Shown here: positions 1-64,000 of the stretch, in pieces
Numbering within the stretch: the stretch's first letter is position 1
Layout of the letters: every line of letters starts with the position of its first letter
IMG/VR virus record: IMGVR_UViG_3300043449_002710
Location: 124,001 to 188,000 of that record
Direction: 5' to 3' (one strand)
DNA length: 64,000 nucleotides
Origin: a virus
Program-made: the position numbers and the translations under genes
The notes under the pieces: model-generated
What the model saw: the letters and a program-made list of their open reading frames with translations, nothing else
What the model was told of the DNA's origin: nothing
Databases searched by the model: none

Positions 1-339
1 AGAGTGAAAGATGTTGTCGCCTAAGATCAAACAGACTGGGGAATCTTGTAAGAACTCAGCCCCAAGCACAAAAGCCTGGGCGATCCCCTCAGGCCTAGGC
101 TGTTCGACATACGAAAGCTCAACCCCAAAATCCGAACCATCCCCTAAGAGGGTTTGGATGCGGGGCAGGTCTTGAGGTGAGCTGATCACTAGGATCTCTC
201 GGATGTCTGCAAGCATCAGAGTTGAAAGTGGGTAATAAATGGCGGGCTTGTCATAGACGGGCAAAAGCTGTTTGTTCACCGCTTTGGTGAGCGGGTAAAG
301 CCTTGTCCCACTTCCTCCAGCCAAAACAATCCCTTTCAT
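1..339 (-). CDS. rmlA: Glucose-1-phosphate thymidylyltransferase (N-terminal part)
   Basis: The first 113 codons of RmlA, cut by the left end of the window. The enzyme joins glucose-1-phosphate and dTTP to make dTDP-glucose, the first step of dTDP-rhamnose synthesis in the cytoplasm. The translation opens with the nucleotidyltransferase signature [16 protein letters not shown], then [17 protein letters not shown] and LILGDNIFH, all characteristic of RmlA. The ATG at 337-339 overlaps the rmlB stop by four bases (ATGA), so the two are translationally coupled. No truncation or frameshift is visible in the part present. Together with rmlB it would supply a dTDP-4-keto-6-deoxy sugar, perhaps for the two glycosyltransferases near 53 kb; that link is inference. 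Confidence 0.93.
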
Positions 340-1352
340 TTGGATCTCCTCATCGTCACTGCCTGACACCAAGCCTCGTTTTCGAGATACCACTGCACGG
401 TGTCTTTCAACCCCGCTTCAAAATTCGAATACTTGCGCTTAAAACCTAATTCTCGCTCCGCCAAAGAGTCGTCAATCGCATAGCGGTGGTCATGACCTAG
501 CCTGTCTGTCACGAATTTGATCGCGCTTTCATGCGGTTTCCCATCGGAGCGCGGGTGCATTTGATCGAGTTCTTGGCAAATCGTTTTGACGACCTCTCTA
601 TTGTTTCTTTCGGATCTTCCGCCAAAACAATAAGTGGCCCCAGGTCTTCCTTTTTCCAAAGCCAAGGAAATGCCTCGGCAGTGATCCTCGACATGAATCC
701 AGTCTCGAATATTCCCACCGTCTCCATAAAGAGGGAGGTATTTGTCGGAAAGAGCGCAAGTGATCATGTAGGGAATGAGCTTCTCTGGGAATTGTCTTGG
801 TCCATAATTGTTTGAGCAGTTGGTGATGATTGTAGGCAGTCTATAAGTATGATGCCAAGCGCGGACCAACATATCACCTGAAGCTTTGGAAGCCGAGTAA
901 GGAGAGTTAGGCAGGTATGGGCTTTCTTCTGTGAAAAATCCTGTTGAGCCTAAAGAACCGTAAACCTCATCGGTTGAGACTTGGAGAAACTTGAAGTCTT
1001 TTTTCCTGCCTTCGGTATTCCAATATTCCAAAGAAGCCTGCAAGAGAGTGAAGACGCCTTGGATATTGGTTTCGATGAAAGCAGACGGATGATCAATGGA
1101 GCGATCGACATGGGATTCTGCAGCGAAGTTCACCACCGCATCCACAGAATATCGATTCAAGATCCCGCTCACCAAAAAAGAATCACAGATGTTCCCTGTG
1201 ACAAAGTCTAGCTCCAAGCCCTCTAGGTTTTCTCTGTGTCCCGCGTAGGTCAGAGCATCGAGCACGACGATCTGATCGCCTTGCTCTAGTCTTTGACGAA
1301 CAAAGGTGCTTCCAATAAACCCAGCCGCCCCAGTCACAAGAAGAGTCGCCAT
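336..1352 (-). CDS. rmlB: dTDP-glucose 4,6-dehydratase
   Basis: A full-length (338 aa) short-chain dehydrogenase/reductase that converts dTDP-glucose to dTDP-4-keto-6-deoxyglucose using tightly bound NAD. Visible motifs are the N-terminal Rossmann loop TGAAGFIGS (residues 7-15), the catalytic STDEVYG (about 127-133), the YSASKASGD active-site helix with YxxxK (about 153-161) and the substrate-binding [14 protein letters not shown] (about 180-195). Length matches the family. It is co-directional with and four bases upstream-overlapping rmlA. No rmlC or rmlD is seen in the window; they may lie to the left. Phages carry such genes to glycosylate virions or DNA or to alter host surface sugars; which applies here cannot be told. 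Confidence 0.96.
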
Positions 1353-1378
1353 GACTAGGGTTTTACTAGAATCGCTAC

Positions 1379-1750
1379 TTATTTTTTATCGGCTGCATCC
1401 ATTTGGCGGCAGATCTTCTTGGCCCAAGACCAACCCGCATTTCCGCCCCAGAGAAGCCAAGCCACGTACCCCGCAGTCGTGTCATCGCCTTTGTATTTTA
1501 AATCGTCGGATTGATGGCGATCGAAGTAAGCTTTCATCCTACGCACAGTCGAAGGGGACAGAACCTTCCGATTGGAAAGATCCCTAGCTCTAGCGACACC
1601 CACTTCGGTCCCACCGCGATTGAGTTTCTTTCTTAACTCCAGCCCTCTTTTGGCATTGGAAGCCATCTGCTCAGTAGGTTTGAAGTTAATATGCTTATAT
1701 TTTTCAGGCGAAGAAGCTAATATTTTTTCTAGTGTGGGGTATTTAGACAT
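1379..1750 (-). CDS. Small YPT-tagged phage protein with GYVAWLLWGG domain
   Basis: A 123-residue protein of unknown function. It begins MSKYPTLEKILAS, the short peptide shared with several other proteins of this genome. The middle is basic (KRGLELRKKLNRGGTEVG) and contains a conserved-looking block DDTTAGYVAWLLWGGNAGW near residues 87-105, a pattern I associate with uncharacterised phage proteins. The start codon is preceded by a perfect 18-bp palindrome at 1756-1773 and by no Shine-Dalgarno sequence. TATTGT lies six bases before the ATG, which fits the leaderless pattern seen elsewhere, although no -35 is visible. Confidence 0.75.
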   Translation of the reverse strand: MSKYPTLEKILASSPEKYKHINFKPTEQMASNAKRGLELRKKLNRGGTEVGVARARDLSNRKVLSPSTVRRMKAYFDRHQSDDLKYKGDDTTAGYVAWLLWGGNAGWSWAKKICRQMDAADKK

Positions 1751-1755
1751 AAACT

Positions 1756-1773
1756 AACAATAAGCTTATTGTT
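1756..1773. repeat. 18-bp perfect palindrome at a stop/start junction
   Basis: AACAATAAGCTTATTGTT is its own reverse complement. It spans the TAA stop of the methyltransferase gene and ends six bases before the ATG of the next gene. An A-tract and a T-tract flank it on the minus strand. It could be a weak AT-rich hairpin terminator or an operator for the downstream gene. Confidence 0.5.
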
Positions 1774-2311
1774 TTTTCACCCCGTAGAAATATAAATCCC
1801 TAGGATAAGAATTCACGAAAAAAGCAAACTCACTGAAAATGGCGTCCACGTGCAAGACTTGGCGAATATCTTTTTCGGTCAAATTCTTATAGTAATCAAA
1901 CCAATCGCCATGCGCCGCCAAGAGCGGGGCAGAGTTAGGATCTGTCCTGCGCGTGCCGTGTTCTGGCCTGCCTTCAGTTGCGCAGGTGAAAAGAAACAAC
2001 CCACCTGGGGTCAGCATTCGAACGATGTTCTGAAGTGAAAGCGCGTAGTGCTGATCGTGCTCGAAGCACTCTGTTGAAATGATGGTGTCGTAAGACCCGT
2101 CAGGGGAATCCAATTCGTGAGCTTTGCAGACTTTATCTACGTTTTTCCCCTCACCCACATCGATTCCAAAGTAAGAACAATTCTCAAACAAGAACCTATT
2201 GTTCCCATTGATGTCCAAAGACCCCACATCGAGTACCCGTTTTCCAACGAAGTGCTCTGGAAGCTTGGCCTTAACTCTCTTACAAAAATCCATCTGTTGT
2301 GGGTGCGCCAT
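1766..2311 (-). CDS. Class I SAM-dependent methyltransferase
   Basis: Predicted 181-residue methyltransferase with a Rossmann-like fold. Motif I is KRVLDVGSLDINGNN, followed by FGIDVGEGKNVD (acidic end of beta 2), YDTIISTECFEH (motif IV region) and LTPGGLFLFTCA (post-motif). These match the Methyltransf_11 type, whose substrates are often small molecules or sugars; the substrate here is unknown. I chose the ATG at 2309-2311 because TTGAGGGG lies immediately upstream and because the longer reading starting at 2383 would run into the preceding gene. Its stop is embedded in the palindrome at 1756-1773. Being next to rmlA/B it could act on a sugar nucleotide or glycan (inference). Confidence 0.85.
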   Translation of the reverse strand: MAHPQQMDFCKRVKAKLPEHFVGKRVLDVGSLDINGNNRFLFENCSYFGIDVGEGKNVDKVCKAHELDSPDGSYDTIISTECFEHDQHYALSLQNIVRMLTPGGLFLFTCATEGRPEHGTRRTDPNSAPLLAAHGDWFDYYKNLTEKDIRQVLHVDAIFSEFAFFVNSYPRDLYFYGVKKQ

Positions 2312-2340
2312 CCCCTCAATTAACCAAAATCGAAACGGTT

Positions 2341-2559
2341 TTAACCTAACTCTTGGCGGATTTGTCTGAAGGCCGACATCCAATTACGGGTAGATCTCGG
2401 GTCATCGCTTCGGGTTTGGCGAGGGACCACAATCACTTTACGGTCTTTGACCCACATCTCGCCGTGGCGGACTCTGCGCACGTAGACAAAACCCTCTTCT
2501 CGTAAGAGCCTGATCTTGTCTCGGTACTTCGGGGCCTGCTTGATCATGGGCCAATTCAT
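2341..2559 (-). CDS. HicA-like small basic protein
   Basis: A 72-residue basic protein. The run LREEGFVYVRRVRHGEMWV then VIVVPRQTRSDDPRSTRN resembles the HicA/YcfA double-stranded-RNA-binding fold: a G-F hairpin, a histidine-glycine turn, a hydrophobic VxVP strand and a helix starting with polar residues. HicA proteins are mRNA interferases held by HicB antitoxins, but no HicB-like partner is next door, so a toxin role is not supported. Phages often carry lone proteins of this shape with unknown roles. The ATG lies 40 bases below an AT-rich stem (CTATTT/AAATAG). Confidence 0.6.
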   Translation of the reverse strand: MNWPMIKQAPKYRDKIRLLREEGFVYVRRVRHGEMWVKDRKVIVVPRQTRSDDPRSTRNWMSAFRQIRQELG

Positions 2560-2651
2560 TTAACACGAGGCCCTATTTTTATAAATAGATTTATTTGATC
2601 AGGTAATCTTTACAAGCCTTTACAAATCTTTACAACGGTTTACAACCGTTT

Positions 2652-3077
2652 TCATTCTTCAGGCAATTCCAATAGCAGATCGTACCACTCACGATAGGTG
2701 GGCTCGTCTTTTTCGGACACCGAAAAGAAGATCCCGGCAGGCAAGTCGTCCCCGGAGGGTTCCATCCCGGTCACCCCAAGAAACATATTGTAGATCCAGT
2801 CTCCGTCGCCTTCTCCGTTAAAGAAGGCTGTTTCTGGGATCAACTTTTCCTTTTTCAGCAAAGCTTCAATGTAATCTTTGGAGTCCTTGTCATTAAGTTT
2901 TCTCAAGGGCATTAAAACTGTCCCAAGCTTTTTCCCTGGAGATACTGTTCTCTGTTCCCCATCGATGGCTTCGTGAATGTCGAAAGCCAACTTTTTGTTT
3001 CCTAATTTAATATATTTTTGAGTCTTGGGACCCCATTTTTCTGAGGCCAAGACTTTTTCGACGGTGGGATATTTCAT
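2652..3077 (-). CDS. YPT-tagged paralogue A
   Basis: A 141-residue acidic protein of unknown function that begins MKYPTVEKVLAS. It is a clear paralogue of the next gene upstream. Shared blocks are the tag, LGNKKLAFDIHEA versus LGNQKLTYHVYLA, a short IP/LMPLRK strand, the segment YIEALLKKEKLI versus YLEALLKKEKII, GEGDGDWIYNMFL versus GGGDGDRDNLFL, and AGIFFSVSEKDEPTYREW versus SGIFLILAEEDLPLVNEW. The two therefore arose by tandem duplication. Its ATG overlaps the stop of the upstream copy (ATGA), so the pair is co-translated. Confidence 0.8.
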   Translation of the reverse strand: MKYPTVEKVLASEKWGPKTQKYIKLGNKKLAFDIHEAIDGEQRTVSPGKKLGTVLMPLRKLNDKDSKDYIEALLKKEKLIPETAFFNGEGDGDWIYNMFLGVTGMEPSGDDLPAGIFFSVSEKDEPTYREWYDLLLELPEE

Positions 3078-3511
3078 AATTTTTCCCCAGTCTCAATCTC
3101 GTAACCAATTTTCTCCCACTCGTTTACCAGAGGGAGATCCTCTTCGGCGAGAATCAGGAAAATGCCCGACACCTCAAAATCATTGTCGTCATAAACCCCT
3201 TGGGTTTCCAAAAACAGATTGTCTCGGTCCCCGTCCCCTCCCCCCGTCAGTCGAGCGACACTAGAGATGATCTTTTCTTTTTTGAGTAAAGCTTCGAGGT
3301 AGGGATCGAGTTCATCGACATGGACTCCGATGATTTTTCGCATCGGTATTTCAATCGATCCGCGAGAAGCCCCTGGCTCTGGGAACCTTCCCCCATCTGC
3401 CAAATAGACGTGGTAGGTCAACTTCTGGTTGCCAAGCTCAAGATGCTTTTTCTGAAGCGGCGCTAGATCGTTGGAAGCCAAAATTTTTTCGACGGTAGGA
3501 TAGGCACGCAT
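3074..3511 (-). CDS. YPT-tagged paralogue B
   Basis: A 145-residue paralogue of the gene downstream of it, starting MRAYPTVEKILAS. I placed the start at the ATG at 3509-3511 rather than the longer alternative at 3601: the longer form would overlap the preceding gene by about 70 bp and would bury the tag that otherwise sits at the N-terminus. The sequence ATTATTTT ends seven bases before the ATG, the spacing seen for several other genes, so a leaderless transcript is likely. The downstream part shares the LGNQKL, EALLKKEK and GDGD blocks with paralogue A. No known domain is recognised. Confidence 0.8.
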   Translation of the reverse strand: MRAYPTVEKILASNDLAPLQKKHLELGNQKLTYHVYLADGGRFPEPGASRGSIEIPMRKIIGVHVDELDPYLEALLKKEKIISSVARLTGGGDGDRDNLFLETQGVYDDNDFEVSGIFLILAEEDLPLVNEWEKIGYEIETGEKL

Positions 3512-3517
3512 ATCTCT

Positions 3518-3525
3518 AAAATAAT
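3518..3525 (-). promoter_or_regulatory. GTTATTTT-class promoter motif (ATTATTTT)
   Basis: Minus-strand GATTATTTT lies seven bases before the start codon of paralogue B. It is one member of the recurrent GTTATTWT class of putative phage promoters. Confidence 0.45.
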
Positions 3526-3528
3526 CTA

Positions 3529-3894
3529 CTACCTGTGCTTGCGCGGTTTGCGGTGGTTGGCTTCTTCTTTCGTAACGAGGGCTTTGAAATAGCTCGCCCA
3601 TTTCTTATCCACCGGATTCTTTTCACAAAACTGTAGCAATAACTGAACGATTCTTTCCAAGCCATAAGTTCCTACAATTTCTTCCATAGTCTGAAGATCT
3701 GTCTTGGTAAATTTCCGAGTTTGTTCTTCAATCGTTTGTCTATTTTCCAAGAGAAACGTCACGTACTCGTTTAAAGTCATGGTGCTGCCATTGTTTTGAA
3801 TCTCCTTCTGGAGATCCATTTTCAGCTCGCTTTTCAACGTGGGGTCTAGTCTGAGAAACAACGGCACTTTTTTGATTTTCTTTTTTCTTACCAT
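3529..3894 (-). CDS. Putative ribbon-helix-helix type DNA-binding protein
   Basis: A 121-residue protein with a basic N-terminus (MVRKKKIKKVPLFLRLD) followed by a helix pair SELKMDLQKEIQNNG and TLNEYVTFLLENRQ. A short beta strand with alternating hydrophobic residues followed by two helices is the layout of ribbon-helix-helix regulators, but the match is by eye only. The C-terminal half is helical and ends in a basic tail (NHRKPRKHR). The start at 3892-3894 has an AAGGGA Shine-Dalgarno about eight bases upstream; an earlier start at 3927 lacks one. It may be a local repressor. Confidence 0.6.
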   Translation of the reverse strand: MVRKKKIKKVPLFLRLDPTLKSELKMDLQKEIQNNGSTMTLNEYVTFLLENRQTIEEQTRKFTKTDLQTMEEIVGTYGLERIVQLLLQFCEKNPVDKKWASYFKALVTKEEANHRKPRKHR

Positions 3895-3981
3895 ATCAAA
3901 ATCCCTTCTAGAGAGAGAGATTAACACTGGTAGTCAAAAAAATGCTATCAAAAAATGCTATCTACTTTTAAACTTATTTAA

Positions 3982-4401
3982 TTAAACCATAAGGGTTTTA
4001 ATAACTTGTAAAATATCATCGGCATCGAACTGATCGAACACTTCCGCGTCCTTTAGGCTCGCGGCGATCTTCTGATCCAAGACCTCGTCGGCCTGAGGTT
4101 TCTGCGAGCGCTTTTCCTCTTTGCACACCGGGCAAAGTCTCCAGGCGTTTTTCTGGTTTTTGAGTCTCCGCTCGAAATTCCGATCTACGTCTTCCCAGGC
4201 ACGGGAAACCCCACAAGGCCAAGCTTTGCCCCGCCTTTGAGCGTGGTCTGGGATGAAGACGAGGGGGTTTATTTTCTGGTCTTGGACTTTGGCGGCAAGG
4301 GGGATCTCTGGGAGATCAAGCCCAATGGGGATTCTGCCTTCGTCAGCTCCTTCACAGGCGAGTTCCAACCAAGCCCAGGTCAGATCGTCTATGACGACCA
4401 C
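3982..4401 (-). CDS. Hypothetical protein with a CPVC knuckle (overlaps a plus-strand ORF)
   Basis: A 139-residue reading frame. The C-terminal two thirds look protein-like (RAWEDVDRNFERRLKNQKN, CPVCKEEKRSQ, DQFDADDILQVIKTLMV), with a single CPVC pair that could be half of a zinc site. The N-terminal third overlaps an opposite-strand frame at 4237-4536 that also looks coding, and no alternative start exists between the two. At least one of them is misjudged, or this is a recombination junction. Function unknown. Confidence 0.45.
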   Translation of the reverse strand: MVVIDDLTWAWLELACEGADEGRIPIGLDLPEIPLAAKVQDQKINPLVFIPDHAQRRGKAWPCGVSRAWEDVDRNFERRLKNQKNAWRLCPVCKEEKRSQKPQADEVLDQKIAASLKDAEVFDQFDADDILQVIKTLMV

Positions 4402-4536
4402 GGAAACCGAAACTACAAAGACTATGTCGAGATTGAGGTCATCCGAGCGATCTTAGATATCACCGAGCCCGGGTGGGATGCGCCTCGGCCCGGGGAGCCC
4501 GATTGGGTTGATCCCGATTTAAAAGGCGAGGCCTGA
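4237..4536 (+). CDS. Hypothetical acidic protein (overlaps the minus-strand CPVC ORF)
   Basis: A 99-residue acidic frame reading VVWDEDEGVYFLVLDFGG, then DLWEIKPNGDSAFVSS, QIVYDDHGNRNYKDYVEI, and ending in EPGWDAPRPGEPDWVDPD. The alternation of hydrophobic strands and turns and its codon choice look genuine. There is no ATG; the best starts are TTG at 4237 or GTG at 4243, and no Shine-Dalgarno is visible. It is antisense to the 5' part of the gene at 3982-4401. No family recognised. Confidence 0.45.
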   Translation: MSVVWDEDEGVYFLVLDFGGKGDLWEIKPNGDSAFVSSFTGEFQPSPGQIVYDDHGNRNYKDYVEIEVIRAILDITEPGWDAPRPGEPDWVDPDLKGEA

Positions 4537-4541
4537 TCTGT

Positions 4542-4751
4542 TCATTCCTGAGTGCAGGCTTCACACTGGCATTTTGTGATTTCAACCAAGCGTTTGAGGC
4601 AAGCGGTGGGGGAATTTTCATGGATCACGTGGGTTGCCGGGTCGCATTGAAATCCGGCCTTCAAATAGACCCAAAAACCATCGCCCAAGCTTCTTTCGTC
4701 CGAGATGGAATCGACACGCTTATCGCTGAGTATTCGCGCCACAGCTTTCAT
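4542..4751 (-). CDS. Small cysteine-containing protein
   Basis: A 69-residue protein ending in ITKCQCEACTQE, with an earlier cysteine in FQCDP and one in TACLKR, so it may bind metal. The core DGFWVYLKAGFQ and HVIHENS look like a compact alpha/beta unit. The ATG lies six bases after a -10-like TATCCT, with TTGACT 16 bp further upstream, and the spacer holds a 15-bp palindrome. It is therefore probably a regulated gene with a leaderless transcript. Function not recognised. Confidence 0.65.
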   Translation of the reverse strand: MKAVARILSDKRVDSISDERSLGDGFWVYLKAGFQCDPATHVIHENSPTACLKRLVEITKCQCEACTQE

Positions 4752-4757
4752 AGAAAT

Positions 4758-4785
4758 AGGATAACGCTTAGCGTTACGAAGTCAA
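4758..4785 (-). promoter_or_regulatory. Sigma70-type promoter with palindromic operator, leaderless
   Basis: Read on the minus strand: TTGACT (4780-4785), 16-bp spacer, TATCCT (4758-4763), then six bases to the ATG. The spacer contains TAACGCTAAGCGTTA (4762-4776), a 7-1-7 palindrome overlapping the -10, well placed for a repressor. No Shine-Dalgarno fits between -10 and ATG. Confidence 0.6.
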
Positions 4786-4808
4786 GGCTAAATGCGCTTA
4801 GGTGAAGC

Positions 4809-6566
4809 TTAATCCTCATCCGATTTGTAGTACGCAAACGGAAGCCCTTTGCAGAGAGTCCCCTTTTTAATCGCCTTGATGATAGCAGCCGATGTCACCC
4901 CCAAAAAGTCGGCTGCGTGTTTAGGTGTGTAAAAACAGATATTCGTGGAAACTACACGGCAAGCGGATCTCAAGGGACGGGCTTTCTTGGGGGCAGAACC
5001 GTTTTCCCTAAGCCACCTAGCCTTGACCTCGGGCCTAGCCTCTCCACGCAGCACGATATTGATCCAATTCTTATCGATACCGAGCTGATCCGCGATCTTG
5101 GCTGACGGAATTCCGAGTGCTTTGAGTTTGAAGGCTTCGAGCAAATCTTCTTCTGGGATTTGGGTGTAGTCTCTTTTTTTTGGTCCATTCCAAGCTTTGA
5201 AGCGTTCAGTCTTTCGTTCTTTACTAATAAACGAATGAATAGACCCAATTTTATACTTTGACTCAATTTCTTTGACCGAGAGATTGTTAATAAAATAATC
5301 TGAAAAAATGGCACGTATCTCTTTTTCAGTTCTTTTTTTCTTCGAAGTATTCACTTCTATATGAGAAAATTTCTTTTTCCGCTCTGGGTCTATTTTCCCA
5401 TTCAGCAAATGATTTACATAGGTACGACTTGTCTTCAATTCACTCGCTATTTCGGATAACGATTTACCAGATTGGAATAAATTAAAAATAGCGTCTTTTT
5501 CAATTTCAGACATAACCCTTGGTCTAGCTAAGGGCCCGTGCTCTTCCTCAAATCTTCTTAGTAAATGAGGCCTTATTTTACCTGCTTGAATATGTTGAAT
5601 ATAACCAGGGCTCACAGATAAAATTTTTGAAATTTGCTTTAAAGATTTGCCTTTTTTTCTAAGAAAAAAGCTATCCATCAAAACCTTATCTGGTATTAAG
5701 TATGACTCGAAATCATACCCTCGATTCACGTTGTACCCGTTCTCAGTGTGATGAGATTTTAGCTTCTCAATCCACAAAGCTTCCTTGTCTTGAAGTTCTT
5801 TCAATGTCGATGCTGTATCTATTTCCTCGATCCAGAAATTTTCTAATCCAATAGATCGAATCGCTGAATGTATCGGCAAGGGGCTTCCGTTTGTGGAGTC
5901 ATAAGTATGTCGCTGAAATCTGCGAGTTAAGGCCTGAGTAGTCATTCCAACGTAAAGTTTATCGTTTATCTTGTTTTTGATACAATAAATGCTTCCGTGT
6001 ACTTCGGGGTTGCTCGGTTTCAATACATACTTGAAAATTATTTTGGGGGTTTCTTCCACTCGAACCAAGCCAATAGACTCAGCGTATTCTTTTTCTTTTG
6101 TGGACAACCTAACCGCTTTTTGCCAAATATTTTTTTTGTGAATGTAAGAATTTTTTGAATCCGTGTAATGATAAGATGACCGAGTTTTTCCAATTTCTAA
6201 AAAATTGGACGCTTTATAAATAGCTCCACTATGGCCAACTGTAGGATCTGCATAAGATATAACACTGCTGTATTGGGTATTAAGCCTCAACCACTTCAAG
6301 CATTTGCTAATAAAAAAACTAGCTGTGTTTTTGGGCGCTTCTGGCAGAATGACTAACCTACTGAGTTCAATGGCCCGACCATACCTGAGCGCGGATTGAT
6401 GCCTGCTAAAAGAAGAAAAAGTACAGGCACCTAAAAACTTATTTTCTGAATCAAACAAACCAAAACAATGAATGACCGATCGGGAATAAGTCTTAGAATA
6501 ATGATTCTCCGCGATAAATTTTCCTACTTTTTGATCGAACTCAATTCGTCTAACTTCTAGGTTCAT
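4809..6566 (-). CDS. Mom-like DNA modification domain fused to GIY-YIG nuclease with HTH repeats
   Basis: A 585-residue fusion. Residues 1 to about 185 resemble the Mu Mom acetyltransferase-like family, which modifies adenine to block restriction: FIAENHYSKTYSR, CFGLFDSENKFLGACTFS, AIELSRLVILPEAPKNTAS and ISYADPTVGHSGAIYKASNF. Residues about 190-290 are a GIY-YIG nuclease: GSIYCIKNKINDKLYVGMTT, a basic RRFQRH helix and the EALWIEKLK end. The rest holds several helix-turn-helix units (KSLKQISKILSVSPGYI, KSLSEIASELKTSRTYV, IPSAKIADQLGIDKNWI) and a terminal NUMOD-like piece (YTPKHAADFLGVTSAAI), as in homing endonucleases. The simplest view is a homing enzyme fused in frame to the end of a mom gene. 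The ATG is seven bases after TATGAT, with no Shine-Dalgarno. Confidence 0.82.
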   Translation of the reverse strand: MNLEVRRIEFDQKVGKFIAENHYSKTYSRSVIHCFGLFDSENKFLGACTFSSFSRHQSALRYGRAIELSRLVILPEAPKNTASFFISKCLKWLRLNTQYSSVISYADPTVGHSGAIYKASNFLEIGKTRSSYHYTDSKNSYIHKKNIWQKAVRLSTKEKEYAESIGLVRVEETPKIIFKYVLKPSNPEVHGSIYCIKNKINDKLYVGMTTQALTRRFQRHTYDSTNGSPLPIHSAIRSIGLENFWIEEIDTASTLKELQDKEALWIEKLKSHHTENGYNVNRGYDFESYLIPDKVLMDSFFLRKKGKSLKQISKILSVSPGYIQHIQAGKIRPHLLRRFEEEHGPLARPRVMSEIEKDAIFNLFQSGKSLSEIASELKTSRTYVNHLLNGKIDPERKKKFSHIEVNTSKKKRTEKEIRAIFSDYFINNLSVKEIESKYKIGSIHSFISKERKTERFKAWNGPKKRDYTQIPEEDLLEAFKLKALGIPSAKIADQLGIDKNWINIVLRGEARPEVKARWLRENGSAPKKARPLRSACRVVSTNICFYTPKHAADFLGVTSAAIIKAIKKGTLCKGLPFAYYKSDED

Positions 6567-6573
6567 TCAATAA

Positions 6574-6602
6574 ATCATATCACTGGAAAACACTTAAAAC
6601 AA
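6574..6602 (-). promoter_or_regulatory. Leaderless sigma70-type promoter for the Mom fusion
   Basis: Minus strand TTGTTT (6597-6602), 17-bp spacer, TATGAT (6574-6579), seven bases, then ATG. It begins just after the terminator that follows the capsid gene, so the Mom fusion is insulated from capsid transcription. Confidence 0.5.
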
Positions 6603-6607
6603 ATAAA

Positions 6608-6635
6608 AAAGCCGGGAAGGTTTCTCCCCGGCTTT
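6608..6635 (-). terminator. Rho-independent terminator after the capsid gene
   Basis: On the minus strand AAAGCCGGG and CCCGGCTTT form a nine-pair stem around a ten-base loop, followed by a T-run (TTTTTTATTT). It lies about 25 bases after the major capsid protein stop. Confidence 0.88.
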
Positions 6636-6660
6636 CTTAATACTTCTATATACTTAGCAA

Positions 6661-7770
6661 TTATACACGAACTCCGTGTACGCACGCTCTGCCGTTGCCG
6701 ATGGCCAAGCCCATGATTTTCTGCATGTACCAGCCGCGCTCAGGCTTGCCGATCAAGTACATATTGATCGGAGCAGTGGTCACGTCTTTACGAACCGTTT
6801 GAGCGCCGAGAACGTTCGGAGCGGAGAGGAAGTAGAATTCCCCTGCGTTCAGAACCTTCAAGGTGTCATAACGGAAGCCGTCCGTGATGAGGTTGACGCC
6901 GTAGATCGAACCCAGGGAACCCGACATGATGATCTCACGCTTGGTGACCGGATCGAAGTAGGTGGCGAATTCTGGATCAGCCAGGATGTCGTTCCAGAGG
7001 TCCATAGCAATTAATCCAGTTGCGGCTGGGTTACCCCATTGCTGGATCTGTGTACGAGCCTGAGCGAAAACGCTCGGGGAGAAAGTGGTGAAGCCGACGA
7101 GGTCGTTGTACGAAGTAGCAGCGACATCGAGGAGCGACTTGAACACTTGGTCTTCTTTCACCATGAGCTGCTCCAGGCCGTCGATGTATTTGTCATCGAG
7201 GAGGTCGCCTGGGGCCTGTTCAAGTTCACGGTCTTCGATCAGAATGTGAGCCTTGACGTAGAACTCATCTGGGAAGAGGTAGGACTGATTGATCTGGGAT
7301 GTAGCCATTCCAGAATCAGTGACAGCGTAGAAAGCCATCACGTCCTTTTTACGGATGCGCAGACGACCGATTTCGCCTTTTTTGAGGTCCTTGCGCATGA
7401 CGCACTTGCGGAGGAAGCCATCGCGACCCATAGCCTCTAAAATTTCGTCCCCTAAGACTTCCCCGACAACGCGCCATGTTTCGCCGGTCTTGTCGGCCAT
7501 AGCAGCTTCAACGAGTTCTGCACGCTGATTGGCGAACTCGTGCTGTTCCTGGACTTCGCCCGAGGTAGCAGCCAAGGCGAGAGCGCCGATACGCTGCATG
7601 AGTTCCTTTTTGGAACCAGCGTTGATTTCGCCGTTCTTGTCTTCGAAAGAACCAGCGCCAGCTTCGACTTTACCGGACTTATTGATGTGCAGAGCAGTTT
7701 TGCTCTCGGACAGTTCGTTGCCCGAACGGGTCACAACGACCGTCTTTTTTGTGTAAGGATTGGTAGCCAT
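6661..7770 (-). CDS. Major capsid protein (HK97 fold)
   Basis: A 369-residue protein identified as the main head subunit. After a flexible charged N-terminus (residues 1-60) come the E-loop-like and P-domain segments DGFLRKCVMRKDLKKGEIGR, KKDVMAFYAVTDS, YVKAHILIEDRELEQAPGDL, IDGLEQLMVKEDQVFKSLLD, the A-domain YFDPVTKREIIMSGSLGS, YGVNLITDGFRYDTLKVL, and the terminal GKPERGWYMQKIMGLAIGNG. This order is typical of large myo- and siphovirus capsid proteins. A strong TAGGAG ribosome-binding site sits about nine bases before the ATG, it is the last gene of the head cluster, and a strong terminator follows: features expected of a highly expressed protein. No HK97-style fused protease is present. Confidence 0.9.
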   Translation of the reverse strand: MATNPYTKKTVVVTRSGNELSESKTALHINKSGKVEAGAGSFEDKNGEINAGSKKELMQRIGALALAATSGEVQEQHEFANQRAELVEAAMADKTGETWRVVGEVLGDEILEAMGRDGFLRKCVMRKDLKKGEIGRLRIRKKDVMAFYAVTDSGMATSQINQSYLFPDEFYVKAHILIEDRELEQAPGDLLDDKYIDGLEQLMVKEDQVFKSLLDVAATSYNDLVGFTTFSPSVFAQARTQIQQWGNPAATGLIAMDLWNDILADPEFATYFDPVTKREIIMSGSLGSIYGVNLITDGFRYDTLKVLNAGEFYFLSAPNVLGAQTVRKDVTTAPINMYLIGKPERGWYMQKIMGLAIGNGRACVHGVRV

Positions 7771-7940
7771 GGTAGCTCTCCTAAAGTTGTTAGAATCGAT
7801 TCAAATTTTCAGGTTGAGCCGTAATTCAATTATTCAGGGCTACTTCCTGTCAGCAGCCTTTGGCCCTTCTTAATTGGGAAATAATACTGTGTTGGGAGGT
7901 CTTTTAATTTTTAGGTAGGAGGGGGTCTTGAGCTAATGAA

Positions 7941-7970
7941 AAAGGGAGATGGTGTTATCCATCTCCCTTT
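7941..7970 (-). terminator. Rho-independent terminator
   Basis: AAAGGGAGATGG and CCATCTCCCTTT form a perfect 12-pair stem with a six-base loop; on the minus strand it ends in TTTTTC. It follows the stop of the structural gene at 7979-9316 and precedes the capsid gene. Confidence 0.9.
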
Positions 7971-7978
7971 CATTTTGG

Positions 7979-9316
7979 TTACCCAGAATACGGAACAGTG
8001 ACGCTATTGAAGGAGAAAGAAGTTCTGGCTTTTGCTGCAAATTGGATTTGGACATAGCCATAGTTGGCGGGAAGAGCTTGGTCCGCCAACAAGGTCGCTG
8101 CCTGAGACAAAGACGCTGTCTGAGAATAATTAACATCAGGCATATCCATATTGGCAGAATTCATTCCGTCCATATACCCCATATCCATCGTGTAATCCAT
8201 GTTGTTAGTGTAGTTCTGACCCACTGCAGCCGCAATCCCAGGGTAATTTTGCAAAAGGTACTGCTTTTGAGTTGGATATAAGTTGGCATCTGCCCAGAAA
8301 GCTACGGGATCGTTCCACTGTGCTAAAACCCAATCGATATAAAACGCATTCACATATTTGAAAAGGATATCGCTTGTAATGCCATTTACAGTCTCCCCGG
8401 CTGTAAAATTTGAGGTGGAGGCACTAGCATAAGAAAGGGAAGTGAGCTTCACCGTTTTACCTACGAGTTGTGGAACAACGCTAGTGAAACTAGCAGAATA
8501 ATAAGACTGACCAAATCTAATACCCGGAGACCAAGTTGAAGAATCAATATCACCATTGATCAGTTTATTTGAGACTGAATAGTATGATAAATTCTTACCG
8601 CTAACTTCATTACCACTACCGTTTCGAACGTACTCAAAATCCCAATAATCGCCAGCGTTAACTTGCAATGGCTGAGCTAAAGCCGCCATTCCGGTAAAAT
8701 AAAAAGCTTCTGCTAATGGACCATTAAAAATAGTGGAGTTGGACTGATCTTTAACAGTAAGAGAAACGGATGAAGGCAAAAACTGAATGTACTCAATATA
8801 CATCGATTGAGCGAAAGTGACCCTAAAACTAATTACATCACCCGCATTAAGATTTAATTGGTCTCCAGCAAACGATAGATTATACGAGTTGAATAGCTGG
8901 GTAGCTGGGTTGGTATTGTAGATAGTAACAGAGTTTCCGCCTGCTGCAGCAGGAGCAATACCAGTGGAGGCAGCTAAGTTCGGGTAAGTAACCAAAAGCT
9001 TGCCACGATTGATGACTAAGCTACCGCCATCGAAGTCGATAAGCATGATCTTGATGATCTGGAAGTCAGATCTCGATTTCGCGGAGAACTCAATGTAATC
9101 GGTAGGCGTGGCATCAGCAAAGTTGAAAACAAGAGTCTTGCTTTGACCGCCTAAAGTAGAATGATAATCCACCAAGACTTGTTTGATATTTTCCCCGCTG
9201 TTCTGAGTCCAGAAGCTATCAGCTTGGACTTCAGGCAATGCGAGAACATCAGCTTTGATCAAGGTGACCTGAGCAGGAGCACCTTTGGTTACGGCTGGAA
9301 CATTTAAAAGCGACAT
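7979..9316 (-). CDS. Putative virion structural protein
   Basis: A 445-residue protein rich in Ser, Thr, Asn and aromatic residues and poor in charge, as is usual for beta-rich phage surface proteins. Segments such as TDYIEFSAKSRSDFQIIKI, DGGSLVINRGKLLVTYPN and LSFAGDQLNLNAGDVISF suggest repeated jelly-roll or carbohydrate-binding-like sandwiches. Near residues 365-395 there is a peculiar methionine/aspartate stretch (NNMDYTMDMGYMDGMNS). Its position immediately before the capsid gene and the strong GGGAGA ribosome-binding site suggest an abundant head or head-fibre protein. The promoter motif GGTTATTATT lies about 40 bases upstream. No known family recognised. Confidence 0.7.
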   Translation of the reverse strand: MSLLNVPAVTKGAPAQVTLIKADVLALPEVQADSFWTQNSGENIKQVLVDYHSTLGGQSKTLVFNFADATPTDYIEFSAKSRSDFQIIKIMLIDFDGGSLVINRGKLLVTYPNLAASTGIAPAAAGGNSVTIYNTNPATQLFNSYNLSFAGDQLNLNAGDVISFRVTFAQSMYIEYIQFLPSSVSLTVKDQSNSTIFNGPLAEAFYFTGMAALAQPLQVNAGDYWDFEYVRNGSGNEVSGKNLSYYSVSNKLINGDIDSSTWSPGIRFGQSYYSASFTSVVPQLVGKTVKLTSLSYASASTSNFTAGETVNGITSDILFKYVNAFYIDWVLAQWNDPVAFWADANLYPTQKQYLLQNYPGIAAAVGQNYTNNMDYTMDMGYMDGMNSANMDMPDVNYSQTASLSQAATLLADQALPANYGYVQIQFAAKARTSFSFNSVTVPYSG

Positions 9317-9340
9317 GAGGCATTCTCCCTCGGTAGGTAA

Positions 9341-9878
9341 TTAAGGTTTATATAATAATAACCCGAGTCTAAGCTCGATCATTTGCAGGTTGCTTTCTGG
9401 AACGTAAACCCCATTTCTTCCTAACCAAATTTCAACGAAGTCATCACCAGAGTCTGTTTTGGCTACTTGTAGAGAAAATTGCAGGTTGTATGTTCCAGGG
9501 TACGCAAAAATAATATGCGATCCCGAAACAGAAACCCCATGAGCCTCGTCTGTTTGGTTATACGTGATCGTATTGATAGTGGAAGAATTTAACTGAGTAA
9601 CATTACTGAAAAAAGAACCGTAATATCCAAGCGCACCACCAGCCCCGGGCTCACCCATAGGTCCGGTAGGTCCGGTAGATCCAGTAAGTCCGGCAGGCCC
9701 ACTGGGTCACGTGGGTCCAACGACACCCATATCTCCGTCTTCGATGGCTTGCTTCAATGTTTTAGACAGACTGTTTGCTGTGACAAAAATCTTGTCGTCA
9801 TTGGTGGGAAGACGCGCTCAAACCTTGGAGAGTGAGTTCTGAGATGCTTTTGATATCTTCGTTCTGGATTTTGGACAT
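9341..9878 (-). pseudogene. Broken collagen-like fibre gene with C1q/TNF-like end
   Basis: Read from the ATG at 9878, the gene starts MSKIQNEDIKSISEL, closely matching the start of the protein at 48466-48927 (MSKIQNEDIKSLAEL). It runs into a stop after GLSASSHQ. Shifting one frame restores the homologous NDDKIFVTANSLSKTLKQ and AIEDGDMGVVGPT, indicating a one-base deletion near 9805-9812. A TGA at 9707-9709 then replaces a glycine codon in the collagen-like GPT run. After it come GPTGPMGEPGAGG and a C1q/TNF-like domain (GTYNLQFSLQVAKTDSGDDF, EIWLGRNGVYVP) that stops early. Two lesions within about 100 bases plus a short C-terminus indicate decay or sequencing error. Confidence 0.72.
9354..9363 (-). 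promoter_or_regulatory. GGTTATTATT promoter motif upstream of structural gene
   Basis: Minus-strand GGTTATTATTATATAAACC begins at 9363 and lies about 40 bases before the 7979-9316 start codon. Near-identical sequences precede the genes ending at 39586 and 48415. Confidence 0.5.
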
Positions 9879-9915
9879 ACACTAAAAATAACAATGAAAA
9901 AGTTCCTGCTAGATG

Positions 9916-10533
9916 CTATTTAGTTTCGAGATCACTATCCCAGACGATCTTCACATTGGGTGCTTTGAGTAGGCCTGTGGGCGAAATGTAGGGCCGACCT
10001 AGACCAGCTAAATCCTCAAGATTCGCCCCGATTCGAAATTCAAAATCGGATTGATAGACCAATTCGGAGCAGTACAGCGCCTCTACTCCAAGTTGAAAAG
10101 CCGTGTCGTAAGTTGCGTTGTGGAAACTTAAGCACTTTTCAATGACCTTTTCTATGTAAGGCGGATCGAAAAAAATACACTCTAGAATCATCACTCGATC
10201 CGACTCCTTGCAGATGTCAAAGAAGTCCGACTTGGTGAAATTGGTGTGGGTCATTTCAGCCACTTCAAAAAAGTCCCCTTGAGATCTCAGTCCCACGCAA
10301 AGAGCGGCGTGGGTAAATTCGCCCCCGATCAAAACGGTGGTGAGCTTTCGCTTGTCTTTGGCGAGTAAAATATGCCCAGGCTTTAAAAATTTATATCCCG
10401 CATGATACTTCCACCCACGTAGACTTGTGTAATAAGTCGTGAAACGGATGTAAGGGATTACGTGTAACAGCAGCCATTTAAAAAATTTAGTGTTGGTAAA
10501 TCCCACGATCAATGGTTTTAAAAATTTCAGCAT
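9916..10533 (-). CDS. YiiX/NlpC-P60-like permuted papain-fold enzyme
   Basis: A 205-residue protein resembling the permuted papain-like YiiX family of amidases or peptidases. The catalytic histidine is in GGEFTHAALCVG (about residues 90-101) and the cysteine in ALYCSELVYQ (about 151-160), with the family's PGHILLAKD opening before them. A membrane-leaning N-terminus (WLLLHVIPYIRF) precedes the domain. Family members act on peptidoglycan or lipids; in a phage head cluster a role in cell-wall passage or lysis is possible but unproven. The motif GGCTATTATT lies about 20 bases before the ATG. Confidence 0.72.
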   Translation of the reverse strand: MLKFLKPLIVGFTNTKFFKWLLLHVIPYIRFTTYYTSLRGWKYHAGYKFLKPGHILLAKDKRKLTTVLIGGEFTHAALCVGLRSQGDFFEVAEMTHTNFTKSDFFDICKESDRVMILECIFFDPPYIEKVIEKCLSFHNATYDTAFQLGVEALYCSELVYQSDFEFRIGANLEDLAGLGRPYISPTGLLKAPNVKIVWDSDLETK

Positions 10534-10550
10534 TGCCCACCCCTATTAAA

Positions 10551-10560
10551 AATAATAGCC
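10551..10560 (-). promoter_or_regulatory. GGCTATTATT promoter-like motif
   Basis: Minus-strand GGCTATTATTTTTAATAGG precedes the YiiX-like gene by about 20 bases and resembles the motif before the collagen-like gene at 48415 (GGTTATTATCTATAGG). Part of it is also palindromic (CTATTA/TAATAG). Confidence 0.4.
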
Positions 10561-10631
10561 GATCGGCATGACGCCTAGCTTCAATTTGGGATCTCGGGGG
10601 CAAGGGTATTTTTAATGTTGGAGTGCTATGG

Positions 10632-11126
10632 ATGGCAAAGGTCAAACGGAGCAAAAAAGGCAAAAAGATCTTAAAAACCAATATTCATGGGGACACCTGG
10701 ACGTATTCCGAAGTAACCCCACAAGAAATGGTCGGCATCTGTGGAGAAGAAGTTGAGGGGCTGACCAATTTGGATGAGCACCATATCTACATCAATGCGG
10801 ACTATCTTAATCAAGATGTCGTGATCCACGAATTGGTTCACGCTTACAAGAGCTATCTCTGTTTGGAGACAACCAACTTGACCGGAGAACAGCTCGAAGA
10901 GATCTATTGCGAGTTCTTCAGCAAGAACTGGCACAAGATTATCACTAAAAGTGCTCAGATCCTTTTGGATCTGCGCGACATCACTGAGTCCTCCGATGAG
11001 TTTTTAAATCTGGTGGAGTCTTTCATCCTCCTAAAAGCCTACGAGGGAAAGGGGAAAAAAACATTCACCCAAGAAGATCTTCAAGCAGCTAAACTTTTAC
11101 TGCGGGCTTTTTTAGAGACAACTTAA
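10632..11126 (+). CDS. Small zincin-type metallopeptidase
   Basis: A 164-residue protein with the zinc-binding HExxH motif in VVIHELVHAYKSYLCL (about residues 79-94) and a candidate third ligand glutamate in QLEEIYCEFFSKNW. A basic N-terminus (MAKVKRSKKGKKILK) may bind nucleic acid. Small zincins like this occur in phages as anti-repressor (ImmA-like) or virion peptidases; the substrate is not predictable. The ATG at 10632 has GGAG nine bases upstream; an upstream GTG in the same frame is less good. It is a lone plus-strand gene within the minus-strand head cluster and ends four bases inside its convergent neighbour. Confidence 0.78.
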   Translation: MAKVKRSKKGKKILKTNIHGDTWTYSEVTPQEMVGICGEEVEGLTNLDEHHIYINADYLNQDVVIHELVHAYKSYLCLETTNLTGEQLEEIYCEFFSKNWHKIITKSAQILLDLRDITESSDEFLNLVESFILLKAYEGKGKKTFTQEDLQAAKLLLRAFLETT

Positions 11127-11893
11127 CCCCGTAAAACGGACATCACCGTGGGGTAGGAAGTGATCGCTTTCTTTCTTCTTTTGTAAGGTTTCAAGGAGCG
11201 AATCGTTGAAATCAGCTCCGAAACATTAGGAACGCTGTCAGAAACATTGGGAATGCTAATTATGTTTAAAAGTTTTGGACCATTATGCTTCGGCCTGACC
11301 CAGAGATCCAATTTCTTTTGGTCATCATATTTGATGCCAACTTGATGACCGCAGTCTAAATCAATGAAAAAAGTGGGCGTGGACCATCCGTCTCTTGTGC
11401 CTGCTTCGTGAATTTTGACAATTTTAATACCAGCGTTTTCTAATTCTTGAACTAGCTTTTTCCCCTCGCGATTGATGCCCGCAAAATCATAGGGTGGCGC
11501 AGGTGGCGCAGGTGGCTTCTTGGGTTTACCGTTGAGTTCATCCCTTTGGTCTTGATCATAGAAGTAGCCTTGGGTTTCATCGTGTTTGCTGAATTCTAGA
11601 TCTTTGTATTTTTCGTTTTTATAATATTTCTTTTTCACCCATTTTTGAGACGAGTAAACAGACTTAAAACTTGAATCTAGATTCAATTTTTTAAAAACAT
11701 CTTCGGTGGCCTTCAATAAATTGACTTCGCCTTGGGGTGTCACTACCCTACCATAACCGTTATAGATGCCTTCAATCACTGTATCGTCTGGTAAAACGGA
11801 CACGATATGAGATTGCTCTTTGGGAAGTTTCGCCCACGGGTAAACCGGGATGCTTTCGCCAGATTTTGCGCAGAGATTAGAAAAAAAGCCCAC
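11123..11893 (-). CDS. Hypothetical protein with C-terminal YPT tag
   Basis: A 256-residue protein starting at GTG with GAGGG eight bases upstream. It has an N-terminal region with WAKLPKEQSHIVSVLPDD, a lysine/tyrosine-rich middle (KKKYYKNEKYKDLEF), a proline hinge PKKPPAPPAPP, then a globular C-terminal part (IKIVKIHEAGTRDGW, FFIDLDCGHQVGIKYDD). The last residues are KKAITSYPTVMSVLRG, a C-terminal copy of the YPT peptide otherwise found at N-termini. Function not recognised. It sits in the head cluster between the peptidase and the structural genes. Confidence 0.72.
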   Translation of the reverse strand: MGFFSNLCAKSGESIPVYPWAKLPKEQSHIVSVLPDDTVIEGIYNGYGRVVTPQGEVNLLKATEDVFKKLNLDSSFKSVYSSQKWVKKKYYKNEKYKDLEFSKHDETQGYFYDQDQRDELNGKPKKPPAPPAPPYDFAGINREGKKLVQELENAGIKIVKIHEAGTRDGWSTPTFFIDLDCGHQVGIKYDDQKKLDLWVRPKHNGPKLLNIISIPNVSDSVPNVSELISTIRSLKPYKRRKKAITSYPTVMSVLRG

Positions 11894-11908
11894 GTGGATA
11901 CCCTCTTC

Positions 11909-12202
11909 TTAAAGATGTTGAATTCTTTCTTTGACCCTAGGTTTATTTAACAGACTAACCGAGTTGGGAAATAACAACATCAGTTTCCTAATATCTTCCC
12001 CTTTAATCTTCAGTTGCATGGCTGGTTTGTTGAGTTCTTTAGTCAGAGCTTCGATAAAATCGAGCAAACTAAAATGCCCTTCTCTAGAGAGCGCGTTTTG
12101 AAAACGAGAATAAAGATCCGGGGTTGTGATCTTATGCTGCTCGACCGCTTCAATCAGAGTGGAAATCAGATTTACCAAACGCTGCAAGGTTTTTAATTCC
12201 AT
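11909..12202 (-). CDS. Small helical protein of head cluster
   Basis: A 97-residue, predominantly helical protein (LQRLVNLISTLIEAVEQHK, SLLDFIEALTKELNKP) with a basic C-terminus (KPRVKERIQHL). No domain is recognised. The sequence TTTATTTT ends seven bases before the ATG and there is no Shine-Dalgarno, consistent with leaderless transcription. It is the first minus-strand gene downstream of the foreign plus-strand island, so that island may have displaced an original promoter or operon connection. Confidence 0.6.
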   Translation of the reverse strand: MELKTLQRLVNLISTLIEAVEQHKITTPDLYSRFQNALSREGHFSLLDFIEALTKELNKPAMQLKIKGEDIRKLMLLFPNSVSLLNKPRVKERIQHL

Positions 12203-12209
12203 GTCTTAG

Positions 12210-12218
12210 AAAATAAAC
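12210..12218 (-). promoter_or_regulatory. GTTTATTTT promoter motif, leaderless spacing
   Basis: Minus-strand GTTTATTTT is followed by seven bases and the ATG of the 97-residue protein gene, the same geometry as at 23654, 30927 and 54848. Confidence 0.45.
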
Positions 12219-12302
12219 TAAAAAATACCGGATTGATTTTTGTTCGAGTGAGTTATATAAAGCGCTTATCCAAACAGCTTCTTGATCATCTTGACTGTGA
12301 CG

Positions 12303-12350
12303 TTGTTGACATACTCTCCCCCTGGGATTCTCCTCCCAGGGGGTGCATAA
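12303..12350 (+). repeat. IS200/IS605-end-like hairpin
   Basis: The sequence GTTGACATACTCTCCCC followed by a perfect ten-pair stem (CCCCCTGGGA 12318-12327 with TCCCAGGGGG 12334-12343, loop TTCTCC) resembles the conserved subterminal hairpin of IS200/IS605-type elements. No TnpA or TnpB gene is present, so this would be an end remnant or a small non-autonomous derivative. It marks the left edge of the plus-strand island. A simple terminator is the alternative, but no T-tract follows. Confidence 0.4.
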
Positions 12351-12380
12351 ATCATTTCCAATACAATTCTGCTTGGTGAC

Positions 12381-12518
12381 ATGAAAGATGTGGAGCGCGG
12401 AAGTTTGATTCTGGCATTGATGAAATTCCTTTATCCTACTCTGAAATCCGTGGACCATACTGGTTCCGTTTCACAAGTCCAGGTTCAACTAACACACAAA
12501 GAGATTGAAGAGATTTAA
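12381..12518 (+). pseudogene. C-terminal fragment of a small-terminase-like protein
   Basis: A 45-codon frame beginning MKDVERGSLILALMKFL and ending QVQVQLTHKEIEEI. The pattern of a helix, LYPxLKSVxHTGSV, then hydrophobic strand and charged helix resembles the C-termini of a family of phage small terminase subunits (DUF5681-like). There is no N-terminal DNA-binding domain. The frame begins only 38 bases after the IS605-like hairpin, so the 5' end was probably removed by the event that created that junction. Homology is by eye. Confidence 0.4.
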
Positions 12519-12566
12519 ATGAAATTTGAAGCCCGCACCGCGCTGGAGGGGAAGGCAAGCGAATGA
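12519..12566 (+). pseudogene. 15-codon remnant ending in an ALEGK tail
   Basis: Starting one base after the preceding TAA, this frame reads MKFEARTALEGKASE. Its end matches the C-terminal tails of the next two genes (RARAALEGGE and IARAALEGK), and its stop overlaps the next start by four bases. It looks like the surviving start and tail of a deleted gene in an array of similar small genes. Confidence 0.4.
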
Positions 12567-12877
12567 ATAAGCGGCGACAGATGGCGGAAAATTCTGCACC
12601 AAACCACGCGGGCACGAAAGCATACCGCGTTCAGTGGATAAAAGCCTTTGAGGCTGGATGGGAGGCAGCGTTGAACGAGCTAGAATCAGAAAACGCCCGC
12701 CTGAAAGAGGCTCTGGCTTGGTACGGCCAAGAGTGGCTATACGACATAAAGGAATTTGTGTGTGCAGCCACTCTCAGCATTGCTGGAGAACTTCCTAAAC
12801 AGGAAACAATCCAGGGGAACCCCATTCAGCACGATAGAGGGAAGCGTGCCCGCGCCGCGCTGGAGGGTGGGGAGTGA
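12563..12877 (+). CDS. Small protein with ENARLKEAL coiled coil and ARAALEG tail
   Basis: A 104-residue protein. After a polar N-terminus it has an AYRVQWIKAFEAGWEAALNE helix, a short coiled coil ESENARLKEALAWYG and the tail RARAALEGGE. Proteins with a leucine-zipper-like ENARLxEAL and a terminal ARAALEG are common small accessory genes in phages of Proteobacteria; their function is not known. The ATG overlaps the preceding remnant and the stop overlaps the next GTG start. It belongs to a plus-strand island whose composition and orientation differ from the surrounding minus-strand head genes, suggesting acquisition from another phage. Confidence 0.7.
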   Translation: MNKRRQMAENSAPNHAGTKAYRVQWIKAFEAGWEAALNELESENARLKEALAWYGQEWLYDIKEFVCAATLSIAGELPKQETIQGNPIQHDRGKRARAALEGGE

Positions 12878-13239
12878 GCTTGTTTAGATGGACCATTATT
12901 CCAAAAAAGGAACTAGAGCGACTAAGGCATTTTGAAGCTAAAGCGGCTAGGTTCTGGGAGGTTCACAGATGGTTTTCTGGCTGGAAAGACTTGAACATCA
13001 TCTGGGAATACATTTTTAACGATACATACTTTGGAGGAATTGAAGAGGCGCGTAAAAAATACGCCGAAGCGAGAGATACCGACGTTTACAACTCCCCGAC
13101 TAAAGGCGACATGGGTTCACTATCTAAAGAAAACGCTCGACTTCGGGAGGCGTTGGAAAAGATCTCCAACCTATCGCTCTATCAAGACGAACTCAATGAG
13201 GCAGTGGTCATAGCCCGAGCTGCGCTGGAGGGGAAATGA
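12874..13239 (+). CDS. Small protein with ENARLREAL coiled coil and ARAALEG tail
   Basis: A 121-residue protein starting at GTG (12874), overlapping the previous stop by four bases. The N-terminal part (LFRWTIIPKKELERLRHFE) is basic and helical; the C-terminal part has SLSKENARLREALEKISNL and ends IARAALEGK, clearly related to the preceding gene's C-terminal half. The two therefore share a mobile tail module. It overlaps the following gene by four bases. Function unknown. Confidence 0.7.
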   Translation: MSLFRWTIIPKKELERLRHFEAKAARFWEVHRWFSGWKDLNIIWEYIFNDTYFGGIEEARKKYAEARDTDVYNSPTKGDMGSLSKENARLREALEKISNLSLYQDELNEAVVIARAALEGK

Positions 13240-13448
13240 CATTTCAAGAAGAAATTGAATTTTTAACAGACAAAATAAACTTGTTGGCAAAAAGCTACAT
13301 GGACATTTCATTGGCTTACTATAAAGCGATTGAGCATTTGACAGTCATTAAAAAGCATCATTGTGAATGTTGCGAACTAAACAAAGGTGGAGATTGTAAT
13401 TGTAAATCAGCATTAGCCAAAGACGCGCTCAATGATCTTGACAACTAG
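13236..13448 (+). CDS. Small helical protein with cysteine cluster
   Basis: A 70-residue protein: an N-terminal helix pair (EEIEFLTDKINLLAKSYMD, AYYKAIEHLTVIKK) followed by HHCECCELNKGGDCNCKSAL, a CxCC...CxC cluster that may bind zinc. It is translationally coupled to the gene before it (ATGA overlap) and its end overlaps the start of the next frame. No family is recognised. Confidence 0.6.
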   Translation: MTFQEEIEFLTDKINLLAKSYMDISLAYYKAIEHLTVIKKHHCECCELNKGGDCNCKSALAKDALNDLDN

Positions 13449-13605
13449 AAATTACAAAACGCATTGCAAACGAGGTCACGAATACAACCAAAATAATACT
13501 CGGTATCATTCAAAAACAGGTGGGAGAATTTGTAAAAGATGCAACGCAATCCGAGCGGCTGAATATCGTGCTAGACGCAGAAAAAATTCCCGCAGCCTTA
13601 AATGA
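13432..13605 (+). CDS. HNH-associated zinc-finger-like small protein
   Basis: A 57-residue basic protein too short for standard ORF lists. It reads THCKRGHEYNQNNTRYH, then KTGGRICKRCNAIRAAEYR and an arginine/lysine-rich tail. The arrangement CxxGHxxxxxNT...GxRxCxxC is the hallmark of short HNH-endonuclease-related zinc proteins that are very common in phages. The catalytic HNH half is missing, so cleavage activity is unlikely. It overlaps the previous gene by 17 bases. A second, protein-like frame crosses the same DNA (see findings). Confidence 0.6.
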   Translation: MILTTRNYKTHCKRGHEYNQNNTRYHSKTGGRICKRCNAIRAAEYRARRRKNSRSLK

Positions 13606-13647
13606 ACTGGACCGCATTGCTCGCGGTTTGGATCTTCTTCATTCCAA

Positions 13648-13779
13648 ATGAAACCGCATTCGGCACAAATTGAAATCGGGGCCGCGCTTCTTTATGACCA
13701 TTGTCGAGATATCATGGCGGTATGTGGTCGAAATTTTGGCAAGTCTGAATTGATGGCTTACCTTTTTAAAGCGCAATAA
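13648..13779 (+). pseudogene. N-terminal fragment of a foreign terminase large subunit
   Basis: A 43-codon frame starting MKPHSAQIEIGAALLYDH and containing CGRNFGKSELMAYLF, a Walker A P-loop (GxxxxGKS) in the setting typical of terminase large subunits (R-x-x-GKS after an Ile/Val-Cys-Gly strand). It ends at TAA right before a terminator. The genome's full terminase at 25934 has a different P-loop (GQRSGKS), so this is a remnant of another phage's terminase gene. With the small-terminase-like tail at 12381 it suggests the island derives from the packaging region of a different phage. Confidence 0.6.
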
Positions 13780-13816
13780 AAAAACCCCCGAAGGATTACT
13801 CCCTCGGGGGTTTTTT
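13779..13816. terminator. Bidirectional rho-independent terminator
   Basis: AAAAAACCCCCGA and TCGGGGGTTTTTT form a perfect 13-pair stem with a 12-base loop; A- and T-tracts flank it on both strands. It ends both the plus-strand island and the minus-strand gene at 13837-14574. Confidence 0.93.
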
Positions 13817-13836
13817 ATTCTAGCCTGAAAGGATAA

Positions 13837-14574
13837 TTATCCGATCAGCATCGAGACGCGAAGCATTGCGCCCTGCAGGGAGCCAGAGAGGTCAGGCAAA
13901 GCCAAGACCTTGGCCTGAGGAAGCTCAACGCCTGCGCCACCGATTGTGATGATGCCGTTGTCACCCAAGGTGAGAGCAGCGCCAGTCGAATAGTCCTTCG
14001 AAGGATCGAACTGGTCGGTTGCGATTTCCACATAACCCTTGGCAACGCCGACCAAAGCGAAGTTACCAACGAGGTCGCGGTTGTTCAGAGCGCGTTCGTG
14101 GAAACGCTGACGAGCCTGCTGAACGGTCAGGTTATAGCGATAGAGGAAGTGAACAACCTTGCCAGCATCGCCAGCAGCGAACTTGATCCGGCCACCGACG
14201 AGGTCAACTTTCACGGTGCCTGTAGCAGGTGTAGCCGAGAAAGCGGTTTCGTCGATAGTGAGGTCAGAGCCGCCGACCACCATAGCGCGGTCTGCACCGG
14301 CCACGAGGTTAGCATTGCGGAGGTTGAACACGAGGCTGCCTGTGGCAGGAACTGTGAAAGCTTCGTTAGCCACGGCTGTAGCCGGGAGCATGTACGGGAG
14401 AAGAGCAACGCCAGCGATCTTCTCGGAACCGTCCACAGTAGCTTTCACGCTGACCTTCGAGACGCCGTTTTCAATGGCTTCAACGAGGATCACGCCTTCG
14501 TTTGCGATTTCAGCGCCAGCAGCAACCGGACGCTCAACTTGTTCCTGAATTTTGATCTGTTTACGATCGATCAT
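13837..14574 (-). CDS. Putative head decoration or structural protein
   Basis: A 245-residue protein, alanine- and valine-rich with few aromatic residues, directly downstream of the scaffold-like gene. Segments such as VILVEAIENGVSKVSVKATV, EAFTVPATGSLVFNLRNA and TIDETAFSATPATGTVKVD read like beta-sandwich surface domains of capsid-decorating proteins. Residues about 145-170 (YRYNLTVQQARQRFHERALN) add a helix. A strong AAGGAG ribosome-binding site supports high expression. I infer a head-associated role from gene position only. Confidence 0.65.
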   Translation of the reverse strand: MIDRKQIKIQEQVERPVAAGAEIANEGVILVEAIENGVSKVSVKATVDGSEKIAGVALLPYMLPATAVANEAFTVPATGSLVFNLRNANLVAGADRAMVVGGSDLTIDETAFSATPATGTVKVDLVGGRIKFAAGDAGKVVHFLYRYNLTVQQARQRFHERALNNRDLVGNFALVGVAKGYVEIATDQFDPSKDYSTGAALTLGDNGIITIGGAGVELPQAKVLALPDLSGSLQGAMLRVSMLIG

Positions 14575-14630
14575 GTTAGTCTCCTTAAGTTATTTAATTA
14601 CCAAAACCCTACATCGGATTTGGGTGGTTA

Positions 14631-16703
14631 TTATCGTCTGGTGGACTTCAAGCCCATCTGCGAGCGGATAACTTCACGATTCTCTCCGCTCACGCTTCCA
14701 CCCATCGCAATGGCGCTGACCGAACTCTTCACGAGGCGGTCAACGAGGCTTTCTTCTTGCTCAGGTTCGCTGCCTTGGACATCAATCTTGCCCGAAGCAG
14801 AGATGGTCTTTTCGAGGGATTCCCGAGCTTCTTTCGGCATGTCCATCATTTCGACGGCTTTATCCATGACGAAGTTGAAGTATTCAGGGGCCGATTCGAA
14901 ACCTGCTTCAATAGCCCAAACAGCGTGCTGCTCGGTCAGACCAGCTTGCACTAAGGCATTGAACAGACCGCCTTTGAGAGCGTGGCGACCTTCTTCCTGA
15001 TAAAAGTTCTTGTCTGCAGCAGCCATCACGGTGCCCACAGCGCGGAGGAAGTCCGAACGGAGTGTGCCGATCTTTTCTTCCATCTCAGCCTTAGCTTCGA
15101 GCTTGGCCTTTTCGCGGATACGAGCAGTGATAGCAGACTCGTCAATCTGGTGCGCGAAGAACTTGGCCTGAACCATCGGCAAGATTTTCTTAGCGCCCAT
15201 TTCACCGATCAGCTTGCCTAAGTTGTCAGCGTAAGCTTCGGTGGTGAAGCTAGCGCGGATCGAGGCTGCGTCATTCTGGTCAGCAAGATGAATGCGAGCG
15301 ACCGGCTCACCATCGATCATCACGTTCCAGAACGGATTTTCGGAGTCTTCGCCGTAGAGGCTCATCTCGACTTTTTCGCCTTTGAGAGCTTCCATGGAAG
15401 CCAAGAATTCCGTCTTCATGCTGAGAGCTTCTTCTTCAGCGGGGATTTCTTCAGCGGCTTCAGCAGGTGCATCACACATTTCTTCAGCGCCTTCGGCTTT
15501 TTTCTCTTCGTGCTCTTCGCCTTCTTCAGCGATCTCAAAGCTCACAGGTTCTTCGACGAGAATCTCAGGAGCCACGAATTCGAGTTCCTTTTTGGCTTCT
15601 TCAGCAGCTTCCATGTCTTCGGAGGCCAGAGCCTTGAGTTCAGCGCGAACCTGAGCGCGGACAGATTTAGAGTGAAGAGTCTTTTCAACTTCAGCGCAGA
15701 TCTTAGCAAGTTTAGGATGCTTCTTCACTTCGGCAAACTTGTCGGCATCGACAGTGGCCATGACGCGAAGTTCGCGCTTGAGAGCCATCAGAGTCTTGGC
15801 ATCGAAAGCTTCAGCTTTGGCTTCCATTTTAGCTTTGGCTTCAGCTTTGGCTTTCACAGCTTTACGAGCTTTGTATTTAGCGAAAGCGGCCTGGAGTTTT
15901 TCTTTCTTCTCAGCCTTGGCTTTTTCTTCTTTTTCGGCTTCGGCTTTAGCTTTTTCAGCCTTCTCAGCTTCTTCTTTTTTAGCAGCTTCGTCAGCTTCAG
16001 CTTTCACAGGAGCTTTAGCCAATTCGTCCATCGGCTTGATCTCTTGAACCTTGACTTCAGGTTCCATCATCTGAGCTTTTTCAGCTTTTTCATGGGTGTG
16101 AGTCTGAGCTGGTGTTTCAGCCTTCATCGCTTCTTTAGCGATATCCTTGGCGTCAGATCCGACTTTCAGAGGTTCTTTAGCTTTTTCTTCAGCAGCTTTA
16201 ACGTTGGTGGACATTTGTTTCTCCTGTAGTTTCGAGTAAACTGATTTTACTTTTTCGATCGCCCCGTCCATTGCCGAAGCACAGTGCGGACAGTGTACCT
16301 TTTCCGATTCAAGCGCCGAAGCCACTGAGATACAAAGTTCTGAGCGGCAATGCGGGCACTTATACAGCTCACTTGCTTCTTCCAACTGAGCGAGGAGGGC
16401 TTGACGCTCTTCCTCAGTCAGTTCGGCTGTCAACTGCATGGGAGAGCCATCCACCATGCTGAACATTTTTGATGCTTTAATTCCGATCTGAGTGAACCCG
16501 CTGGTATCTTGGTAGGCTCCATAAGAACCACCAAAATCGGGCGGCGGTCCAACGTAGGCATACCCACCCACGCCGTTGGCGTAATTGCCAGGACCAATCG
16601 GGTTTAATTGAACAGGTTTCTGGATCAAAGGATTGTAAGTAGAACTACGACCCTCAACCTGAATCTTTTCTTTGATTTTAGACATCAACTCTTCACGGTT
16701 CAT
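14631..16703 (-). CDS. Head scaffold-like protein with N-terminal zinc ribbon and nested start
   Basis: A 690-residue protein. Residues 1-100 are Pro/Gly/Tyr-rich. Residues about 112-143 form a zinc ribbon with two CPHC pairs (LYKCPHCRSELCIS and VHCPHCASAM). Residues 165-440 are an extreme Ala/Lys/Glu low-complexity region (KAEEEKAEKAKAEAEKEEK type), typical of scaffold or prohead-core proteins. The C-terminal 250 residues are globular (NPFWNVMIDGEPVARIHLA, LRSDFLRAVGTVMAAADKNF, AIEAGFESAPEYFNFVMDKA). An internal ATG at 16214 (codon 164) is preceded by a perfect CAGGAG six bases away, so a 527-residue form lacking the zinc ribbon is probably also made, as with lambda C and Nu3. No protease motif is seen. 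Confidence 0.72.
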   Translation of the reverse strand: MNREELMSKIKEKIQVEGRSSTYNPLIQKPVQLNPIGPGNYANGVGGYAYVGPPPDFGGSYGAYQDTSGFTQIGIKASKMFSMVDGSPMQLTAELTEEERQALLAQLEEASELYKCPHCRSELCISVASALESEKVHCPHCASAMDGAIEKVKSVYSKLQEKQMSTNVKAAEEKAKEPLKVGSDAKDIAKEAMKAETPAQTHTHEKAEKAQMMEPEVKVQEIKPMDELAKAPVKAEADEAAKKEEAEKAEKAKAEAEKEEKAKAEKKEKLQAAFAKYKARKAVKAKAEAKAKMEAKAEAFDAKTLMALKRELRVMATVDADKFAEVKKHPKLAKICAEVEKTLHSKSVRAQVRAELKALASEDMEAAEEAKKELEFVAPEILVEEPVSFEIAEEGEEHEEKKAEGAEEMCDAPAEAAEEIPAEEEALSMKTEFLASMEALKGEKVEMSLYGEDSENPFWNVMIDGEPVARIHLADQNDAASIRASFTTEAYADNLGKLIGEMGAKKILPMVQAKFFAHQIDESAITARIREKAKLEAKAEMEEKIGTLRSDFLRAVGTVMAAADKNFYQEEGRHALKGGLFNALVQAGLTEQHAVWAIEAGFESAPEYFNFVMDKAVEMMDMPKEARESLEKTISASGKIDVQGSEPEQEESLVDRLVKSSVSAIAMGGSVSGENREVIRSQMGLKSTRR
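16212..16226 (-). promoter_or_regulatory. Internal ribosome-binding site for a nested scaffold product
   Basis: Minus-strand CAGGAG (16221-16226), six bases, then ATG (16212-16214), in frame inside the scaffold-like gene. The spacing is optimal and the downstream product begins MSTNVKAAEEK, right where the low-complexity region starts. Confidence 0.6.
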
Positions 16704-16770
16704 CTTACCTTAGAGTTAATACCAGTTTATGTCGGTTCTTAATTTTTTGCGGATGGTCGGTTTGGGGGTA

Positions 16771-16842
16771 GGGCTGCTTCAGTGGGAAGCAGCCCCTCGG
16801 CATCGCCTACTATGAAGAGTGGACAATCTGACAATGCCGAGG
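16771..16842 (-). other. Structured leader upstream of the scaffold gene
   Basis: Two adjacent stem-loops in a 228-base gene-free stretch: GGGCTGCTTC/GAAGCAGCCC (ten pairs, loop of five, 16771-16795), and CCTCGGCAT/ATGCCGAGG (nine pairs, 30-base loop, 16795-16842). Neither is followed by a clear T-run on the minus strand, so they are more likely part of the scaffold mRNA leader or a small RNA than a terminator. Confidence 0.5.
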
Positions 16843-16931
16843 GGGGAACTTAACAAGTCTTTTTTTGAACTTGAATAGGGCACTCTTGCCGATCGTTCTT
16901 TTTTTGTGGTCGTTCGTTACAAAAAAACAGA

Positions 16932-17096
16932 CTATTTCACATCGTTATAGACGAAAACCAAAACAAAGAAAGCCACCAAGAGAGAAACCCCCAGAGAGAA
17001 GAAAATATAGGCAATCGCTCCGGCCATTAAACCGACAACGCCAGCAATCTTTAGGTTAAAAAGAAACACTTCCATCTTATTGTTTTCATTTTCCAT
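16932..17096 (-). CDS. Small membrane protein
   Basis: A 54-residue protein starting at the ATG at 17096 (a longer frame to 17261 would overlap the neighbour heavily). After MENENNKMEV it has two closely spaced hydrophobic segments, LKIAGVVGLMAGAIAYIFF and LGVSLLVAFFVLVFVY, so two transmembrane helices with a short turn, ending in charged NDVK. Its start overlaps the end of the previous gene. It closes the MoxR/VWA operon. A holin is conceivable from size and topology but the context does not support it specifically. Confidence 0.65.
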   Translation of the reverse strand: MENENNKMEVFLFNLKIAGVVGLMAGAIAYIFFSLGVSLLVAFFVLVFVYNDVK

Positions 17097-17868
17097 GGAT
17101 GATCCTCGTTTTAGTGACCAAAGGTTTGTCCTCTGGACCTTTGACGTGCTCGACGTGCCAAGTTCTGCCTTGTTCACAGTAATTGCCATCACGGTCTTTG
17201 CCGATCCGGCTGGTATCGAGAATCGTTTTTTCTTTATCGAGCCAAAAGTGGTGCCAAGCACCCCGGACCCACCACCTGTGACCCCACTCGATGATCTTTC
17301 CGGTTTCGCTGTTGTGTTCGGTCACCTGACTCTTTGGTCTGACATGGATCACTTTTCTAATCGTGATGAATCGTTTTGACTTGCCCGAGCCCACCTTGAT
17401 CTTTTCTCGGACATTCTCTGTCCCAAAGCGATCGGTGTTGGAGTTCATTCGATCCACAAGTGATTTCACCACGCCATCCAAATTGGTGATTAAGATGACC
17501 CCGTCTGATTCCTGAAGCCCTCGCTTTACTTTCGTCAGAGCAAAATAAAACCAACCTTGCTTGGGTTGTTCAAAAGCCAAGATGCAATCGATATCGACCG
17601 CAATCGGATCGTCAGGTCGGGAAACCGTCACGTATGTTTGACCGGGAAACTCAGCACTCCAGACCTTGAAAGGCGCGTCGTATTTCTCCTCGCTCATCAC
17701 TTCTGGCAATTCCTGCGGCCCGGTCTGCTTGGAAGGGGCGAACACGAAAGGCTGAGCGTGCTCAACCATGTGATAAAAGAACTCGGGGTCGTAGTTCTTG
17801 TTCTCTATCGGCGAATAGATGTACCCGGTTTTTTTGACGACCTCGATCATCTTTAAAAGCTTACGCAT
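17086..17868 (-). CDS. Hypothetical protein in MoxR/VWA operon
   Basis: A 260-residue protein starting at the ATG at 17868 (GGAG eight bases upstream; overlap of eight bases with the VWA gene stop). The N-terminal half holds PFKVWSAEFPGQTYVTVSRP and VDIDCILAFEQPKQGWFYFA. The C-terminal part HRWWVRGAWHHFWLDKEKT...WHVEHVKGPEDKPLVTKTR resembles a short C-terminal domain found in many uncharacterised phage and plasmid proteins (WxVRGHWRR...W.xPHxRG.xxAPLVxKxR type). Function unknown. Tight coupling to the VWA gene suggests it works with the MoxR/VWA pair. Confidence 0.68.
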   Translation of the reverse strand: MRKLLKMIEVVKKTGYIYSPIENKNYDPEFFYHMVEHAQPFVFAPSKQTGPQELPEVMSEEKYDAPFKVWSAEFPGQTYVTVSRPDDPIAVDIDCILAFEQPKQGWFYFALTKVKRGLQESDGVILITNLDGVVKSLVDRMNSNTDRFGTENVREKIKVGSGKSKRFITIRKVIHVRPKSQVTEHNSETGKIIEWGHRWWVRGAWHHFWLDKEKTILDTSRIGKDRDGNYCEQGRTWHVEHVKGPEDKPLVTKTRIIHGK

Positions 17869-19270
17869 TCTTTTTCTCCGCCTTCCCAGAAGCAGACTTT
17901 TTGACAATCTCTTTCAGAGTTTGGATTTCTCCAAGCGAGTTGACGACCGCGATGTCATCCGAAAAAGCTTCCAAGGTTTTGCCTTCGCTTCCTAAGCCGC
18001 CTGCTCGATCGTTGATCGCAACCCCAAAGACTCTGACATCGGTTTCTTCCTTGAGGTTCAGGATCTCCTTGAGCTTGTGATCTTCAAACCGATATTCGTC
18101 GTCGGTGATAAAGATGATGTCAGCAGGTTTGAGTTCAGCGTCTTTTTTGCGCATCTCGAAAGCCGCTTTCAAAGGCCTATAGAAATCCGTACCGCCATCT
18201 GGGCCGAGTTGTGCGATCTGAATCTTGTCTTCCAAAGAGATCGAAACCGAGCGTGGAAAAAACCTCTGGAATTTGACTTCGGTATTAAACGCGATGAAGC
18301 CGAAAGCCCGCTTTTGTTTTGCGGCCAAAGTCATGAGAGATAAGGTGACGGCCTTAGCCCATTCGTCACGGCTACCTGCCATCGAGCCCGAGTGATCCAT
18401 CACGATAATGATCGGGCCACGCCCTAGCTGCTCAACACCTTTGAGGTTATAGACCTGAAGATTGCCCTCGATCATGTCTTTGTAGAAGAGCTTTGGGGTC
18501 CGTTTGAGTTTCATGAGTTCAGTCGGGACCAATCGTTCCAGGTCTGATCCCGGGCCAATGTCCACAATCTCGTCACTCCCATGCTGGTAAACCATGGCGT
18601 TAGCCGCATTGACCACGTTTTTGAAGCGACCGGCTAGATCCGCGATCCGCTTGCACTTGCCGGATTTCAGGATTTGATCGGCAAGCTCCAGCCGCTTTTC
18701 AAACGGCACCTGCTTCAATTCCTCAGGGTTGACCCCCCAAGACCGCATCGCGGTGTCCCATTCGTCTTGTGCTTCTTGAGCCTGATCCACGCCTTTACGA
18801 AGCGCATTTCTGAGATTACTCATCTCTTCTTCACTGAGCACGTCTTCTAAAATGACCTCGCCATTTTCGCCCGAGCCTTCACCGGGTTCGGGGATCTCAC
18901 CTTCTTCTTCTGCCTCGTCGATCTTTTTCTGAATATCTTGAAGTTGCTCAAGAACTTTTGGGGCCAAAGCGAGCGTACCAAAGGCCGAAGAGATCTCATC
19001 GAGCTGAGCCATCTTATGCGCTTGAGCGTACTCGGGCAGACGATGGAGCTGCTCGACCAAACCTCGTTGTGCGAGCGGGGCTTCCTCTTTAAGCTGCGGA
19101 GAGACTTTGTAGAGGGATTGAAAAACATCTTGAACCATAGCCTCGGTCTCGGGCTGGCCGGGCTGGATCAGTTCCCCCACTTTGGAGTGCTTAATCTCAT
19201 TAAATCCCAAGCGATCAATCGCATCGGTTTTGACAGCATTCAGGTTCGGTTTGGTTTCTTTCTTGCTCAT
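17861..19270 (-). CDS. VWA-domain protein (ViaA/CoxE-like partner of MoxR ATPase)
   Basis: A 469-residue protein. The C-terminal von Willebrand A domain starts at GRGPIIIVMDHSGSMAGSR (about residue 285) with the MIDAS DxSGS motif. It continues with a threonine-containing loop (GPDGGTDFYRPLK) and the metal-site aspartate strand ADIIFITDDEYRF. The N-terminal 280 residues are helical with an acidic linker (EEEGEIPEPGEGSGENGE), as in ViaA and related cytosolic VWA partners of MoxR AAA ATPases. It has no signal peptide. MoxR/VWA pairs act as chaperones for metal-centre or complex assembly in bacteria. The promoter (TTGATA-16-TAATAT) puts the start codon six bases after the -10. Confidence 0.85.
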   Translation of the reverse strand: MSKKETKPNLNAVKTDAIDRLGFNEIKHSKVGELIQPGQPETEAMVQDVFQSLYKVSPQLKEEAPLAQRGLVEQLHRLPEYAQAHKMAQLDEISSAFGTLALAPKVLEQLQDIQKKIDEAEEEGEIPEPGEGSGENGEVILEDVLSEEEMSNLRNALRKGVDQAQEAQDEWDTAMRSWGVNPEELKQVPFEKRLELADQILKSGKCKRIADLAGRFKNVVNAANAMVYQHGSDEIVDIGPGSDLERLVPTELMKLKRTPKLFYKDMIEGNLQVYNLKGVEQLGRGPIIIVMDHSGSMAGSRDEWAKAVTLSLMTLAAKQKRAFGFIAFNTEVKFQRFFPRSVSISLEDKIQIAQLGPDGGTDFYRPLKAAFEMRKKDAELKPADIIFITDDEYRFEDHKLKEILNLKEETDVRVFGVAINDRAGGLGSEGKTLEAFSDDIAVVNSLGEIQTLKEIVKKSASGKAEKKNA

Positions 19271-19276
19271 AAGTCA

Positions 19277-19304
19277 ATATTATCAATATAAATATAAATA
19301 TCAA
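19277..19304 (-). promoter_or_regulatory. Leaderless sigma70-type promoter for the VWA gene
   Basis: Minus strand TTGATA (19299-19304), 16 bp, TAATAT (19277-19282), six bases, ATG. The segment ATTTATATTGATAATAT (19277-19293) is identical, over 17 bases, to the promoter of the plus-strand gene at 46227 and contains the inverted repeat ATATT-GAT-AATAT. Confidence 0.6.
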
Positions 19305-19335
19305 TGAAAAATAAATAAAAAATAATCTAATGGAA

Positions 19336-19536
19336 TCAATTGCTTGCGGGTCTTTTTTCCTTGAGCCAATTGTGAACCCAAGGCTCATCCCACTCCGAGT
19401 CTGCTTCTGGACCGTAAACAATGGTGTGGGTTGCTTCTTGATAAAGGTCATGCGAGTATCTCACGTTGTTCACTTCGCAAAACTCGTGAACTAATTCCTT
19501 GGTGAGCATCTCCAGTTTTTGTTTCATGTAACTCAT
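19336..19536 (-). CDS. Small hypothetical protein
   Basis: A 66-residue acidic protein (HDLYQEATHTIVYGPEADSE, WDEPWVHNWLKEK) with AAGGGTG as ribosome-binding site and an ATG three bases after the upstream stop. No domain recognised. It sits within the MoxR/VWA operon between the DUF3293-like gene and the VWA gene. Confidence 0.65.
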   Translation of the reverse strand: MSYMKQKLEMLTKELVHEFCEVNNVRYSHDLYQEATHTIVYGPEADSEWDEPWVHNWLKEKRPASN

Positions 19537-19539
19537 GAT

Positions 19540-20112
19540 TCACCCTTTGATGACTTTACTAATAGTCGGGTAATTTTTGAGGAGCGCTTGAATTTCAAGA
19601 TTAGTTCTTCGGACTAAAGCCGCCGCAAAAACAAACGTGCCTTTTCCATTCCTGAGTTCAGAATAGTTCTCAGCAATTTGGTTGGGGAGCAAGCTTTTAC
19701 CGATCGAGATCATCTCCCCAGATCGGCTCAAAAGAAAAACCTCGCCGTTAGATTTCTCAGGCTTAAATACAGCCATCTCTTGCTTGTACTCTGCGAGTAA
19801 AGCCATTACGTCTTTTTTGAGGTTTTCTGATTTGCCTTTGGGCGCTGAAACAAAAAGGCTATCCTCTTCGACTTTCTTCTCTTCTGGAGTACCTTTGTTC
19901 TCGATGAAATACCCATCCAGCCAATGATAGCCATAGCCTTTAGCCCTGACATCCGCCGCGAGCGCGAGGTTTCTTCGGATGTTTTCTTCGAGATCGTACT
20001 CCCCCCTGAAAGCGGTGAGAATGGCAAACGAACGATCTTCATTCTTCCACATTTCCCACACCCGAGAGAGTGTGGATGCGACCAGCCGGGTTTGTTTTAA
20101 GTTCAAAGACAT
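19540..20112 (-). CDS. DUF3293-like protein with C-terminal YPT tag
   Basis: A 190-residue protein. SFAILTAFRGEYDLEENIRR, then LAADVRAKGYGYHWLDGYF, VEEDSLFVSAP and a distal FLLSRSGEMISIGKSL follow the order of DUF3293, a small alpha/beta family found in bacteria and phages (ILTAxR...eN...L...G...GxxxE.SxfV...Q..v......G..xxLG). Function of the family is unknown. The C-terminus LLKNYPTISKVIKG is another copy of the YPT peptide. The gene lies inside the MoxR/VWA operon, preceded by AGAGGG. Confidence 0.72.
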   Translation of the reverse strand: MSLNLKQTRLVASTLSRVWEMWKNEDRSFAILTAFRGEYDLEENIRRNLALAADVRAKGYGYHWLDGYFIENKGTPEEKKVEEDSLFVSAPKGKSENLKKDVMALLAEYKQEMAVFKPEKSNGEVFLLSRSGEMISIGKSLLPNQIAENYSELRNGKGTFVFAAALVRRTNLEIQALLKNYPTISKVIKG

Positions 20113-20127
20113 ATAGCCCTCTTTCTT

Positions 20128-20994
20128 TTAAGATAAATGCTTTTTGATCGATCCGCTCAGGCTCTCAAGTTCCTCTTTCAAAGACTGAGCAGTCTGAACA
20201 AACAGGTCTTCATACATTTCGACTTTTCCCTTCAATTTCTTGAATCGGCGCAGATGGCTTTCCACACCGCGCTCGGTCGTGGGCGGGGTCTTGTCGAGTT
20301 CGGCTTTCTGAGCTTCCAAAGCGCCTTTGACTTCATTGACCAGAGAGTTCCACATGGATTTCTTGGCTTGAGCGGTATCAATGATCGGAAGCGTTCCCAA
20401 ATAGAAACCATCGAACTTGGCAAAGAGCGCCTGGAGTTTTTGGAACTGATCCATTTTGGAGCTTGGGATGAAATAGATCCCGCCGTTGTCGCGCACTGAG
20501 ATTCCTTCGCAATCGCCTTTGACGTAGTCCAAGACCACCTTACGGAAGTTGTCGGTATTATAAACGCCCTTCTCGCGCTCATAGCCTTCGATGATAGCGT
20601 CCTTGTTATAGCCGTCCACTTTGATCATGCCCGTCTTCTTGTCGAAAATGATCTGAGTGTCAGTCTTGAAGTCCACAGCGCGGTTAGCCACATCGACTGA
20701 CTGAGCTACGATCACAAATACCGTGTAGTCCTTGTCTTCCAAGATATTGCGGTGGAAAGAATTGGTGCGGTTGTCGGTTTCCTTCTGGATAGCTCTGAGG
20801 AGCGCCGACTTGTGACGAACCTTGTCGGCATAGTCTTCGTCGATGCCCACTTCTTTCAGGATCGCGATGAATGCTTCAAGAGGCATTTTCATCTCGTTGG
20901 CAGACCAGTACACGCAATTCCCGAGCAGCGGGTAGCCTTCAGCGGACTTGGCTAGGGTTTCACGATTGATGGTTTGGTTGGTTTTCTTGCTCAT
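20128..20994 (-). CDS. Hypothetical protein between MoxR and VWA genes
   Basis: A 288-residue protein (start at the second ATG, eight bases after AAAGGAG; a first ATG six bases earlier is too close to the ribosome-binding site). The N-terminal part has YPLLGNCVYWSANEMKMPLE, the middle an alpha/beta region (YTVFVIVAQSVDVANRAVDF, FRKVVLDYVKGDCEGISVRD, GGIYFIPSSKMDQFQKLQAL) and the C-terminal third a coiled coil (LRRFKKLKGKVEMYEDLF, SLKEELESLSGSIKKHL). I do not recognise a family with certainty. Its invariable-looking position between the ATPase and VWA genes suggests it is the substrate or adaptor of the pair. Confidence 0.7.
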   Translation of the reverse strand: MSKKTNQTINRETLAKSAEGYPLLGNCVYWSANEMKMPLEAFIAILKEVGIDEDYADKVRHKSALLRAIQKETDNRTNSFHRNILEDKDYTVFVIVAQSVDVANRAVDFKTDTQIIFDKKTGMIKVDGYNKDAIIEGYEREKGVYNTDNFRKVVLDYVKGDCEGISVRDNGGIYFIPSSKMDQFQKLQALFAKFDGFYLGTLPIIDTAQAKKSMWNSLVNEVKGALEAQKAELDKTPPTTERGVESHLRRFKKLKGKVEMYEDLFVQTAQSLKEELESLSGSIKKHLS

Positions 20995-21021
20995 GTTCAT
21001 TTCTCCTTTATTTTTTTTTGG

Positions 21022-22128
21022 TTAGATCAGGCCTAGTTCTTCAGCCATGAACTTCTTATTCAGAGCTTCCATTTGAGAGATCGCCTGATCGAGTTTCGAG
21101 TTACTGACGCCGGGCTGTCTGAAGGACCGAAGCTTCTCTAAGCCCTTTTTGATCTTCTTGTGGGCTTCGATGTCTTCGATCTCTTTAGAGCGATAGCTGT
21201 TGATCACGTCACGGATACCATCGGTGATATCCATGATTTCCTGCCCGAGCGGGTTGGCGTACTTGGCAACAACTTGGCGGACCTTTTTGATCTCGTCAGT
21301 TTCGCGCCATAAGACATTTTCTAAGATCTCCAAGTCATCGGGTTGAACTTCAGAGTGTCCGTTCAAGTAAGCTTGAGCCTGAAGGACGGCGATGATCTGA
21401 GCCCACTTACGATCGGAGACGACTTGGCCTTGGCCACGAACTTCATTCCAGAGTTTGATGATGAGATCGATCGTGTCATCAGAGATCCCAACCTGAGAGA
21501 CTGCGTCTTGCTCAGCTTTGAGTTCTGACAGGCTCAGAGTAGGGAGAGCAGCAGGCTTAGAGGCTTGGATCTTGGATTTGAGGAGAGCCTTACGCGAAGC
21601 ATCGTCTTGAAGTTCAGAGACAAGGTATCTGAGCACAAAGCGGTCGTACATGGGAGCAAGCTCTTCAGAGTCAGGCAATTCGTTAGAAGCGCCGAACATT
21701 ACTTGAAGCGGGATCTGCTCGGGCTCAGAACCGTTGAAGAAGGTGCGCTCGTTCATGATCGGAAGCAGCGTGTTGAGTATCGAGGAAGAACCCTTAAAAA
21801 TTTCGTCCACGAATGCGATATCGGCTTTAGGGAGCTTGCCGGTAGTGACCCGAACATGCTGATCGGATTCCATGGCCTTGAACGAAACAGGCCCGAATAA
21901 TTCTTCTGGGGTGGTGAATTTCGAAACCTGCCAAGCGAAGTAGTTTCCGCCCAAGGCTTTGCACAAAGCATTGCACAGGGCCGATTTGCCAACACCCGGA
22001 GGGCCTAACATGAAAAGCATTTGGCGTGAGAGCAGGGCAACGAGCATCCCGTTGATGACCGAAGCACGCTCATAGAAGCTTTGGTTCAAGTGAGCTTGGA
22101 TATTTTGGATCTTCAGTTTACCTGACAT
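21022..22128 (-). CDS. MoxR-family AAA+ ATPase (RavA-like)
   Basis: A 368-residue AAA+ ATPase. Walker A is LGPPGVGKSALCNAL (about residues 40-54), preceded by the MoxR-typical ERASVINGMLVALLSRQMLF; the TTPEELFGPVS loop, Walker B IAFVDEIFKGSSSILNTLL, sensor 1 VMFGASNELP and arginine finger YDRFVLRYLV follow. The C-terminal 100 residues are helical (KKIKKGLEKLRSFRQPGVSN) as in RavA-type proteins. MoxR ATPases remodel protein complexes together with VWA partners; one is encoded in the same operon. GGAAGG precedes the ATG. A promoter TTGACT-17-TACTTT lies about 25-55 bases upstream. Confidence 0.88.
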   Translation of the reverse strand: MSGKLKIQNIQAHLNQSFYERASVINGMLVALLSRQMLFMLGPPGVGKSALCNALCKALGGNYFAWQVSKFTTPEELFGPVSFKAMESDQHVRVTTGKLPKADIAFVDEIFKGSSSILNTLLPIMNERTFFNGSEPEQIPLQVMFGASNELPDSEELAPMYDRFVLRYLVSELQDDASRKALLKSKIQASKPAALPTLSLSELKAEQDAVSQVGISDDTIDLIIKLWNEVRGQGQVVSDRKWAQIIAVLQAQAYLNGHSEVQPDDLEILENVLWRETDEIKKVRQVVAKYANPLGQEIMDITDGIRDVINSYRSKEIEDIEAHKKIKKGLEKLRSFRQPGVSNSKLDQAISQMEALNKKFMAEELGLI

Positions 22129-22282
22129 AATCAATCACCTTCCTATCTCCAAAGTAGATTACGCGGTGCATAAAGTCAAAATAAATTTCTAAAGCACTCT
22201 CATTTTTTTTGTAAATCTAATAAAATCAATAACTTAGTTTTTTAGAGTGTTTAAAAAAGTTTGCGCGGGGATAAAATAGAAA

Positions 22283-22317
22283 CAAAAAAACCCGGTGAGA
22301 TTTCTCCCACCGGGTCT
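22283..22317 (-). terminator. Rho-independent terminator
   Basis: Minus strand ACCCGGTG with its partner CACCGGGT, extended by GAG/CTC, followed by TTTTTTTG. It ends transcription from the gene at 22358-22801 and separates it from the MoxR operon. Confidence 0.9.
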
Positions 22318-22357
22318 TAGTTTCCTTGTGTTGGAATAGGATATTTAGATAATACCC

Positions 22358-22801
22358 TTAATTAGGCTGTTGCATAGAAATTTTTGCTAAAGCTTCTTCA
22401 ACTTGAGTGACACGGTTGGCCAGAGCTGGAATCTCATTTGTCATCTTCAAAATATCTTCGAGAGCTTTGGTGTTCGGCGCAGAAGCTTTTTTTGTTGTTT
22501 CTTCCTCTTCACCTTCCTCTTCACCTTGGCTTTGGCGGCGTACCTGTTTGACCATGTCGGTAATAGGTACTTCCCACTTCATTCGAGTGACACCACCGCG
22601 ACGACCCACGATGAATTCACCTGCCCCAGCATCTGCCATTGCATCCAGCGTCTCTTCGATTTTGAGCTGCTGATTGACGATATAGTTTTTCAGATCCTCA
22701 ACCCGAGTTTCCCAGGTCTGTCGCTTGTACGTGGCCAAAAAGTCAAAAATCAATCGGCCTGTAGGGGTTTTAGAAATCGTTCTCAATTTATTTAAATTCA
22801 T
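22358..22801 (-). CDS. Putative winged-helix DNA-binding protein
   Basis: A 147-residue protein. Residues 10-80 read as a winged-helix-like domain: GRLIFDFLATYKRQTWETRV, IEETLDAMADAGAGEFIVGR and the wing GRRGGVTRMKWEV. An acidic linker (EEEGEEEE) follows, then a coiled-coil C-terminus (LANRVTQVEEALAKI). The ATG at 22801 has GTGAGG five bases upstream; the GTG-initiated longer form is unlikely. TTGACT with a poor -10 (TAACCC) lies upstream. It may regulate phage genes, but this is inference from fold impression only. Confidence 0.65.
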   Translation of the reverse strand: MNLNKLRTISKTPTGRLIFDFLATYKRQTWETRVEDLKNYIVNQQLKIEETLDAMADAGAGEFIVGRRGGVTRMKWEVPITDMVKQVRRQSQGEEEGEEEETTKKASAPNTKALEDILKMTNEIPALANRVTQVEEALAKISMQQPN

Positions 22802-22880
22802 GGCAAACCTCACTTCTTGGGAGTGGGGTTATCTGGTTTAAAAAGAAGAGTCAATAAGAAAAAAATTCTTAAAAAATAAT

Positions 22881-23147
22881 TTAATCTTTTATCTTTCTGA
22901 CCGTAGCCGGTTGCTCTTGATCCCCCCAAACATTTCGGACCAGAATAGGGCTAGAGGGCTCTGCTTGGATAATGTAGTTCGTGTTGAGGTAAGGCTTTCT
23001 CACCACGCCATCCGCATCCACAAACTCGATCTGAATCACTTCGTCATCATCTTTTCCGGCTAGCAATACTTTCGCGGCAGTGAACTCGTAGAAATCGAGT
23101 TCAATATTCCAGTATTCCCCGGGCTTCATGTGACGATTTAGACTCAT
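22881..23147 (-). CDS. Small beta-rich hypothetical protein
   Basis: An 88-residue protein with alternating hydrophobic strands (YWNIELDFYEFTAAKVLLAG, VIQIEFVDADGVVRKPYL, IIQAEPSSPILVRNVWG). No motif is recognised and no ribosome-binding site is obvious. It starts ten bases after the stop of the zinc protein gene, so is probably co-transcribed with it. Confidence 0.6.
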   Translation of the reverse strand: MSLNRHMKPGEYWNIELDFYEFTAAKVLLAGKDDDEVIQIEFVDADGVVRKPYLNTNYIIQAEPSSPILVRNVWGDQEQPATVRKIKD

Positions 23148-23157
23148 GTTTGTTTTT

Positions 23158-23646
23158 CTATTTTTTAACCAGCGCGCCTCTTCTGATGCACTGGGTTAAA
23201 TGCTTACAAAGGTGGGGTATGTGATGCGGGTTTGTTACATTAGGTGCCTTACCGTTGCTGTACTTGATGCTTGAGGAATCCTCCTGCGCATCGGCCACCT
23301 CACAATGAAAAAGATAATATTCACAAGAGCAAGAAACCCAGACCTTAGTATCTCGCGTAAAAGGCGGCGGATTGGCTGGACCAATATAAGGCACGCCTTT
23401 TTTCCTCAAATTAGGTGGGATATACATCGTCTTACCCCTACCACCCCAATAAAGGCGAAGCTCAAAACTTTTTGGTTTTTTTCCTGGCAGATTCGTTAAA
23501 GCCACTCCAGAAACAGATCGATAGTAGCCGTGGATATCTTTTCCGACTTTAACCGGATTGAATCTAATGGAGACCTTACTCGCGTTCGAGAGCAGAACCG
23601 GCCTATGAGATTGAGTCTGTCCTAAGAGTTCTTTTACTGTAAGCAT
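23158..23646 (-). CDS. SWIM-like zinc-binding phage protein
   Basis: A 162-residue protein. The C-terminal half carries VWVSCSCEYYLFHCEVADAQ and HHIPHLCKHLTQCIRRGAL, i.e. CxC...CKH, a SWIM-like zinc-finger arrangement found in many uncharacterised phage proteins. The N-terminal part (SKVSIRFNPVKVGKDIHGYY, SFELRLYWGGRGKTMYIPP) is beta-rich. Function unknown, possibly nucleic-acid binding. The ATG is seven bases after GGTTATTTT; transcription is divergent from the sigma factor gene. Confidence 0.68.
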   Translation of the reverse strand: MLTVKELLGQTQSHRPVLLSNASKVSIRFNPVKVGKDIHGYYRSVSGVALTNLPGKKPKSFELRLYWGGRGKTMYIPPNLRKKGVPYIGPANPPPFTRDTKVWVSCSCEYYLFHCEVADAQEDSSSIKYSNGKAPNVTNPHHIPHLCKHLTQCIRRGALVKK

Positions 23647-23653
23647 CCCTTTA

Positions 23654-23662
23654 AAAATAACC
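23654..23662 (-). promoter_or_regulatory. GGTTATTTT promoter motif, leaderless spacing
   Basis: Minus-strand AAGGTTATTTTTAAAGGG is followed at once by ATG. The block is nearly identical to the plus-strand sequence before 30942 (TGTTATTTTTAAGGGT) and similar to that before 54864. Confidence 0.55.
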
Positions 23663-23719
23663 TTCTCAGTTCAATGCTTCGATGTCTTGGTTTCCGTAAA
23701 ATTGGTAAAATTTAAGAGA

Positions 23720-25018
23720 ATGAAAAAGAACCCGACAGTAGAATTCCCAATAGCGCGAGCGATCCGAGAGCAGATTTTTAAGATTCCGCTTCTGCCTCAA
23801 GACCAGATCGTCGCTAGGTTCCAAGAACTGGATAGCGTACTGTACCCCCACGCTCTGAAATTGACAGAAAAATTTCCGCGTCTTCGGGACTATTTTCAAG
23901 AAGTCATGTTCCGAATCGCCTCGGGCAATACCCTGGGTAAAAATTACTACGACAAAGAAGACCATGAAGATGAAAAAGGGAAAAAATCCTCCAAGAAAAT
24001 CTTCAAGAACTCCGAGAAAAGAGTCCTAGCAAAGAGCTTTGCTTTATTTCGGTTGAAAAATCAACCCCAACGCTTCTGCTCTGTAGTGAAAGAAGCGGGG
24101 TTTCTCAGAGGCGTCTTTGAAGAAGCTATCGAGTTATTTTTGGAAATCACTCAAGGCTATACTGAGACCTTGGATGCGATGAGAAAAGCCGCCTTGGCTC
24201 ATTCCCCCGATTTCATCGAACTCGAAAGAAAAGTGCATTTCATAGAAAATGAGTTAGGGTTCTACAATTCTGACGAACTGGTTTTTCAGGTGGTGGAAAC
24301 AAATTCCGTTTGGAAGCAATACTCCAAACTCAGGGATAATCTGATCGCCCCCTATTTCCGAATGGTTTACACGATTGCTAAGAGCACTTCGACCTCCGAA
24401 GCGCAGACCCTAGACAATTTCCAAAACGGAATCTTTGGCTTGGTTCGGGCTGTCAAATGCTATACCCCCACCCGATTTGCCGCTTTTTCAGTTGTCGCAA
24501 AGACCTGGATCAAGCAATCCATCTTGCTCAACTTGAAAACCGAGGTCAATCTCATCAAGCTGCCTGTCGCGAATTGGCACCTCTATCAGAAGCTAGAAAA
24601 AATCCGACAGAAAATAGAAACAAAGATGCAACGAGACGCCACACTAGAGCAGATCTCGAAGGCTTCGAAAATCCCGTTAGAAAAAGTTCAAAAGATTTAC
24701 GAGAACGCCAAGCTCGTTCACGTCTTATCTCTTAATACCCCTAGTCAAACGGAAGACGAAAAATCCAATCAAGCCAAATGGAATTTGGAATCGATCCAAG
24801 CCAATGACACTCATCGAGAGCGGTTTGAGATTCAAAACGAATACGAATTGATTGAGCATGTGATTCATCTCTTTGATGAAGAAGAGCAGATCATCTTTGG
24901 CTTAATCTCAGGATGTTCGGATCTCATCCCAGAACCCGAGTTACCCCAGGAACTCATCCTAAAAGAATCCTTAAGGCAAAAAGCGGCCCGCAGGGGGCTC
25001 AGCGTTATTTTTAAATGA
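23720..25018 (+). CDS. Phage-encoded sigma-70 family RNA polymerase sigma factor
   Basis: A 432-residue sigma factor. Region 2 spans about residues 225-305: LIAPYFRMVYTIAKS, TLDNFQNGIFGLVRAVKCY (the core-binding D-x-x-Q-x-G-x-x-G-L-x-x-A motif) and FSVVAKTWIKQSILLNL (promoter melting). Region 3 includes the TLEQISKASKIPLEKV helix-turn-helix, and a degenerate region 4 (HVIHLFDEEEQIIFGLISG, LRQKAARRGLSVI) ends the protein. The N-terminal 220 residues are helical with no region 1.1. It would redirect host RNA polymerase to phage promoters; the GTTATTWT motif is a candidate target. I chose the ATG at 23720 over a TTG at 23687. Confidence 0.85.
   Translation: MKKNPTVEFPIARAIREQIFKIPLLPQDQIVARFQELDSVLYPHALKLTEKFPRLRDYFQEVMFRIASGNTLGKNYYDKEDHEDEKGKKSSKKIFKNSEKRVLAKSFALFRLKNQPQRFCSVVKEAGFLRGVFEEAIELFLEITQGYTETLDAMRKAALAHSPDFIELERKVHFIENELGFYNSDELVFQVVETNSVWKQYSKLRDNLIAPYFRMVYTIAKSTSTSEAQTLDNFQNGIFGLVRAVKCYTPTRFAAFSVVAKTWIKQSILLNLKTEVNLIKLPVANWHLYQKLEKIRQKIETKMQRDATLEQISKASKIPLEKVQKIYENAKLVHVLSLNTPSQTEDEKSNQAKWNLESIQANDTHRERFEIQNEYELIEHVIHLFDEEEQIIFGLISGCSDLIPEPELPQELILKESLRQKAARRGLSVIFK
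25004..25012 (+). promoter_or_regulatory. GTTATTTTT promoter motif before the terminase operon
   Basis: GTTATTTTT lies at the 3' end of the sigma factor gene, 18 bases before the next ATG. It would launch the small-terminase-candidate/terminase transcript. Confidence 0.4.
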
Positions 25019-25030
25019 GAAGTGTGATGT

Positions 25031-25708
25031 ATGGATAAAGTAAAAGAACACAGCATTTTGGAAGCGGCTCAAGAGGCTTTAAAGCAAGCCAAGAAAGCCA
25101 AAGCTGAAGCCGAAAAAGAAGAGATCGACTCCTCGGTAATCCCAGAAACCAGAGAAATCGTAGGCACGATTGAAGGTTACCGACAACCCTTGCAGCCTTT
25201 GGTCTATTTGGAACAGCCCGCCCCTCCCGCTATCCCTCCCGCTCAAAAATTTGGGGACATCCCTGATCAAATCAGAGAGTCCGAGCAGATCAATACGTTT
25301 GAGGTCAAAAAGCATAACTTAGCTTCTGCCTTAGAGTCCTTGGAGCTAGCCGTGGCTTCCCACACCGCACTTCCCTCCCCAGACGCCGCTTTTGCAGTAT
25401 CGGGTTTGTCTGAGTTGGTCATGAAGCTGACAAAAGACATTGAGAAGTCTCAAGACCCAAAGAAGCTCTACGATCAGATCAATAGTGAAATTCTACAGAA
25501 GATGGTCGAGCACATCGTTTTCACGGTGGGCTCGGAGATGAAATGGCTCATCACAGAATCTCAGAAATTCGTGCCCACTGAAAAACAATCCCAGCTCACT
25601 GAGACGATTAAAAACGCAACTCGCAGGGTCGCCCCCTCCTTGAACGAGGTCTTGGAAATTGCCCAGACTCGGCTTTTAAAAACCCTCAATTTAAAGGAAA
25701 CCAAATAA
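25031..25708 (+). CDS. Candidate small terminase subunit
   Basis: A 225-residue helical protein two genes upstream of the terminase large subunit, the usual place for a small subunit. It has an N-terminal coiled coil (LEAAQEALKQAKKAKAEAEK), a proline-rich linker (LEQPAPPAIPPAQ) and a helical C-terminal half (VMKLTKDIEKSQDPKKLYDQ, LNEVLEIAQTRLLKTLNL). No helix-turn-helix is obvious, and the assignment rests on position, so another packaging or chaperone role is possible. GAGAAG lies upstream of the ATG. Confidence 0.5.
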   Translation: MDKVKEHSILEAAQEALKQAKKAKAEAEKEEIDSSVIPETREIVGTIEGYRQPLQPLVYLEQPAPPAIPPAQKFGDIPDQIRESEQINTFEVKKHNLASALESLELAVASHTALPSPDAAFAVSGLSELVMKLTKDIEKSQDPKKLYDQINSEILQKMVEHIVFTVGSEMKWLITESQKFVPTEKQSQLTETIKNATRRVAPSLNEVLEIAQTRLLKTLNLKETK

Positions 25709-25709
25709 A

Positions 25710-25934
25710 ATGTTTCCCACCAACTATGAAAATTTTTGGGACCTTTTAAAAGACGCGGATTTCGCACGTGGGTTTTTGACCCAATGCTACCATGAAGGGT
25801 TTTCTATCCACGGAATTAGGCATCCAGATGAAATTGAAGACATGCCTTGTACCTTGGTTGTGGAGCTTTCTAGGCAGATCTTGCCGTTTTACTACATGGA
25901 AAAAACCCCAAGCCCCAATTACTGGTTTCATTGA
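25710..25934 (+). CDS. Small protein upstream of terminase
   Basis: A 74-residue protein (NFWDLLKDADFARGFLTQCY, GIRHPDEIEDMPCTLVVEL) starting one base after the preceding stop and ending in TGATG, which overlaps the terminase start. The tight coupling suggests a packaging-related role. No family recognised. Confidence 0.7.
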   Translation: MFPTNYENFWDLLKDADFARGFLTQCYHEGFSIHGIRHPDEIEDMPCTLVVELSRQILPFYYMEKTPSPNYWFH

Positions 25935-28900
25935 TGCGAAAGTCTAAAAAGTTTTTGAACCCAGAAGACCTACTGAGTCAGATCATCAGCAGTGATTTTG
26001 ATCTGTCTCAGTTTGACCAAATCGATGAAAGCCATATCCCACAGCCACCCAATTTCATCGATTGGATCACAGGCAGGGATTTCTGTAACGCAACCCTCCT
26101 ACCTTGGCAGGTTGAAGCCGGGATGCACCTGTTCTCAGATTACTGCCCAGAGTGTTCGAACCCAGAATACATCACCGAGCTATTTGATGAATCGATGGCT
26201 GAGATCCTCGATAACATCCAGTTCTTAGATCAAGGAGTTTGCCCCAAGTGCAAAAAGAATCGATTAGATCTTTTCACCTTGGGTGAAAAGCATCCGACAA
26301 AGCCATCGATTAAATCCGAGTTTATTGGAAATTTGGGCCAGAGAAGCGGAAAGACACTGGCCGAACACACCGAAGTTTTAACCCCCCAGGGGCCTGTTGC
26401 CATCAAAGATATCCAAATTGGGGATATCGTTTATGGCTGGAATCGAGACGGTTCTGTTTCTGAAACAAAAGTAGTCAATAAATTTGATCACGGTATTAAG
26501 CCTGTTCGAGACCTGATTTCTAGGGGTAGGGTACTGGCTTCTTGCACCGACGAGCACCGTTGGCTTACGTGCAGAACCAGTCGTTATGGAAAAGGAACTA
26601 GAAAACAAAGAAAATCAGATTTTTTAGAGTTAAAACTCAAAGACTTCAAGGATAACAAAGATATCGCGATTCATCGTAAATTGATCAAGATTCCTTGTGG
26701 GGAAGTTTCGGAACCCCATGCTTATGCGATTGCGGCCCTTCTTGGAGATGGGTGCTCCCGTCAAGGCACCTCAAATACGATAGATATTTCTTCAGGGGAT
26801 CAAAATGTCCCTAAAAAAGTAGCGTCTGTACTCGGAGCACAAACAATTAAACGAAACTGGGAAGATAACTATACTTGGCATATTCGCGCAGGAGATACTT
26901 ATAGCAGGGAAACATTGAACTGCCACTATTACGCGGAATGGTGCAAGGGTAAATATGCCCACGAAAAGATATGCGATCTTGAGACAATAAAAACTTGGGA
27001 TCGTGAAAGTTGCCTAGAATTCCTCGCCGGACTGATCGACACGGATGGTTCCGTACATGGAACTGGGAGACTAATTGTTGCTTTTGGTTGCCAATCCAGG
27101 TCAGTCGTAGAAGCATTCGCCTATTTGGTTTACCGCCTTTTTCAATACAAGCCAGCAATCCACATGGATAACAGACCGAAATACTTCAATGGTCCAATAT
27201 ATCAGGCAAAGGTAAACTCTACTTTTTTTGCTAAAAGAATTTTGAAAGAGATTGATCCTTATTTGGCGAGCCCAAATAGAAAATGGAAACCCGAATACGA
27301 AATGATTGGGAATCATAACTCCCATTCAGATTATACGAAACCCCAAGCTGGTGAACCCTACCTCTGTCAGACTTATGATATTGAAGTAGGGAATGAAACC
27401 AATCTTTATGTTTTGGCCCACGAAGGTCTTATAACGCACAATTCAAAAATGGTCGCGTTGTCCACAAGCTATCAGCTCAATCGCTGGTTGAGTCTTCACG
27501 ACCCGCTAGGCTTTTATGGGCTACCTCGGATGGAAGTGATCTTGGGGACTTTTTCCGCGCTCTCCGCAGAGCAAGCTGAAGAAAACCTCTGGATGCCATT
27601 CAAGGGATTAATCGACGCATCGCCTTGGTTTAAAAAGTACAATGATTTCCTCAAGTCGGAGGAGAAGCGTCTCTCCATTCCGCTTTGTGACGTGAAAGAC
27701 ACCTATATGTTCTATCCGCACAAAAGACTTCTGATCTCTTTCACAGGATCGGATGACCGGAAAAAACGCGGTCGGACTCGATTGTTTGGTGCGATTGACG
27801 AAATCGCTTTCTTGAATTCGGAAGTCGGGACTTCCAAAAAGAAGGTGATGGATGCGGATAAAAACTACGCCGCTCTCAACAACTCTCTTTCCACCATCCG
27901 GCAAAAGGCATTGATGCGATTGGCAGAGGGGCATTTCAATACGATCATGCCCATCATGTATAACGCCTCCTCGCCTTATAACGTCCAAGACAAAATCATG
28001 CGGTTGACCAAATCAGCCCCAGACAATCCCTTTGCGGTAGTGATTCACCGAGCTACTTGGGAGTCGAATCCAGACTACTCAGAAAAAACCTGTCGCGCCA
28101 TCAACCCAGGCCTTTCTCAAGTCGAGTTCGAGCGCGACTTTGGTGCAATCCCCCCGTTTTCGGATTCCCCCTATATTGGGGATGCTCGGGTGATGGAAAA
28201 GCTCTGCGCCCACAAAGATCACTATCGACCTCTTTTGAATGTGACTCGCGAAGTCCATGTCGATATGCTTGGAGACAAATATCTCTTTTTAAGAGCCAAG
28301 GCGCATCAGCTCGATAAGAATACGCCAAGGCTTTTGGCACTCGACAACGGGTACAATCAGAATGCGTTTGGTGCGGCGATCTTTGGCTATGATTCGATTC
28401 AAAAAAAGCCTGTGCTTCAGTTTTTAGTGAGCCTCTACCCAGATCCTCAATCCAATCTCTCGATTCATTTCCCATCGATGTTCGAGAATTTTATTTTGCC
28501 GATTATCCAAGGCCTCAATATTAAGCACGTCTTTTATGACCGCTGGCAGTCCCTTGATCAGATCCAGCGGTTAAGAGATATGAAAATCAACGCCGAAGCG
28601 CATTCGCTTTCTTTTGAGAAAGACATGCTGCCTTTCAAGCAGCAGCTTTTGTCTGGGAACATGGTGCTACCACCACTAGAGATCGCATCCATGCAAGAAG
28701 TCAAAGATGCGGTCAACCCCACGCAGATGACAACAGATAAACCGGTGGCCAATTTGATCTGGCAAACGCTGACTGTGAGACAGGTCGGTAAAAAAGTCTT
28801 AAAGCCTTTGGACGGGGATGACGATCTATTCCGAGCTTTTGTACTCGGGGGATCTCGCTTTTTGTCAGACGAGATCCAAAGAATTTATGCAACTTATGCT

Positions 28901-29035
28901 GGAATCAAACAAGCGGCTCAAAACGCCCAAGGCTTTTTAGGAAGCTTTCATTCTCGAAGCGGGGGAGGCAGTAGTGCAACCCCCAATCGAGGCAATCAGA
29001 TTTCTATCGCCAAGTATCGTGGCTTTTCCAAATAA
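25934..29035 (+). CDS. terL: Terminase large subunit, interrupted by an intein
   Basis: A 1033-codon precursor; removing the 363-residue intein leaves a 670-residue terminase. The ATPase P-loop GQRSGK/S spans the intein site. Walker B is RTRLFGAIDEIAFL, followed by the coupling region. The RNase H-like nuclease has its aspartates in LLALDNGYNQNAF, KHVFYDRWQ and LDGDDDLFRAFVL. The N-terminal part includes DWITGRDFCNATLLPWQVEA and two CxxC pairs (CPECSNPEY, GVCPKCKKNR), so it probably binds zinc. The enzyme cuts and pumps DNA into the prohead via the portal. The ATG at 25934 overlaps the previous stop. The C-terminal tail is glycine/serine rich. Confidence 0.93.
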   Translation: MRKSKKFLNPEDLLSQIISSDFDLSQFDQIDESHIPQPPNFIDWITGRDFCNATLLPWQVEAGMHLFSDYCPECSNPEYITELFDESMAEILDNIQFLDQGVCPKCKKNRLDLFTLGEKHPTKPSIKSEFIGNLGQRSGKTLAEHTEVLTPQGPVAIKDIQIGDIVYGWNRDGSVSETKVVNKFDHGIKPVRDLISRGRVLASCTDEHRWLTCRTSRYGKGTRKQRKSDFLELKLKDFKDNKDIAIHRKLIKIPCGEVSEPHAYAIAALLGDGCSRQGTSNTIDISSGDQNVPKKVASVLGAQTIKRNWEDNYTWHIRAGDTYSRETLNCHYYAEWCKGKYAHEKICDLETIKTWDRESCLEFLAGLIDTDGSVHGTGRLIVAFGCQSRSVVEAFAYLVYRLFQYKPAIHMDNRPKYFNGPIYQAKVNSTFFAKRILKEIDPYLASPNRKWKPEYEMIGNHNSHSDYTKPQAGEPYLCQTYDIEVGNETNLYVLAHEGLITHNSKMVALSTSYQLNRWLSLHDPLGFYGLPRMEVILGTFSALSAEQAEENLWMPFKGLIDASPWFKKYNDFLKSEEKRLSIPLCDVKDTYMFYPHKRLLISFTGSDDRKKRGRTRLFGAIDEIAFLNSEVGTSKKKVMDADKNYAALNNSLSTIRQKALMRLAEGHFNTIMPIMYNASSPYNVQDKIMRLTKSAPDNPFAVVIHRATWESNPDYSEKTCRAINPGLSQVEFERDFGAIPPFSDSPYIGDARVMEKLCAHKDHYRPLLNVTREVHVDMLGDKYLFLRAKAHQLDKNTPRLLALDNGYNQNAFGAAIFGYDSIQKKPVLQFLVSLYPDPQSNLSIHFPSMFENFILPIIQGLNIKHVFYDRWQSLDQIQRLRDMKINAEAHSLSFEKDMLPFKQQLLSGNMVLPPLEIASMQEVKDAVNPTQMTTDKPVANLIWQTLTVRQVGKKVLKPLDGDDDLFRAFVLGGSRFLSDEIQRIYATYAGIKQAAQNAQGFLGSFHSRSGGGSSATPNRGNQISIAKYRGFSK
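26354..27442 (+). other. Intein with LAGLIDADG homing endonuclease in terL
   Basis: A 363-residue intein inserted within the P-loop between GK and S. Block A is LAEHTEVLTPQGPVAI, preceded by threonine rather than the usual cysteine or serine. Block B is SCTDEHRWLT. The endonuclease has two LAGLIDADG-type motifs, AIAALLGDGCS and FLAGLIDTDGSV. Blocks F and G are QTYDIEVGNETNLYVL and HEGLITHN, followed by the +1 serine of the extein. The ends give a continuous terminase when removed. Thr at position 1 is unusual and may slow splicing. Confidence 0.9.
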
Positions 29036-29054
29036 CCAACCCAAGGAATAAAAA

Positions 29055-30122
29055 ATGAAACTATTTTACAGTCTTTTGCTTCTATTCGTGTCTGTTCAAA
29101 GCTTAGCGGATGTTCGGTTTGTGAAAGTGTCCAATCAAGGCAAAGCTCTTCCAGATGATGCTTCAGAATGGAGCTGCGTCTATGATCGAAAAAATAAACT
29201 GATGTGGGAAGTAAAGACCAACGACAAGGGCCTGCGCGATGCTATCTGGACTTACACTTGGTATGACTCCACTCAGTCAAAAGAAAAACAGGGAACCAAA
29301 GTCGATCTAAAATCCAGAACTCAATGTTTTAACCCAGGCAACTGCAACACCGAGTATTATGTCAATGCGGTGAATAAAGCCGGTCTTTGCGGTTTCAACG
29401 ACTGGCAGCTTCCTTCTCAAACCAACACCATCCGTGATGGCTCCCACCAGGGGGCTTTAGATAGCCTGATCAATTGCCCGGGTGGGTATAGCGACAACTG
29501 GGTTTATTACTACTATTGCCTCGACGCTCAGAAATATAAACCGAATCTTCTCGATCAGAGGTTCTTTATCAACCTCGATCGGGCCACTCGTGAAAATGTA
29601 GGATATCAGTATTTCAGTCCCTACTACTGGTCCCGCCATGTTTATGATGGGAACGATAAATATACTTGGTGGGTCAACATTGAGACAGGTGGACTCACTC
29701 AAGGGGATCAGAGTTTAGCCAACCATGTTCTTCTGTCCCGCAATGCTCCGAATTTCAATGACACGATTCCCCCCACTCCCCCTGCTCCACCCACAACACG
29801 ACGAGCTTGTGTGATCCCGGCAGACACTACTGCGCTTTGTAAAGAGAACGGAATTTCCACTTTCACTTTAGCGAACGCCTCGGTCAATAACGGGGCTGTT
29901 TGCGAGAGTTACTCGACTGGCAACTTGGCCATCGCTGGAAAATCTTTTCAATGCGCTGATGGAAACTGGAATATGGTCGGCAGCAATTCCTACTGTGAAG
30001 TCACTAAAAACAATTACTACAATGGCTACTGCACTTCAAAATATGTAACCAACGGATTTTCTTGTTTTGAAAATAAAGAAGTCTATCGCTGTGTGGGCAA
30101 CAAATGGGTCTTGCTGAAATGA
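29055..30122 (+). CDS. Secreted DUF1566 (Lcl C-terminal-like) protein
   Basis: A 355-residue protein with a classical signal peptide (MKLFYSLLLLFVSVQSLA, cleavage after LADV). Residues 35-235 match the DUF1566 fold: WSCVYDRKNKLMWEVKT, TYTWYDS, AGLCGFNDWQLPS, YYWSRHVYDG and WWVNIETGG, with conserved cysteines likely forming disulfides. A proline/threonine linker (PPTPPAPPTTRR) leads to a C-terminal cysteine-rich region of about 100 residues with eight cysteines. Exported proteins in phage late operons usually alter the infected cell's envelope or act as a receptor or adhesin; which holds is unknown. AAGGAA precedes the ATG. Confidence 0.82.
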   Translation: MKLFYSLLLLFVSVQSLADVRFVKVSNQGKALPDDASEWSCVYDRKNKLMWEVKTNDKGLRDAIWTYTWYDSTQSKEKQGTKVDLKSRTQCFNPGNCNTEYYVNAVNKAGLCGFNDWQLPSQTNTIRDGSHQGALDSLINCPGGYSDNWVYYYYCLDAQKYKPNLLDQRFFINLDRATRENVGYQYFSPYYWSRHVYDGNDKYTWWVNIETGGLTQGDQSLANHVLLSRNAPNFNDTIPPTPPAPPTTRRACVIPADTTALCKENGISTFTLANASVNNGAVCESYSTGNLAIAGKSFQCADGNWNMVGSNSYCEVTKNNYYNGYCTSKYVTNGFSCFENKEVYRCVGNKWVLLK

Positions 30123-30123
30123 G

Positions 30124-30212
30124 TGGTGCCGAGGATCGGAGTCGAACCGATACGTCCCTTGCGAAACTCAGGATTTTAAATCCTGTGCGTCTACCAATTT
30201 CGCCACCCCGGC
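30124..30212 (-). tRNA. tRNA-Leu (UAA anticodon)
   Basis: An 89-base tRNA on the minus strand: acceptor GCCGGGG pairing with CCTCGGC, D-loop AATTGGTAGA, anticodon stem CAGGA/TCCTG around loop TTTAAAA (anticodon TAA), a long variable arm typical of leucine, and the T-arm ATCGG TTCGACT CCGAT. CCA is encoded. A perfect inverted repeat GCACTAA-G-TTAGTGC overlaps its 5' end. It would help read UUA codons and lies downstream of the nucleotidyltransferase gene on the same strand. Confidence 0.96.
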
Positions 30213-30242
30213 ACTAAGTTAGTGCATAACATTATTTTGGCA

Positions 30243-30845
30243 TTATTTGGGCAGATTCTCTTCGATGAAAGCGTAGCGATCAAAGATTTTAAGAAGCTGT
30301 GCCGCCGCCTTGATTCTTCCAAAATCAAGGTGGAGGTCCTTCTTTTCCAATAAAGACAAAATATCAATCTTGTCTTTGGGTCTGAAGCTCAAGAGTTTGG
30401 TGGCGATCAATTCCTCGGGAGCAATAATGGAGATCTGTACTCCCAAAAAATCCTGGCTCTGCGCGTGATCCAAAATGTCTTTTTGAAACTCTTTGCTCTG
30501 GAACTGAAGCACATCGAGTTTAAAACCACCACGTTCAAAATGATGGATGTTGATCCCTTTAAAATCGTTGATGCCAGTTTGAACAAACCCGTTCTTTTTA
30601 AGTTCTGACGCCACTTCTGGTAAACGGTCGGTTGCAACCGTGATGTCAAAATCGTGAGTGGCTCTGGGTTCAGCATAGTACCCAATGACAAAGCCCCCGA
30701 GAAGAACCGGATTAAAAGGTTTGAGAATCTGAAGCGCGGAGTGAGCGCCCTCAAAGAGAGTAGTTGCGGAAACATAACCGCCTTTGCTTTTACGCAACTC
30801 GTGGGTAGCTTCAACGATCCAAAAAAGTTTTTTCAAACTCTCCAT
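30243..30845 (-). CDS. Nucleotidyltransferase-fold protein (AbiEii-like)
   Basis: A 200-residue protein with the minimal nucleotidyltransferase core: VLLGGFVIGYYAEPRATHDFDITVA split as the GG...RATxDxD motif, then FKLDVLQFQ (third acidic residue) and PEELIATKLLSFRPKDKIDI, typical of AbiEii/MNT-type proteins. Relatives transfer nucleotides to tRNAs or proteins, often as toxins; no antitoxin gene is beside it. It is antisense to the terminase-portal operon. The start codon is six bases after TAGAAT with TTCAAA 17 bp further, so leaderless. tRNA-Leu lies directly downstream. Confidence 0.75.
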   Translation of the reverse strand: MESLKKLFWIVEATHELRKSKGGYVSATTLFEGAHSALQILKPFNPVLLGGFVIGYYAEPRATHDFDITVATDRLPEVASELKKNGFVQTGINDFKGINIHHFERGGFKLDVLQFQSKEFQKDILDHAQSQDFLGVQISIIAPEELIATKLLSFRPKDKIDILSLLEKKDLHLDFGRIKAAAQLLKIFDRYAFIEENLPK

Positions 30846-30851
30846 ATCTCA

Positions 30852-30880
30852 ATTCTAACACACTTCGGTAAGTATTTGAA
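30852..30880 (-). promoter_or_regulatory. Leaderless sigma70-type promoter of the nucleotidyltransferase gene
   Basis: Minus strand TTCAAA (30875-30880), 17-bp spacer, TAGAAT (30852-30857), six bases, ATG. The -35 is weak (four of six). Confidence 0.45.
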
Positions 30881-30926
30881 TTATTTGATTTTAGGTGAAG
30901 CCTTTTCAAAAGCCAGCGAAAGCGGT

Positions 30927-30935
30927 GTTATTTTT
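30927..30935 (+). promoter_or_regulatory. GTTATTTTT promoter motif, leaderless spacing
   Basis: GTGTTATTTTTAAGGGT precedes the ATG at 30942. It is nearly the same string as the one before the minus-strand gene at 23646. Confidence 0.55.
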
Positions 30936-30941
30936 AAGGGT

Positions 30942-31286
30942 ATGAGCAAGCCTTTGACTAAAGACGAGATTTTCAAAAAGCTGATGAACCGTTACAAAGA
31001 AAAGGACTCAAAAATTTTGAAGGAAGTGGCGTACAATCTTTGCTTGGCTTCCACAACTGAAGCCTCGCTTGAAGAAAGAGCGTCTCGCGCTTTGAATAGA
31101 ATTCAAGCTACGCCCAGACCGCAAGAGCCGTTGAAGCAAATGGCAGCCAAGCAGCATCAGAACAAGCTCAGTGTTTGTGGGATCTGCAAGATGCCGATGA
31201 AAACGGTAAAATTACTAGAGGATCGTTCCGCTTATTACTGCCCTGACCATCGAGTCACCGTGCCGTTCCCTAAGGACGAGGAATAA
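30942..31286 (+). CDS. Zinc-ribbon protein upstream of portal
   Basis: A 114-residue protein. The N-terminal part is helical (LTKDEIFKKLMNRYKEKDSK, EASLEERASRALNRIQ). The C-terminus has SVCGICKMPMKTVKLLED and AYYCPDHRV, a CxxC...CxxH zinc ribbon. The ATG at 30942 fits the promoter motif; a longer frame runs antisense through the nucleotidyltransferase and is not real. It ends one base before the portal start, suggesting a head-assembly or portal-related role. Confidence 0.7.
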   Translation: MSKPLTKDEIFKKLMNRYKEKDSKILKEVAYNLCLASTTEASLEERASRALNRIQATPRPQEPLKQMAAKQHQNKLSVCGICKMPMKTVKLLEDRSAYYCPDHRVTVPFPKDEE

Positions 31287-31287
31287 A

Positions 31288-33543
31288 ATGTTTAAGTTTG
31301 GAAAATACGCGACTCCTAAGGGTCCTTATCAAAAATATCAAGACCCCTTGAGTTATGTCTCTAGCTCGGTAGCGAACAAAGGCTCTGTTGCAACCGCCAG
31401 CAAAAAGACACGCATTCAATCGAACTACACACCTACCCTTAGCGGAACTGATCCCAACAGTTCTTTCACCTCGGGTGGGGCGAATATTGGTGGGGGCAAC
31501 GGCGGATACAACTCGGATCGCTACAATCCGGTCTTTGATAATCTTGAGGAAGGAACAATCCTAGAGGATTGGATACCGAGAGACGCAGCCGGGCTAGATC
31601 TCTTATACCGCCGCATCTATTTGCGTGACCCAACGCTCGGCCCTGGGATTGATATCATCCGAAATTTGCCTTGGTCTGATTTCACTTTAGAAGGGATCGA
31701 GGACAACGAAATAAAAAAGATTTACGAAGAATGTATGTCTTCGCTCAATCCCATGCTTCTCATGCCTGATATCACGCATGAGTTTTTGGTTTTGGGTCGG
31801 TCCATCTCCTCTCTTATCTTTGACCATAAGCGTGGCATCTTTTCAGGCGTGGTTCCCCATGACCCAGACTTCGTGAGAATCACTCCGGTTCCAGTTTATG
31901 GATTTGACCCGATGTGCGATTTCACCTTGTCGCCTGGGTTTAAAAAGTTTCTTCAGAGCCAAGACCCTAGAGCCGTCGATGCTCGAAAGTCTTTGCCCCC
32001 CTCGTTCTTGGAAGCAGCCGCCAATCAACAAGGGTTCTTGCCGCTCGATCCGATCTCCACGATCTACCTTTCACGGAAAGCCGCGCCAAACGATTCGATT
32101 GGAACCAGCATCCTGACCCGCACTCTTTATTTTTGGGCGATTGAAAAAGCGCTGTTGAACGCCCAGCTTTCGTCCACTCGAAGACGAGCCCGCTCCTTCA
32201 TTCATTTGAAAGCCGGGATCGACAATATGTGGGAGCCTTCCCCAGAGGAGATCGACGCCCTTGCAGGCATTGTGATTCAAGCCAATGAAGATCCTGTGGG
32301 CGGAGTCATTGCCACCCGTACCGGAGTTGAGATCAGTGAGCCTGTGAGTGGTGGAGCGGATTTTTATAAATGGAGCGATGAGCTGGAACTTTTCGCAAAA
32401 TACAAAATGCAGTGTATCGGGATCTCCGATGCACTTTTAAGTGGAGACGCAACCTACGCAAATGCGGATCAAGCTCGATCTGTTTTTGTGGAAAATTTAG
32501 CTTCTCTCCGCTCTAGGATTGTGAACAAGTTTTTCATGCAAAAGCTTTTTCCTGTCGTGGCACGAGTCCATGGATTTGTAAAAAGAACGCCTGCTGAATT
32601 GAGTCATCGGATTCGAACTACTTCTGCCTTTGACGGCCCTCGGTTCCCAAGCTGGGCTCAAACGACGATGATCACATCTGAAAAACTCACTCAGCGCAAG
32701 GTCATGAGCTTACCGATCGAAAACTTAATGATCCCTACGATCAACTGGGCTAAGCAGCTTAAGCCCACCCAAGATGAAAAGGCTTTAGAAATTTTGGAGC
32801 GGCTCAAACAAAACGAGTACCCGGTGACTCTCAGCCAGTGGGCGAGCGCTGCGGGCTTAAACCCTAAAACAATCGAGCAAGAGCAAAAAGACAATCTCGA
32901 TCTTCAGAATCGAATTCAAAAGCTTCAAGAAGCCATGGCCCCGCAAGAGGCCGAGACTAGCGACTCGGGTGAAGATTTGGGAATGGATATTCCAGAAGCT
33001 TCCGACGAACAGCCTGCAGGCGAAGAGGCTCCCGCTGAAGAACCTGTCCAGCAATCGGTTTACGCTAAGGCTAAAAGAATTGCCAAAGGCGGACCTGTTG
33101 CAAGAATTGATCAAATCGCGATTTGGAACCATGGTAAATGCGGTGGATTGAGTAAAAAAGACGCTCAAAAAGTGACCAGTTCTTTATTGAAGGATTCCAA
33201 TCCTGGGATCTTTAAAGACCCAAGGGCCTTGTTGAATAAGCTTCAAGACAAAGTGGGTTCTGAGCGGGCTCCGATCCTAGCTTATGTACTGAATCGGTTG
33301 GGGTTGACTTCTTTCATGATTGATTCGAAATCGGCTCAAGTCATTGCCAAGTCGGCAAGAGATAATCTGAACCGGTATTCGTCTTTTTCTAGTGAGAAAG
33401 CTATGCTCGATGTCAGGCGTTACGAGACAGAGATTCAGGCTCTTTCTCGATACGCAGAAAAAATGCGTTTGAATCAGAGTCAGTTCAAGGCAAAATTGGC
33501 ACCGCCCCCGAGCATTGATTCTAAAGTTATGGGTGGCTATTAA
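31288..33543 (+). CDS. Portal protein
   Basis: A 751-residue protein that should form the dodecameric portal through which DNA is packaged. The core starts at LDLLYRRIYLRDPTLGPGID and LPWSDFTLEGIED, then HEFLVLGRSISSLIFDHKRG, VVPHDPDFVRITPVPVYG, a stem-like segment and DALLSGDATYANADQARSVF, an arrangement seen in large-phage portals. The N-terminal 80 residues are low complexity. The C-terminal 200 residues carry an acidic, alanine-rich stretch (EEAPAEEPVQQS) and a basic helical tail. It lies downstream of terL with GAGGAA before the ATG; four bases overlap the convergent CheY-like gene. Confidence 0.88.
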   Translation: MFKFGKYATPKGPYQKYQDPLSYVSSSVANKGSVATASKKTRIQSNYTPTLSGTDPNSSFTSGGANIGGGNGGYNSDRYNPVFDNLEEGTILEDWIPRDAAGLDLLYRRIYLRDPTLGPGIDIIRNLPWSDFTLEGIEDNEIKKIYEECMSSLNPMLLMPDITHEFLVLGRSISSLIFDHKRGIFSGVVPHDPDFVRITPVPVYGFDPMCDFTLSPGFKKFLQSQDPRAVDARKSLPPSFLEAAANQQGFLPLDPISTIYLSRKAAPNDSIGTSILTRTLYFWAIEKALLNAQLSSTRRRARSFIHLKAGIDNMWEPSPEEIDALAGIVIQANEDPVGGVIATRTGVEISEPVSGGADFYKWSDELELFAKYKMQCIGISDALLSGDATYANADQARSVFVENLASLRSRIVNKFFMQKLFPVVARVHGFVKRTPAELSHRIRTTSAFDGPRFPSWAQTTMITSEKLTQRKVMSLPIENLMIPTINWAKQLKPTQDEKALEILERLKQNEYPVTLSQWASAAGLNPKTIEQEQKDNLDLQNRIQKLQEAMAPQEAETSDSGEDLGMDIPEASDEQPAGEEAPAEEPVQQSVYAKAKRIAKGGPVARIDQIAIWNHGKCGGLSKKDAQKVTSSLLKDSNPGIFKDPRALLNKLQDKVGSERAPILAYVLNRLGLTSFMIDSKSAQVIAKSARDNLNRYSSFSSEKAMLDVRRYETEIQALSRYAEKMRLNQSQFKAKLAPPPSIDSKVMGGY

Positions 33544-33881
33544 GCGCTCAGGACCATTTTTTCAAAGATATCAACATCAAAGGGTTTATACAGACAAGGA
33601 TAGTTATAAAGATGAACATAGCGACAGTGTTCGGGTGACATTGCCGTCACACAGATCACAGGCGCTTTTTGTGTTTTTTTGTATTCTAAAAGGAATTCAG
33701 CCCCAGAAATTCCTGGCAAAATCAGGTCTAAAATAATCAGATCAAAAGATTCTTCGGTTAATCTTTGTAACGCTTCTTCAGCCGAATTGGCTTCTGAAAC
33801 TTCATAACCCAAGTGCCAAAAGTAGGCTTTAAATGTGTATTGAGCCCCTTTTTCGTCCTCTATAATTAAAACTTTTTTCAT
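33540..33881 (-). CDS. CheY-like single-domain response regulator
   Basis: A 113-residue receiver domain: acidic pocket KVLIIEDEKGAQ, phosphoacceptor Asp in FDLIILDLILPG (about residue 52), switch Thr in APVICVTAMSP and conserved lysine in LYKPFDVD. No output domain follows. All catalytic residues are present, so it could accept phosphate from a host histidine kinase, acting as a decoy or modulator. A ribosome-binding site GGGAGAAGAG precedes the ATG, and CTTATTTT lies about 12 bases further upstream. Confidence 0.9.
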   Translation of the reverse strand: MKKVLIIEDEKGAQYTFKAYFWHLGYEVSEANSAEEALQRLTEESFDLIILDLILPGISGAEFLLEYKKTQKAPVICVTAMSPEHCRYVHLYNYPCLYKPFDVDIFEKMVLSA

Positions 33882-33892
33882 ACTCTTCTCCC

Positions 33893-33900
33893 AAAATAAG
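33893..33900 (-). promoter_or_regulatory. CTTATTTT promoter-like motif
   Basis: Minus-strand CGCTTATTTTGGGAGAAGAG; resembles the GAGTTATTTTCTTGGGAGAG block before the gene ending at 51618. Confidence 0.35.
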
Positions 33901-33958
33901 CGTTAAGGGAGTCTTATAGGAATATTAAGGAAAAGAAAAATTAATTTTACAAAGCGCG

Positions 33959-34195
33959 TTAATTTAGGCGTTTATCCTGTAAGAGCTTTACTACTCCAGT
34001 TCGAATATCCTCAATGATCGTTTTCGGGCTATAAAGCCCAGCAGCATGGATAGCTCTGGCTAAAATTTCAATTTCTTCCCGATGCTTCTTGGGGTCAAAG
34101 GGATTAATCACCCCGCGCCAAAGCTCGGGCTTTTCTAGGAGCCATTGGATTCTTTTTTGTTTAGCCAGATTCGAATTCCCACCTTTAGATGACAC
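33959..34195 (-). CDS. Small hypothetical protein
   Basis: A 78-residue protein starting at GTG (34195), overlapping the previous stop by one base (TAGTG). KQKRIQWLLEKPELWRGVIN and EIEILARAIHAAGLYSPKTI suggest a helical nucleic-acid-associated protein. No family recognised. It closes a three-gene string of small proteins downstream of the primase. Confidence 0.6.
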   Translation of the reverse strand: MSSKGGNSNLAKQKRIQWLLEKPELWRGVINPFDPKKHREEIEILARAIHAAGLYSPKTIIEDIRTGVVKLLQDKRLN

Positions 34196-34392
34196 TAAGC
34201 CCCCAACTCGTTTAAATCCTCAATCATATCGAGCATCCGGTCACACATACCAGATAAGAACGCCAAAGACCTGAGTTCCTCTGAATCTAGAGGATCGTCT
34301 TCGTCCAAGGCATCTTTTGCTTCGAGTATTTTTTCTTTAAATTGGATTACGAGTTGTTGCCACTTTAATCTGAGTTCCAAAGTAGTTTTCAA
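34195..34392 (-). CDS. Small helical acidic protein
   Basis: A 65-residue protein made of two helices: TLELRLKWQQLVIQFKEKIL and LAFLSGMCDRMLDMIEDL joined by an acidic loop (DEDDPLDSEE). Overlaps both neighbours by one to four bases, so it is part of a coupled operon. Function unknown. Confidence 0.6.
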   Translation of the reverse strand: MKTTLELRLKWQQLVIQFKEKILEAKDALDEDDPLDSEELRSLAFLSGMCDRMLDMIEDLNELGA

Positions 34393-34637
34393 GAGTTCAG
34401 GATTCCTTCCGCCACCACTTCAGTTGCAACGACGATGTCTTGTGGGAGATCTTTTCGTTTCTTAAACCGATCCCGACAATGCAGGGCAAATCGATAGCAT
34501 CGATTCCTTTCAGCGAATTTGGCTTTTTGCGCCGTCTCGTTGAGAGCTGTAGAAACAATTTTTTTAATCTGCCTTAATTGTTTCTCGTCCAATCGAGTTA
34601 ACATCTGAATCTTTGCGATCAAGTCCTTTGAGAGCAT
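34389..34637 (-). CDS. Small basic helical protein
   Basis: An 82-residue protein with KIQMLTRLDEKQLRQIKKIV and RCYRFALHCRDRFKKRKDL; basic and helical. No family recognised. The region before the ATG contains the nine-mer AAGGATATC twice (34638 and 34673), possibly operator half-sites. Confidence 0.6.
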   Translation of the reverse strand: MLSKDLIAKIQMLTRLDEKQLRQIKKIVSTALNETAQKAKFAERNRCYRFALHCRDRFKKRKDLPQDIVVATEVVAEGILNS

Positions 34638-34691
34638 AAGGATATCCAGTCGGAAACTTTTTCTTTATTGAAAAGGATATCTGGCTTGAAG

Positions 34692-35636
34692 TCAATTTTT
34701 TTGGATAAAATATTGAAGATCTTGAATCACTTCCAAGGGGCAATCACCTGGGTCCATTTTAGCATCAGAATCGGTTGGATCTGATAGATATCGAGTGAGA
34801 TTGGCGTCTTGAACTTCAAATCCAAACTCTTTGAATGCAGCAGCATAACGAGGCGTCTCTTCCCTGCCTGGGTTATCCGCATCTAACGCCAAGATGACTC
34901 GCGTGCAGCCTTTGGAGAGAATCTGAAGAATCTTTTGTTTTGTAAGTTGGCCCAAACCTAAAACAGCAATAGCTGGGAGCCCAAAAGACCTAAAACGCAA
35001 ACAATCGAAAGGGCCTTCAACAATGATCACCCAGCGCGGGTTTTTTTCGTAATTAAGACAGTACCAATGTTTCTGAGCTGGAAAGCCTTCTGAATTGAGA
35101 TACTTGTATTTGTTCGGGATATCACTATTTTCGCCACGGGCTGCGACATGGCCAACCAGCTTTTGACTCAAATCGTGCAGAGGAAACCAAAGCCGGTATT
35201 CTTCGGCCATCCGGTCCCAGTAGGCCTCGCAGCCGACCGATTGCAAAAATGAAGCTGTCAGCCCACGCCAAGACTCTTGCCAAGGCCCTTCTGTAATAGG
35301 TTTTTTGTAGGCGTTGTTTTGTTGAACTTTGTCTAAAGCTTTCAGATCCGTTTTGAGCTGAAGGAAAAGATTGTCGGGCTGGTTTTCGTGCTTCTTTTGC
35401 TCCCAAAGGTCTAGGCTAAGCTTGGAGGCAAGCTTGTTCCAGCCACCATGCTCTAGGCAGCTCCAGCACCGAAACCCACCTACTGAAACCCTCCCGGGAA
35501 TGTTTTGAAGCGCAATCCCAAGAGATGGGTTGTGGTCGTCATGAAAAGGACAAAGAATCTTGGCCTCAGTGGGTTTGGACAAATCCACTGCGGGTAAACG
35601 AGCAAGTTGTTGTCGAATAAAGCTGACTTTATCCAT
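34692..35636 (-). CDS. DNA primase (CHC2 zinc finger and TOPRIM)
   Basis: A DnaG-type primase of about 314 residues that makes RNA primers for replication. The zinc-binding domain has CPFHDDHNPSLGI and FRCWSCLEHGGW (CxxH...CxxC). The TOPRIM core shows WVIIVEGPFDCLRF (catalytic Glu), IAVLGLGQLTKQK and VILALDADNPGRE (DxD). No helicase domain is fused. Several starts are possible: ATG at 35636 keeps the zinc finger near the N-terminus as is usual, ATG at 35669 and TTG at 35693 give longer forms. No replicative helicase or polymerase is present in the window. Confidence 0.9.
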   Translation of the reverse strand: MDKVSFIRQQLARLPAVDLSKPTEAKILCPFHDDHNPSLGIALQNIPGRVSVGGFRCWSCLEHGGWNKLASKLSLDLWEQKKHENQPDNLFLQLKTDLKALDKVQQNNAYKKPITEGPWQESWRGLTASFLQSVGCEAYWDRMAEEYRLWFPLHDLSQKLVGHVAARGENSDIPNKYKYLNSEGFPAQKHWYCLNYEKNPRWVIIVEGPFDCLRFRSFGLPAIAVLGLGQLTKQKILQILSKGCTRVILALDADNPGREETPRYAAAFKEFGFEVQDANLTRYLSDPTDSDAKMDPGDCPLEVIQDLQYFIQKN

Positions 35637-35704
35637 CGGATAATACAGATGTCCTTGTGAGGCAGCCATCCCATGAAAGACAGGCTTGCGCAACCCCTAA
35701 GGCT

Positions 35705-35959
35705 TCACCAGCGCCTCAAGGGGCAGGATTCGCGTTCTTTGCCCACCTTGGCTGCAACTAGACATCCGCAGCGATTACAGGCCTCTTGAGATGGATTAAA
35801 ATAAGGACAGGATCGGCAAAGACCAATCCTTCTTTCCGTTAACTCCAAGGCCGAAGGGGCTTGTCCTGACTCTAAAGCCAACCGCCGAGCCGAAGCCGCA
35901 TTTAAAGCAGGTACAGAAGATAAAGGCGCAGTCTTGCGCCCCCCACAGCAATAACCCAT
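35705..35959 (-). CDS. Zinc-ribbon phage protein (DUF6171-like)
   Basis: An 84-residue protein starting at ATG 35959 with GAGG five bases upstream. The C-terminal half, IGLCRSCPYFNPSQEACNRC followed by GCLVAAKVGKERESCPLRRW, has the CxxCP...CxxCGC...K...CPxxxW pattern of small zinc ribbons widespread in phages. The N-terminal half (GYCCGGRK) has further cysteines. Function unknown. It lies just after the fibre gene terminator and may be read-through controlled. Confidence 0.75.
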   Translation of the reverse strand: MGYCCGGRKTAPLSSVPALNAASARRLALESGQAPSALELTERRIGLCRSCPYFNPSQEACNRCGCLVAAKVGKERESCPLRRW

Positions 35960-35968
35960 TTGAACCTC

Positions 35969-36004
35969 AAAAAAGAAAGGGTAGGTGCCCGAAAGCACCT
36001 ACCC
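35969..36004 (-). terminator. Rho-independent terminator after the repeat fibre gene
   Basis: Minus strand GGGTAGGTGC/GCACCTACCC, ten pairs, loop TTTCGG, followed by TTTCTTTTTT. Confidence 0.93.
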
Positions 36005-36029
36005 CCCATTTTACCGATTCGCCAATAAA

Positions 36030-38444
36030 TCAGATCCGGTAAGCACCGCTGACGTAGAGGATGTCCCCAGCTTCAAGAGCTTCTGGACCGCCTGTAGCCA
36101 CGTCATTTGCGAAGGTGACCACTGTGACGCCACCCACAACCGAGAGGGTGTAATCGTCGCTAGCACCTGCGTTCAACATGAGGCGACCCACGTTGACAAC
36201 CAACGAATCCACTTCGTAGTTGTGAGCGAGAGTCACAGCCTGCAAGCTGATTTCAGCAGCGCCGAGAACGTGCTTTTCTTTATCGAAGAGATAATGATCT
36301 GCTTCGAGAGAGAGAACACGAGAACTCAAGCTACCTTCAGCAATCATAGCGCGGCTGTACTCGTCGGCGACTGCTCCGTAGAGCGAGGTCTCAGCGATAA
36401 CAGCGCGGCTATACTCGTCGGCAACTGCACCAGCGCTGATTGCAGCCAAAGACTGTTCAGCGATGTAAGCACGGCTGTACTCAGCAGCGACTGCTCCATA
36501 GAGCGAGGTCTCAGCGATAACAGCACGGCTATACTCTTCTGCCACAGAAGCTGTGCCCAACATTGCCAAGGACTGCTCAGCAATATAAGCGCGGCTATAC
36601 TCAGCGGCGACTGCTCCGTAGAGCGAGGTCTCAGCGATAACAGCACGGCTATACTCTTCTGCCACAGAAGCTGTGCCCAACATTGCCAAGGACTGTTCAG
36701 CGATGTAGGCACGGCTATACTCAGCAGCGAGATTAGCTTGGAGTGTAGTCTCAGCCAAGTATGCCCGGGTATATTCAGCGGCAATCGCTGCTTGGCCAGA
36801 GCCTTCAACCACAGTCAACTGCTTCAAGTTAACAGCATCACCTAGTTGATTGCCATCTGCTACTTCAACAATTCTCCTATTGTGAATCCAGATTCTATCT
36901 AAATAACCATAAGAGATAGCTGGAGAACCACCCCCATCACTAAATGTTCTGTTAGAAACATCCCAGTTAGCGGTCGTTCCAACTTGGACATAATTCGCAT
37001 AAAGAGCATTAAATGCAGTAGCCCCACTACCAATAGCAAGACCACCAACCCCGGCCACAATACTACCGGTCATCGTACCGCCAGCCAAAGGAAGCTTGGT
37101 TGCTTCAGCGGCAAATGCACGGCTGTACTCAGCAGCAAGATTAGCTTGGAGTGTTGTTTCAGCTAAAACAGCACGGCTATACTCTGCTACCAGATTAGCC
37201 TGGAGTGTTGTCTCAGCCAAAACAGCGCGGCTGTATTCATTGGTGATGCTGTTCAGAACATTCGTCGAGACAGTCAACTGATCGCCAACTGTGGTGATTG
37301 TTGTACCATCAACCAGAACATTCAGAATGTTTCCAGACCAAGCCAAAGCCACACCGGCTTCAATAGCGCCTGGGCCAGCAAACTCAATCCAGCTAGAGGA
37401 TGTCGAGCTGTAAACGTAGTTGTGACCGAAAGAATACGAATTATCTTCGTTCACAAATACGGCTTGGCCGTTATTCGGAGTGATAGTGGTGTAAGTCAGC
37501 GGAGAAAGAGTAGCGACAACAACGATGTCGTTTTCTTTACCTGCCAAGCCACCAGTTGCTGTTCCACCTTCAAAAGCAACACCAAAGCGATCACCAACTG
37601 CAACCAGACCTAAGTCCACCCAAACAGAGCCCACGGCGTCCCAACGGACAGCGTGGCCTTCTAAACCAGTCCAAGCACCTGTGGCAGTGGCTGCAACGAT
37701 GTAGACAAGTTTAGGATCTGGGGAACCCGGAGGTGTTGCCAGATTATCGGAGATCAGGTTTGGATCGAGGATCGGATCGAGCCAAACAAGGCCGTTGACG
37801 ACAGCGTCGAGCTGAGCTTTGTTCACAGCATCGTAAGCATTCACACCGTCAGCCAGATTGATGATCTTCTGACGGGTTTCGCTGTTCATGTCGAGAGCGC
37901 CTGTCATCGGACGTGTGCCATCGAGCAGCAAGAAGGTCGCTTCGGCGGCAAGTGCGCGGCTAACTTCCGAATCCAGACCCATCTGCAGGGTGGTTTCAGC
38001 TAAAACAGCGCGGCTATACTCGTCGGCAACTGCACCAGCACCACTGGAGGCCAGAGATTGCTCGGCAAGGAAAGCCCGGCTGTACTCAGCGGCAACCGCT
38101 GCGTAGAGTGATGTCTCAGCTACGACAGCGCGGGTGGTTTCTTCATCTAAACTGCCAGAGAGAACTGTCAGATTAGAATCCAGATTACCTGCCAAGGTGT
38201 TGAGGCTTTGTTCTGCGATATAAGCGCGGCTGTACTCAGCGGCGAGATTAGCTTGGAGTGTAGCTTCGGCCAAAACAGCGCGGCTATACTCTTCACCCAA
38301 GGCTACCTGCAAAGAACCTTCAACCAGAGAGGCGCGAGTAATCTCAGCGTCCAACTGGCTAGTTAGAGCGATGGAACTATCGACTTTAGAAGCGTCGATT
38401 GCTCCATCGAGGATAAATTTTCTTTTGATTTGAGACACTGACAT
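36030..38444 (-). CDS. Repeat-rich tail fibre-like protein (EYSRA repeats)
   Basis: An 804-residue protein built from about 18 copies of a motif like AEYSRAVLAETTLQANL or AEYSRAYIAEQSLAML, spaced about 20 or 40 residues apart, clustered at residues 30-150, 405-460 and 550-720. The pattern E-Y-S-R-A...A-E...L predicts a trimeric coiled coil. Between the clusters are globular parts (residues about 160-400 with LDGTRPMTGALDMNSETRQK and WLDPILDPNLI; and GGTMTGSIVAGVGG), typical of tail fibre insertion domains, and a beta-rich end (NAGASDDYTLSVVGGVTVV). It would form an elongated host-binding fibre. AAGGAG precedes the ATG. Confidence 0.82.
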   Translation of the reverse strand: MSVSQIKRKFILDGAIDASKVDSSIALTSQLDAEITRASLVEGSLQVALGEEYSRAVLAEATLQANLAAEYSRAYIAEQSLNTLAGNLDSNLTVLSGSLDEETTRAVVAETSLYAAVAAEYSRAFLAEQSLASSGAGAVADEYSRAVLAETTLQMGLDSEVSRALAAEATFLLLDGTRPMTGALDMNSETRQKIINLADGVNAYDAVNKAQLDAVVNGLVWLDPILDPNLISDNLATPPGSPDPKLVYIVAATATGAWTGLEGHAVRWDAVGSVWVDLGLVAVGDRFGVAFEGGTATGGLAGKENDIVVVATLSPLTYTTITPNNGQAVFVNEDNSYSFGHNYVYSSTSSSWIEFAGPGAIEAGVALAWSGNILNVLVDGTTITTVGDQLTVSTNVLNSITNEYSRAVLAETTLQANLVAEYSRAVLAETTLQANLAAEYSRAFAAEATKLPLAGGTMTGSIVAGVGGLAIGSGATAFNALYANYVQVGTTANWDVSNRTFSDGGGSPAISYGYLDRIWIHNRRIVEVADGNQLGDAVNLKQLTVVEGSGQAAIAAEYTRAYLAETTLQANLAAEYSRAYIAEQSLAMLGTASVAEEYSRAVIAETSLYGAVAAEYSRAYIAEQSLAMLGTASVAEEYSRAVIAETSLYGAVAAEYSRAYIAEQSLAAISAGAVADEYSRAVIAETSLYGAVADEYSRAMIAEGSLSSRVLSLEADHYLFDKEKHVLGAAEISLQAVTLAHNYEVDSLVVNVGRLMLNAGASDDYTLSVVGGVTVVTFANDVATGGPEALEAGDILYVSGAYRI
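36480..36730 (-). repeat. 120-bp tandem DNA repeat in the fibre gene
   Basis: A unit of about 120 bases (40 codons; EEYSRAVIAETSLYGAV followed by AAEYSRAYIAEQSLAMLG) occurs twice in near-identical form, indicating recent duplication by unequal recombination. Confidence 0.75.
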
Positions 38445-38564
38445 GAATAATTCTCCTTACAGACCTACCTTGTCTGCATTTAGGTTATTGGCGATGCGAT
38501 ACCACAATTAAAAATAAGACTGTTTTAAAAGATGGTTAAAAGAAATTGGGACTGAAATAAATAG

Positions 38565-38672
38565 GCTACTAAGAAAAATCCGGAAAGAGTTAAGGCGTAC
38601 TACAAAGCCAGAATATACTCTGAAAAAGAAAAGGCAGAAGCTAGAGAACGCGCTCGTTTTGTGGCGAATTAA
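38565..38672 (+). pseudogene. Vestigial NPERVKAY-type protein end
   Basis: Within the 380-base gene-poor stretch 38445-38824, one plus-strand frame without a start reads ATKKNPERVKAYYKARIY and continues into SEKEKAEARERARFVAN before a stop. The NPExVKAY...K...RxRA pattern is typical of the tail of small HNH-associated phage proteins. It looks like a gene remnant; nothing else convincing lies in this stretch besides the hairpin at 38781. Confidence 0.35.
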
Positions 38673-38780
38673 CAATCGGTAACAGAACAGAACAGTAACT
38701 ATCTCCATTCAAGATTATAGGCCCTACGTTTTTCCTTAGATTCGTCTTCAGAAGACACTATTTTTTAACCTCAAATAATA

Positions 38781-38813
38781 TTGGTCCTTTGAGGAACAAC
38801 CCCAAAGGACCAA
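38781..38813 (-). terminator. Hairpin after the 38825 gene
   Basis: TTGGTCCTTTG and CAAAGGACCAA form 11 perfect pairs with an 11-base loop, 12 bases after the stop. The following T-tract on the minus strand is weak, so termination may be partial. Confidence 0.6.
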
Positions 38814-38824
38814 AAATTCAAGAT

Positions 38825-39586
38825 TCAAGATTTTTTCACTAATTGACGTGCATATTCTTTTGAGCCGTAAGCTTCTTCGAAATACTTCTGAAGCTTAGCG
38901 GATTCGTTTGGAGCTTTTTCAGCAGCTTGCGCTTGAAGATCCAAAACCGCTTCTTTGGCGATCACGGCTTCCTTGCCTTCTTTGGTCTTGGCTTTGAAGC
39001 CGCCTTTGATGGAAGCTGTGATTTCGAGAGGCTGAACTTCGCCTTTGAAGTAAGCTTTCACTAAATCGCCTGCGCCGATCATCTCTTTGGCAATCGCAAC
39101 AGAGGCGAGAGAGACTGAAGGGGTTTCGGTAACGAACATCCGGTTACGGCGAGCAGCAATGATCTGCTCGATGTTTTCTTTGCCGATCTTGGCTAGGACT
39201 TTCTTACCGTCCTGATCTTTGACTTCCCAGTGGTCGCCCAAGGCATTGTCGAGGTACATCATGCCTGCAATCACAGGGGTCATCTTCGACTTGTCCTGAG
39301 CTTCGCTCATTTCACGAGTCGGGACATTGAGCTTGGCCACGATCGAAACCGAGGTCGGCTTGATCGAGCAAGAAGCCATGACTGGCATGATCTTGCCTTC
39401 GAAAGTCTTGGCGAAAAAGCGTTCAATGTCATCACCCTTGGGGCGACCGAGCTTCGGTTCATATTCAATCAGAACGTGTGCGGAAACGGCATCCAATTTT
39501 TGGAAGTCCGCAATGTCCAAGTCCCCTCTGACGCCTGTAGCGAAAGAGGCTGCGACGACTTTTTTGTAGACCCTGTCAAAATTCAT
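38825..39586 (-). CDS. Putative structural or head-tail protein
   Basis: A 253-residue protein without recognised family. The N-terminal half has KLDAVSAHVLIEYEPKLGRP, FAKTFEGKIMPVMASCSIKP and VSIVAKLNVPTREM; the C-terminal half IKGGFKAKTKEGKEAVIAKE and a helical end (KLQKYFEEAYGSKEYARQL). Position immediately after the tape measure and a strong AAGGAG ribosome-binding site fit a tail structural protein. The promoter motif GGTTATTATT lies about 45 bases upstream, as for other late genes. Confidence 0.6.
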   Translation of the reverse strand: MNFDRVYKKVVAASFATGVRGDLDIADFQKLDAVSAHVLIEYEPKLGRPKGDDIERFFAKTFEGKIMPVMASCSIKPTSVSIVAKLNVPTREMSEAQDKSKMTPVIAGMMYLDNALGDHWEVKDQDGKKVLAKIGKENIEQIIAARRNRMFVTETPSVSLASVAIAKEMIGAGDLVKAYFKGEVQPLEITASIKGGFKAKTKEGKEAVIAKEAVLDLQAQAAEKAPNESAKLQKYFEEAYGSKEYARQLVKKS

Positions 39587-39630
39587 TTCCGTCTCCTTGA
39601 AGAACTTTAATCAAAAACTTTTTCTAATTT

Positions 39631-39640
39631 AATAATAACC
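39631..39640 (-). promoter_or_regulatory. GGTTATTATT promoter motif
   Basis: Minus-strand AGGTTATTATTAAATTAG, 45 bases before the ATG of the 39586 gene; shared with the genes ending at 9316 and 48415. Confidence 0.5.
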
Positions 39641-39654
39641 TATGTTTTAAAGCG

Positions 39655-42246
39655 TTAACGCGCACCAACACCTAATCGGTTATTGGTGTTAAACTGTTGA
39701 GTTGCGGCTGTACCAATATCGAGCACAAGCTTTTGTGTTTGAGATGTTCCAACAATCTGTCCGTTCACATAGATGGGTGGAGCGGCTGCATTGGTAACAG
39801 CCCCAGGTACGGCGGTCGGAGATGCGGCAGACATCGGCATTGGTGCCTGGGCAACTGGTGTCGCAGCTATTTCCCCAGAATAGGCAGTTGGGACTTTTGG
39901 AACTAAAATAGTTTTCTTGGATTCAACCGGAAAAATTTGATCTATTGTTTTAGAACTAGCCAAATTAACTGAATCGGAAATATTTTCTACTGAGTTCTCT
40001 AAAAGATTTTTTTCACTGGCGGATCTTAATTTATTAATTTGCTCTAGAAGAGGGGCAACCATTTTTTCATGCCGAGCCTTTTCGTAAGCTCTGTCTTCTG
40101 GTGTTTTAGCTTTTTTTAACCTCTCCAAATAATTTTGATCTTCAATGTCTTTTTTAGCAGAGTATTCTTCGATTTGTTTGTTTCGGCTGTATTGGTCAAA
40201 AATAGATAATCCCATCGATGCGGCTGCGGCAACACCAACAGCGGTCGCCCCGCCTGAAAACTTTGCTATCAATAAACCTAGAATTCCAGCTACACCAACC
40301 GAAATTTTACCTACGTTAGTATCTAACGCAGTTATAGCTTGTTGCAAACCTCCGCCAGTTAACCAAGTTCTGGCGACATTCTTTTTCTTCTCTTCTTCCG
40401 CAATTTGCTTCATTTTTTCTTCAGAGCCTTGAAGGTTATCTAATTTCTCTTGTAAATGTGCGGCCAAAGATTGGTCTCCCTTGGATTTAGCTATTTCTAA
40501 ATCTTTTTTAACCGCCTCAATCGCTTCTTCTCGCTTCTTTTTAATCTGTTCTTCAGAGGTGCCTAGAGCTTTCTTTTCTTTCTCCATCAGAATGCCTTCG
40601 ATTTTCTTTTTCAATTCGAACCGATGCTCTTCTTTTTTATAGTATTCAGCAGATGCCTCTTCCATCCCGTACATAAGCTTAATCTGCTCTTTGCTGAGAT
40701 TTTTAAAATTGTTTGCTTGCTCCGTCGCTTGCTTGCCGAGCTTTGCTTGTTGAACCATTTGATCCGCAACTAGCGGATCTGTAATTCCATAAATTTGTTG
40801 AATCGCTTGGACTGCGTTAGCGCCACTTTTTGAAACAATGTCATTGATGGATTTTTCCATAGCTTCAATGCCCACCCCAGTATCTTGTAGTAAGCGTTGA
40901 ACCATTTGTTGTTTAGTATACTCAGAAGCTTTATTGCTTGGGCTCATGATTGCAGCAATTTGTTTAGAAAGCCCAGGCTTGGCAGCCTCTAGTTGATCCC
41001 GCAAAGCCCCTGTAATATTTGAACCCGCCATTGAAGCTCGGATCGTTTTTGAGAGATCTCTGCCAGATAAAATTCTAGTCCAATCGGGGGCTTCTGTAGT
41101 CAACTTTTTGATGTAAGTTGTAGCGCCTTTCAGAGAAGCTTCGTAACTATAACCTTGAGCTTGCAAAGCCACCATGTTTTTGGTGATCATTTTTGCTAGT
41201 AAATCTTGCTCCTGAGCGCCGGATTGCGATTCTCTAGCTAAATCAAAAATAACTTTGGTGACATCTCTACCGATGATTACTGTTTTTTGTAATTCTGTGT
41301 TCGTGCTCTGAGTAATGTCACGGATGTTTTTTAAAACCATAGCAGATTGAGTGCCTGTTCTTCCGAATTTTAAATTCGCTTCCACAACATAATCTGTAGC
41401 ATCGCCCAAGGATACTTGGAGAGCGGAAGCTAAGTAACCGGTAACCTCGGTGAGGTTTTCCATGCTCTCAGCGGAATGATCAGACCAAGCTGTGATTTGA
41501 GAGAATCTTTTGAAGGAATCAGCAGTTTCTTCGGCTGAAATACCCAAACCCGCCATAGCTATTTGAGCTTTTCCCAGACTCCAACTGTAATCCTTTGCTC
41601 TATCTGCTAAAACCTTAAAGTCATCGTTTATATTTCCAGTCATCCCGATGAATGAACCGGAAGTGAGAGAAATATCTACTACGTCTTGTACTGCTCTACC
41701 CGCGCCTTTCAGCCCTGAAATCAATCTTTCAGTAGAAAGAATCCACCCGAGAGCCTGAGCCACACCGGAAGAAAAAAGCTTTCCTAAAAGACCAACCGAT
41801 TTTTTTGTTTCTTCTAAAGCTCCTTTTTGAGCTTTTATCTGCCGCTCAGTAATGCTGAGTTGAGCTTCTTCTTTTCTGATCTTTTCACCCAAAGCTTCCA
41901 AGGATTTTTTTTCTAAGGCTAAGCGCTCCTTAAGGTCTTTAGTTTCTTCTTCCTTGGCCGATTCAATGCTTTTTTCAAGTTCTTTGATTTTATCAAGTTG
42001 AGAAATTCTATCTACATAAAGCTTAGATAGCTTTCCCTCGATAACCAAAGCTTCTTTAGACCCTTTGGCGATAGCATCGTAAATGGATGCCAAAGTGTTG
42101 AGCTGCTTAGATGCTGCTGTTGCCCCAGTTTTGGCTGCCTCCGCTGCTTTTCTGGCAAAGACATCTGCAGTAGCTTCAGCCGATTTGATGGTCGCTTCTA
42201 AGCCTTTGATCGCGGCATTAGCTTGATCTATATTCTTCTCAGCCAT
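39655..42246 (-). CDS. Tail tape measure protein
   Basis: An 863-residue protein. The first 180 residues are a long coiled coil (KIKELEKSIESAKEEETKDL, LALEKKSLEALGEKIRKEE). Residues about 220-420 contain the tape-measure-like core (LADRAKDYSWSLGKAQIAMA, LTEVTGYLASALQV, QSGAQEQDLLAKMITK). Residues about 655-690 form hydrophobic segments (VGVAGILGLLIAKFSGGATA, VGVAAAASMGLSIF), usual for proteins that insert into the host membrane during DNA injection. It lies directly after the two tail chaperone genes and one intervening gene, the canonical position. Its length suggests a tail of roughly 130 nm using the usual 0.15 nm per residue. Confidence 0.82.
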   Translation of the reverse strand: MAEKNIDQANAAIKGLEATIKSAEATADVFARKAAEAAKTGATAASKQLNTLASIYDAIAKGSKEALVIEGKLSKLYVDRISQLDKIKELEKSIESAKEEETKDLKERLALEKKSLEALGEKIRKEEAQLSITERQIKAQKGALEETKKSVGLLGKLFSSGVAQALGWILSTERLISGLKGAGRAVQDVVDISLTSGSFIGMTGNINDDFKVLADRAKDYSWSLGKAQIAMAGLGISAEETADSFKRFSQITAWSDHSAESMENLTEVTGYLASALQVSLGDATDYVVEANLKFGRTGTQSAMVLKNIRDITQSTNTELQKTVIIGRDVTKVIFDLARESQSGAQEQDLLAKMITKNMVALQAQGYSYEASLKGATTYIKKLTTEAPDWTRILSGRDLSKTIRASMAGSNITGALRDQLEAAKPGLSKQIAAIMSPSNKASEYTKQQMVQRLLQDTGVGIEAMEKSINDIVSKSGANAVQAIQQIYGITDPLVADQMVQQAKLGKQATEQANNFKNLSKEQIKLMYGMEEASAEYYKKEEHRFELKKKIEGILMEKEKKALGTSEEQIKKKREEAIEAVKKDLEIAKSKGDQSLAAHLQEKLDNLQGSEEKMKQIAEEEKKKNVARTWLTGGGLQQAITALDTNVGKISVGVAGILGLLIAKFSGGATAVGVAAAASMGLSIFDQYSRNKQIEEYSAKKDIEDQNYLERLKKAKTPEDRAYEKARHEKMVAPLLEQINKLRSASEKNLLENSVENISDSVNLASSKTIDQIFPVESKKTILVPKVPTAYSGEIAATPVAQAPMPMSAASPTAVPGAVTNAAAPPIYVNGQIVGTSQTQKLVLDIGTAATQQFNTNNRLGVGAR

Positions 42247-43331
42247 TAGCGCCTCTTGTACTGATCAGCATTCATGGTCTGATCGATCACATTGTCAGAA
42301 AGCCCAAAAACATCTCGCAATAATAATTTGAGTGTATGAGAAGAACCCGTAAATAGAAGGTTTGCCTCCTCGGACTGTTCTTCATAATCCACGATCTTAG
42401 TTGTGTTTTCAGTTAACCCCTCTTTGGAAAGCCAATCGGATAATTTTTGACGATCCACTGGGATCGTTTCAATAGAGATCTTGCTCAGGGGTATGGCTCT
42501 TTTTAGGGTTTGAACTTTCTCGGGTTCTTCTTGAGTCTTTTTCTGCTCTTCTGTTTTCGTTTTCTGAACTAAGGGCTTCCCACTTTTGATCTTTTTGATG
42601 GCGTCTTCTTTGAATCCGATCTTTTTAAGAAGCTCTTCTGCGAGATCCTTAGGTCCACTATAAGAAAGTTCTTTGGTGTCCTTGTCAAAGTGGATGGAGT
42701 CAGGCCCGTCAAAATAAAAATCCTTGTCCTGATAAAAGCGAGTGACCAAGGTTTCAATCTGGTCCTCGGTCTTTGGGCTCAAAAGATTTTCTGAATGAAC
42801 TAAGACCGTAAACTGAATGTCAGCTAATTGGTTGGCTTGCTCTTTCTTAGCTTGTTCAAGAAGCTTATTAGCTTCATTTTCTTTCATTCCAAAAGAATTG
42901 AGCAACGACTCGGCAATATCCAAAGGACCTTGGTAGCTGAGTTTTAAGCTCTCGGGCTCGAACTTGACATCATTGGGGCTATCAAATCGTAACCTGTTCT
43001 CCGTGTAGAAAAGAGCTACTTTTTTCTCGATCTCCTGGGGAGTCTTGGGTGTGGATAGTTTCTCTGGAGTAAGCTTAACTTGAAACTCTATTTTATCCTT
43101 AGAGCGCTCCACTCGGAGCAATCGCTCCAGCTCTTCGGGCTCTAAATCCAGAAGATTTCTCTTTTGTAACAATTCTCTGACCCAAGGCGAGTCTTTAGTT
43201 TGAGTATACCGTGTCTTAATCTTGTTAACTAAATCGTCTATTTTACCAGCCAACACCCGTTGGAAAGCTCGGGTGCTTTTGGTGTCGGCGGAACCTGTCA
43301 GAAAATGCAAAAGGGTATTCCTTGAAGGCAT
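42246..43331 (-). CDS. Tail-region protein with duplicated domain
   Basis: A 361-residue protein between the tail chaperones and the tape measure. It contains two related 75-residue units: residues about 82-158 (FQVKLTPEKLSTPKTPQEIE, LRFDSPNDVKFEPESLKLSY, GPLDIAESLLNSFGMKENEA) and about 172-248 (FTVLVHSENLLSPKTEDQIE, FYFDGPDSIHFDKDTKELSY, GPKDLAEELLKKIGFKEDAI). A basic linker and a third, more diverged unit (FTGSSHTLKLLLRDVFGLS) follow. Function unknown; the position suggests a tail assembly role. Its stop overlaps the tape measure start by one base. Confidence 0.68.
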   Translation of the reverse strand: MPSRNTLLHFLTGSADTKSTRAFQRVLAGKIDDLVNKIKTRYTQTKDSPWVRELLQKRNLLDLEPEELERLLRVERSKDKIEFQVKLTPEKLSTPKTPQEIEKKVALFYTENRLRFDSPNDVKFEPESLKLSYQGPLDIAESLLNSFGMKENEANKLLEQAKKEQANQLADIQFTVLVHSENLLSPKTEDQIETLVTRFYQDKDFYFDGPDSIHFDKDTKELSYSGPKDLAEELLKKIGFKEDAIKKIKSGKPLVQKTKTEEQKKTQEEPEKVQTLKRAIPLSKISIETIPVDRQKLSDWLSKEGLTENTTKIVDYEEQSEEANLLFTGSSHTLKLLLRDVFGLSDNVIDQTMNADQYKRR

Positions 43332-43340
43332 ATATTAAAA

Positions 43341-43766
43341 CTAACCTTCACCTGTCGGGACTTTGGGAAGTTTCTTTTGCCCGAAGAAATCCAAGAACTC
43401 TTGCGGAGAAACCTTCGAAAGATCGACCACCACTTCATTGGGCGCTTTTTTATAGCCTGAGGGTAATACCATTCCAGCACTGCCAACCATCCGCATCAAA
43501 CCTTCCCTGAACTCGGGTCGGATCGCAAAGGCCAAAGGCACAAGCACCTTATCGGCATTCTTGTATTCAGCGGATTCCCCATTTTTTTTACCCCAGGACC
43601 TAATCTCACCGGCTGAGAAAGTGGTGCCCAGCAAGCGACCGATCTGGCCCAAGCGTTCGTTCTCAACTTCCTTGACCCAGAAATAAAGAAAGGCTCTTTC
43701 CTCTAGGCTTAGGTCCCTTAGTTCTTCCCAGCTACGGTTGGTGGCGGCCCAAAGATACCCGAGCAC
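43341..43766 (-). CDS. Tail assembly chaperone downstream frame (T-like)
   Basis: A 141-residue reading frame that continues upstream without a good initiation site: the first possible start is a GTG with a poor GAG ahead of it. It lies in the -1 frame relative to the end of the upstream gene and is joined to it by a canonical slippery sequence at 43802-43808, so it is most likely made as a fusion. Sequence features are WAATNRSWEELRDLSLEERA, AFLYFWVKEVENERLGQIGR and VVVDLSKVSPQEFLDFFGQK. In lambda-like systems the fusion (gpGT) binds the tape measure during tail assembly. Confidence 0.78.
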   Translation of the reverse strand: MLGYLWAATNRSWEELRDLSLEERAFLYFWVKEVENERLGQIGRLLGTTFSAGEIRSWGKKNGESAEYKNADKVLVPLAFAIRPEFREGLMRMVGSAGMVLPSGYKKAPNEVVVDLSKVSPQEFLDFFGQKKLPKVPTGEG

Positions 43767-43808
43767 CGAAAGCTCGGGATCGTCCTTGGTCGCCTTTACT
43801 GCAAAGGG
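43758..43808 (-). promoter_or_regulatory. Programmed -1 ribosomal frameshift site
   Basis: On the minus strand the end of the upstream gene reads CTC CCT TTG CAG TAA. The heptamer C_CCT_TTG (43802-43808) is a canonical X_XXY_YYZ slippery sequence one codon before the stop. Downstream, CCCGAGC/GCTCGGG (43758-43778) forms a perfect seven-pair stem with loop TTTCGGT, 23 bases after the heptamer. Slipping joins EALP-L to AVKATKDDPELSVLGYLW. Confidence 0.82.
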
Positions 43809-44953
43809 AGGGCTTCTACCTCAGAGGTCAAACCACGATCATCCATGGGGATGCCATGGATCTGGCAGAAGACTGGCACTCCTTTTTCCACCGCCAAGTC
43901 ATAAACTTCTTTGCAGTCATCTACAGGGCAGGTGAACTTTCTTTGCTTAGGATCAAAAGAGGATTTCAGTCCCAAGTCTTTGAAAGAAACTTCAAAGGCG
44001 GTGTAGATTTTTTCAACCAAGTTAGGATTAAAGGGGAACAAATTGTCCAGGGAGGGTTCTCCTTGGTACATCTCGATCAAGGTTTGGGCAGTCAGGATTC
44101 TAACCTCCGTGGGAGGATTCAAAGGGTCTTTGACCGAACCTTCTGGAACTAATTCAAGCACTTCAGCAATCGGCATTTTCTCAACTCGAACAATACCTGT
44201 GGCTGCCGTACAAAGCTTCAGCATCATTTTGACTGCTTCAGTTTGACCCGCTACTTCTTGGATCTTATTGAGAACCCAAGGATAAACAGAAGACGGTGGA
44301 GGTAGAAGCTCGAAACCCACGTCTTCAACTATCACTTCCACGGGCTTTACTCTTTCAAGTGAAAGTTTCTCGCGCATCTTTTTCAAGACCGGATTCACTT
44401 CTTTTTTGAAAGTCTTTGGGGTTGCCGCTGCCTGCGGCTGCGATTGTTGTTGCTGGGCTGCTTCTTTTTCAGCCTTTCTTTGTAGTTCGAGTTTTCTTTT
44501 TTTCAATTCCAATTCTTTCAACTCGATCTCAAGCAGTTCTTCTTCAGTCAAATTACTACCTTCTTCCAAAGCTTTGGGTTCTGATGCTGGGGTTTTTTCC
44601 ACGGGTTCCACTTTCTGTTCTAATTTTTTGCCCTTAGTCTTGAGTAATTCTTCTACTGTGATCCCTCGTTCTTTGGCGATCTCTCGCAAAGCGTACTCAT
44701 TCAACTCAGGATCAAATTTTCGAGTTTGATTCCCGGCAAAAGGTTCCTCGGGCTTTGCCTTTTCTTCCATGTATTTTGAAACTTGATCTTGGGGAATCAC
44801 CGGGAAAGGAGCAGGAGTAGGATCGCCTAGATCTTTTCTTTTATTAGTAGGGCGCTCTGGCATCTTGGGCTTTGAAGGCTGAAAATCATCCACCACAGGA
44901 CGTGCATCTTTAAATCGACTACCCATGGTCTGCTTGATCTTTTCGTCATCCAT
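43796..44953 (-). CDS. Tail assembly chaperone upstream frame (G-like)
   Basis: A 385-residue protein two genes before the tape measure. The N-terminal 180 residues are charged and low complexity (PEEPFAGNQTRKFDPELNEY, EEELLEIELKELELKKRKLE, a QQQQ stretch). The C-terminal half is globular (SVYPWVLNKIQEVAGQTEAV, MLKLCTAATGIVRVEKMPIA, ILTAQTLIEMYQGEPS) with a CPVDDC and a FCQIHG near the end that could hold zinc. Position and the slippery heptamer before its stop identify it as the unshifted product of the tail chaperone pair, although it is longer than lambda gpG (140 residues). The start overlaps nothing; the opposite-strand gene begins 80 bases upstream. Confidence 0.76.
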   Translation of the reverse strand: MDDEKIKQTMGSRFKDARPVVDDFQPSKPKMPERPTNKRKDLGDPTPAPFPVIPQDQVSKYMEEKAKPEEPFAGNQTRKFDPELNEYALREIAKERGITVEELLKTKGKKLEQKVEPVEKTPASEPKALEEGSNLTEEELLEIELKELELKKRKLELQRKAEKEAAQQQQSQPQAAATPKTFKKEVNPVLKKMREKLSLERVKPVEVIVEDVGFELLPPPSSVYPWVLNKIQEVAGQTEAVKMMLKLCTAATGIVRVEKMPIAEVLELVPEGSVKDPLNPPTEVRILTAQTLIEMYQGEPSLDNLFPFNPNLVEKIYTAFEVSFKDLGLKSSFDPKQRKFTCPVDDCKEVYDLAVEKGVPVFCQIHGIPMDDRGLTSEVEALPLQ

Positions 44954-45035
44954 CTACTAACACTCCGCAATAAGTTATCTGCTCGATGTCAGATATTTTA
45001 CTAATTTCGGTAAATCTTAATCAGAAGGACTTGAA

Positions 45036-45260
45036 ATGAGCAGGTTGCGACTTGAACTAGGAAAAATCTATCAAACCTTAGGGGCTGGTACTGTCACGAT
45101 TATCGAAAAGAAAATCACGGGCAGAAAAATCTTCACTGGCCAGCTTCAAGACGGAACCTTGATTCAATATTTCAGAAACGGAAGATTCTCCAATGCCTCT
45201 CAAAGAAAGGGAGGCCATCGTTTTGACATTGTCATAAAGCCTGTAGAAGTTTATCAATAG
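45036..45260 (+). CDS. Small basic hypothetical protein
   Basis: A 74-residue protein (MSRLRLELGKIYQTLGAGTV, TIIEKKITGRKIFTGQLQDG, QYFRNGRFSNASQRKGGHRF), beta-rich and basic, with an AGAAGGA ribosome-binding site. It is convergent with, and overlaps by 29 bases, the nucleotidyltransferase gene. No family recognised. Confidence 0.65.
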   Translation: MSRLRLELGKIYQTLGAGTVTIIEKKITGRKIFTGQLQDGTLIQYFRNGRFSNASQRKGGHRFDIVIKPVEVYQ

Positions 45261-46104
45261 CCCCTGATTCGTGTGCTTTGGCAAGCAATTTTAAGAATTC
45301 ACAATAGCCTGCCTGATCCAAATACTTCCAGATCACTTCGGCGGGCTGAAATCTCTCAAATCTTCCCACATTCCGATCCAAGACAAACTTCTTTCGAAGC
45401 TCATCGTGCATCTTTTTTCTGCCTTGCCAAACCTCAACAAACTCTTCCACCAATCGATCCACGGCTTGTTTGACCGACAGCTTCTGAGTTTCAATCCTCT
45501 CGTCCACGATTTCAGGATCTCTTGGGTTTTCTTTCTGGGCTTGCAGGGCTTTCTTAAGGACCGACCATTGCCTAGAAACATTCCCCATCAAAAGATCGAT
45601 TTCTTCGGCTTTCTTTTCGGCCATTTCAATGATGGGCTTAAAATAAATCTCAGGATCAAAGTCCTTTGGAAGAATCAAAGGAGGAAGCTTCCAGCGATCC
45701 CGCATCACATCGTAGGAGGCATCGGCAACCTCAACTTGCTCGGTCTGATCCGATGGCTTCACAAAAAGATGGATGACATATCCAGCCCAGGGAATCTCGA
45801 CATTCTTGAAAGCCTCTTGAAGAATCTCTTCATCGCCTTTGAATTTTTCCCAATCAATGTAGCACGAACAGTCAATGTCAGCGCCGCTGTGATACTGATA
45901 AGTCGCCGCTCCGCCATACAACATGACGCCAATCAGATCCGCCCCAAACTTTTTTAGTCGGTAGCGAGCTTCTTTGAGAATCTCTGCGCGAAGCTTGGGC
46001 TGAAGCCTAGGGAGCGGCTTATCTTCTTCATAAAGCCACACCTCTGGCGGAAGAGTCTTGCGCGGAAAATCTAAAATCCCAGCTTCAATTACGTGAGCGG
46101 CCAT
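45232..46104 (-). CDS. Nucleotidyltransferase-domain protein
   Basis: A 290-residue protein whose residues 55-85 read GVMLYGGAATYQYHSGADID followed by CSCYIDW: the G-G...S-x-D-x-D signature of the polymerase-beta-like nucleotidyltransferase superfamily. VIHLFVKP supplies a plausible third acidic/strand region. The C-terminal half is helical and basic. It differs from the AbiEii-like protein at 30243. Substrate unknown. GTTATTTT ends five bases before the ATG. Confidence 0.72.
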   Translation of the reverse strand: MAAHVIEAGILDFPRKTLPPEVWLYEEDKPLPRLQPKLRAEILKEARYRLKKFGADLIGVMLYGGAATYQYHSGADIDCSCYIDWEKFKGDEEILQEAFKNVEIPWAGYVIHLFVKPSDQTEQVEVADASYDVMRDRWKLPPLILPKDFDPEIYFKPIIEMAEKKAEEIDLLMGNVSRQWSVLKKALQAQKENPRDPEIVDERIETQKLSVKQAVDRLVEEFVEVWQGRKKMHDELRKKFVLDRNVGRFERFQPAEVIWKYLDQAGYCEFLKLLAKAHESGAIDKLLQAL

Positions 46105-46109
46105 AACTT

Positions 46110-46117
46110 AAAATAAC
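46110..46117 (-). promoter_or_regulatory. GTTATTTT promoter motif, leaderless spacing
   Basis: Minus-strand GAGTTATTTTAAGTT directly followed by ATG; no Shine-Dalgarno. Confidence 0.5.
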
Positions 46118-46191
46118 TCTAGGGATCAAGTTTCCTGGGGTGGGCATCCTAATTGCTTGATATAAATACGGTTTTTAAAAAAACTTCCCTG

Positions 46192-46220
46192 TTGACTGTC
46201 TTTATAAATATATTTATATT
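46192..46220 (+). promoter_or_regulatory. Strong leaderless sigma70-type promoter
   Basis: TTGACT (46192-46197), 17-bp spacer, TATATT (46215-46220), then six bases to the ATG at 46227. The block ATTTATATTGATAATAT (46212-46228) is shared exactly with the VWA gene promoter at 19277-19293. Confidence 0.68.
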
Positions 46221-46226
46221 GATAAT

Positions 46227-47000
46227 ATGACAATGCGTAAGATTCAAATTTTTGAGCAAGACCAAAAGTACCGCAAAGACTTGAGCGATTTTTTGATTAT
46301 GGTCCATGGGGCCAAGAGCACCGAGGATGCTTCCGTTTTGGAAGTTCCAGAGGAATTGGACGTGGATGCTTTTCACGGCATCAAGTTGGTGGACACCAAT
46401 GCGCCCAAGCTGCCGCTCATCCAACCTGCGGTTCCGTTCAAGGATCGGCATCCTGAGGTGGTCGAATGGCTCAATAACTACAAAGGCAATTTTGAATTTT
46501 ACTTGAGCTTAAAGTCTCAGCTTGAAGCCAAAGGCAGTTTGTCTGAAAAGCAGGTCGATGCGGTCAAACGTGCTATCGATAAGGACGTGCAGCGAGCGAG
46601 CAAACGGACTTTATCCACAAGTTCTCAAACCGTTCGCTTGTCTTTGTCTGCAGGCGAGATTTTGTTGATCTCCAAATTCTTCGCCCGAAAGCTTGCTGAG
46701 CAAGCAGGTGCAATCCGCCCACACTATGTCTTTGAGGTTTTATCCGTCGAAGCAGAGACTGAGAAAGCTTACAAAGTGAAGCTCCGCATGACTGCTCAAC
46801 GGACCAGCCATTGCGGAGTTTGCGGTTTGACTCTGACGAATCCCGAGTCGGTGGCGGCAGGTATTGGACCGATTTGCGCTGAAAATACCGGAATCTCTTT
46901 CGGGGCTAATTCGTCCTTGGAACTAGCCGAAGCTTTAAAAGAAACCCGCGAGATCGATACTTGGCTACCTAAGAGCGTGATCAAATCGAGGCTGTCTTAA
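46227..47000 (+). CDS. DUF6011-type zinc-ribbon protein
   Basis: A 257-residue protein. The C-terminal part includes [20 protein letters not shown] followed by GPICAENTG, the CxxCxxxLxxxxSxxxGxGxxC signature of the DUF6011 zinc domain often seen in phage proteins. N-terminal regions carry [36 protein letters not shown], a pattern also found in single-strand DNA-associated phage proteins. Function unknown. The start is six bases after a good -10; a second ATG lies six bases further in. It converges with the collagen-like gene. Confidence 0.78.
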
Positions 47001-48415
47001 TAAAACTCCTCAATAATGATGCAACCAGAACCGCCGTTGCCACCTTTACCTGAACCCGAGCCACCGCCTGTACCACCCGCACCGACTGTGTAATTAAAAG
47101 TTACACCAGTATAGGGAATAATTGCACAGATATAGCCACCTGCGCCACCACCAGAACCCCCATAATAAGTCGTCCCACCTTCAGCCGGGGCACTACTTCC
47201 GCCGCCACCGCCACCACTACCGGTATTATTGCTGGCATCGGTTGGGGAGGTCAATCCACCACCGCCTGGACCATTTCCACCAAAAAAACTGTTTCCACCG
47301 GGTTGTCCCGCTAAAACCGTCGCGGCAGCAGTGCCGCCGCCATTCCATGTGGCATAACCAGTGCCAGCACTACCAATGACGTTACAAATGACTGTTACAC
47401 CCGTATAGGCTACGGTCCCACCAGTTCCGCCATTTCTACTAGAGGATGTGGCGGCGTTCCCAGAATATGCGGTGAGCGCTATAGTTCCGGCCCCATTTGA
47501 AAACACAGTATCGACACCATCCGTGCCGTAAGCTAGAGATATTCCACCGCCAGTACCACCACCACCACCACCGACCATCTGAATCCGAATATACTTTGCC
47601 GTACTCGGCATGGTGTAGGTTCCAGCTCCAAGCGTTGTTATATAGTGAATAGTCGGTACAGTAGCTGATCCACCACTGCCTGTGGGTCCGGTAGGGCCAA
47701 CATTGCCCGTAGCGCCCGTAGCGCCCGTGGGGCCCGTGGGGCCTGTAGCGCCCACACCTGTCGGGCCGGTAGGGCCAACTAAACTGGCTCCCGTGGGTCC
47801 GGTAGGACCAACTGCACCCTCTGCGCCTGTCGCGCCCGTAGGGCCTACATCTCCTACAGCCCCTGTCGGGCCTACCGCACCATCTAAGCCTGCCGAGCCG
47901 GTCGCGCCCACCGGTCCTTCCAATCCTGTAGGACCAACTGCGCCTGTGGGGCCAACTGCGCCTGTGGGGCCAACTGCGCCTGTGGGGCCTGTCACCCCGC
48001 GCATCCCAGTCGGGCCGGTCGCCCCTCGTGGACCTAAAGGACCACTGGGTCCCATCGGTCCTGTCGCGCCCACTGTTCCTGTCGGGCCAACCGCTCCAAC
48101 CGATCCTGTAGGACCAACCGTGCCACTAGGGCCTGTCGGCCCAGTGGGTCCAAGAGGTCCCGTGGGGCCAGGAATCTGCACAGGACCCGTGGGGCCTGTC
48201 GGTCCTGTCGGTCCTGTCGGACTAGGACCAGAATTCGAAAAGACATCAAAAATTAGAGGGTCATATGTGGTGTTGATCGCGGCGTTATATTGAGTCTGCG
48301 TGATCAAAAAATCGGATAAAGCGGGTACGACCAAATTTTCAGAGGTCAGCCCATAGCTTAAAACAAAAGTTTGCTGCAGTTCTGTCTTGTTACGAATCGT
48401 CCCGTAGTAAGCCAT
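46997..48415 (-). CDS. Collagen-like fibre protein with glycine-rich tip
   Basis: A 472-residue protein. Residues 1-66 form an N-terminal attachment domain ([20 protein letters not shown]), residues about 70-255 are Gly-x-y collagen repeats rich in GPTGPTG and GATGPTG, and the C-terminal 200 residues are a glycine-rich domain ([17 protein letters not shown], then [20 protein letters not shown]), like the Gly_rich_2 domain in phage adhesins. Such proteins form trimeric fibres with a glycine-rich receptor-binding tip. The N-terminal domain is shared with the protein at 49860-51224. GGTTATTATC precedes it. Confidence 0.88.
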
Positions 48416-48430
48416 TGTGATCCCCTATAG

Positions 48431-48440
48431 ATAATAACCT
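48431..48440 (-). promoter_or_regulatory. AGGTTATTAT promoter motif
   Basis: Minus-strand GAGGTTATTATCTATAGG lies 16 bases before the collagen-like gene's ATG. Confidence 0.5.
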
Positions 48441-48465
48441 CAGGGGGATTTGGTATTTGTTTGAA

Positions 48466-48927
48466 CTACGCGAGGTAATAAATCCGCAAGCGATCCGAAG
48501 TGTCCAAGACGGATTGAAGGCCTTTGCCATCCCAACTTAAAAAATCATCAGACACAATAAAATCTTCGTCATAAGTAGCTGGACCGCCGCCGCTAAAAAT
48601 ATCCACCAAAACTTTATTGGGTTCTTTGGGTGCCAATGGAAGAGAGAGACCTTTATCCAAAAGCATCTGGCCAGTGATTTGTGGGTAAATGCAAACTTGC
48701 TGAATCGAATTACTTTCGATTAAACTTTGAAGAGATTGTTCGGCTGCGATAGCGCGAGAAGTCTCTACAGCGGTGAGATCGCCATCTTCTATGGCGTCTT
48801 TCAGAGTTTTATTGACTAAGTTGGCAGAAACAAAAATTTTGTAGTCAGGAGGTAGACTTGAAGCATCTAGTCCTAGATCCAACAACTCGGCTAAACTTTT
48901 GATATCTTCATTCTGAATCTTAGACAT
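48466..48927 (-). CDS. Small structural protein sharing the fibre N-domain
   Basis: A 153-residue protein with MSKIQNEDIKSLAELLDLGL, LPPDYKIFVSANLVNKTLKD, a single AVETSRAIAAEQSLQSLIES (one EYSRA-type repeat) and a beta-rich end (NKVLVDIFSGGGPATYDEDF, LSWDGKGLQSVLDTSDRLRI). The first 60 residues match the broken gene at 9341-9878. It probably is a minimal fibre or a connector protein. Confidence 0.7.
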   Translation of the reverse strand: MSKIQNEDIKSLAELLDLGLDASSLPPDYKIFVSANLVNKTLKDAIEDGDLTAVETSRAIAAEQSLQSLIESNSIQQVCIYPQITGQMLLDKGLSLPLAPKEPNKVLVDIFSGGGPATYDEDFIVSDDFLSWDGKGLQSVLDTSDRLRIYYLA

Positions 48928-48960
48928 ACCGAGCCTTTTACCAAAATTGAATTTTTGTGA

Positions 48961-49000
48961 AAAACTTAATCCCGCTAGCTATGACGCGGGATTAAGTTTT
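48961..49000 (-). terminator. Rho-independent terminator
   Basis: AAAACTTAATCCCGC and GCGGGATTAAGTTTT form a 15-pair stem around a ten-base loop, followed on the minus strand by a T-run. It ends the 49008-49847 gene. Confidence 0.92.
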
Positions 49001-49007
49001 TTCCTAA

Positions 49008-49847
49008 TTAGACTAAATACCAGCAAATCAATTCTTGACCTACGACAGGTGCTGTACCGAAAGTTAGAGCACTTGCTGTCACCGTATATTGGTCTAAACC
49101 AGGACCTTGAGCAACAAGAAGCCCGTTTCTGAAAACCAAAACAAACCCTGCTGCATTCGGAGTGTGAGTCAAAGTAAATTCAGTTGTTGATCCGTTTCCA
49201 GCAAAGACTTCTTGATAGGGAACATAAGATCCGGCAGGGCCCGCAGGGCCGGTGGGTCCAACAGCTCCATCAGCACCCGCAGGGCCCGCAGGGCCAGTAG
49301 GGCCGTCTAAACCCGCAGGGCCGGTGGGTCCAACAGCTCCATCAGCACCCGCAGGGCCCGCAGGGCCAGTAGGGCCGTCTAAACCCGCAGGGCCAGTAGG
49401 GCCCACCAGACTAACTGGATCAATGAAAGCACGATTGTTAATAGATTGCAGTTTAGTCTGAAGAGGTTCGGAAATAAGTTGAAGTGAAACAGATCCGATT
49501 TCGATCAGCTTTTTATTTAAAGAAGTTCTACCAATAAAAGCTGTTCCTGCAGCAGGTCCATTGAGATCTTCCGCGCCTTCGTCGTCCCAGATCGAATGAA
49601 CCCGAATACCGTTTGTAGTAGCCCCAGGATAAGCCGAGGTTCCCACATCTTCAATCGTGACAATTTTCCATCGATTGTAAGTCCCGAAAAACGGGCTCTC
49701 ATCAACAAAAGCGTCTCCGATTTGAACGTCTGTAACAGACCAACCTTCTAATGTAGAGTCAATGACTTCCCCGATGACTTCCCAAATACCAGAGCCGAGA
49801 TCGGAAGCGCCTACGATATCAAATCGAGCATTAAACTTTTTAGACAT
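49008..49847 (-). CDS. Collagen-like fibre protein (short)
   Basis: A 279-residue protein. The N-terminal 145 residues are globular ([40 protein letters not shown]). About 60 residues of collagen repeats follow, in which a unit of 57 bases ([19 protein letters not shown]-type) is repeated exactly. The C-terminal 70 residues ([40 protein letters not shown]) are a beta-sandwich common at phage fibre ends. Role: structural fibre or spike. It lies between two other collagen-like genes. Confidence 0.85.
49255..49400 (-). repeat. Tandem collagen-coding DNA repeat
   Basis: A unit of about 63 bases encoding the [16 protein letters not shown] stretch is present twice in exact copy, a hotspot for length change by recombination. 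Confidence 0.7.
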
Positions 49848-49859
49848 GGTAAGCCTCTA

Positions 49860-51224
49860 TTAGAAAGCCAATTTTAATACGCAAGTCACACCTGAGGTTA
49901 AACCGTTAATAGTAAGCCTATCAAAGCCAGCAGAAATTGTGGCCGCAACAGCAACAGTTGCTCCCGAATCTTCTCTCCAAGCGTGATAATTAGGACGCCA
50001 AGCATTGGCTGCACTCGTATTGGTGCCAGCTCCACCGCTTGTTCCATATACAACCGTGAATTGAGTTCCACCGATTGTCGCCATTGGGAGTCTGATTCTG
50101 GCGGAAATCAAATTCACCCCGGCTGGAATTGTAAAAGTTCCAATAGCACCAACGCGAGCAAAAGTTATCCCACTGCCGTCTGCGAAAACTTCCACCTCTT
50201 CATTAGCTGTAGAAGAAGCTATATAACGAGAAAGCGATGCCCCACCACCGCCACCTACGGTAGTCCAACTCGTGTCGTAATCAGAGGCAGAATTTTTGGT
50301 TAATACTTGCCCCATCGAACCACCGGTTGGAACACCTGCACCCGTAGGGCCGGTGGGTCCTGCTGATCCAGCGGTTCCATTTGCGCCCGCAGGGCCGGTG
50401 GGTCCAACAGCTCCATCAGCGCCCGCAGGGCCGGTGGGTCCAACAGCTCCATCAGCGCCCGCAGGGCCGGGGGGTCCAATAGCTCCATCAGCGCCCGCAG
50501 GGCCAACATCACCCTGAGGGCCTGTTGGGCCTCCCGCAGGTCCAGGTTCGCCTTGAGGCCCCGTAGGGCCCGTATCCCCTACCGCGCCAATCGGTCCTGC
50601 CGGGCCCGTAGGTCCAACTTCGCCTGCCGGGCCGGTGGGGCCAGCCGCGCCGTCAGCTCCAGGGGCACCCGGCGCACCAGGAGAGCCAGGAGAGCCCGCA
50701 ATGCCGGAGGGGCCCATATCCCCTTGAGGGCCTGTAGGGCCAGTAGGTCCCGCATCGCCATCAAAACCCGCAGGGCCTGTCGGTCCCACAGGGCCAGTAG
50801 CTCCATCAGCGCCCGCAGGGCCAGTAGCTCCATCAGCGCCCGCAGGGCCAGTAGCTCCATCAGCGCCCGCAGGGCCTGTTGGGCCTCCTGCCGGACCCGG
50901 CTCGCCTTGGGGGCCCGTAGAACCATTTGCGCCTGCAGGGCCTGTCGGGCCTGCAGATCCAGCATTACCCGCAGGGCCTGTCGGTCCCGTAGGTCCGGTT
51001 GCTCCAGGTTGTGGAGTTGGGGGAGGTGGGATAGGATCGCCTTCTAAAATGATTTCAAAAATCAAATGGTCATATTGAGTAGCGGAAGCCACTTCGAGTT
51101 GATCAAAAGTCAAAGGATAAAGACCAAAAGCAGGGACACTTAAGGACTCTTGATAAGTCGAGTAAGCCAAGGTGAAAACTTGCGGGATACCCGTTTTATT
51201 TCTAATGTTCGCTACGTATGCCAT
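49860..51224 (-). CDS. Collagen-like fibre protein (long)
   Basis: A 454-residue protein: an N-terminal domain like that of the 46997 gene ([20 protein letters not shown]), a hinge [11 protein letters not shown], about 240 residues of Gly-x-y repeats ([25 protein letters not shown]), a short bridge containing [20 protein letters not shown] (a typical phage fibre connector) and a C-terminal beta domain of about 120 residues ([20 protein letters not shown]). A trimeric host-recognition fibre is likely. Confidence 0.88.
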
Positions 51225-51252
51225 TCTTTTTCTCCCTCAAAATTAAAAATTT

Positions 51253-51618
51253 TTACGGTGCTGTATAATTCAAAACTTGTTTGGGTGTGAGCGGTGCCCC
51301 ATTGTCTTGCTGAACCTGCAGCACGTTTTCATAAATCAAGTCTAAGAGTCGGGTTAAAAAACTTACATCCCCACCATTACGAGCATTGCTCACCAAGACT
51401 TCAAAGTCGGCGTCTTCGATCAAAAAAGTTTCACCGGGTCTAAGGTTAATTTGGAAAGCACTCCCATTCCGAATCGGATCTGCCGAGGAAGCGTTAATCG
51501 GTCTTGGGATCAAAACATTCGAGATCGGCCCTAACTGAAGAGCAAAGGCATTTGCTGGGGCCGTGCTAATAACCGGGTGTGAAGCAAGGGCAGTTGGGGT
51601 AAAAGAAATGTTAACCAC
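51253..51618 (-). CDS. Small fibre-associated structural protein
   Basis: A 121-residue beta-rich protein (ASHPVISTAPANAFALQLGP, INLRPGETFLIEDADFEVLV, SFLTRLLDLIYENVLQVQQD). I start it at GTG 51618, eight bases after GGGAGAGG; a TTG six codons earlier overlaps that ribosome-binding site. It heads the collagen-fibre operon, so it may be a fibre attachment or head-proximal piece. No family recognised. Confidence 0.65.
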   Translation of the reverse strand: MVNISFTPTALASHPVISTAPANAFALQLGPISNVLIPRPINASSADPIRNGSAFQINLRPGETFLIEDADFEVLVSNARNGGDVSFLTRLLDLIYENVLQVQQDNGAPLTPKQVLNYTAP

Positions 51619-51637
51619 AAGTTTTTCCTCTCCCAAG

Positions 51638-51645
51638 AAAATAAC
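51638..51645 (-). promoter_or_regulatory. GTTATTTT promoter motif (divergent pair, left)
   Basis: Minus-strand GAGTTATTTTCTTGGGAG drives the collagen-fibre operon; nearly the same string (GAGTTATTTTCTTAG) occurs upstream of the 62784 gene. Confidence 0.5.
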
Positions 51646-51680
51646 TCAATTTTTGTCTCGGTCCTCTTTTGAATAGAATC

Positions 51681-51688
51681 GTTATTCT
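51681..51688 (+). promoter_or_regulatory. GTTATTCT promoter motif (divergent pair, right)
   Basis: GTTATTCT ends six bases before the ATG at 51695. With the site at 51638 it forms a divergent promoter pair. An inverted repeat GAATA-N7-TATTC overlaps it. Confidence 0.45.
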
Positions 51689-51694
51689 TTATAT

Positions 51695-52660
51695 ATGTCC
51701 ACTTTACGAGGTCCAGGACCGGTTCGAAGTTTAAGGCAAGCCATAGAAGACCGAAACGCGAAATTCTCCCGCACAGAAGTCTTAGAGGATGAACCGTACA
51801 AGCAAGCTCTAGAACAGCTCCTCCCTCAAATCGCAGCCGAAAGTGAACAAGCAGCCAAACCCGCAAGAGTCCCGTTTCTTTATTATCGGAAAAAAAGAAT
51901 GGGCAGGCGCTGCTCTTGTTTCCACATCGAAACTTCTCCAGACGCAAATTGTCAGATTTGTTTTGGCTGTGGCTATGTCGGCGGTTGGGATTTACACGGC
52001 TGTCGATCCGAATGGATTGATGTGACCCAAGAAAATTTAAGATTGGTCAATCTTCAAGCCGATACCCAAGCAGGGACTAGACCAGTCTATTTCACCATGG
52101 AGGATGGAACAAACAGATCTTTCTTGGAACTCGATTTAGAGATTGTCAGAAACATCAAAAAAACCCAATGCCTTCAGATCGCGGTTGGAAACAAACGTAG
52201 GGGGGCTTCAGTCGATGCTTTTGTAAAAGCATCGGGGGATTTGAATTTTGTTCCGCTCACGGAAGCTAATTTGGATGCTAGGCTAAATGAGAGTAAGCTT
52301 TCTTTTCGAATCGAATTGAATAGAAACAATACTACAGTCGAATCCCCTAGACTCAGCCATGTCTTAATTCGATATCAATTAGTCCCAGAGATTAGAATGT
52401 ACGGAGATATGAATCTTGGGGATAATGCTTTTGAGTTAGGAGATCTCGGTTTCTTCGATTCGTTTTCCACCTTGAATGTCTACGTCCCACCTAGCTTTGA
52501 TCAGATTAACAATGAAGACTTTTTGATTCGGCAATCCGACCAAAAACGATTCAAAGTCACGCGGTTTCAACGCAATGCTCCACTCGAAGTATTAACAAGT
52601 CACATGGTCACAGCTCGGCTTCTGATCCCTGGAACAGATTCTTTGATTTATTTTCCTTGA
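51695..52660 (+). CDS. Zinc-containing virion structural protein
   Basis: A 321-residue protein. Residues about 68-100 hold MGRRCSCFHIETSPDANC and QICFGCGYVGGWDLHGC, a CxC...CxxCxxCG zinc-like site followed by a G-x-GG turn, a pattern found in large-phage structural proteins near the fibre genes. The rest is beta-rich (GTRPVYFTMEDGTNRSFLEL, NTTVESPRLSHVLIRYQLVP). It probably is a baseplate, neck or fibre-base component. No Shine-Dalgarno; the start is six bases after GTTATTCT. Confidence 0.65.
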   Translation: MSTLRGPGPVRSLRQAIEDRNAKFSRTEVLEDEPYKQALEQLLPQIAAESEQAAKPARVPFLYYRKKRMGRRCSCFHIETSPDANCQICFGCGYVGGWDLHGCRSEWIDVTQENLRLVNLQADTQAGTRPVYFTMEDGTNRSFLELDLEIVRNIKKTQCLQIAVGNKRRGASVDAFVKASGDLNFVPLTEANLDARLNESKLSFRIELNRNNTTVESPRLSHVLIRYQLVPEIRMYGDMNLGDNAFELGDLGFFDSFSTLNVYVPPSFDQINNEDFLIRQSDQKRFKVTRFQRNAPLEVLTSHMVTARLLIPGTDSLIYFP

Positions 52661-52697
52661 TCGTTTTTAGCGGTAGATAATTTGGTTAATAGTATTC

Positions 52698-53759
52698 ATG
52701 CCGCTCAAGATCGCCGTTTACGCTATAGCGAAAAACGAAGAAAAAAATATTTCAAGTTGGTTGGAAAACACAAAAAATGCAGATTTCCGATTGGTCTGTG
52801 ACACTGGAAGTACAGACAAAACCTTGGAGATATTGAAAGAAAACAATATCGAAACTTGCCAGATTACAGTCAGCCCTTGGCGGTTTGACATTGCTCGTAA
52901 TACCGCGCTGAATCTTCTACCTTCCGATATTGATGTCTGCATTTGGCAAGACTTTGACGAAACTTTCAATCCGAACTGGAGAGAAGAATTGGAAAAGAAT
53001 TGGGTGGGTGGGACCACGACCGTCTATCACAAGTATCGAAACAACAATTCTTCCTGGCAATGGCACAGCAAAATCCACGCAAGACACTACTGCATTTGGG
53101 CAGGCTGCGTACACGAAACATTGAAATGGTCTTGTCCCGAAAAAGATATCTGGATTGCAGAGATCTATCTAGATGAAAAGCAAGACCTAGAAAAAGACCG
53201 ATCCGGTTACTTGAAGCTTTTGGAAAAGAAAATATCGGAAGGGGATAACCATTGGAGAACTTTTTATTTCCTATCCTCCGAGTATCAAAAAATTGAAAAT
53301 TGGAATCAGGACATAGCTTATAAGATAAAAAGCTTCCAGTTTTGCCAAGACGGAGGAGTCTCCAAATCCTACATCGCAAGAAACATCGCTATTTCTTACC
53401 AGCAGTTAAAAAACTGGTCGGAAGCTGAGAAGTGGTTAAAGACGGGATTGGATGAAAGCGAAGAAAGAGAAACTCTTTTTGCCTTAGCCTATTTGTATTA
53501 CGCACAGAAAAAATGGGGCGAATGCTACATCTACTCCAAAAAGTGCCTTGAAAAAAAAGAAAGAAGAGACGGATTCACTTTCGATGCGAGAGCCTGGGGA
53601 GAATCGCCTTTCGATTTAGCGGCTTTATCCGCCTACAATTTGGAAATGTATTCAGAAGCTTGTTCTTTGGGGAAGAAAGCCCTTGAATTAAAGCCCAACG
53701 ACCCTAGACTTCTTTTAAATCTCAGAATGTACGAGAACAAAAATGGTCAATCGCGCTAA
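52698..53759 (+). CDS. Family 2 glycosyltransferase with TPR-like C-terminus (copy 1)
   Basis: A 353-residue cytosolic glycosyltransferase of the GT-A fold: N-terminal AVYAIAKNEEKNISSWLEN, nucleotide-sugar site VCDTGSTDKTLEIL and the metal-binding DxD region VCIWQDFDETFNPNW. The C-terminal half is helical with TPR-like periodicity (YQQLKNWSEAEKWLKTGLDE, ALAYLYYAQKKWGECYIYS). It transfers a sugar from a nucleotide donor to an unknown acceptor. The following gene is a paralogue and overlaps it by 17 bases. dTDP-sugar genes at 0-1.4 kb might supply the donor. Confidence 0.88.
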   Translation: MPLKIAVYAIAKNEEKNISSWLENTKNADFRLVCDTGSTDKTLEILKENNIETCQITVSPWRFDIARNTALNLLPSDIDVCIWQDFDETFNPNWREELEKNWVGGTTTVYHKYRNNNSSWQWHSKIHARHYCIWAGCVHETLKWSCPEKDIWIAEIYLDEKQDLEKDRSGYLKLLEKKISEGDNHWRTFYFLSSEYQKIENWNQDIAYKIKSFQFCQDGGVSKSYIARNIAISYQQLKNWSEAEKWLKTGLDESEERETLFALAYLYYAQKKWGECYIYSKKCLEKKERRDGFTFDARAWGESPFDLAALSAYNLEMYSEACSLGKKALELKPNDPRLLLNLRMYENKNGQSR

Positions 53760-54846
53760 GACTTGTGTTTATGCCATCTGTTTGAATGAGATTAAATTCG
53801 TGGACGCTTTCATGAAGCATTCGAGTGAAGCGGATTTAATTCTCGTTTGTGATACCGGATCGACGGACGGAACTGCAGAGAGGTTAAAAGAACTCGGAGC
53901 TACAGTTCATCGCATCACTCAAAAACCTTGGCGCTTTGACGTGCCTAGGAATACGGCGCTGAGCCTTGTACCTAGTGACATCGACATCTGCCTCAGTATC
54001 GACTTAGACGAGCAGCTTCAGCCTGGGTGGAGCGCCGCTTTAGAAAAAGTGTGGCAAGAGAAACAAGGAACAATCAAGCGGGTGTCCTATGACTACACTT
54101 GGAATTGGAAAGCAGACGGAACGCCCGATGTCAGATTCTTTACCGATAAGATCCACCATCGCCATGGTTACCGCTGGAAGCACCCTTGTCACGAAACTCT
54201 GTATTGGGAAGGAGAAGGGTCTGAGGTTTATGTTCAGATCCCTGAGATCAAGCTCCATCACTTTGCCGACCCTACAAAAAGCCGAAGCCAGTATCTGCAT
54301 TTATTGAAGCTTGCCGTCGAAGAAGACCCCAATGGGGATCGGATGCGGCACTACTACGCTCGCGAGCTAATGTTCAAAGGTCAGTACGAAGAAGCCATTA
54401 AGCACTTTGAGCATCATTTGAAAATGCCCCAAGCTACTTGGAAAGAGGAGCGCTGCGCAAGCTTGAGATTCATTGCTCGTTGCCACAGGTATCTAGGCAG
54501 AAAAGATCTCAGCCAAGAATGGGCCATCAAAGCGATTTTGGAGTTATCTACGACCCGCGAGCCTTGGTTGGACTTGGCTCAATCCGCCTATTTCAATCAG
54601 GACTGGCCCACTTGCTTTTGGGCTGCCACCAAATGCTTGGGCATTCAAAACAAGACTTTGAGTTACATTGCGGATGCGAGCGCCTGGGGATTTGAACCTT
54701 ATGACTTGGCTGGGATTAGCGCATGGCATCTGGGCTTAAAAGAAAAAGCCAAGGAATATAGCCTAGAAGCCTACAAACGGTTTCAAGATAACCGATTAAA
54801 AGCCAACTGTTTAGTCTTAGGATGGAAGCCTGACGAATTACCTTAA
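53743..54846 (+). CDS. Family 2 glycosyltransferase with TPR-like C-terminus (copy 2)
   Basis: A 367-residue paralogue of the preceding gene: VYAICLNEIKFVDAFMKHS, VCDTGSTDGTAERLKELGA, WRFDVPRNTALSLVPSDIDI and the DxD-like ICLSIDLDEQLQPGW. HHRHGYRWKHPCHETLYWEG and YIADASAWGFEPYDLAGISA also match copy 1. Differences in the first DxD (DLDE versus DFDE) suggest altered donor or acceptor choice. Together the two could add a two-sugar unit. It overlaps copy 1 by 17 bases, so the pair is translated together. Confidence 0.88.
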   Translation: MVNRAKTCVYAICLNEIKFVDAFMKHSSEADLILVCDTGSTDGTAERLKELGATVHRITQKPWRFDVPRNTALSLVPSDIDICLSIDLDEQLQPGWSAALEKVWQEKQGTIKRVSYDYTWNWKADGTPDVRFFTDKIHHRHGYRWKHPCHETLYWEGEGSEVYVQIPEIKLHHFADPTKSRSQYLHLLKLAVEEDPNGDRMRHYYARELMFKGQYEEAIKHFEHHLKMPQATWKEERCASLRFIARCHRYLGRKDLSQEWAIKAILELSTTREPWLDLAQSAYFNQDWPTCFWAATKCLGIQNKTLSYIADASAWGFEPYDLAGISAWHLGLKEKAKEYSLEAYKRFQDNRLKANCLVLGWKPDELP

Positions 54847-54847
54847 G

Positions 54848-54856
54848 GGTTATTTT
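54848..54856 (+). promoter_or_regulatory. GGTTATTTT promoter motif, leaderless spacing
   Basis: AGGGTTATTTTTTAGAGT precedes the ATG at 54864, with seven bases after TATTTT. Confidence 0.5.
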
Positions 54857-54863
54857 TTAGAGT

Positions 54864-56432
54864 ATGAGAGCCTACTTTAAATTCCCCACCCTTGCTGCGA
54901 TTGTTCTAGGGCGTAATGTTGTCAACGTTCCTGGGATTGAGGACTTTGTCGAAAAATTCGAGCAAAACGATCCAAGAATCGACAACTGGCTGAAGCGGAA
55001 TCTGAGGAATTGGCTCATCAAGGATTACGACCGTTTCAGGCAGATCACACACCAAGAAGGAAACCCCGACTGGGTAGGCAAGGCCTTGGAGCGCGGTGAG
55101 AAAGTCTATGAAGTCAGACTTGATCGAGAGATCTTTGACAAGATCTCTCATGTGATCGATTGGTTCAAATCGGACGACTCGCCTAAAAGGCTGGATGCCG
55201 TAACGGTGCCCGAAGCCCTCAAGCAATCGGACGCCTGGACTGAGAAGCTTACCAAAAAGAAAGTCGATCAAGGGATTGCTCTTGCGGGAGAAGAGATTTT
55301 TAAAAAGTACGGTGACGGGTATTCTTGGCGCAAATTGGTTTCCGAAGAAGCTTTGGTTCTTGAAGGAAAGAAAATGGGCCATTGCGTGGGCGGTTACTGG
55401 AGTTCTGTGCAATCAGGGGAGACCGAGATCCTTTCCTTACGCGACCCTAAAAACGAACCTCACTGCACAGTTGAAATTAGCCACAACGAAGTACGTCAAA
55501 TCAAAGGCAAGCAAAACAAATCGGTCATCAAAGAGTATTGGTCTTATGCACAAGACCTTTTGAAAACTTTGAAAGAAAACGGCGTTTATGTCGGTGCTAA
55601 CAACTTATCCAATATTGGTCTCTATGAGATCGATGGAAAGATTGTCACTTTCAAAGAACTTGTAGCAAACCTAGACTTAGTGAAAGCTCTTTTGAAAAAA
55701 CATTTCGGTATTGATGTGACGGATGAAATGCAAGTCCAAGTTACCGAAGATGGAATTGAAGTCGGATCTAAATTTGTGGATATCCTTTTGGGGTTTTTGC
55801 CTCTTCCACGTAGACAAATTGAAGCCTATAAAAATCTCATGGAGGATTCTTACGACACAGAATTTTCCATTCACGACCACGATGTCACCGATCTCTATGA
55901 CTATGTAGAAAAGCATTACCCCAAGGCTTACAAAAGATTGGTGAAGCTTCTTGAAAGTGTCGCAACCGAGGAAGAAGCTAAAAACGAAGACTACTTGAGC
56001 CACCGCTCGGCAAGCACTTTCTTGAAGGTGTATTCCGATGAATTGCAGCCGATTTATGATGCCGCGATCTCAGGAATCTCTGACGGCTGGAGTGTTGGAA
56101 CACAAGACGCTGCTCACAAATACGTCAAAGATAAATTGTCGGAGTACGGTTGGCTGTGCGATTCCTATACTTCCGAAGATGGAGACGGTACAGTTTGGCT
56201 TCATCTCAGTTCTAGCGCAATTGCGGATGGTTATTTAGGTGATCTCTACAAAGACCCCTACGGAAGAAGAGATGGCTTTAATAGCGAATTCGATGAAGAA
56301 GTTGCCAAGGAGCGCTTTGTCGATGCGCTATTTGAGAATGGTTTCCTAAATCAAGCGGATATGGCGAGTAAGAAAAAATTAAAATCCGCTTTGGAGTATC
56401 CGGCTTTGGGAAAAATCCTAACTAGATTTTAA
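54864..56432 (+). CDS. PcfJ-like protein with YPT-type peptide at both ends
   Basis: A 522-residue protein. Residues about 150-235 match the PcfJ-like family: ALVLEGKKMGHCVGGYWSSV, GETEILSLRDPKNEPHCTVE and VRQIKGKQNKSVIKEYWSYA. This family, found in phages and mobile elements, has no established biochemical role. The remaining 280 residues are mixed. The N-terminus is MRAYFKFPTLAAIVLGRN and the C-terminus LEYPALGKILTRF, each resembling the YPT peptide of other proteins here, so this protein carries a tag at both ends. The promoter motif GGTTATTTT ends seven bases before the ATG. Confidence 0.8.
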   Translation: MRAYFKFPTLAAIVLGRNVVNVPGIEDFVEKFEQNDPRIDNWLKRNLRNWLIKDYDRFRQITHQEGNPDWVGKALERGEKVYEVRLDREIFDKISHVIDWFKSDDSPKRLDAVTVPEALKQSDAWTEKLTKKKVDQGIALAGEEIFKKYGDGYSWRKLVSEEALVLEGKKMGHCVGGYWSSVQSGETEILSLRDPKNEPHCTVEISHNEVRQIKGKQNKSVIKEYWSYAQDLLKTLKENGVYVGANNLSNIGLYEIDGKIVTFKELVANLDLVKALLKKHFGIDVTDEMQVQVTEDGIEVGSKFVDILLGFLPLPRRQIEAYKNLMEDSYDTEFSIHDHDVTDLYDYVEKHYPKAYKRLVKLLESVATEEEAKNEDYLSHRSASTFLKVYSDELQPIYDAAISGISDGWSVGTQDAAHKYVKDKLSEYGWLCDSYTSEDGDGTVWLHLSSSAIADGYLGDLYKDPYGRRDGFNSEFDEEVAKERFVDALFENGFLNQADMASKKKLKSALEYPALGKILTRF

Positions 56433-56433
56433 A

Positions 56434-56462
56434 TTGACTTATTAAGTCAATTAAGTTAAAAT
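56434..56462 (+). promoter_or_regulatory. Leaderless promoter with palindromic operator
   Basis: TTGACT (56434-56439), 17-bp spacer, TAAAAT (56457-56462), then six bases to the GTG at 56469. The 17-bp palindrome TTGACTTATTAAGTCAA (56434-56450) covers the -35. The half-sites TTGAC...GTCA with seven bases between recur before the XRE gene at 56963. Confidence 0.7.
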
Positions 56463-56468
56463 TCTCCT

Positions 56469-56915
56469 GTGGCAAAAAAAACTCGCCTTAAAAACTATCC
56501 GAGTCTTGAAATGGTTTTATCCATGGCCTTTAGTCGGGACCGTTGGGTGGACAAAGTTAGGCACCGGTTAGAGGGGGCTTTGGGCGAATACGCCAAGCAG
56601 AAGTTTGCCGAAGCCATTGGATACACGGGTTGGGATTGGACCATTGAAGTAGAAACGATTCTGGCAGGTGTTTCGGACTTAATGAACACTAAAAAAGTTC
56701 AAACCAAAACAAAATTTGACCGCAAAAAAGCTTTCCAAGAAGCTTACCAAGATGCTCAGGGCAGTTATGATCAAATCGTCCACGCTCGAAACACCTTGTG
56801 TAGAGAGCATCCATTCAACATGGAACAATACCAAAGAATTAGGCTTGTAAAACTAGATGCCGATACTTTGCTTAGAGAAATGGTTCTTAAATTTCTCCCG
56901 GGGATTTTGAATTAA
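56469..56915 (+). CDS. YPS-tagged hypothetical protein
   Basis: A 148-residue protein starting at GTG. The N-terminus MAKKTRLKNYPSLEMVLSMA carries the YPT-type peptide. The body is helical and mixed-charge (KVRHRLEGALGEYAKQKFAE, KFDRKKAFQEAYQDAQGSYD). No family recognised. It is controlled by a palindromic operator that is also present before the next gene, an XRE repressor-like fusion, so the two form a regulated pair. Confidence 0.7.
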   Translation: MAKKTRLKNYPSLEMVLSMAFSRDRWVDKVRHRLEGALGEYAKQKFAEAIGYTGWDWTIEVETILAGVSDLMNTKKVQTKTKFDRKKAFQEAYQDAQGSYDQIVHARNTLCREHPFNMEQYQRIRLVKLDADTLLREMVLKFLPGILN

Positions 56916-56924
56916 ACACGCCAC

Positions 56925-56953
56925 TTGACCTGCTAAGTCATTTGATATAACAT
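56925..56953 (+). promoter_or_regulatory. Promoter and operator of the XRE fusion gene
   Basis: TTGACC (56925-56930) with TAACAT at 17 bp (56948-56953) or TATAAC at 15 bp. TTGAC-CTGCTAA-GTCA has the same half-sites and seven-base spacing as the palindrome before 56469. The ATG is at 56963, so the 5' leader is at most a few bases. Confidence 0.55.
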
Positions 56954-56962
56954 TGCTATAGC

Positions 56963-57547
56963 ATGTCTTACTCTAAAAAGTTGATTCAGATTAGGTCCAA
57001 GAAAAACTGGAGCCAGGAAAAGCTGGCCTCCCACCTGAATGTCAGTTTCGCTACCGTGAATCGATGGGAAAATGAAAAATCTGAACCGCAAAGAGAAGCC
57101 AGAGAGTCGATTGATGTTTTGTGGGGAAGCCTACAAGAAGAAAACTACCCTGCCCTCAACCAAGTCCTCGCGCATTCGAAAAGATCCAAGCTCACCATTC
57201 TTTTGGACGAGAACCTTTTTCAGCTCAAGCCAGCCCTAAAAGACTCTGGGTTTAAAGTCATCTTAATGAAAAAAGGAACCTCCGACGAGGAGATTAGGGA
57301 GCTTGCCGAAGGCACTGCCATCCTCACAACTAATTCCAAAGACTTTATTCCCCACGCTGTCGCGGACGATTTCGATGTCATCTCGGCGGAACTGATCAAG
57401 TTCATCGATACTGAGCCCACTCGTAAAAACCAGACGGTTCAAAAGATAGCCAAAGCCATTCGAGAAAGTGGGATGGTTTTCACCCGTGGTAATTTCAATT
57501 TAGTCGTCCGAGATGACGGATCTTACGAACTCAAACCTTTAGTCTAA
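56963..57547 (+). CDS. XRE-type HTH fused to a DUF5615 (PIN-like) domain
   Basis: A 194-residue fusion. Residues 1-50 are an XRE helix-turn-helix (LIQIRSKKNWSQEKLASHLN, VSFATVNRWENEKSEPQREA). Residues 57-70 hold NYPALNQVLAHSKRS, which resembles the YPT peptide but here lies at a domain junction. Residues 72-160 match DUF5615, a PIN-like nuclease family: LTILLDENLFQLKPALKDSG, FKVILMKKGTSDEEIRELAE, GTAILTTNSKDFIPHAV. The acidic positions D (LLDEN) and D (TSDEE) are kept; the usual third D is NSKD. Normally DUF5615 toxins are paired with separate antitoxins; here the DNA-binding part is fused. Confidence 0.8.
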   Translation: MSYSKKLIQIRSKKNWSQEKLASHLNVSFATVNRWENEKSEPQREARESIDVLWGSLQEENYPALNQVLAHSKRSKLTILLDENLFQLKPALKDSGFKVILMKKGTSDEEIRELAEGTAILTTNSKDFIPHAVADDFDVISAELIKFIDTEPTRKNQTVQKIAKAIRESGMVFTRGNFNLVVRDDGSYELKPLV

Positions 57548-57553
57548 GTTGAG

Positions 57554-58120
57554 TCACTTCTTAGGCCGCTTAGCTTTAAAGAAAGCTCTCCCTAAGCAAA
57601 TGGCATCTGCAATGTCGTTGTCTTTGATTTTTAACTCCAGGCCATACATGGCGTTAGCAGCCCTGACGGACAGGTGCTTTTTAGTAACCCTGCCACGCTT
57701 TTTACCGGCTGAGACTTGGCGGTTATTTTTCAGATCCTCTTTGCTCATCCGAAGCTCTAAGAGCTTTCTCCACTCGCTCGGATCGAGGTAATGAACCTTG
57801 ACCCCCACAGCCCTAAAGTTCTCCAAAACCGCTTTATGGGTAAATTCTAGGATACGCTGGGTATGCCTGTTTTTTCCACGTACTGTATTCTCAGCCACTA
57901 CTTGATCGGGCTTGTACTTACCCCAAAGTTCCATCACCTTGTGAGCCATCTTGTTTGAGGCATCTAGGATGTTGTAAGGGTACTCGGGCATCTTCTCAGG
58001 GTAGCCGTTGACGTTGAAGTTGGGGACCGAGATTTCGATCACCCCAAAATCTCCTAGGTTATCATCCTTGATAACTGCCCACCCTGTCGATGTACTTAAA
58101 TCGAGCGCTAGAATTTTCAC
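57554..58120 (-). CDS. RuvC-like Holliday junction resolvase
   Basis: A 188-residue RNase H-fold nuclease: first catalytic Asp in ILALDLSTSTGWAVI, second acidic in QVVAENTVRGKNRHTQRILE, last acidic pair in IKDNDIADAICLGRAFF. It matches the phage RuvC-like family that resolves branched DNA before packaging. Length and motifs are normal. It is convergent with the XRE fusion (ends six bases apart) and overlaps no gene. Confidence 0.88.
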   Translation of the reverse strand: MKILALDLSTSTGWAVIKDDNLGDFGVIEISVPNFNVNGYPEKMPEYPYNILDASNKMAHKVMELWGKYKPDQVVAENTVRGKNRHTQRILEFTHKAVLENFRAVGVKVHYLDPSEWRKLLELRMSKEDLKNNRQVSAGKKRGRVTKKHLSVRAANAMYGLELKIKDNDIADAICLGRAFFKAKRPKK

Positions 58121-58132
58121 ACTGATGTTTTA

Positions 58133-58543
58133 CTAATCCACTTTGGATTTCAAAGCGCCCGACTCCATGTGCTTTCTGAGAGTCTTCATCATGAGCTTGC
58201 ACTTCTTGCCGCGATCCTTGATCTCTTGCCGCCAGGATTTCACGTAGTAAGCGAGATCCTCTTTGGCTTGAAGATGATCTTGAGTCATGTGGTTGAGCTT
58301 CACTTCTTCAAGCTTTCTTTTAGCCTCAATCACATCGGGTTCTTGCTCAAGCTTTTCCTTGTGCGCTTTCAGTTCTTCTTCGAGGTCGAGCTTCTTGGCG
58401 TCATTCTTGAGCATCTCTTTGGACCGCTCAAGCATCAGTTGCTCACGAGCAGCTTCAATCGCCAAATCCTCAGGCTTCATGGCGTTGATCGCGTCCACGA
58501 CTTCCTGAGGAAGGTCACCCTTCTTCTTAGGTTTCTTAGCCAT
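58133..58543 (-). CDS. Coiled-coil protein upstream of RuvC
   Basis: A 136-residue, lysine/glutamate-rich protein that is nearly all coiled coil (LERSKEMLKNDAKKLDLEEE, KAHKEKLEQEPDVIEAKRKL). The C-terminus is basic (KDRGKKCKLMMKTLRKHMES). GGGGGAAG precedes the ATG; TTGACA lies about 50 bases upstream. Function not recognised; it is transcribed with the resolvase. Confidence 0.68.
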   Translation of the reverse strand: MAKKPKKKGDLPQEVVDAINAMKPEDLAIEAAREQLMLERSKEMLKNDAKKLDLEEELKAHKEKLEQEPDVIEAKRKLEEVKLNHMTQDHLQAKEDLAYYVKSWRQEIKDRGKKCKLMMKTLRKHMESGALKSKVD

Positions 58544-58624
58544 GCTTCCCCCTAGGCTCTCTCAAATTGATTTTGAAATCACGCTAGGGGATTTCGGATC
58601 GTCTGTCAAATCAAAGAACCCGAC

Positions 58625-59113
58625 TCACCGCTTCTTAAGCTTGGCCTTTTTCATGGTCGGGTATTCCATCTCCGCTTTAGCGCGAGCTTTTTTAGCTAAA
58701 GTTTCTTTTTCCTTTTTAGTCAACCGCTTCACTTTGGCTTTAGAAGCTTTTGCTCTTTTTCCCTTTTTGACTTTGGCTTCGATGACTTCCGAAACAGAAG
58801 CAAAGATCGAGGCAAGTCCTGGGTAGCGATTGGAATCCACTTGAACCTTGGTCACCATTTCTTTGACTGCACCACTTTTCTTCACAAGATTCTCCAGTAC
58901 GGGTTCAATCGCTTCCAAGGCTTCGTCTGCCCACTTGCGGTCGAGATCCTTGGTGGTTTCTTCAAGCTGATCGTAAGGAACAAAAGATTGCTCCCAACGA
59001 GCGCTGCGCTCGGCACTAACTTCGGCTTTGACAGCCTTTGCCCAGTGAACCCACGCCTCGTGAAAAACTTCAGCCAAGGATTCTTTGATCTGATCTTTTG
59101 TTTCTTTGTCCAT
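58625..59113 (-). CDS. YPT-tagged basic protein
   Basis: A 162-residue protein starting at ATG 59113 (GAGG six bases upstream; a TTG-initiated form four codons longer is possible). It is helical with an N-terminal acidic region (KDQIKESLAEVFHEAWVHWA), a middle part SNRYPGLASIFASVSEVIEA and a very basic tail (KGKRAKASKAKVKRLTKKEK). The C-terminus is AEMEYPTMKKAKLKKR, another copy of the YPT peptide; the segment RYPGLASIFAS in the middle also resembles it. The ATG lies eight bases after the stop of the giant gene, so they are co-transcribed. Confidence 0.7.
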   Translation of the reverse strand: MDKETKDQIKESLAEVFHEAWVHWAKAVKAEVSAERSARWEQSFVPYDQLEETTKDLDRKWADEALEAIEPVLENLVKKSGAVKEMVTKVQVDSNRYPGLASIFASVSEVIEAKVKKGKRAKASKAKVKRLTKKEKETLAKKARAKAEMEYPTMKKAKLKKR

Positions 59114-59121
59114 TTTAAACC

Positions 59122-62100
59122 TCAAACATCTTCGTAGGTGCCGTCTTCGAAAAGAATGCCCACATGATAGCCTTTGTCGATGTGCTCTTCGGCGAGATCC
59201 ATGGCTTCTTCGTAGGTTTTAACTTTGACTTCTTTTTTTCCTTCACCTTTTTTATCAAGGATGACAGTCAGTTCTTCATCTTTCGCGGAAGCTTCTGCCT
59301 GATTGTCATATTTCTCGATGATCGACCCGATGTCAGTATACAAGAATTTATTCTTTTCTCGGTCATATACAACGGTCAAGTTGTAGGTATCGCCCGAGTT
59401 AATATACTGAAATCTTGGACGGGTCGGATTGCTTTCATTCGGGTCGTAGGCTTCCACACCGTGGTATCCCACTAAATCAGAAACGTGCTCCAAGATATTT
59501 TCGACATAGCTAGCTGGGTTATAAGTATTGTGCTTTTTGTCGTAATATCTTTCGCCGTTCTCATAGGCTTTTTTAGCTTCAGCCATGGCCGCTTTCAATT
59601 CTTCCAAGGTGGTTGAGGCTTGCGTTTTATAATAAGAAGACTCCACAACAGATATCTGAATATCCCCAATAATCTTCTTAATGGTTTCAATCGCCAAATT
59701 CGGATCGACCTTACCTGGAATCTTAAGAATGCTATCGTCGTCAAAGGAGATGCCAGAGACGCCTAAAGCTTTCTCGATTTTTTTGATCTGATCCAAAGAG
59801 ACTTTGTCAAAACCAATTTTGAGTGCAAAAGCGGTTTCTGAAGCAGAGGCTTGCGTTTTATAAGAAGACTCCGCAGTGAATCCGTCAAACCAATCACCGA
59901 ACTCTTCGGTGTGTTTGACATTCTCAGGTTTTTCACAAGTCTTAGAGCTAGTCTCGTCGTCGTTGCACCACTCTTTCGCTTCTTCCAAAGACAGCCCTTT
60001 TTTCATGACTTTTTGAGGGTGGCCTTCTTTATAAAAGCGAACGATCTTGTAGGTTTTTTCTTCTTCTTCTTCTTCCTCGTCTTCATCTGAGGAGGCTTCA
60101 ATTTTCTCGCTAGAAAGGTATTCCACCAAGTCGTCAGCCACAACCGATCCATCGGCTTCGATCACGACCGGAACACCGGCTTCTGGATCTTCACCCATGG
60201 ACTCAGCCCAGAAGATATAGACTTCATCGGGTTTAGCGGCATACTCGACCCCACGCTGAACTTCCATCAGGTCTGGGAGATCGCCCACTTTGGGTTCTTC
60301 GATGATGGTTTCATTTCCGGCCTTATCGACCAGGATGAGCTGGCAGCCTTCCATCACCTCGTCATCACCAAGCTGAAAGTAGTCTCCACGATTAGAGGAA
60401 ACTTCATCTCCGTTCTCATCGATGAGAACAGCGCTCTTATACTTCACAGCGGGGTTTTCTTTAACTGGGCCTGAGAAGAAAAAATCTTTCACCCAGAGGC
60501 GATCAATCTTGTCGCTGTCTTTGAACACGTCGATGTAAGTGCCTTGATACTTATCGAATTCGCGGTGTTCGCATTCAAAGCCATGCTTCTCAAGTTCTTT
60601 ACAGATCTTGTCAAAAGTCTCGTGATCGTAATCCTGATCGGCTTCGCCAGTGGCTTCAATCCGAACAGCGGCTTGCACCGAAGATTTGCTGGTCAATTCC
60701 ATAGTGTTGCCTTTGTCGTCCTCAATGTGTTTTCCGAACGGGCTAGAGTCTTTGACCCATTTCCAGTTGCCGGTCCCAAAAAACTTGTTTGCTTTGATTT
60801 CGGCAGCTTTAGTTGGATCGCCAGAGATCAAAACCTCCCAAGGCTTTCCGATCTTAGCGGAGTCTTCGTCATAGATATGGATGCGGTCGAATTCTTTGGC
60901 AAGATTCGGGAAAGGATCGGACTCCGCCGACTTGACGGCTTTTTTGGCGGCAGATTCCATTTTGTAAGGGCTCACATTGCCGTGATCACTCACGTACCAA
61001 ACGTTAGGCCAAAAGTTATGCTTTTGCATCCAAGCCTTGGCAGCGGCTTCTGCTTCCTCTGCCGTATTGAACTCGCCAAGGAATTCCCCATTTTTAATAG
61101 AGACAGAAATCTTTGATCCTAGTGGGCCTGAGTCAGAAAAAATAATGTCCTGGTCGTCAGGTTGATCATCTTGAAATTCTTCTTCTTCGGATTCTTCTTC
61201 TTCGGATTCTTCCGTAGCCGAAAGAACACCGTGTTCATAAACGTCTTCAGCAAATTGATCGAAATCCATCCGATCTTCGATTGAATAGTCTTGATCGAGT
61301 TTGTACTGCTGGTACATGGATTCAAGCTCTGTGAGGTTTTCTTTTAACCAAGCTTCAAAATCGGTTAGTTCTTCCACGAGTTCTCCGCCTTCCCAGTCTT
61401 CTTCAGCACCACTTTTAACTTTGTTTTCAGTCTTGGCTGTCCACATATCTTGGTTCTCGCTGTCTTCTGGCTTGGTGGTGATGATCAGAGAGTTCCCATC
61501 CACGTCACTCCACTCTGGAATAAGAGTGGGGTAGGTTTTCTTGGTTTTGAATCTCCAGAAAAAATCCGTAAGGTTATCCGCAAACTTTTCTACTCTATGC
61601 GGGTCAGCCAAGATGTCTCCGAGTTCCAAAGCCATCTTACCTTCGCCAAGCTCTTTCAAAGAGTATTCACCGTGGAGTTCTTTATCCAAAAAGATTTCCA
61701 ACGTGGTTTTGAACTTCTTCAAATCCGAATCCGAATCGTCTTCGGCTCCACCCACAGCTTGATTTCCATTTTTAGGCAGCCTAACCATTCGGCTGTGTCC
61801 GGTGAAACCAAATTTCTTATAAAATGTTCTTAATTTTGAAATCGGCATTTTGTTTTTCTCTTTAGGTACGGGCTGTAAATCAAGAATCACGCCATACTTA
61901 TCCGCTAAATCTACAATAAACTGCATTGCTCTTGTGCCTTGGCCTTGTCTTGGTTCTAAGGCTTGAATCCACTTCAGAGCAACTGAGCGTTCCCCTTTGG
62001 GTCCACCCAGCCAAGGTCTCAACTCGATCACCGCTTCATTGTTAAAAATTCTAATTTTATTTTCAAATGGGTGTGGCTGGGTTTTTCCCCAGACATCCTT

Positions 62101-62784
62101 CATAAATTTATCAATATTATCCGACTTCAAATCGGCTGGGCTAGCCTCTTGATCTGTTCGCAAGCGGAGTTTAAGTTTTTGAGTTTCGGAAGAGGTCAGC
62201 ATCTTTACACTCTTTCCAAACTTGTCTTTAAGATGAGATGCGACTAGCCCCAAAAGATTCTTATTAAAAGGGGCATCCCTGTCATCGGATGCGAATTTCT
62301 TAATGCCCATTTTAGCAAGCTTGGTCCAGTCCAAAAGGGCTTTAGCTTCAGGGGCCGCTTCCTTCTTGTGCTTCTCGGCCAAGGCTTTGGCCATCTCAGA
62401 GATCTCTTCGTCTCGGGCGATTTGGTTCACTAGATCCCTGACCTGATCCCGATAGCCGCCTGGAAGCTTCTCTGGCATCGAAGTGTTGAAAAACTCTTCT
62501 GGCTTCTGCTCGATCTTCCAACCCGAGGAACTGGCAATTTGTTCCAAGTATTTGGTGTGCTTCGAGGTGGTTCGAGAATACTTCTTCTCGTTGACGTAGA
62601 GAAGATCGCTTGGCGCATCGCGTTTAGCGATAATGGTGCGATAGCTGTAAAGGGTGTCGCCCTTGGCCCAGATGATATCTCCGTCTTTGCCTACGCTTTC
62701 GCCGGTAGATAACCAAGAACGAATCAAGCCTTCTTCTTTGGCCCCAGCCATAGCCTTCTCAGCCACAATCTTTTGTCTTGCCAT
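59122..62784 (-). CDS. Giant multidomain protein with GNAT domain and repeated linkers
   Basis: A 1220-residue protein. Residues about 265-345 are a GNAT acetyltransferase-like domain: VALKWIQALEPRQGQGTRAM (acetyl-CoA loop RxGxG), FIVDLADKYGVILDLQ and LRTFYKKFGFTG. A phage domain with GLSLEEAKEWCNDDETSSK is near residue 985. Several acidic linkers (EESEEEESEEEE, SDEDEEEEEEE) and two repeats ESSYKTQAS and ESSYYKTQAS separate small alpha/beta domains, giving a beads-on-a-string layout. It could be a virion-packaged polyprotein or a large regulatory protein. No signal peptide or membrane segment. GTTATTTT and a TTAGGG ribosome-binding site lie upstream. Confidence 0.75.
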   Translation of the reverse strand: MARQKIVAEKAMAGAKEEGLIRSWLSTGESVGKDGDIIWAKGDTLYSYRTIIAKRDAPSDLLYVNEKKYSRTTSKHTKYLEQIASSSGWKIEQKPEEFFNTSMPEKLPGGYRDQVRDLVNQIARDEEISEMAKALAEKHKKEAAPEAKALLDWTKLAKMGIKKFASDDRDAPFNKNLLGLVASHLKDKFGKSVKMLTSSETQKLKLRLRTDQEASPADLKSDNIDKFMKDVWGKTQPHPFENKIRIFNNEAVIELRPWLGGPKGERSVALKWIQALEPRQGQGTRAMQFIVDLADKYGVILDLQPVPKEKNKMPISKLRTFYKKFGFTGHSRMVRLPKNGNQAVGGAEDDSDSDLKKFKTTLEIFLDKELHGEYSLKELGEGKMALELGDILADPHRVEKFADNLTDFFWRFKTKKTYPTLIPEWSDVDGNSLIITTKPEDSENQDMWTAKTENKVKSGAEEDWEGGELVEELTDFEAWLKENLTELESMYQQYKLDQDYSIEDRMDFDQFAEDVYEHGVLSATEESEEEESEEEEFQDDQPDDQDIIFSDSGPLGSKISVSIKNGEFLGEFNTAEEAEAAAKAWMQKHNFWPNVWYVSDHGNVSPYKMESAAKKAVKSAESDPFPNLAKEFDRIHIYDEDSAKIGKPWEVLISGDPTKAAEIKANKFFGTGNWKWVKDSSPFGKHIEDDKGNTMELTSKSSVQAAVRIEATGEADQDYDHETFDKICKELEKHGFECEHREFDKYQGTYIDVFKDSDKIDRLWVKDFFFSGPVKENPAVKYKSAVLIDENGDEVSSNRGDYFQLGDDEVMEGCQLILVDKAGNETIIEEPKVGDLPDLMEVQRGVEYAAKPDEVYIFWAESMGEDPEAGVPVVIEADGSVVADDLVEYLSSEKIEASSDEDEEEEEEEKTYKIVRFYKEGHPQKVMKKGLSLEEAKEWCNDDETSSKTCEKPENVKHTEEFGDWFDGFTAESSYKTQASASETAFALKIGFDKVSLDQIKKIEKALGVSGISFDDDSILKIPGKVDPNLAIETIKKIIGDIQISVVESSYYKTQASTTLEELKAAMAEAKKAYENGERYYDKKHNTYNPASYVENILEHVSDLVGYHGVEAYDPNESNPTRPRFQYINSGDTYNLTVVYDREKNKFLYTDIGSIIEKYDNQAEASAKDEELTVILDKKGEGKKEVKVKTYEEAMDLAEEHIDKGYHVGILFEDGTYEDV

Positions 62785-62820
62785 TCGAGTATTCCCTAAG
62801 TCGTTTGAATTGCTACTAAG

Positions 62821-62828
62821 AAAATAAC
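62821..62828 (-). promoter_or_regulatory. GTTATTTT promoter motif for the giant gene
   Basis: Minus-strand GAGTTATTTTCTTAGTAGC, 36 bases before the ATG at 62784; same core as at 51638. Confidence 0.45.
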
Positions 62829-62921
62829 TCGGCTTTACTCGTCTTTGACCTGAACCCCCCAGGCAACCCCACCCCTAAAAACGAACTCAGAATTAGTAAA
62901 ATCAACCCCAAGGGGAAGCGC

Positions 62922-63767
62922 ATGAGATCGGGGTTAGAAAATAAAAAGCATATCGTTTGCTATTCTGGTGGGCACTCTTCGGCTCTAGTCGCGGTGGAAG
63001 TCGTTCGCAAGTACGGCAAAGAAAACGTGATCCTGCTCAATCACGATATCCACGCATCCGTCGAGAGCGAAGACATCAAGAGATTCAAGAAAGAAGTAGC
63101 CGATTACCTCGAACTTGAAATCACCTACGCCAATCACCCCGATTGGGACAGTAAAGATCAGTTTGACGTTGTTCGCGAGGCCAATGCTTTCAAGGTCGGA
63201 AACGGCACCGCCCTTTGTACCAACCGCCTCAAGACCGCCCCTTTTGACAAGTACCTGAAAGAGAACTTCCCAGTCGAAACGGATGGCGAAAGCCCTTGTG
63301 TGATCTATTACGGGTTTGACGCCAATGAGCCAGCGCGTATTTTGAGGCGAAGCTCGATCCTAGGAACCAAGGGCTATTTGACAGCCTTCCCCTTGGCCCA
63401 TTGGCCAAGGACGATTCAGTCCACAAAAGAGATCGGAATTGAGCCACCCAACACTTACAATCAATTCAAACACGCCAATTGTATTGGTTGCCTGAAAGCT
63501 GGCCGCCAGCACTGGTACATCGTCTACTGCACAAGGCCCGATCTCTGGGAGAAAGCCAAAAGCACCGAGGACGCGATCGGATACTCGATCATCAAAGACA
63601 TTTACTTAGACGAACTCGAACCCAAGTTTGAGCTGATGAAAAAAGTAGGGGTGGTTCCGACCGAGCATCTTCACCACAAGACTTTCTGGAAACAGGTCGC
63701 CGACCAACTCAAGCAAAGTATGAGCGAAGAAGAGAAGTCCGAGAAACCTTGCGAGTGCGTGTTCTAA
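62922..63767 (+). CDS. PAPS reductase-like PP-loop protein (copy 1)
   Basis: A 281-residue protein of the PP-loop ATPase family: HIVCYSGGHSSALVAVEVVR (pyrophosphate loop SGGxSS), VILLNHDIHASVESEDIKRF, GTALCTNRLKTAPFDKYL and the cysteine pair in ANCIGCLKAGRQHWYIVYC. Phages carry such CysH/DndC-like proteins; roles proposed include DNA or nucleotide sulfur modification, but none can be told here. The C-terminus ends KPCECVF. AAGGGG lies before the ATG. It overlaps the next, related gene by one base. Confidence 0.85.
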   Translation: MRSGLENKKHIVCYSGGHSSALVAVEVVRKYGKENVILLNHDIHASVESEDIKRFKKEVADYLELEITYANHPDWDSKDQFDVVREANAFKVGNGTALCTNRLKTAPFDKYLKENFPVETDGESPCVIYYGFDANEPARILRRSSILGTKGYLTAFPLAHWPRTIQSTKEIGIEPPNTYNQFKHANCIGCLKAGRQHWYIVYCTRPDLWEKAKSTEDAIGYSIIKDIYLDELEPKFELMKKVGVVPTEHLHHKTFWKQVADQLKQSMSEEEKSEKPCECVF

Positions 63768-64000
63768 TGAAAAAAATATTCGTGAGCTTCTCAGGCGGCA
63801 GGTCTTCTGCCTTGATGTGCAAAATCGTTTTGGAAAAATACCCGGACTCCGAAAAAGTCTTCGTGTTTGCCAATACCGGAGAGGAGCACCCCAAGACCTT
63901 GGACTTTGTTCACCAAGTCGATCAGCACTTGGGTTTGAACTTGGTTTGGGTCGAGGCTCAAGTCGAAAGAGCGGGTAAGGGATGCACCCACAGGATCGTC
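63767..64000 (+). CDS. PAPS reductase-like PP-loop protein (copy 2, N-terminal part)
   Basis: The first 78 codons of a second PP-loop protein, cut by the window end. KIFVSFSGGRSSALMCKIVL has the pyrophosphate loop SGGxSS, and VFVFANTGEEHPKTLDFVHQ is the typical PAPS reductase second strand (FxNTGxExxxTLxF). The ATG overlaps the stop of copy 1 (TAATG), so they form an operon. It diverges from copy 1 after the loop, so this is an older duplication. Confidence 0.88.
   Translation, partial: MKKIFVSFSGGRSSALMCKIVLEKYPDSEKVFVFANTGEEHPKTLDFVHQVDQHLGLNLVWVEAQVERAGKGCTHRIV

Follow-up and report, generated by a model that had tools for sequence, protein, structure and literature searches.

A nine-residue, position-independent peptide on unrelated proteins of a jumbo phage as a probable procapsid-targeting tag

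Background

Why should proteins with otherwise unrelated bodies carry the same few residues, in most cases at one of their ends? This question is raised by a stretch of viral DNA (the window; 64,000 nucleotides, positions 124,001 to 188,000 of IMG/VR record IMGVR_UViG_3300043449_002710) that is part of the 223-kb record of a jumbo phage, which its terminase and portal put near the PaBG-like and the Erwinia/Dickeya jumbo phages. A first-pass annotation of the window had listed ten copies of a short peptide in nine open reading frames and had likened it to the capsid-targeting sequence (CTS) of phage T4, where ten N-terminal residues suffice for packaging (PMC9026906). All nine reading frames and all ten peptides are present exactly as listed there.

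Results

Eight of the ten listed copies are strong, and two are weak, namely EYPTMKKAKL of 58625-59125 and FKFPTLAAIVLG of 54864-56432. The proteins and copies of the tag, YPTLxKVLA, in the window are the following:

1379..1750, minus strand: tagged protein with a phrog_2859 module as its body (residues 14-123)
1715..1741, minus strand: YPTLEKILA, strong N-terminal tag of protein 1379-1750 (26.7-27.4 bit class; homologues of the body start after the tag)
3045..3071, minus strand: YPTVEKVLA, strong N-terminal tag of protein 2652-3077 (profile score)
3476..3502, minus strand: YPTVEKILA, strong N-terminal tag of protein 3074-3511 (profile score)
11129..11155, minus strand: YPTVMSVLR, strong C-terminal tag of protein 11123-11893 (profile score)
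19546..19572, minus strand: YPTISKVIK, strong C-terminal tag of the S-adenosylmethionine (SAM) lyase 19540-20112
54882..54908, plus strand: FPTLAAIVL (FKFPTLAAIVLG), doubtful N-terminal copy of 54864-56432
56397..56423, plus strand: YPALGKILT, strong C-terminal tag of the PcfJ-like protein 54864-56432 (profile score)
56496..56522, plus strand: YPSLEMVLS, strong N-terminal tag of protein 56469-56915 (profile score)
57146..57172, plus strand: YPALNQVLA, strong interdomain tag of 56963-57547, at the HTH / DUF5615-like boundary
58637..58663, minus strand: YPTMKKAKL, weak C-terminal copy of the RyR-like protein 58625-59125 (<8 bits)
58799..58825, minus strand: YPGLASIFA (NRYPGLASIFAS), weak internal copy of the same RyR-like protein, missed by the first-pass annotation (9.1 bits)

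The proteins 3074-3511 and 2652-3077, already taken for tandem paralogues, share 41% identity. Residues 31-140 of 19540-20112 match Pfam S-AdoMet_lyase (E=3.5e-9), and the phage homologues of this SAM lyase span residues 10-166 only, that is, the region outside the tag; a single-sequence AF2 model without alignment is poor (pLDDT 44.5) and weakly indicates a helix over the tag. In 56963-57547, which had been described as a fusion of an XRE and a nuclease-like domain, the nuclease-like part comes down to a sub-threshold DUF5615 match. The doubtful copy FKFPTLAAIVLG adjoins an xxLxRNVxN segment that also occurs in a relative without the peptide. Next to the SAM lyase, the cargo includes a weak ADP-ribosyltransferase-like match, and both are of the kind that phages pre-package.

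The tag is commoner than the window could reveal, since about 25 proteins carry it across the 223-kb record, N-terminally in most of them, C-terminally in seven or eight and between domains in two or three. The earlier statement that the bodies are otherwise unrelated extends to the whole record, where these proteins fall into 21 unrelated families. Four pairs among them are true paralogues, and the tagged genes 190413 and 46630 have zinc-ribbon-like N-termini in common in addition to the tag. In many copies the residue after the motif is S or A (YPTLxKVLA-S or -A), and proteins with a C-terminal copy end 1-6 residues past the motif.

Both the profile search and the comparison of protein ends that the first-pass annotation had suggested set this phage apart. 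Leave-one-out scoring of the 70,214 residues of this phage gave 21 strong copies, as opposed to three in the 662,545 residues taken from 13 other phages, and the density of copies above 14 bits was 29.9 per 100,000 residues here and 0.45 in the other phages. Twenty of 27 copies are terminal, against 9.8% expected (p = 3e-15). An unsupervised search of protein ends, which used no prior knowledge of the tag, returned YPTLxKVLA as its top terminal motif, with an N-terminal score of 38.5 where shuffles reached at most 25.8 (6 partners), or of 35.3 against 22.2 with 10 partners. On T4 as positive control, however, the same scan returned homing-endonuclease repeats and not the CTS, and therefore it misses weak tags. 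Taken together, the shuffles, the 13 other phages and the terminal enrichment rule out a chance origin. Synonymous codons differ freely among the copies, so that the conservation of the tag acts at the protein level and a DNA-level repeat or mobile element is ruled out as well.

Homologues of the tagged bodies align only outside the tag, and judged from these alignments the tag is an add-on. The body of 1379-1750 (residues 14-123) matches 89 phages, and the alignments begin directly past the 13-residue tag. Several of these phages have the body joined to a prohead protease, a scaffold or a major capsid protein (MCP). A capsid polyprotein of Roseobacter phage CRP-406 starts with it and carries Peptidase_S78 and Phage_capsid domains as well, and in Vibrio phage 1.122 it makes up the N-terminal part of a 661-aa coil-containing protein, whose gene is placed between the head-morphogenesis gene and that of the MCP. 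Three other phages have it in proteins with the annotations prohead protease, head morphogenesis and major capsid protein. In the phage studied here, the 1379-1750 reading frame ends where the fused partner would start, and the tag is attached in its place. For two further tagged bodies, a search for fusion partners had no match.

None of the core virion proteins tested (terminase, portal, capsid protein) carries the motif, and the same holds for the DNA polymerase, the DnaB-like and other helicases, UvsX and SMC. The untagged virion genes of the window and an upstream element common to virion genes are:

6661..7770, minus strand: major capsid protein, untagged (phrog_2522, E=8.7e-55; 54% identical to the L205 MCP)
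13837..14574, minus strand: head and packaging protein phrog_16710, untagged
25931..29035, plus strand: terminase large subunit, untagged, with a probable intein after the P-loop
31288..33543, plus strand: portal protein, untagged (phrog_16240, E=2.5e-106)
54849..54856, plus strand: GTTATTTT element, 15 nt upstream of the 54864 start

No scaffold was identified in this phage, and no S78 prohead protease was found in a search whose controls did match; the search for an S77-type protease had no match anywhere, so that its absence here carries no information. The element GTTATTTT precedes terminase- and fibre-region genes and is also present upstream of the tagged genes 54864 and 120608 and of the operons of 86134 and 200230; as it stands before five of 26 tagged genes and 32 of 230 others, it does not set the tagged genes apart. 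Many tagged genes sit in accessory islands distant from the virion genes, 86134 is flanked by conserved tail-region genes, and 11123-11893 sits between the head gene 13837-14574 and the MCP gene 6661-7770.

As a terminal tag, YPTLxKVLA was not found in any other phage searched. Its DNA pattern gave only isolated, internal or chance matches, be it in IMG/VR, in GTDB genomes or in over 120 viral records that were related or matched the tag, a tag-alignment profile search of seven phage records, run without positive control, gave no match, and searches via the portal or protein 3074-3511 found no close relatives. The PcfJ relatives examined are without the tag, and in three more large phages from among the MCP relatives no terminal motif reaches significance.

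Two IMG/VR contigs, G102 and G092, have a different N-terminal tag, MKNELKALYKKDPKLAKEVAKVLGYKI, on six and three small proteins, respectively. All six tagged genes of G102 lie within a sheath-tube-baseplate-terminase-portal-MCP cluster, four of them near tail or terminase genes, and in both contigs two tagged genes are found immediately upstream of the MCP. This tag is comparable to YPTLxKVLA in that it is N-terminal and occurs on several unrelated small proteins, in phages with related terminase, portal and MCP. However, it comprises about 25 residues and is solely N-terminal, whereas YPTLxKVLA is shorter and position-independent. Homology of the two tags looked plausible at first (P-x-L-x-K-x-V-A) but is not supported: their resemblance is not significant and reaches only the 80th-96th percentile of unrelated N-termini.

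Discussion

From these comparisons of sequences, YPTLxKVLA is probably a procapsid (head) targeting peptide that acts as the CTS does but has an unrelated sequence and no fixed position. What chiefly points to head targeting, by comparison, is the fusion of the 1379-1750 body to prohead components in other phages. Head targeting is further favoured because the tag of like architecture in G102 and G092 sits in the virion cluster beside the capsid gene, because 11123-11893 lies between head genes of the phage itself, because GTTATTTT precedes some tagged genes as it does terminase- and fibre-region genes, and because SAM lyase and ADP-ribosyltransferase-like cargo is of the type that phages pre-package. 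The sorting signal proposed in the first-pass annotation is therefore the best-supported reading as regards the add-on tag, the head-protein fusions and the virion-cluster tag of G102 and G092, while packaging, a receptor and cleavage are what we infer beyond this.

In such a mechanism, about 25 accessory proteins of the phage would bear a modular nine-residue tag, fused to either terminus or where two domains meet. The tag would probably form a proline-capped amphipathic helix, the Tyr, Leu and Val/Leu side chains of which would dock into a single prohead receptor, be it scaffold, core or inner capsid face. The cargo would be trapped in the head at assembly and then ejected with the DNA on infection, which could allow the SAM lyase and other enzymes to work ahead of phage gene expression.

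The CTS of T4 (on IPI, IPII, IPIII and Alt) is likewise a peptide of about ten residues on divergent accessory proteins of one phage, its carriers have poorly conserved bodies with a retained tag, and the T4 cargo comprises a packaged ADP-ribosyltransferase and anti-restriction proteins. However, there is no sequence resemblance (the T4 IP N-terminus is MKTYQEFIAEA), and T4 has a handful of cargo proteins compared with about 25 here. Moreover, the T4 CTS is N-terminal and is removed by gp21, whereas YPTLxKVLA is N-terminal, C-terminal or interdomain and has no known protease. Thus, YPTLxKVLA shares with a T4-type CTS its occurrence on unrelated proteins but not the strictly N-terminal position, and its C-terminal and interdomain copies are unusual, since the known CTS peptides are N-terminal. 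Encapsulin cargo-loading peptides are also short and terminal, and they bind to the inside of an HK97-fold shell, but they are mainly C-terminal, have another motif and belong to a bacterial shell. In SPN3US, likewise a jumbo phage that ejects many head proteins, an N-terminal propeptide is the proposed targeting element of gp47 and a C-terminal propeptide that of the protease; these propeptides, however, comprise 64-130 residues and are cut at a defined motif, whereas the shared element here has nine residues (PMC7411985). The encapsulation peptides of bacterial microcompartments are short helices, linker-fused to enzymes, by which cargo is brought inside a shell of proteins (PMC11157265, PMC12339742). 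The microcompartment is a cellular organelle with unrelated shell proteins, and the likeness to the tag implies no homology. Of shell genes, the phage MCP was the only one found here.

The same peptides show that short helices at protein termini are able to drive co-assembly (PMC11157265, PMC12339742), which would also be in line with a tag that docks its carriers onto a hub or compartment of the phage within the cell, such as a host-takeover complex, a condensate or a replication compartment, where the cargo would be co-localised and not packaged. The accessory, enzyme-like cargo and the location of many tagged genes in islands away from the virion genes fit this as well. Nevertheless, we consider such a hub unlikely, given that the DNA polymerase, the DnaB-like helicase, UvsX and the terminase are all without the tag, that one body occurs joined to prohead components in other phages and that the comparable tag of G102 belongs to a virion cluster. 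That the tested replication, terminase, portal and capsid proteins are without the tag speaks against a signal for a replication hub or for nucleus import in particular; a nucleus-import signal of the Chimalliviridae would be expected on replication, recombination and transcription proteins, which is not the pattern found here. Delivery to the baseplate, the tail or the portal vertex instead of the head interior could explain the position of 86134 amid conserved tail-region genes and of four of the six tagged G102 genes near tail or terminase genes, but it is very unlikely, as the sole informative body has head-protein fusion partners and G102 and G092 each have two tagged genes ahead of the MCP.

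Equally little speaks for a tag that a phage protease or another processing enzyme recognises, as a substrate or for activation, and that would thus be something other than an address. Many copies do run on as YPTLxKVLA-S or -A, and head maturation proteases cut off short propeptides (PMC7411985). However, C-terminal copies end 1-6 residues past the motif, so that cleavage there would free almost nothing, and no S78 protease was found, which makes this explanation highly improbable. The four true paralogue pairs, together with the tag and zinc-ribbon-like N-termini shared by 190413 and 46630, might finally suggest leftovers of a mobile coding cassette or of gene duplication, without function in trans. 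Such an origin is extremely improbable, since 21 unrelated bodies, free synonymous codons and placement at N- as well as C-termini require selection on the peptide.

For a procapsid-targeting tag, its distribution needs consideration. The first-pass annotation had held that absence of the peptide from orthologues in related phages would count against a shared signal, and taken literally this absence is observed, as neither the relatives nor the homologues of the cargo bodies have the YPTLxKVLA letters. However, the cargo proteins are mostly absent from the relatives too, and because of this we read the missing letters as a lineage-specific code. It is possible, if tentative, that each giant phage of the lineage possesses a private code, consisting of a short peptide and one co-evolving prohead receptor and working at both protein termini as well as at domain junctions. 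Such codes may be YPTLxKVLA in the phage studied here, the LYKKDPKLAKEVAKVLG helix in G102 and G092 and a C-terminal RRxAIxAQK in G067.

Conclusions

If the proposed function is true, the full set of injected proteins of a giant phage, including many without an assigned function, is marked by a packaging tag of nine residues that does not depend on position, and the injected arsenal would therefore be readable from sequence alone. This would open a simple route to anti-defence proteins and provide a programmable tag to load proteins into large phage heads. How jumbo phages select their pre-packaged proteins would become testable by searching for terminal tags genome by genome. Should private codes exist, any newly captured gene could become an injected virion protein by the addition of nine residues.

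A shared peptide at protein ends

The peptide YPTLxKVLA, hereafter the tag, stands at the start or end of otherwise unrelated proteins of this phage. All nine open reading frames (ORFs) and ten peptides named by the first-pass annotation are present in the window, but two of the ten copies, EYPTMKKAKL and the N-terminal FKFPTLAAIVLG of the PcfJ-like protein, are weak. The remaining bases of the record were also read, in stretches (the window covers bases 124001-188000 of 223,260). Beyond the window, terminal copies occur in proteins at record positions 46630, 48846, 59500, 86134, 100802, 120608, 188969, 189556, 190413, 200230, 200763, 215016 and others.

All non-redundant ORFs were searched for motifs without supervision, in their first 45 and last 40 residues and with every 9-mer as a seed. 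The tag ranked first: its mean score was 38.5 for six partners, against at most 25.8 in shuffles, and 35.3 for ten partners, against at most 22.2. Leave-one-out scoring against a position-specific matrix gave 21 copies above 14 bits in the 70,214 residues of this phage, versus 3 in 13 other phages with 662,545 residues in total. The proposed enrichment at protein ends was borne out: 20 of the 27 copies above 10 bits are terminal, i.e. at most 16 residues from the protein start or at most 8 from the end, where 9.8% would be expected (p = 3e-15). Once the tag is masked, 25 tagged proteins sort into 21 families without relation to one another. The codons of the copies differ synonymously from copy to copy, and selection on the tag acts at the protein level.

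Two seemingly internal copies, in the ORFs 198645 and 38930-40810, are probably N-terminal as well. The 526-residue ORF at 198645 crosses a region with a plausible protein in another frame and has a start codon (MKTQTPKKQYPTLSAILAA) a few residues ahead of the tag; the copy within 38930-40810 begins MKKYSALSKVLAS, with the ribosome-binding-like GAGGGTGAG upstream. The middle third of the 526-residue ORF at L013:10746-12326 (L013 being a stretch of the same record) is plausible only in another frame, which ends with the tag-like NNYSSLIAYLEKL, and this ORF seems to be several overlapping genes joined. A true interdomain copy separates the HTH from the DUF5615-like part in protein 56963-57547, and a second, weak one lies in protein 58625. 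The tag would form a short amphipathic helix with its proline at the N-cap, which fits the mean hydrophobic moment of 0.45 for tags versus 0.31 for background.

Tagged genes and an upstream element

The tagged proteins include an S-AdoMet lyase (Pfam E=3.5e-9), PcfJ-like proteins, a RyR-like protein, an XRE + DUF5615-like fusion and many proteins of unknown function; in ORF 198645, which is composite, one tag is preceded by a weak ADP-ribosyltransferase-like stretch. No tag was found on the major capsid protein (MCP), portal, terminase or phrog_16710 head protein, nor on DNA polymerase A, the DnaB-like helicase, UvsX or the SMC-like ATPase. By this pattern, the tag marks accessory cargo rather than a replication hub.

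A conserved element, GTTATTTT, is found 31 times in the record, often 9-45 bases ahead of a start codon, and precedes genes, virion genes among them, in the regions of the terminase, portal, fibre and tail.

Examples of GTTATTTT sites in the window
54849, plus strand, GTTATTTT element
23661, minus strand, GTTATTTT element
51645, minus strand, GTTATTTT element

It lies directly ahead of the tagged genes 178864 (window 54864) and 120608, occurs in the operon of 86134 and heads the operon containing 200230 and 200763. No clear enrichment ahead of tagged versus other genes was seen, and the evidence shows shared control only. As an ordinary -10 box it sits too near some start codons; given this closeness, it may act on translation and not on transcription.

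The phage and its relatives

The window derives from a jumbo phage, with a terminase (phrog_17415, E=3e-115), portal (phrog_16240, E=2.5e-106) and MCP (phrog_2522, E=8.7e-55). By terminase and portal, the closest named relatives are PaBG and Erwinia/Dickeya jumbo phages (about 30% identity); by MCP, the closest relatives are uncultured IMG/VR phages (52-54%). The terminase (25931-29035) carries an insertion of about 375 residues with a LAGLIDADG domain, between the P-loop (GQRSGKS) and residue 514, which is probably an intein. Intein domains also occur in DNA polymerase A (L008:945-5039) and UvsX (L010:15171-17549). At 4809-6566, a Mom-like DNA-modification protein is continuous with a GIY-YIG nuclease and several HTH domains. 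A C-terminal segment, ...KIWDCGQAKW, is common to several large proteins (L292, L309 and, in our record, L011 and L013) and is probably a fibre or tip domain.

The tag had been expected in the orthologues of related phages, but its letters are absent there, and most cargo proteins also lack a counterpart. The corresponding DNA pattern was not found in nine named jumbo phages, nor in 46 IMG/VR terminase relatives beyond two isolated chance-level matches. Relatives do carry other terminal peptides. In contig G102 (L185-L187, L294), whose terminase is 35% identical to ours, MKNELKALYKKDPKLAKEVAKVLGYKI stands at the N-terminal end of six small proteins whose bodies are unrelated; all six are encoded inside the sheath, tube, baseplate hub, tape measure, terminase, portal and MCP cluster. 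Contig G092 (L203, L295) has it on three small proteins with unrelated bodies in the virion gene cluster. In each contig, a pair of tagged genes sits immediately between the head gene (phrog_16710) and that of the MCP; in our phage, the tagged gene 11123-11893 also lies between these two. In contig G067 (L169, L176, L177, L180, L181), seven otherwise different proteins share a C-terminal RRxAIxAQK (score 31.3 versus a shuffle maximum of 24.8). Since the similarity of the G102 tag to YPTLxKVLA is not significant, the tags of relatives are analogues at most.

A putative head-targeting peptide

Protein 1379-1750 consists of a tag of 13 residues (MSKYPTLEKILAS) and a body of 110 residues. Homologues of this body occur in 89 phages, and among the listed matches the alignments start at residue 14 or later; one weaker match, in the giant phage SCTP-2, aligns from residue 6. 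Judged by sequence comparison, the tag is an add-on to the protein body. In Roseobacter phage CRP-406, the body forms the N-terminal part of a polyprotein of 794 residues that also has a Peptidase_S78 prohead protease and a capsid domain. A coil-containing protein of Vibrio phage 1.122, 661 residues long and encoded between head-morphogenesis and MCP genes, likewise has the body at its N-terminus, and in three further phages the body lies within proteins annotated as prohead protease, head morphogenesis or major capsid protein. Our protein stops at ...RQMDAADKK, whereas the Vibrio protein runs on beyond ...KQMESADKKGKNNM.

The stand-alone copy in SCTP-2 begins MKINDFTSTKLFEDE. Several proteins of this Salicola phage (L413, L415, L417, L419, L421) begin MKINDLLKEN or MKVNDILKEN, and its homologue of 1379-1750 begins MKIND. 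Their resemblance to the N-termini of T4 internal proteins was noticed after the fact and may serve only as a lead.

In T4, ten N-terminal residues of the capsid-targeting sequence (CTS) are enough for packaging of a foreign protein (PMC9026906). An S78 protease was not found in our phage, although the controls worked, and the S77 search was uninformative, with no match anywhere. We do not claim membership in the T4 CTS family: the sequence of the tag is different, its copies are not confined to the N-terminus, and no protease turned up. It appears rather likely that the tag targets proteins to the head. The best explanation is that it serves for procapsid targeting in the manner of the T4 CTS, and the tagged proteins might be bound by a receptor, packaged, possibly cleaved, and ejected. 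The fused homologues of 1379-1750, together with the ending of our ORF, suggest that a procapsid-entry module, which is fused to protease, scaffold or capsid protein elsewhere, is here provided with the tag.

Follow-up and report, generated by a model that had tools for sequence, protein, structure and literature searches.

DUF6744 as a candidate third component of MoxR-VWA pairs in a viral gene module

The window analysed here, a 64-kb stretch of viral DNA, carries a gene module that, on balance, we read as encoding a viral three-part AAA+ remodelling machine, in which a MoxR ATPase and a VWA adaptor would work with a DUF6744 protein as dedicated third subunit or client, most likely on a replication or recombination complex, while the four other genes of the cluster would be passengers. 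MoxR-VWA pairs are widespread, and to our knowledge few of their clients are known, while viral pairs have been explained ad hoc by virion assembly, cobalamin, or host takeover. A third protein that persists through exchanges of the motor pair hints at the task these viral machines have in common, and DUF6744 provides a small handle for finding the client. No mention of DUF6744 was found in the literature examined.

The first-pass annotation had described a tightly packed operon of seven genes on one strand, and the open reading frame coordinates in the window place all seven on the minus strand in the order it gave. In the direction of transcription, the features are as follows:

22287..22318, minus strand: intrinsic-terminator-like hairpin (14-bp stem with 7 GC pairs, then a T-run) that closes the upstream unit
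21022..22128, minus strand: MoxR AAA+ ATPase, 368 aa, with a RavA-like core and AAA_lid_8 and without a LARA domain (PF20030, PF07728, PF17868)
20128..20994, minus strand: DUF6744 protein, 288 aa counted from its ATG, put forward as the third subunit of the machine or its client (PF20529, 1.9e-21)
19540..20112, minus strand: SAM-lyase-like protein, 190 aa, with a YPT C-terminal tag, apparent local passenger (PF23780, 3.5e-9)
19336..19536, minus strand: 66-aa protein, no family
19277..19295, minus strand: putative phage promoter element, the 19-mer ATATTTATATTGATAATAT, ending 6 nt ahead of the VWA ATG
17861..19270, minus strand: ViaA-like VWA adaptor, 469 aa, with intact MIDAS (PF13519, 4.9e-8; phrog_24053, 1.9e-55)
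17086..17868, minus strand: 260-aa protein, family not assigned, apparent local passenger (weak phrog_15934)
16932..17096, minus strand: 54-aa hydrophobic protein, apparent local passenger (maximum 17-residue hydropathy 2.79)

The packing is as tight as had been claimed, with gaps of 27 nt between the MoxR and DUF6744 genes, 15 nt between DUF6744 and the 190-aa gene, 3 nt between the 190-aa and 66-aa genes, and 65 nt ahead of the VWA gene, after which the start of the 260-aa gene overlaps the VWA stop and the 54-aa gene overlaps the 260-aa gene. The strong terminator hairpin lies just upstream of the MoxR gene, and MoxR therefore opens the unit. A leaderless internal promoter had also been proposed before the VWA gene, and this gains support: a sigma-70 scan for an internal promoter did not exceed shuffled sequence (5 found against 6.7 expected), but ATATTTATATTGATAATAT recurs in the 223-kb genome, where its 11 near-matches include three exact ones and simulated sequence gives none, and fits a putative phage-specific promoter. 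None of the downstream hairpins matched an RNA family over the gathering score.

The MoxR-VWA pair is borne out as RavA/ViaA-like by profile, fold, and residue evidence, and it belongs to a conserved phage module. The ATPase scores over the Pfam cut-offs for bpMoxR (PF20030, 6e-52), AAA_5 (PF07728), and AAA_lid_8 (PF17868), and carries Walker A GPPGVGKS at 42 and Walker B DE at 108-109, its catalytic residues being invariant in 28 relatives. In the PDB, its family profile matches RavA best (1.6e-98, covering RavA 8-333), and the NCBIfam RavA model matches at 7.1e-62; however, it is not a RavA orthologue, as this score of 210 bits falls below the equivalog cut-off of 681, the protein has 368 aa, and the family-profile match stops at residue 333 of the 498 of RavA. 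The VWA protein exceeds the Pfam cut-off for VWA_2 (PF13519) and has the build of a ViaA-like adaptor, with a helical N-terminal half and a C-terminal VWA domain in AF2 secondary structure and fold matches (model pLDDT 86; matches include the MDN1 MIDAS and NorQD). The MIDAS, which the first reading had called intact, retains its D-x-S-x-S, T, and D columns in 28 relatives, with D292, S296, T361, and D390 invariant and S294 nearly so. The VWA protein likewise falls short of a ViaA orthologue (NCBIfam ViaA 1.7e-18, with 67 bits where the cut-off is 500). In their MoxR core and lid, helical N-terminal half, C-terminal VWA domain with MIDAS, and adjacent genes, the two proteins thus resemble Escherichia coli RavA-ViaA (NF010054 / NF008230), from which they differ in lacking the LARA domain and the RavA C-terminal extension, in scoring below both equivalog cut-offs, in having DUF6744 as a third gene, and in being viral rather than cellular.

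The 288-residue protein, first labelled simply as coiled-coil, is a real member of the module, but its identity is DUF6744 (PF20529, 76.8 bits against a gathering cut-off of 27), with no other Pfam match in the protein. It has a conserved motif, R-x-x-G-G-x-Y-F-V/I-P, at 168-177, and its AF2 model is confident (pLDDT 91) and has no fold match in the PDB.

The linkage of DUF6744 to MoxR-VWA pairs was approached from both sides. Short exact peptides from the single MoxR query gave no viral relative, and a four-sequence alignment was needed. Nearly all of the phage loci reached from MoxR (L008-L035, L002) have an adjacent VWA gene and a nearby DUF6744 gene; four RavA-type loci (L020, L026, L030, L036) have no detectable DUF6744. 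Fecal "phage" matches L004 and L006, together with L031, resemble bacterial RavA-ViaA fragments and were left out, and Salmonella matches H3 and H5 are host RavA-ViaA. When loci were seeded instead with a DUF6744 profile built from six sequences, 37 of 43 had a MoxR-VWA pair inside 10 kb (16 RavA/ViaA, 20 MoxR2 with DUF2201, and 1 CobS/CobT), counts that are somewhat inflated, as several loci come from one virus or from viruses that are nearly identical. In a further three, at least the VWA partner, of DUF2201 type, is present, either in the locus (L051) or elsewhere on the contig (L046 and L067), and the three with no pair partner (L055, L058, L065) are all contig fragments. A RavA-like MoxR or DUF2201_N was found in none of 48 random viral contigs, a control that covers the RavA/ViaA and DUF2201 types and whose contigs are shorter on average than those with DUF6744. 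Among 50,697 phage records, only 39 have a MoxR match. The distance matrices of MoxR, VWA, and DUF6744 correlate (r = 0.71-0.82, with 0 of 2000 permutations as high), although such a correlation can also come from shared descent.

On the DUF6744 tree, the DUF2201-partnered proteins form a single branch (support 100), and the CobS/CobT-partnered L042 groups with the window, L037, and L014 in a four-member set (support 95). Partner type thus changes on the tree, once inside the window's own clade: one pair gave way to another, and DUF6744 persisted. The haloarchaeal virus HVTV-1 also encodes a DUF6744 homologue, gp25 (hhalign probability 98.1), along with a CobS/CobT-like pair, AAA gp59 and VWA gp57; HVTV-1 genes 100, 101, 103, and 104 were considered as the halovirus triad and rejected, and in Aphanizomenon phage CL131 the gene immediately ahead of MoxR is not a DUF6744. 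That DUF6744 persists when the pair is exchanged suggests that viruses have a three-part machine not described before. DUF6744 was not detected in several phages whose pairs are of the DUF2201 or CobS/CobT type, and since RavA, DUF2201, and CobS/CobT pairs all occur without it, the pairs can work without DUF6744. The operon had been expected to fail if related phages carried the ATPase and VWA genes alone in unrelated contexts. This holds in part: relatives do vary in context, yet DUF6744 stays with the pair, and the comparison leaves a three-gene core of MoxR, DUF6744, and VWA out of the seven.

Several known systems come close to the triad. It shares a viral MoxR-vWA chaperone/co-chaperone logic with group 2.2 jumbo phages, in which MoxR is paired with a metallopeptidase-vWA (DUF2201) protein (Iyer et al. 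2021, PMC7824862), and in 20 relatives DUF6744 is accompanied by a pair of this kind; however, a Pfam search finds no metallopeptidase domain in the window's VWA protein, and where Iyer et al. treat this pair they name no third component. The MoxR-vWA ternary conflict systems (eLife 2020, PMC7159879) likewise combine MoxR (PF20030), vWA, and a third conserved protein, but theirs is of VMAP, iSTAND, FtsH, or beta-propeller type, whereas the window's is DUF6744, which has no effector domains and occurs in viruses rather than multicellular bacteria. The viral CobS/CobT cluster of archaeal and bacterial tailed viruses (PMC8651126) pairs a MoxR-class AAA+ protein with a VWA protein and occurs with DUF6744 in L042 and HVTV-1, but it is another MoxR/VWA lineage and is annotated as cobaltochelatase, nothing of which was found in the window.

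In the proposed machine, MoxR would assemble into an ATP-driven ring on which the VWA protein docks, its metal-bearing MIDAS gripping the target. DUF6744 would serve as a dedicated third part, either a target-recognition or regulatory subunit or the protein that is remodelled, and hydrolysis of ATP would drive the remodelling of a phage complex, which we infer to be most likely one of replication or recombination. This reading is favoured because the ATPase and MIDAS residues are intact, the three genes are linked, their divergence is correlated, and DUF6744 is kept across pair replacement; the genes that flank the module in relatives, mostly of replication and recombination, also speak for it. 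Against it stand the RavA-type loci that lack DUF6744, the position of the window's module among head genes instead of in a replication cassette, and the DUF6744 alignment, where no strictly invariant acidic residue stands out as the likely ligand of the MIDAS (the best D/E columns reach about 70%). More tentatively, bacterial and archaeal tailed viruses may share a DUF6744-defined ternary machine that acts on the replication/recombination apparatus and whose motor has been exchanged at least two times (RavA/ViaA, metallopeptidase-VWA, CobS/CobT), such that at least some viral CobST "cobaltochelatase" pairs might be motors of this kind and not vitamin B12 enzymes.

The foremost alternative, also raised in the first reading, is that MoxR-VWA, with or without DUF6744, is a chaperone of late infection for the folding, remodelling, or maturation of head or tail proteins. 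The window itself favours this, as the module sits between capsid and terminase/portal genes (MHP, 6661-7770; TerL, 25931-29035; portal, 31288-33543), and the L014 module is near structural-looking genes. Iyer et al. 2021 proposed such a role for the related jumbo-phage pair, citing the Acidianus two-tailed virus tail system (PMC7824862). However, the recurrent neighbours in relatives are replication and recombination genes (Sak4, RecT, RecE, DnaB, primase, helicase, PD-(D/E)XK, ligase), with no capsid, portal, or tail family among the 25 most frequent, and L042, from the window's own DUF6744 clade, adjoins helicase, DnaB, primase, and ligase-like genes. We therefore regard virion assembly as unlikely. 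The same replication-rich neighbourhoods, with helicase, ParB-like, and DnaB genes turning up repeatedly in the DUF2201 set as well (12-16 loci), could mean that DUF6744 is an independent replication/recombination protein that shares a cassette with the pair and no joint work. In some loci DUF6744 and the pair are encoded on opposite strands, and in HVTV-1 about 15 kb separates them. In the RavA-type set, though, DUF6744 is found in 25 loci and every other coding-strand neighbour family in at most 7 (conserved families from antisense ORFs in GC-rich loci are false and were ignored), and a MoxR-VWA partner accompanies DUF6744 in three pair lineages and in differing cassettes, which makes mere co-residence improbable.

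The first-pass annotation also suggested that the tagged and membrane proteins might take an active part, either in remodelling host complexes at the membrane or in defending against rival phages. E. coli RavA-ViaA does act at the inner membrane and on respiratory complexes (PMC9489729, PMC3893208), and the operon ends with a probable membrane peptide. This idea has very little left to recommend it: no relative with the triad has a homologue of the 190-aa, 66-aa, 260-aa, or 54-aa gene, which appear to be local passengers, so that of the companions once assigned to the pair only DUF6744 holds its place; the third component differs from those of cellular MoxR-vWA conflict systems; PADLOC yielded no meaningful hit, its matches being weak P-loop similarities of the ATPase; and relatives' neighbours are of replication and recombination, not membrane or defence. 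MoxR-VWA pairs often mature metalloenzymes. Metal-cofactor insertion or activation in the manner of CobS/CobT, NorQ/NorD, or CoxD/CoxE, for example in a viral ribonucleotide reductase (RNR) or cobalamin pathway, is nevertheless scarcely credible, for although RNR adjoins DUF6744 in Moorella phage MTATph1 and lies near gp25 in HVTV-1, and a cobalamin-raising role has been put forward for viral CobST (PMC8651126), RNR is seen once among 110 neighbours in relatives, the sole chelatase family match of the VWA protein is far below its cut-off (25.7 against 779 bits), and DUF6744 is like no metal enzyme.

As to the passengers themselves, the 260-aa protein has no Pfam match over the cut-off, and the 54-aa product, as first described, is hydrophobic enough that it probably forms a membrane hairpin. 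The 190-aa protein, originally labelled "DUF3293-like", is better called SAM-lyase-like from its Pfam match (37.1 bits against a cut-off of 28); a sequence search found no solved relative, and one weak phage homologue carries a SAM hydrolase annotation. Its YPT tag gains support from the ends of two other phage proteins: it terminates in NYPTISKVIKG, and they end in TSYPTVMSVLRG and EEYPTVSKVLRT.

All seven genes that the first-pass annotation had placed in a MoxR-VWA operon were found in the order it described, closely packed on the minus strand, with a strong terminator-like hairpin preceding the start of the set. The window, bases 124001-188000 of the 223,260-base virus record, also encodes a major head protein, a terminase-like gene, a portal, a sigma-factor-like gene and a tRNA; head genes surround the MoxR-VWA-DUF6744 module, and a Toprim protein lies ~12 kb away. 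The MoxR and VWA identities were borne out, and the gene for the 288-residue protein, described as coiled-coil, is present and belongs to Pfam family DUF6744; the protein labelled DUF3293-like instead scores above cut-off as SAM-lyase-like. Two strong neighbouring hairpins occupy the gap downstream of the operon, in a region folding better than 200/200 shuffles (z -3.6), and an Rfam search with them returned no family above gathering score.

Features in window coordinates (G000, coordinates on the full record)
21022-22128 (-), MoxR ATPase
20128-20994 (-), DUF6744 protein
19540-20112 (-), SAM-lyase-like protein, YPT-tagged, ending NYPTISKVIKG
17861-19270 (-), VWA protein
16775-16844 (-), paired hairpins
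11123-11893, YPT-tagged protein, ending TSYPTVMSVLRG
G000:59500-59835, YPT-tagged protein, ending EEYPTVSKVLRT
19277-19295 (-), 46210-46228 (+), G000:62070 and others, AT-rich element
23687-25018 (+), phage sigma-factor-like protein (phrog_351, 7.6e-21)
25931-29035 (+), terminase-like gene split by a LAGLIDADG intein-like insert

A MoxR profile search matched 29 viral loci, and in almost all phage loci among these VWA adjoins MoxR and DUF6744 lies within a few kb. The same triad occurs in Moorella phage MTATph1 and on a Paenibacillus chromosome, there adjoining phage-type SbcC-like, RecT-like and methyltransferase genes. The conserved unit is thus three genes rather than the seven proposed, because the SAM-lyase-like, 66-residue, 260-residue and membrane proteins had no match across the triad-bearing loci examined. 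MIDAS and catalytic residues are invariant or almost so. In the predicted VWA structure, an N-terminal half made of helices is joined to the VWA domain; among its fold matches are the NorQD complex and the MIDAS domain of MDN1. The DUF6744 model (mean pLDDT 91) has an alpha/beta domain followed by three long helices; against the PDB no chain reached E < 0.001 and TM-scores were low, its good fold matches being uncharacterised viral proteins, one from HVTV-1.

Whether DUF6744 depends on MoxR-VWA cannot be judged from loci collected with MoxR, so searches were also seeded with DUF6744. A MoxR-VWA pair lay within 10 kb in 37/43 loci, a count that includes near-duplicates (e.g. L043/L044 and L008/L045) and several contigs shared with the MoxR-seeded set. 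The pair was RavA/ViaA-like in 16 of the 37, a different MoxR with a DUF2201 metallopeptidase-VWA protein in 20, and a CbbQ/CobS-like AAA+ with a CobT-like VWA protein in one. The DUF2201 partner lies inside locus L051 and elsewhere on the contig at L046 and L067; the three of 43 loci lacking any partner are contig fragments of 16-71 kb. Neither RavA-like MoxR nor DUF2201_N was found on any of 48 random viral contigs, which were picked via an arbitrary 15-mer, were on average shorter than the DUF6744-seeded ones, and were screened for these two families alone.

In a tree of 62 DUF6744 proteins, its resolution limited by long branches, the DUF2201-partnered members fall together on a single branch (support 100), and the CobS/CobT-partnered locus L042 clusters (support 95) with the window, L037 and L014, whose partners are RavA/ViaA-like. 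The simplest reading of these placements is that the MoxR-VWA pair was replaced and DUF6744 retained. In the haloarchaeal tailed virus HVTV-1, gp25 matches the DUF6744 profile at 98.1% probability, a GG-x-x-YF-I-P-like motif being part of the alignment, gp59 is an AAA ATPase and gp57 a VWA protein; CobS/CobT have been reported in its virus family (PMC8651126). Distances of MoxR, VWA and DUF6744 correlate across the RavA/ViaA-like loci (r 0.71-0.82), as would be expected for partners, but also under simple co-inheritance.

In MoxR-VWA systems (CbbQ/CbbO, NorQ/NorD, Midasin, RavA/ViaA), the VWA MIDAS grips a client that the AAA+ ring remodels. By analogy, the viral VWA MIDAS would grip a client and the MoxR ring would remodel it, with DUF6744 as a putative third subunit or client. 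In relatives, the genes around the triad mainly encode helicases, PD-(D/E)XK exonucleases, Sak4, RecT, RecE, DnaB, primase and ligase, and ligase and DNA polymerase III alpha adjoin the pair in CobS/CobT phages; we infer that the target may be a replication or recombination complex. No support was found for the membrane action or defence against rival phages suggested earlier. The third component, DUF6744, sets the triad apart from its known relatives: RavA-ViaA; cellular MoxR-vWA ternary conflict systems, which carry other third components (PMC7159879); viral CobST, proposed to act in cobalamin synthesis (PMC8651126); and the jumbo-phage MoxR-metallopeptidase-vWA pair, which was put forward as acting in virion assembly, with no third component named in the passages describing it (PMC7824862). 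None of the literature searched mentions DUF6744.

The internal promoter proposed before the VWA gene is strengthened as a candidate by a recurring 19-mer, although a sigma-70 scan performed at chance. This AT-rich element, ATATTTATATT[GT]ATAATA, has 11 near-matches in the 223-kb genome versus 0 in simulated sequence and directly precedes a start codon at several sites, a candidate phage-specific promoter of which the sigma-factor-like protein is a possible user. The gene for that protein lies upstream of the operon and diverges from it. The YPT tag proved real, with nearly the same 11 terminal residues on two further proteins of the phage: YPT-[VI]-[SM]-[KS]-V-[LI]-[RK]-[GT] stands at the extreme end of all three, and a looser, fourth version occurs on the protein at G000:100802-101200. 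It is on no ORF of the triad-bearing loci, and may be a shared targeting or degradation signal. Elsewhere, the phage encodes a Tubulin/FtsZ-family GTPase (G000:213039-214172, +; PF00091, 8.2e-10) and, at window 4809-6566 (-), has a single reading frame whose residues 1-164 make up a Mom-like DNA modification domain, fused to a homing-endonuclease-like region (191-439).
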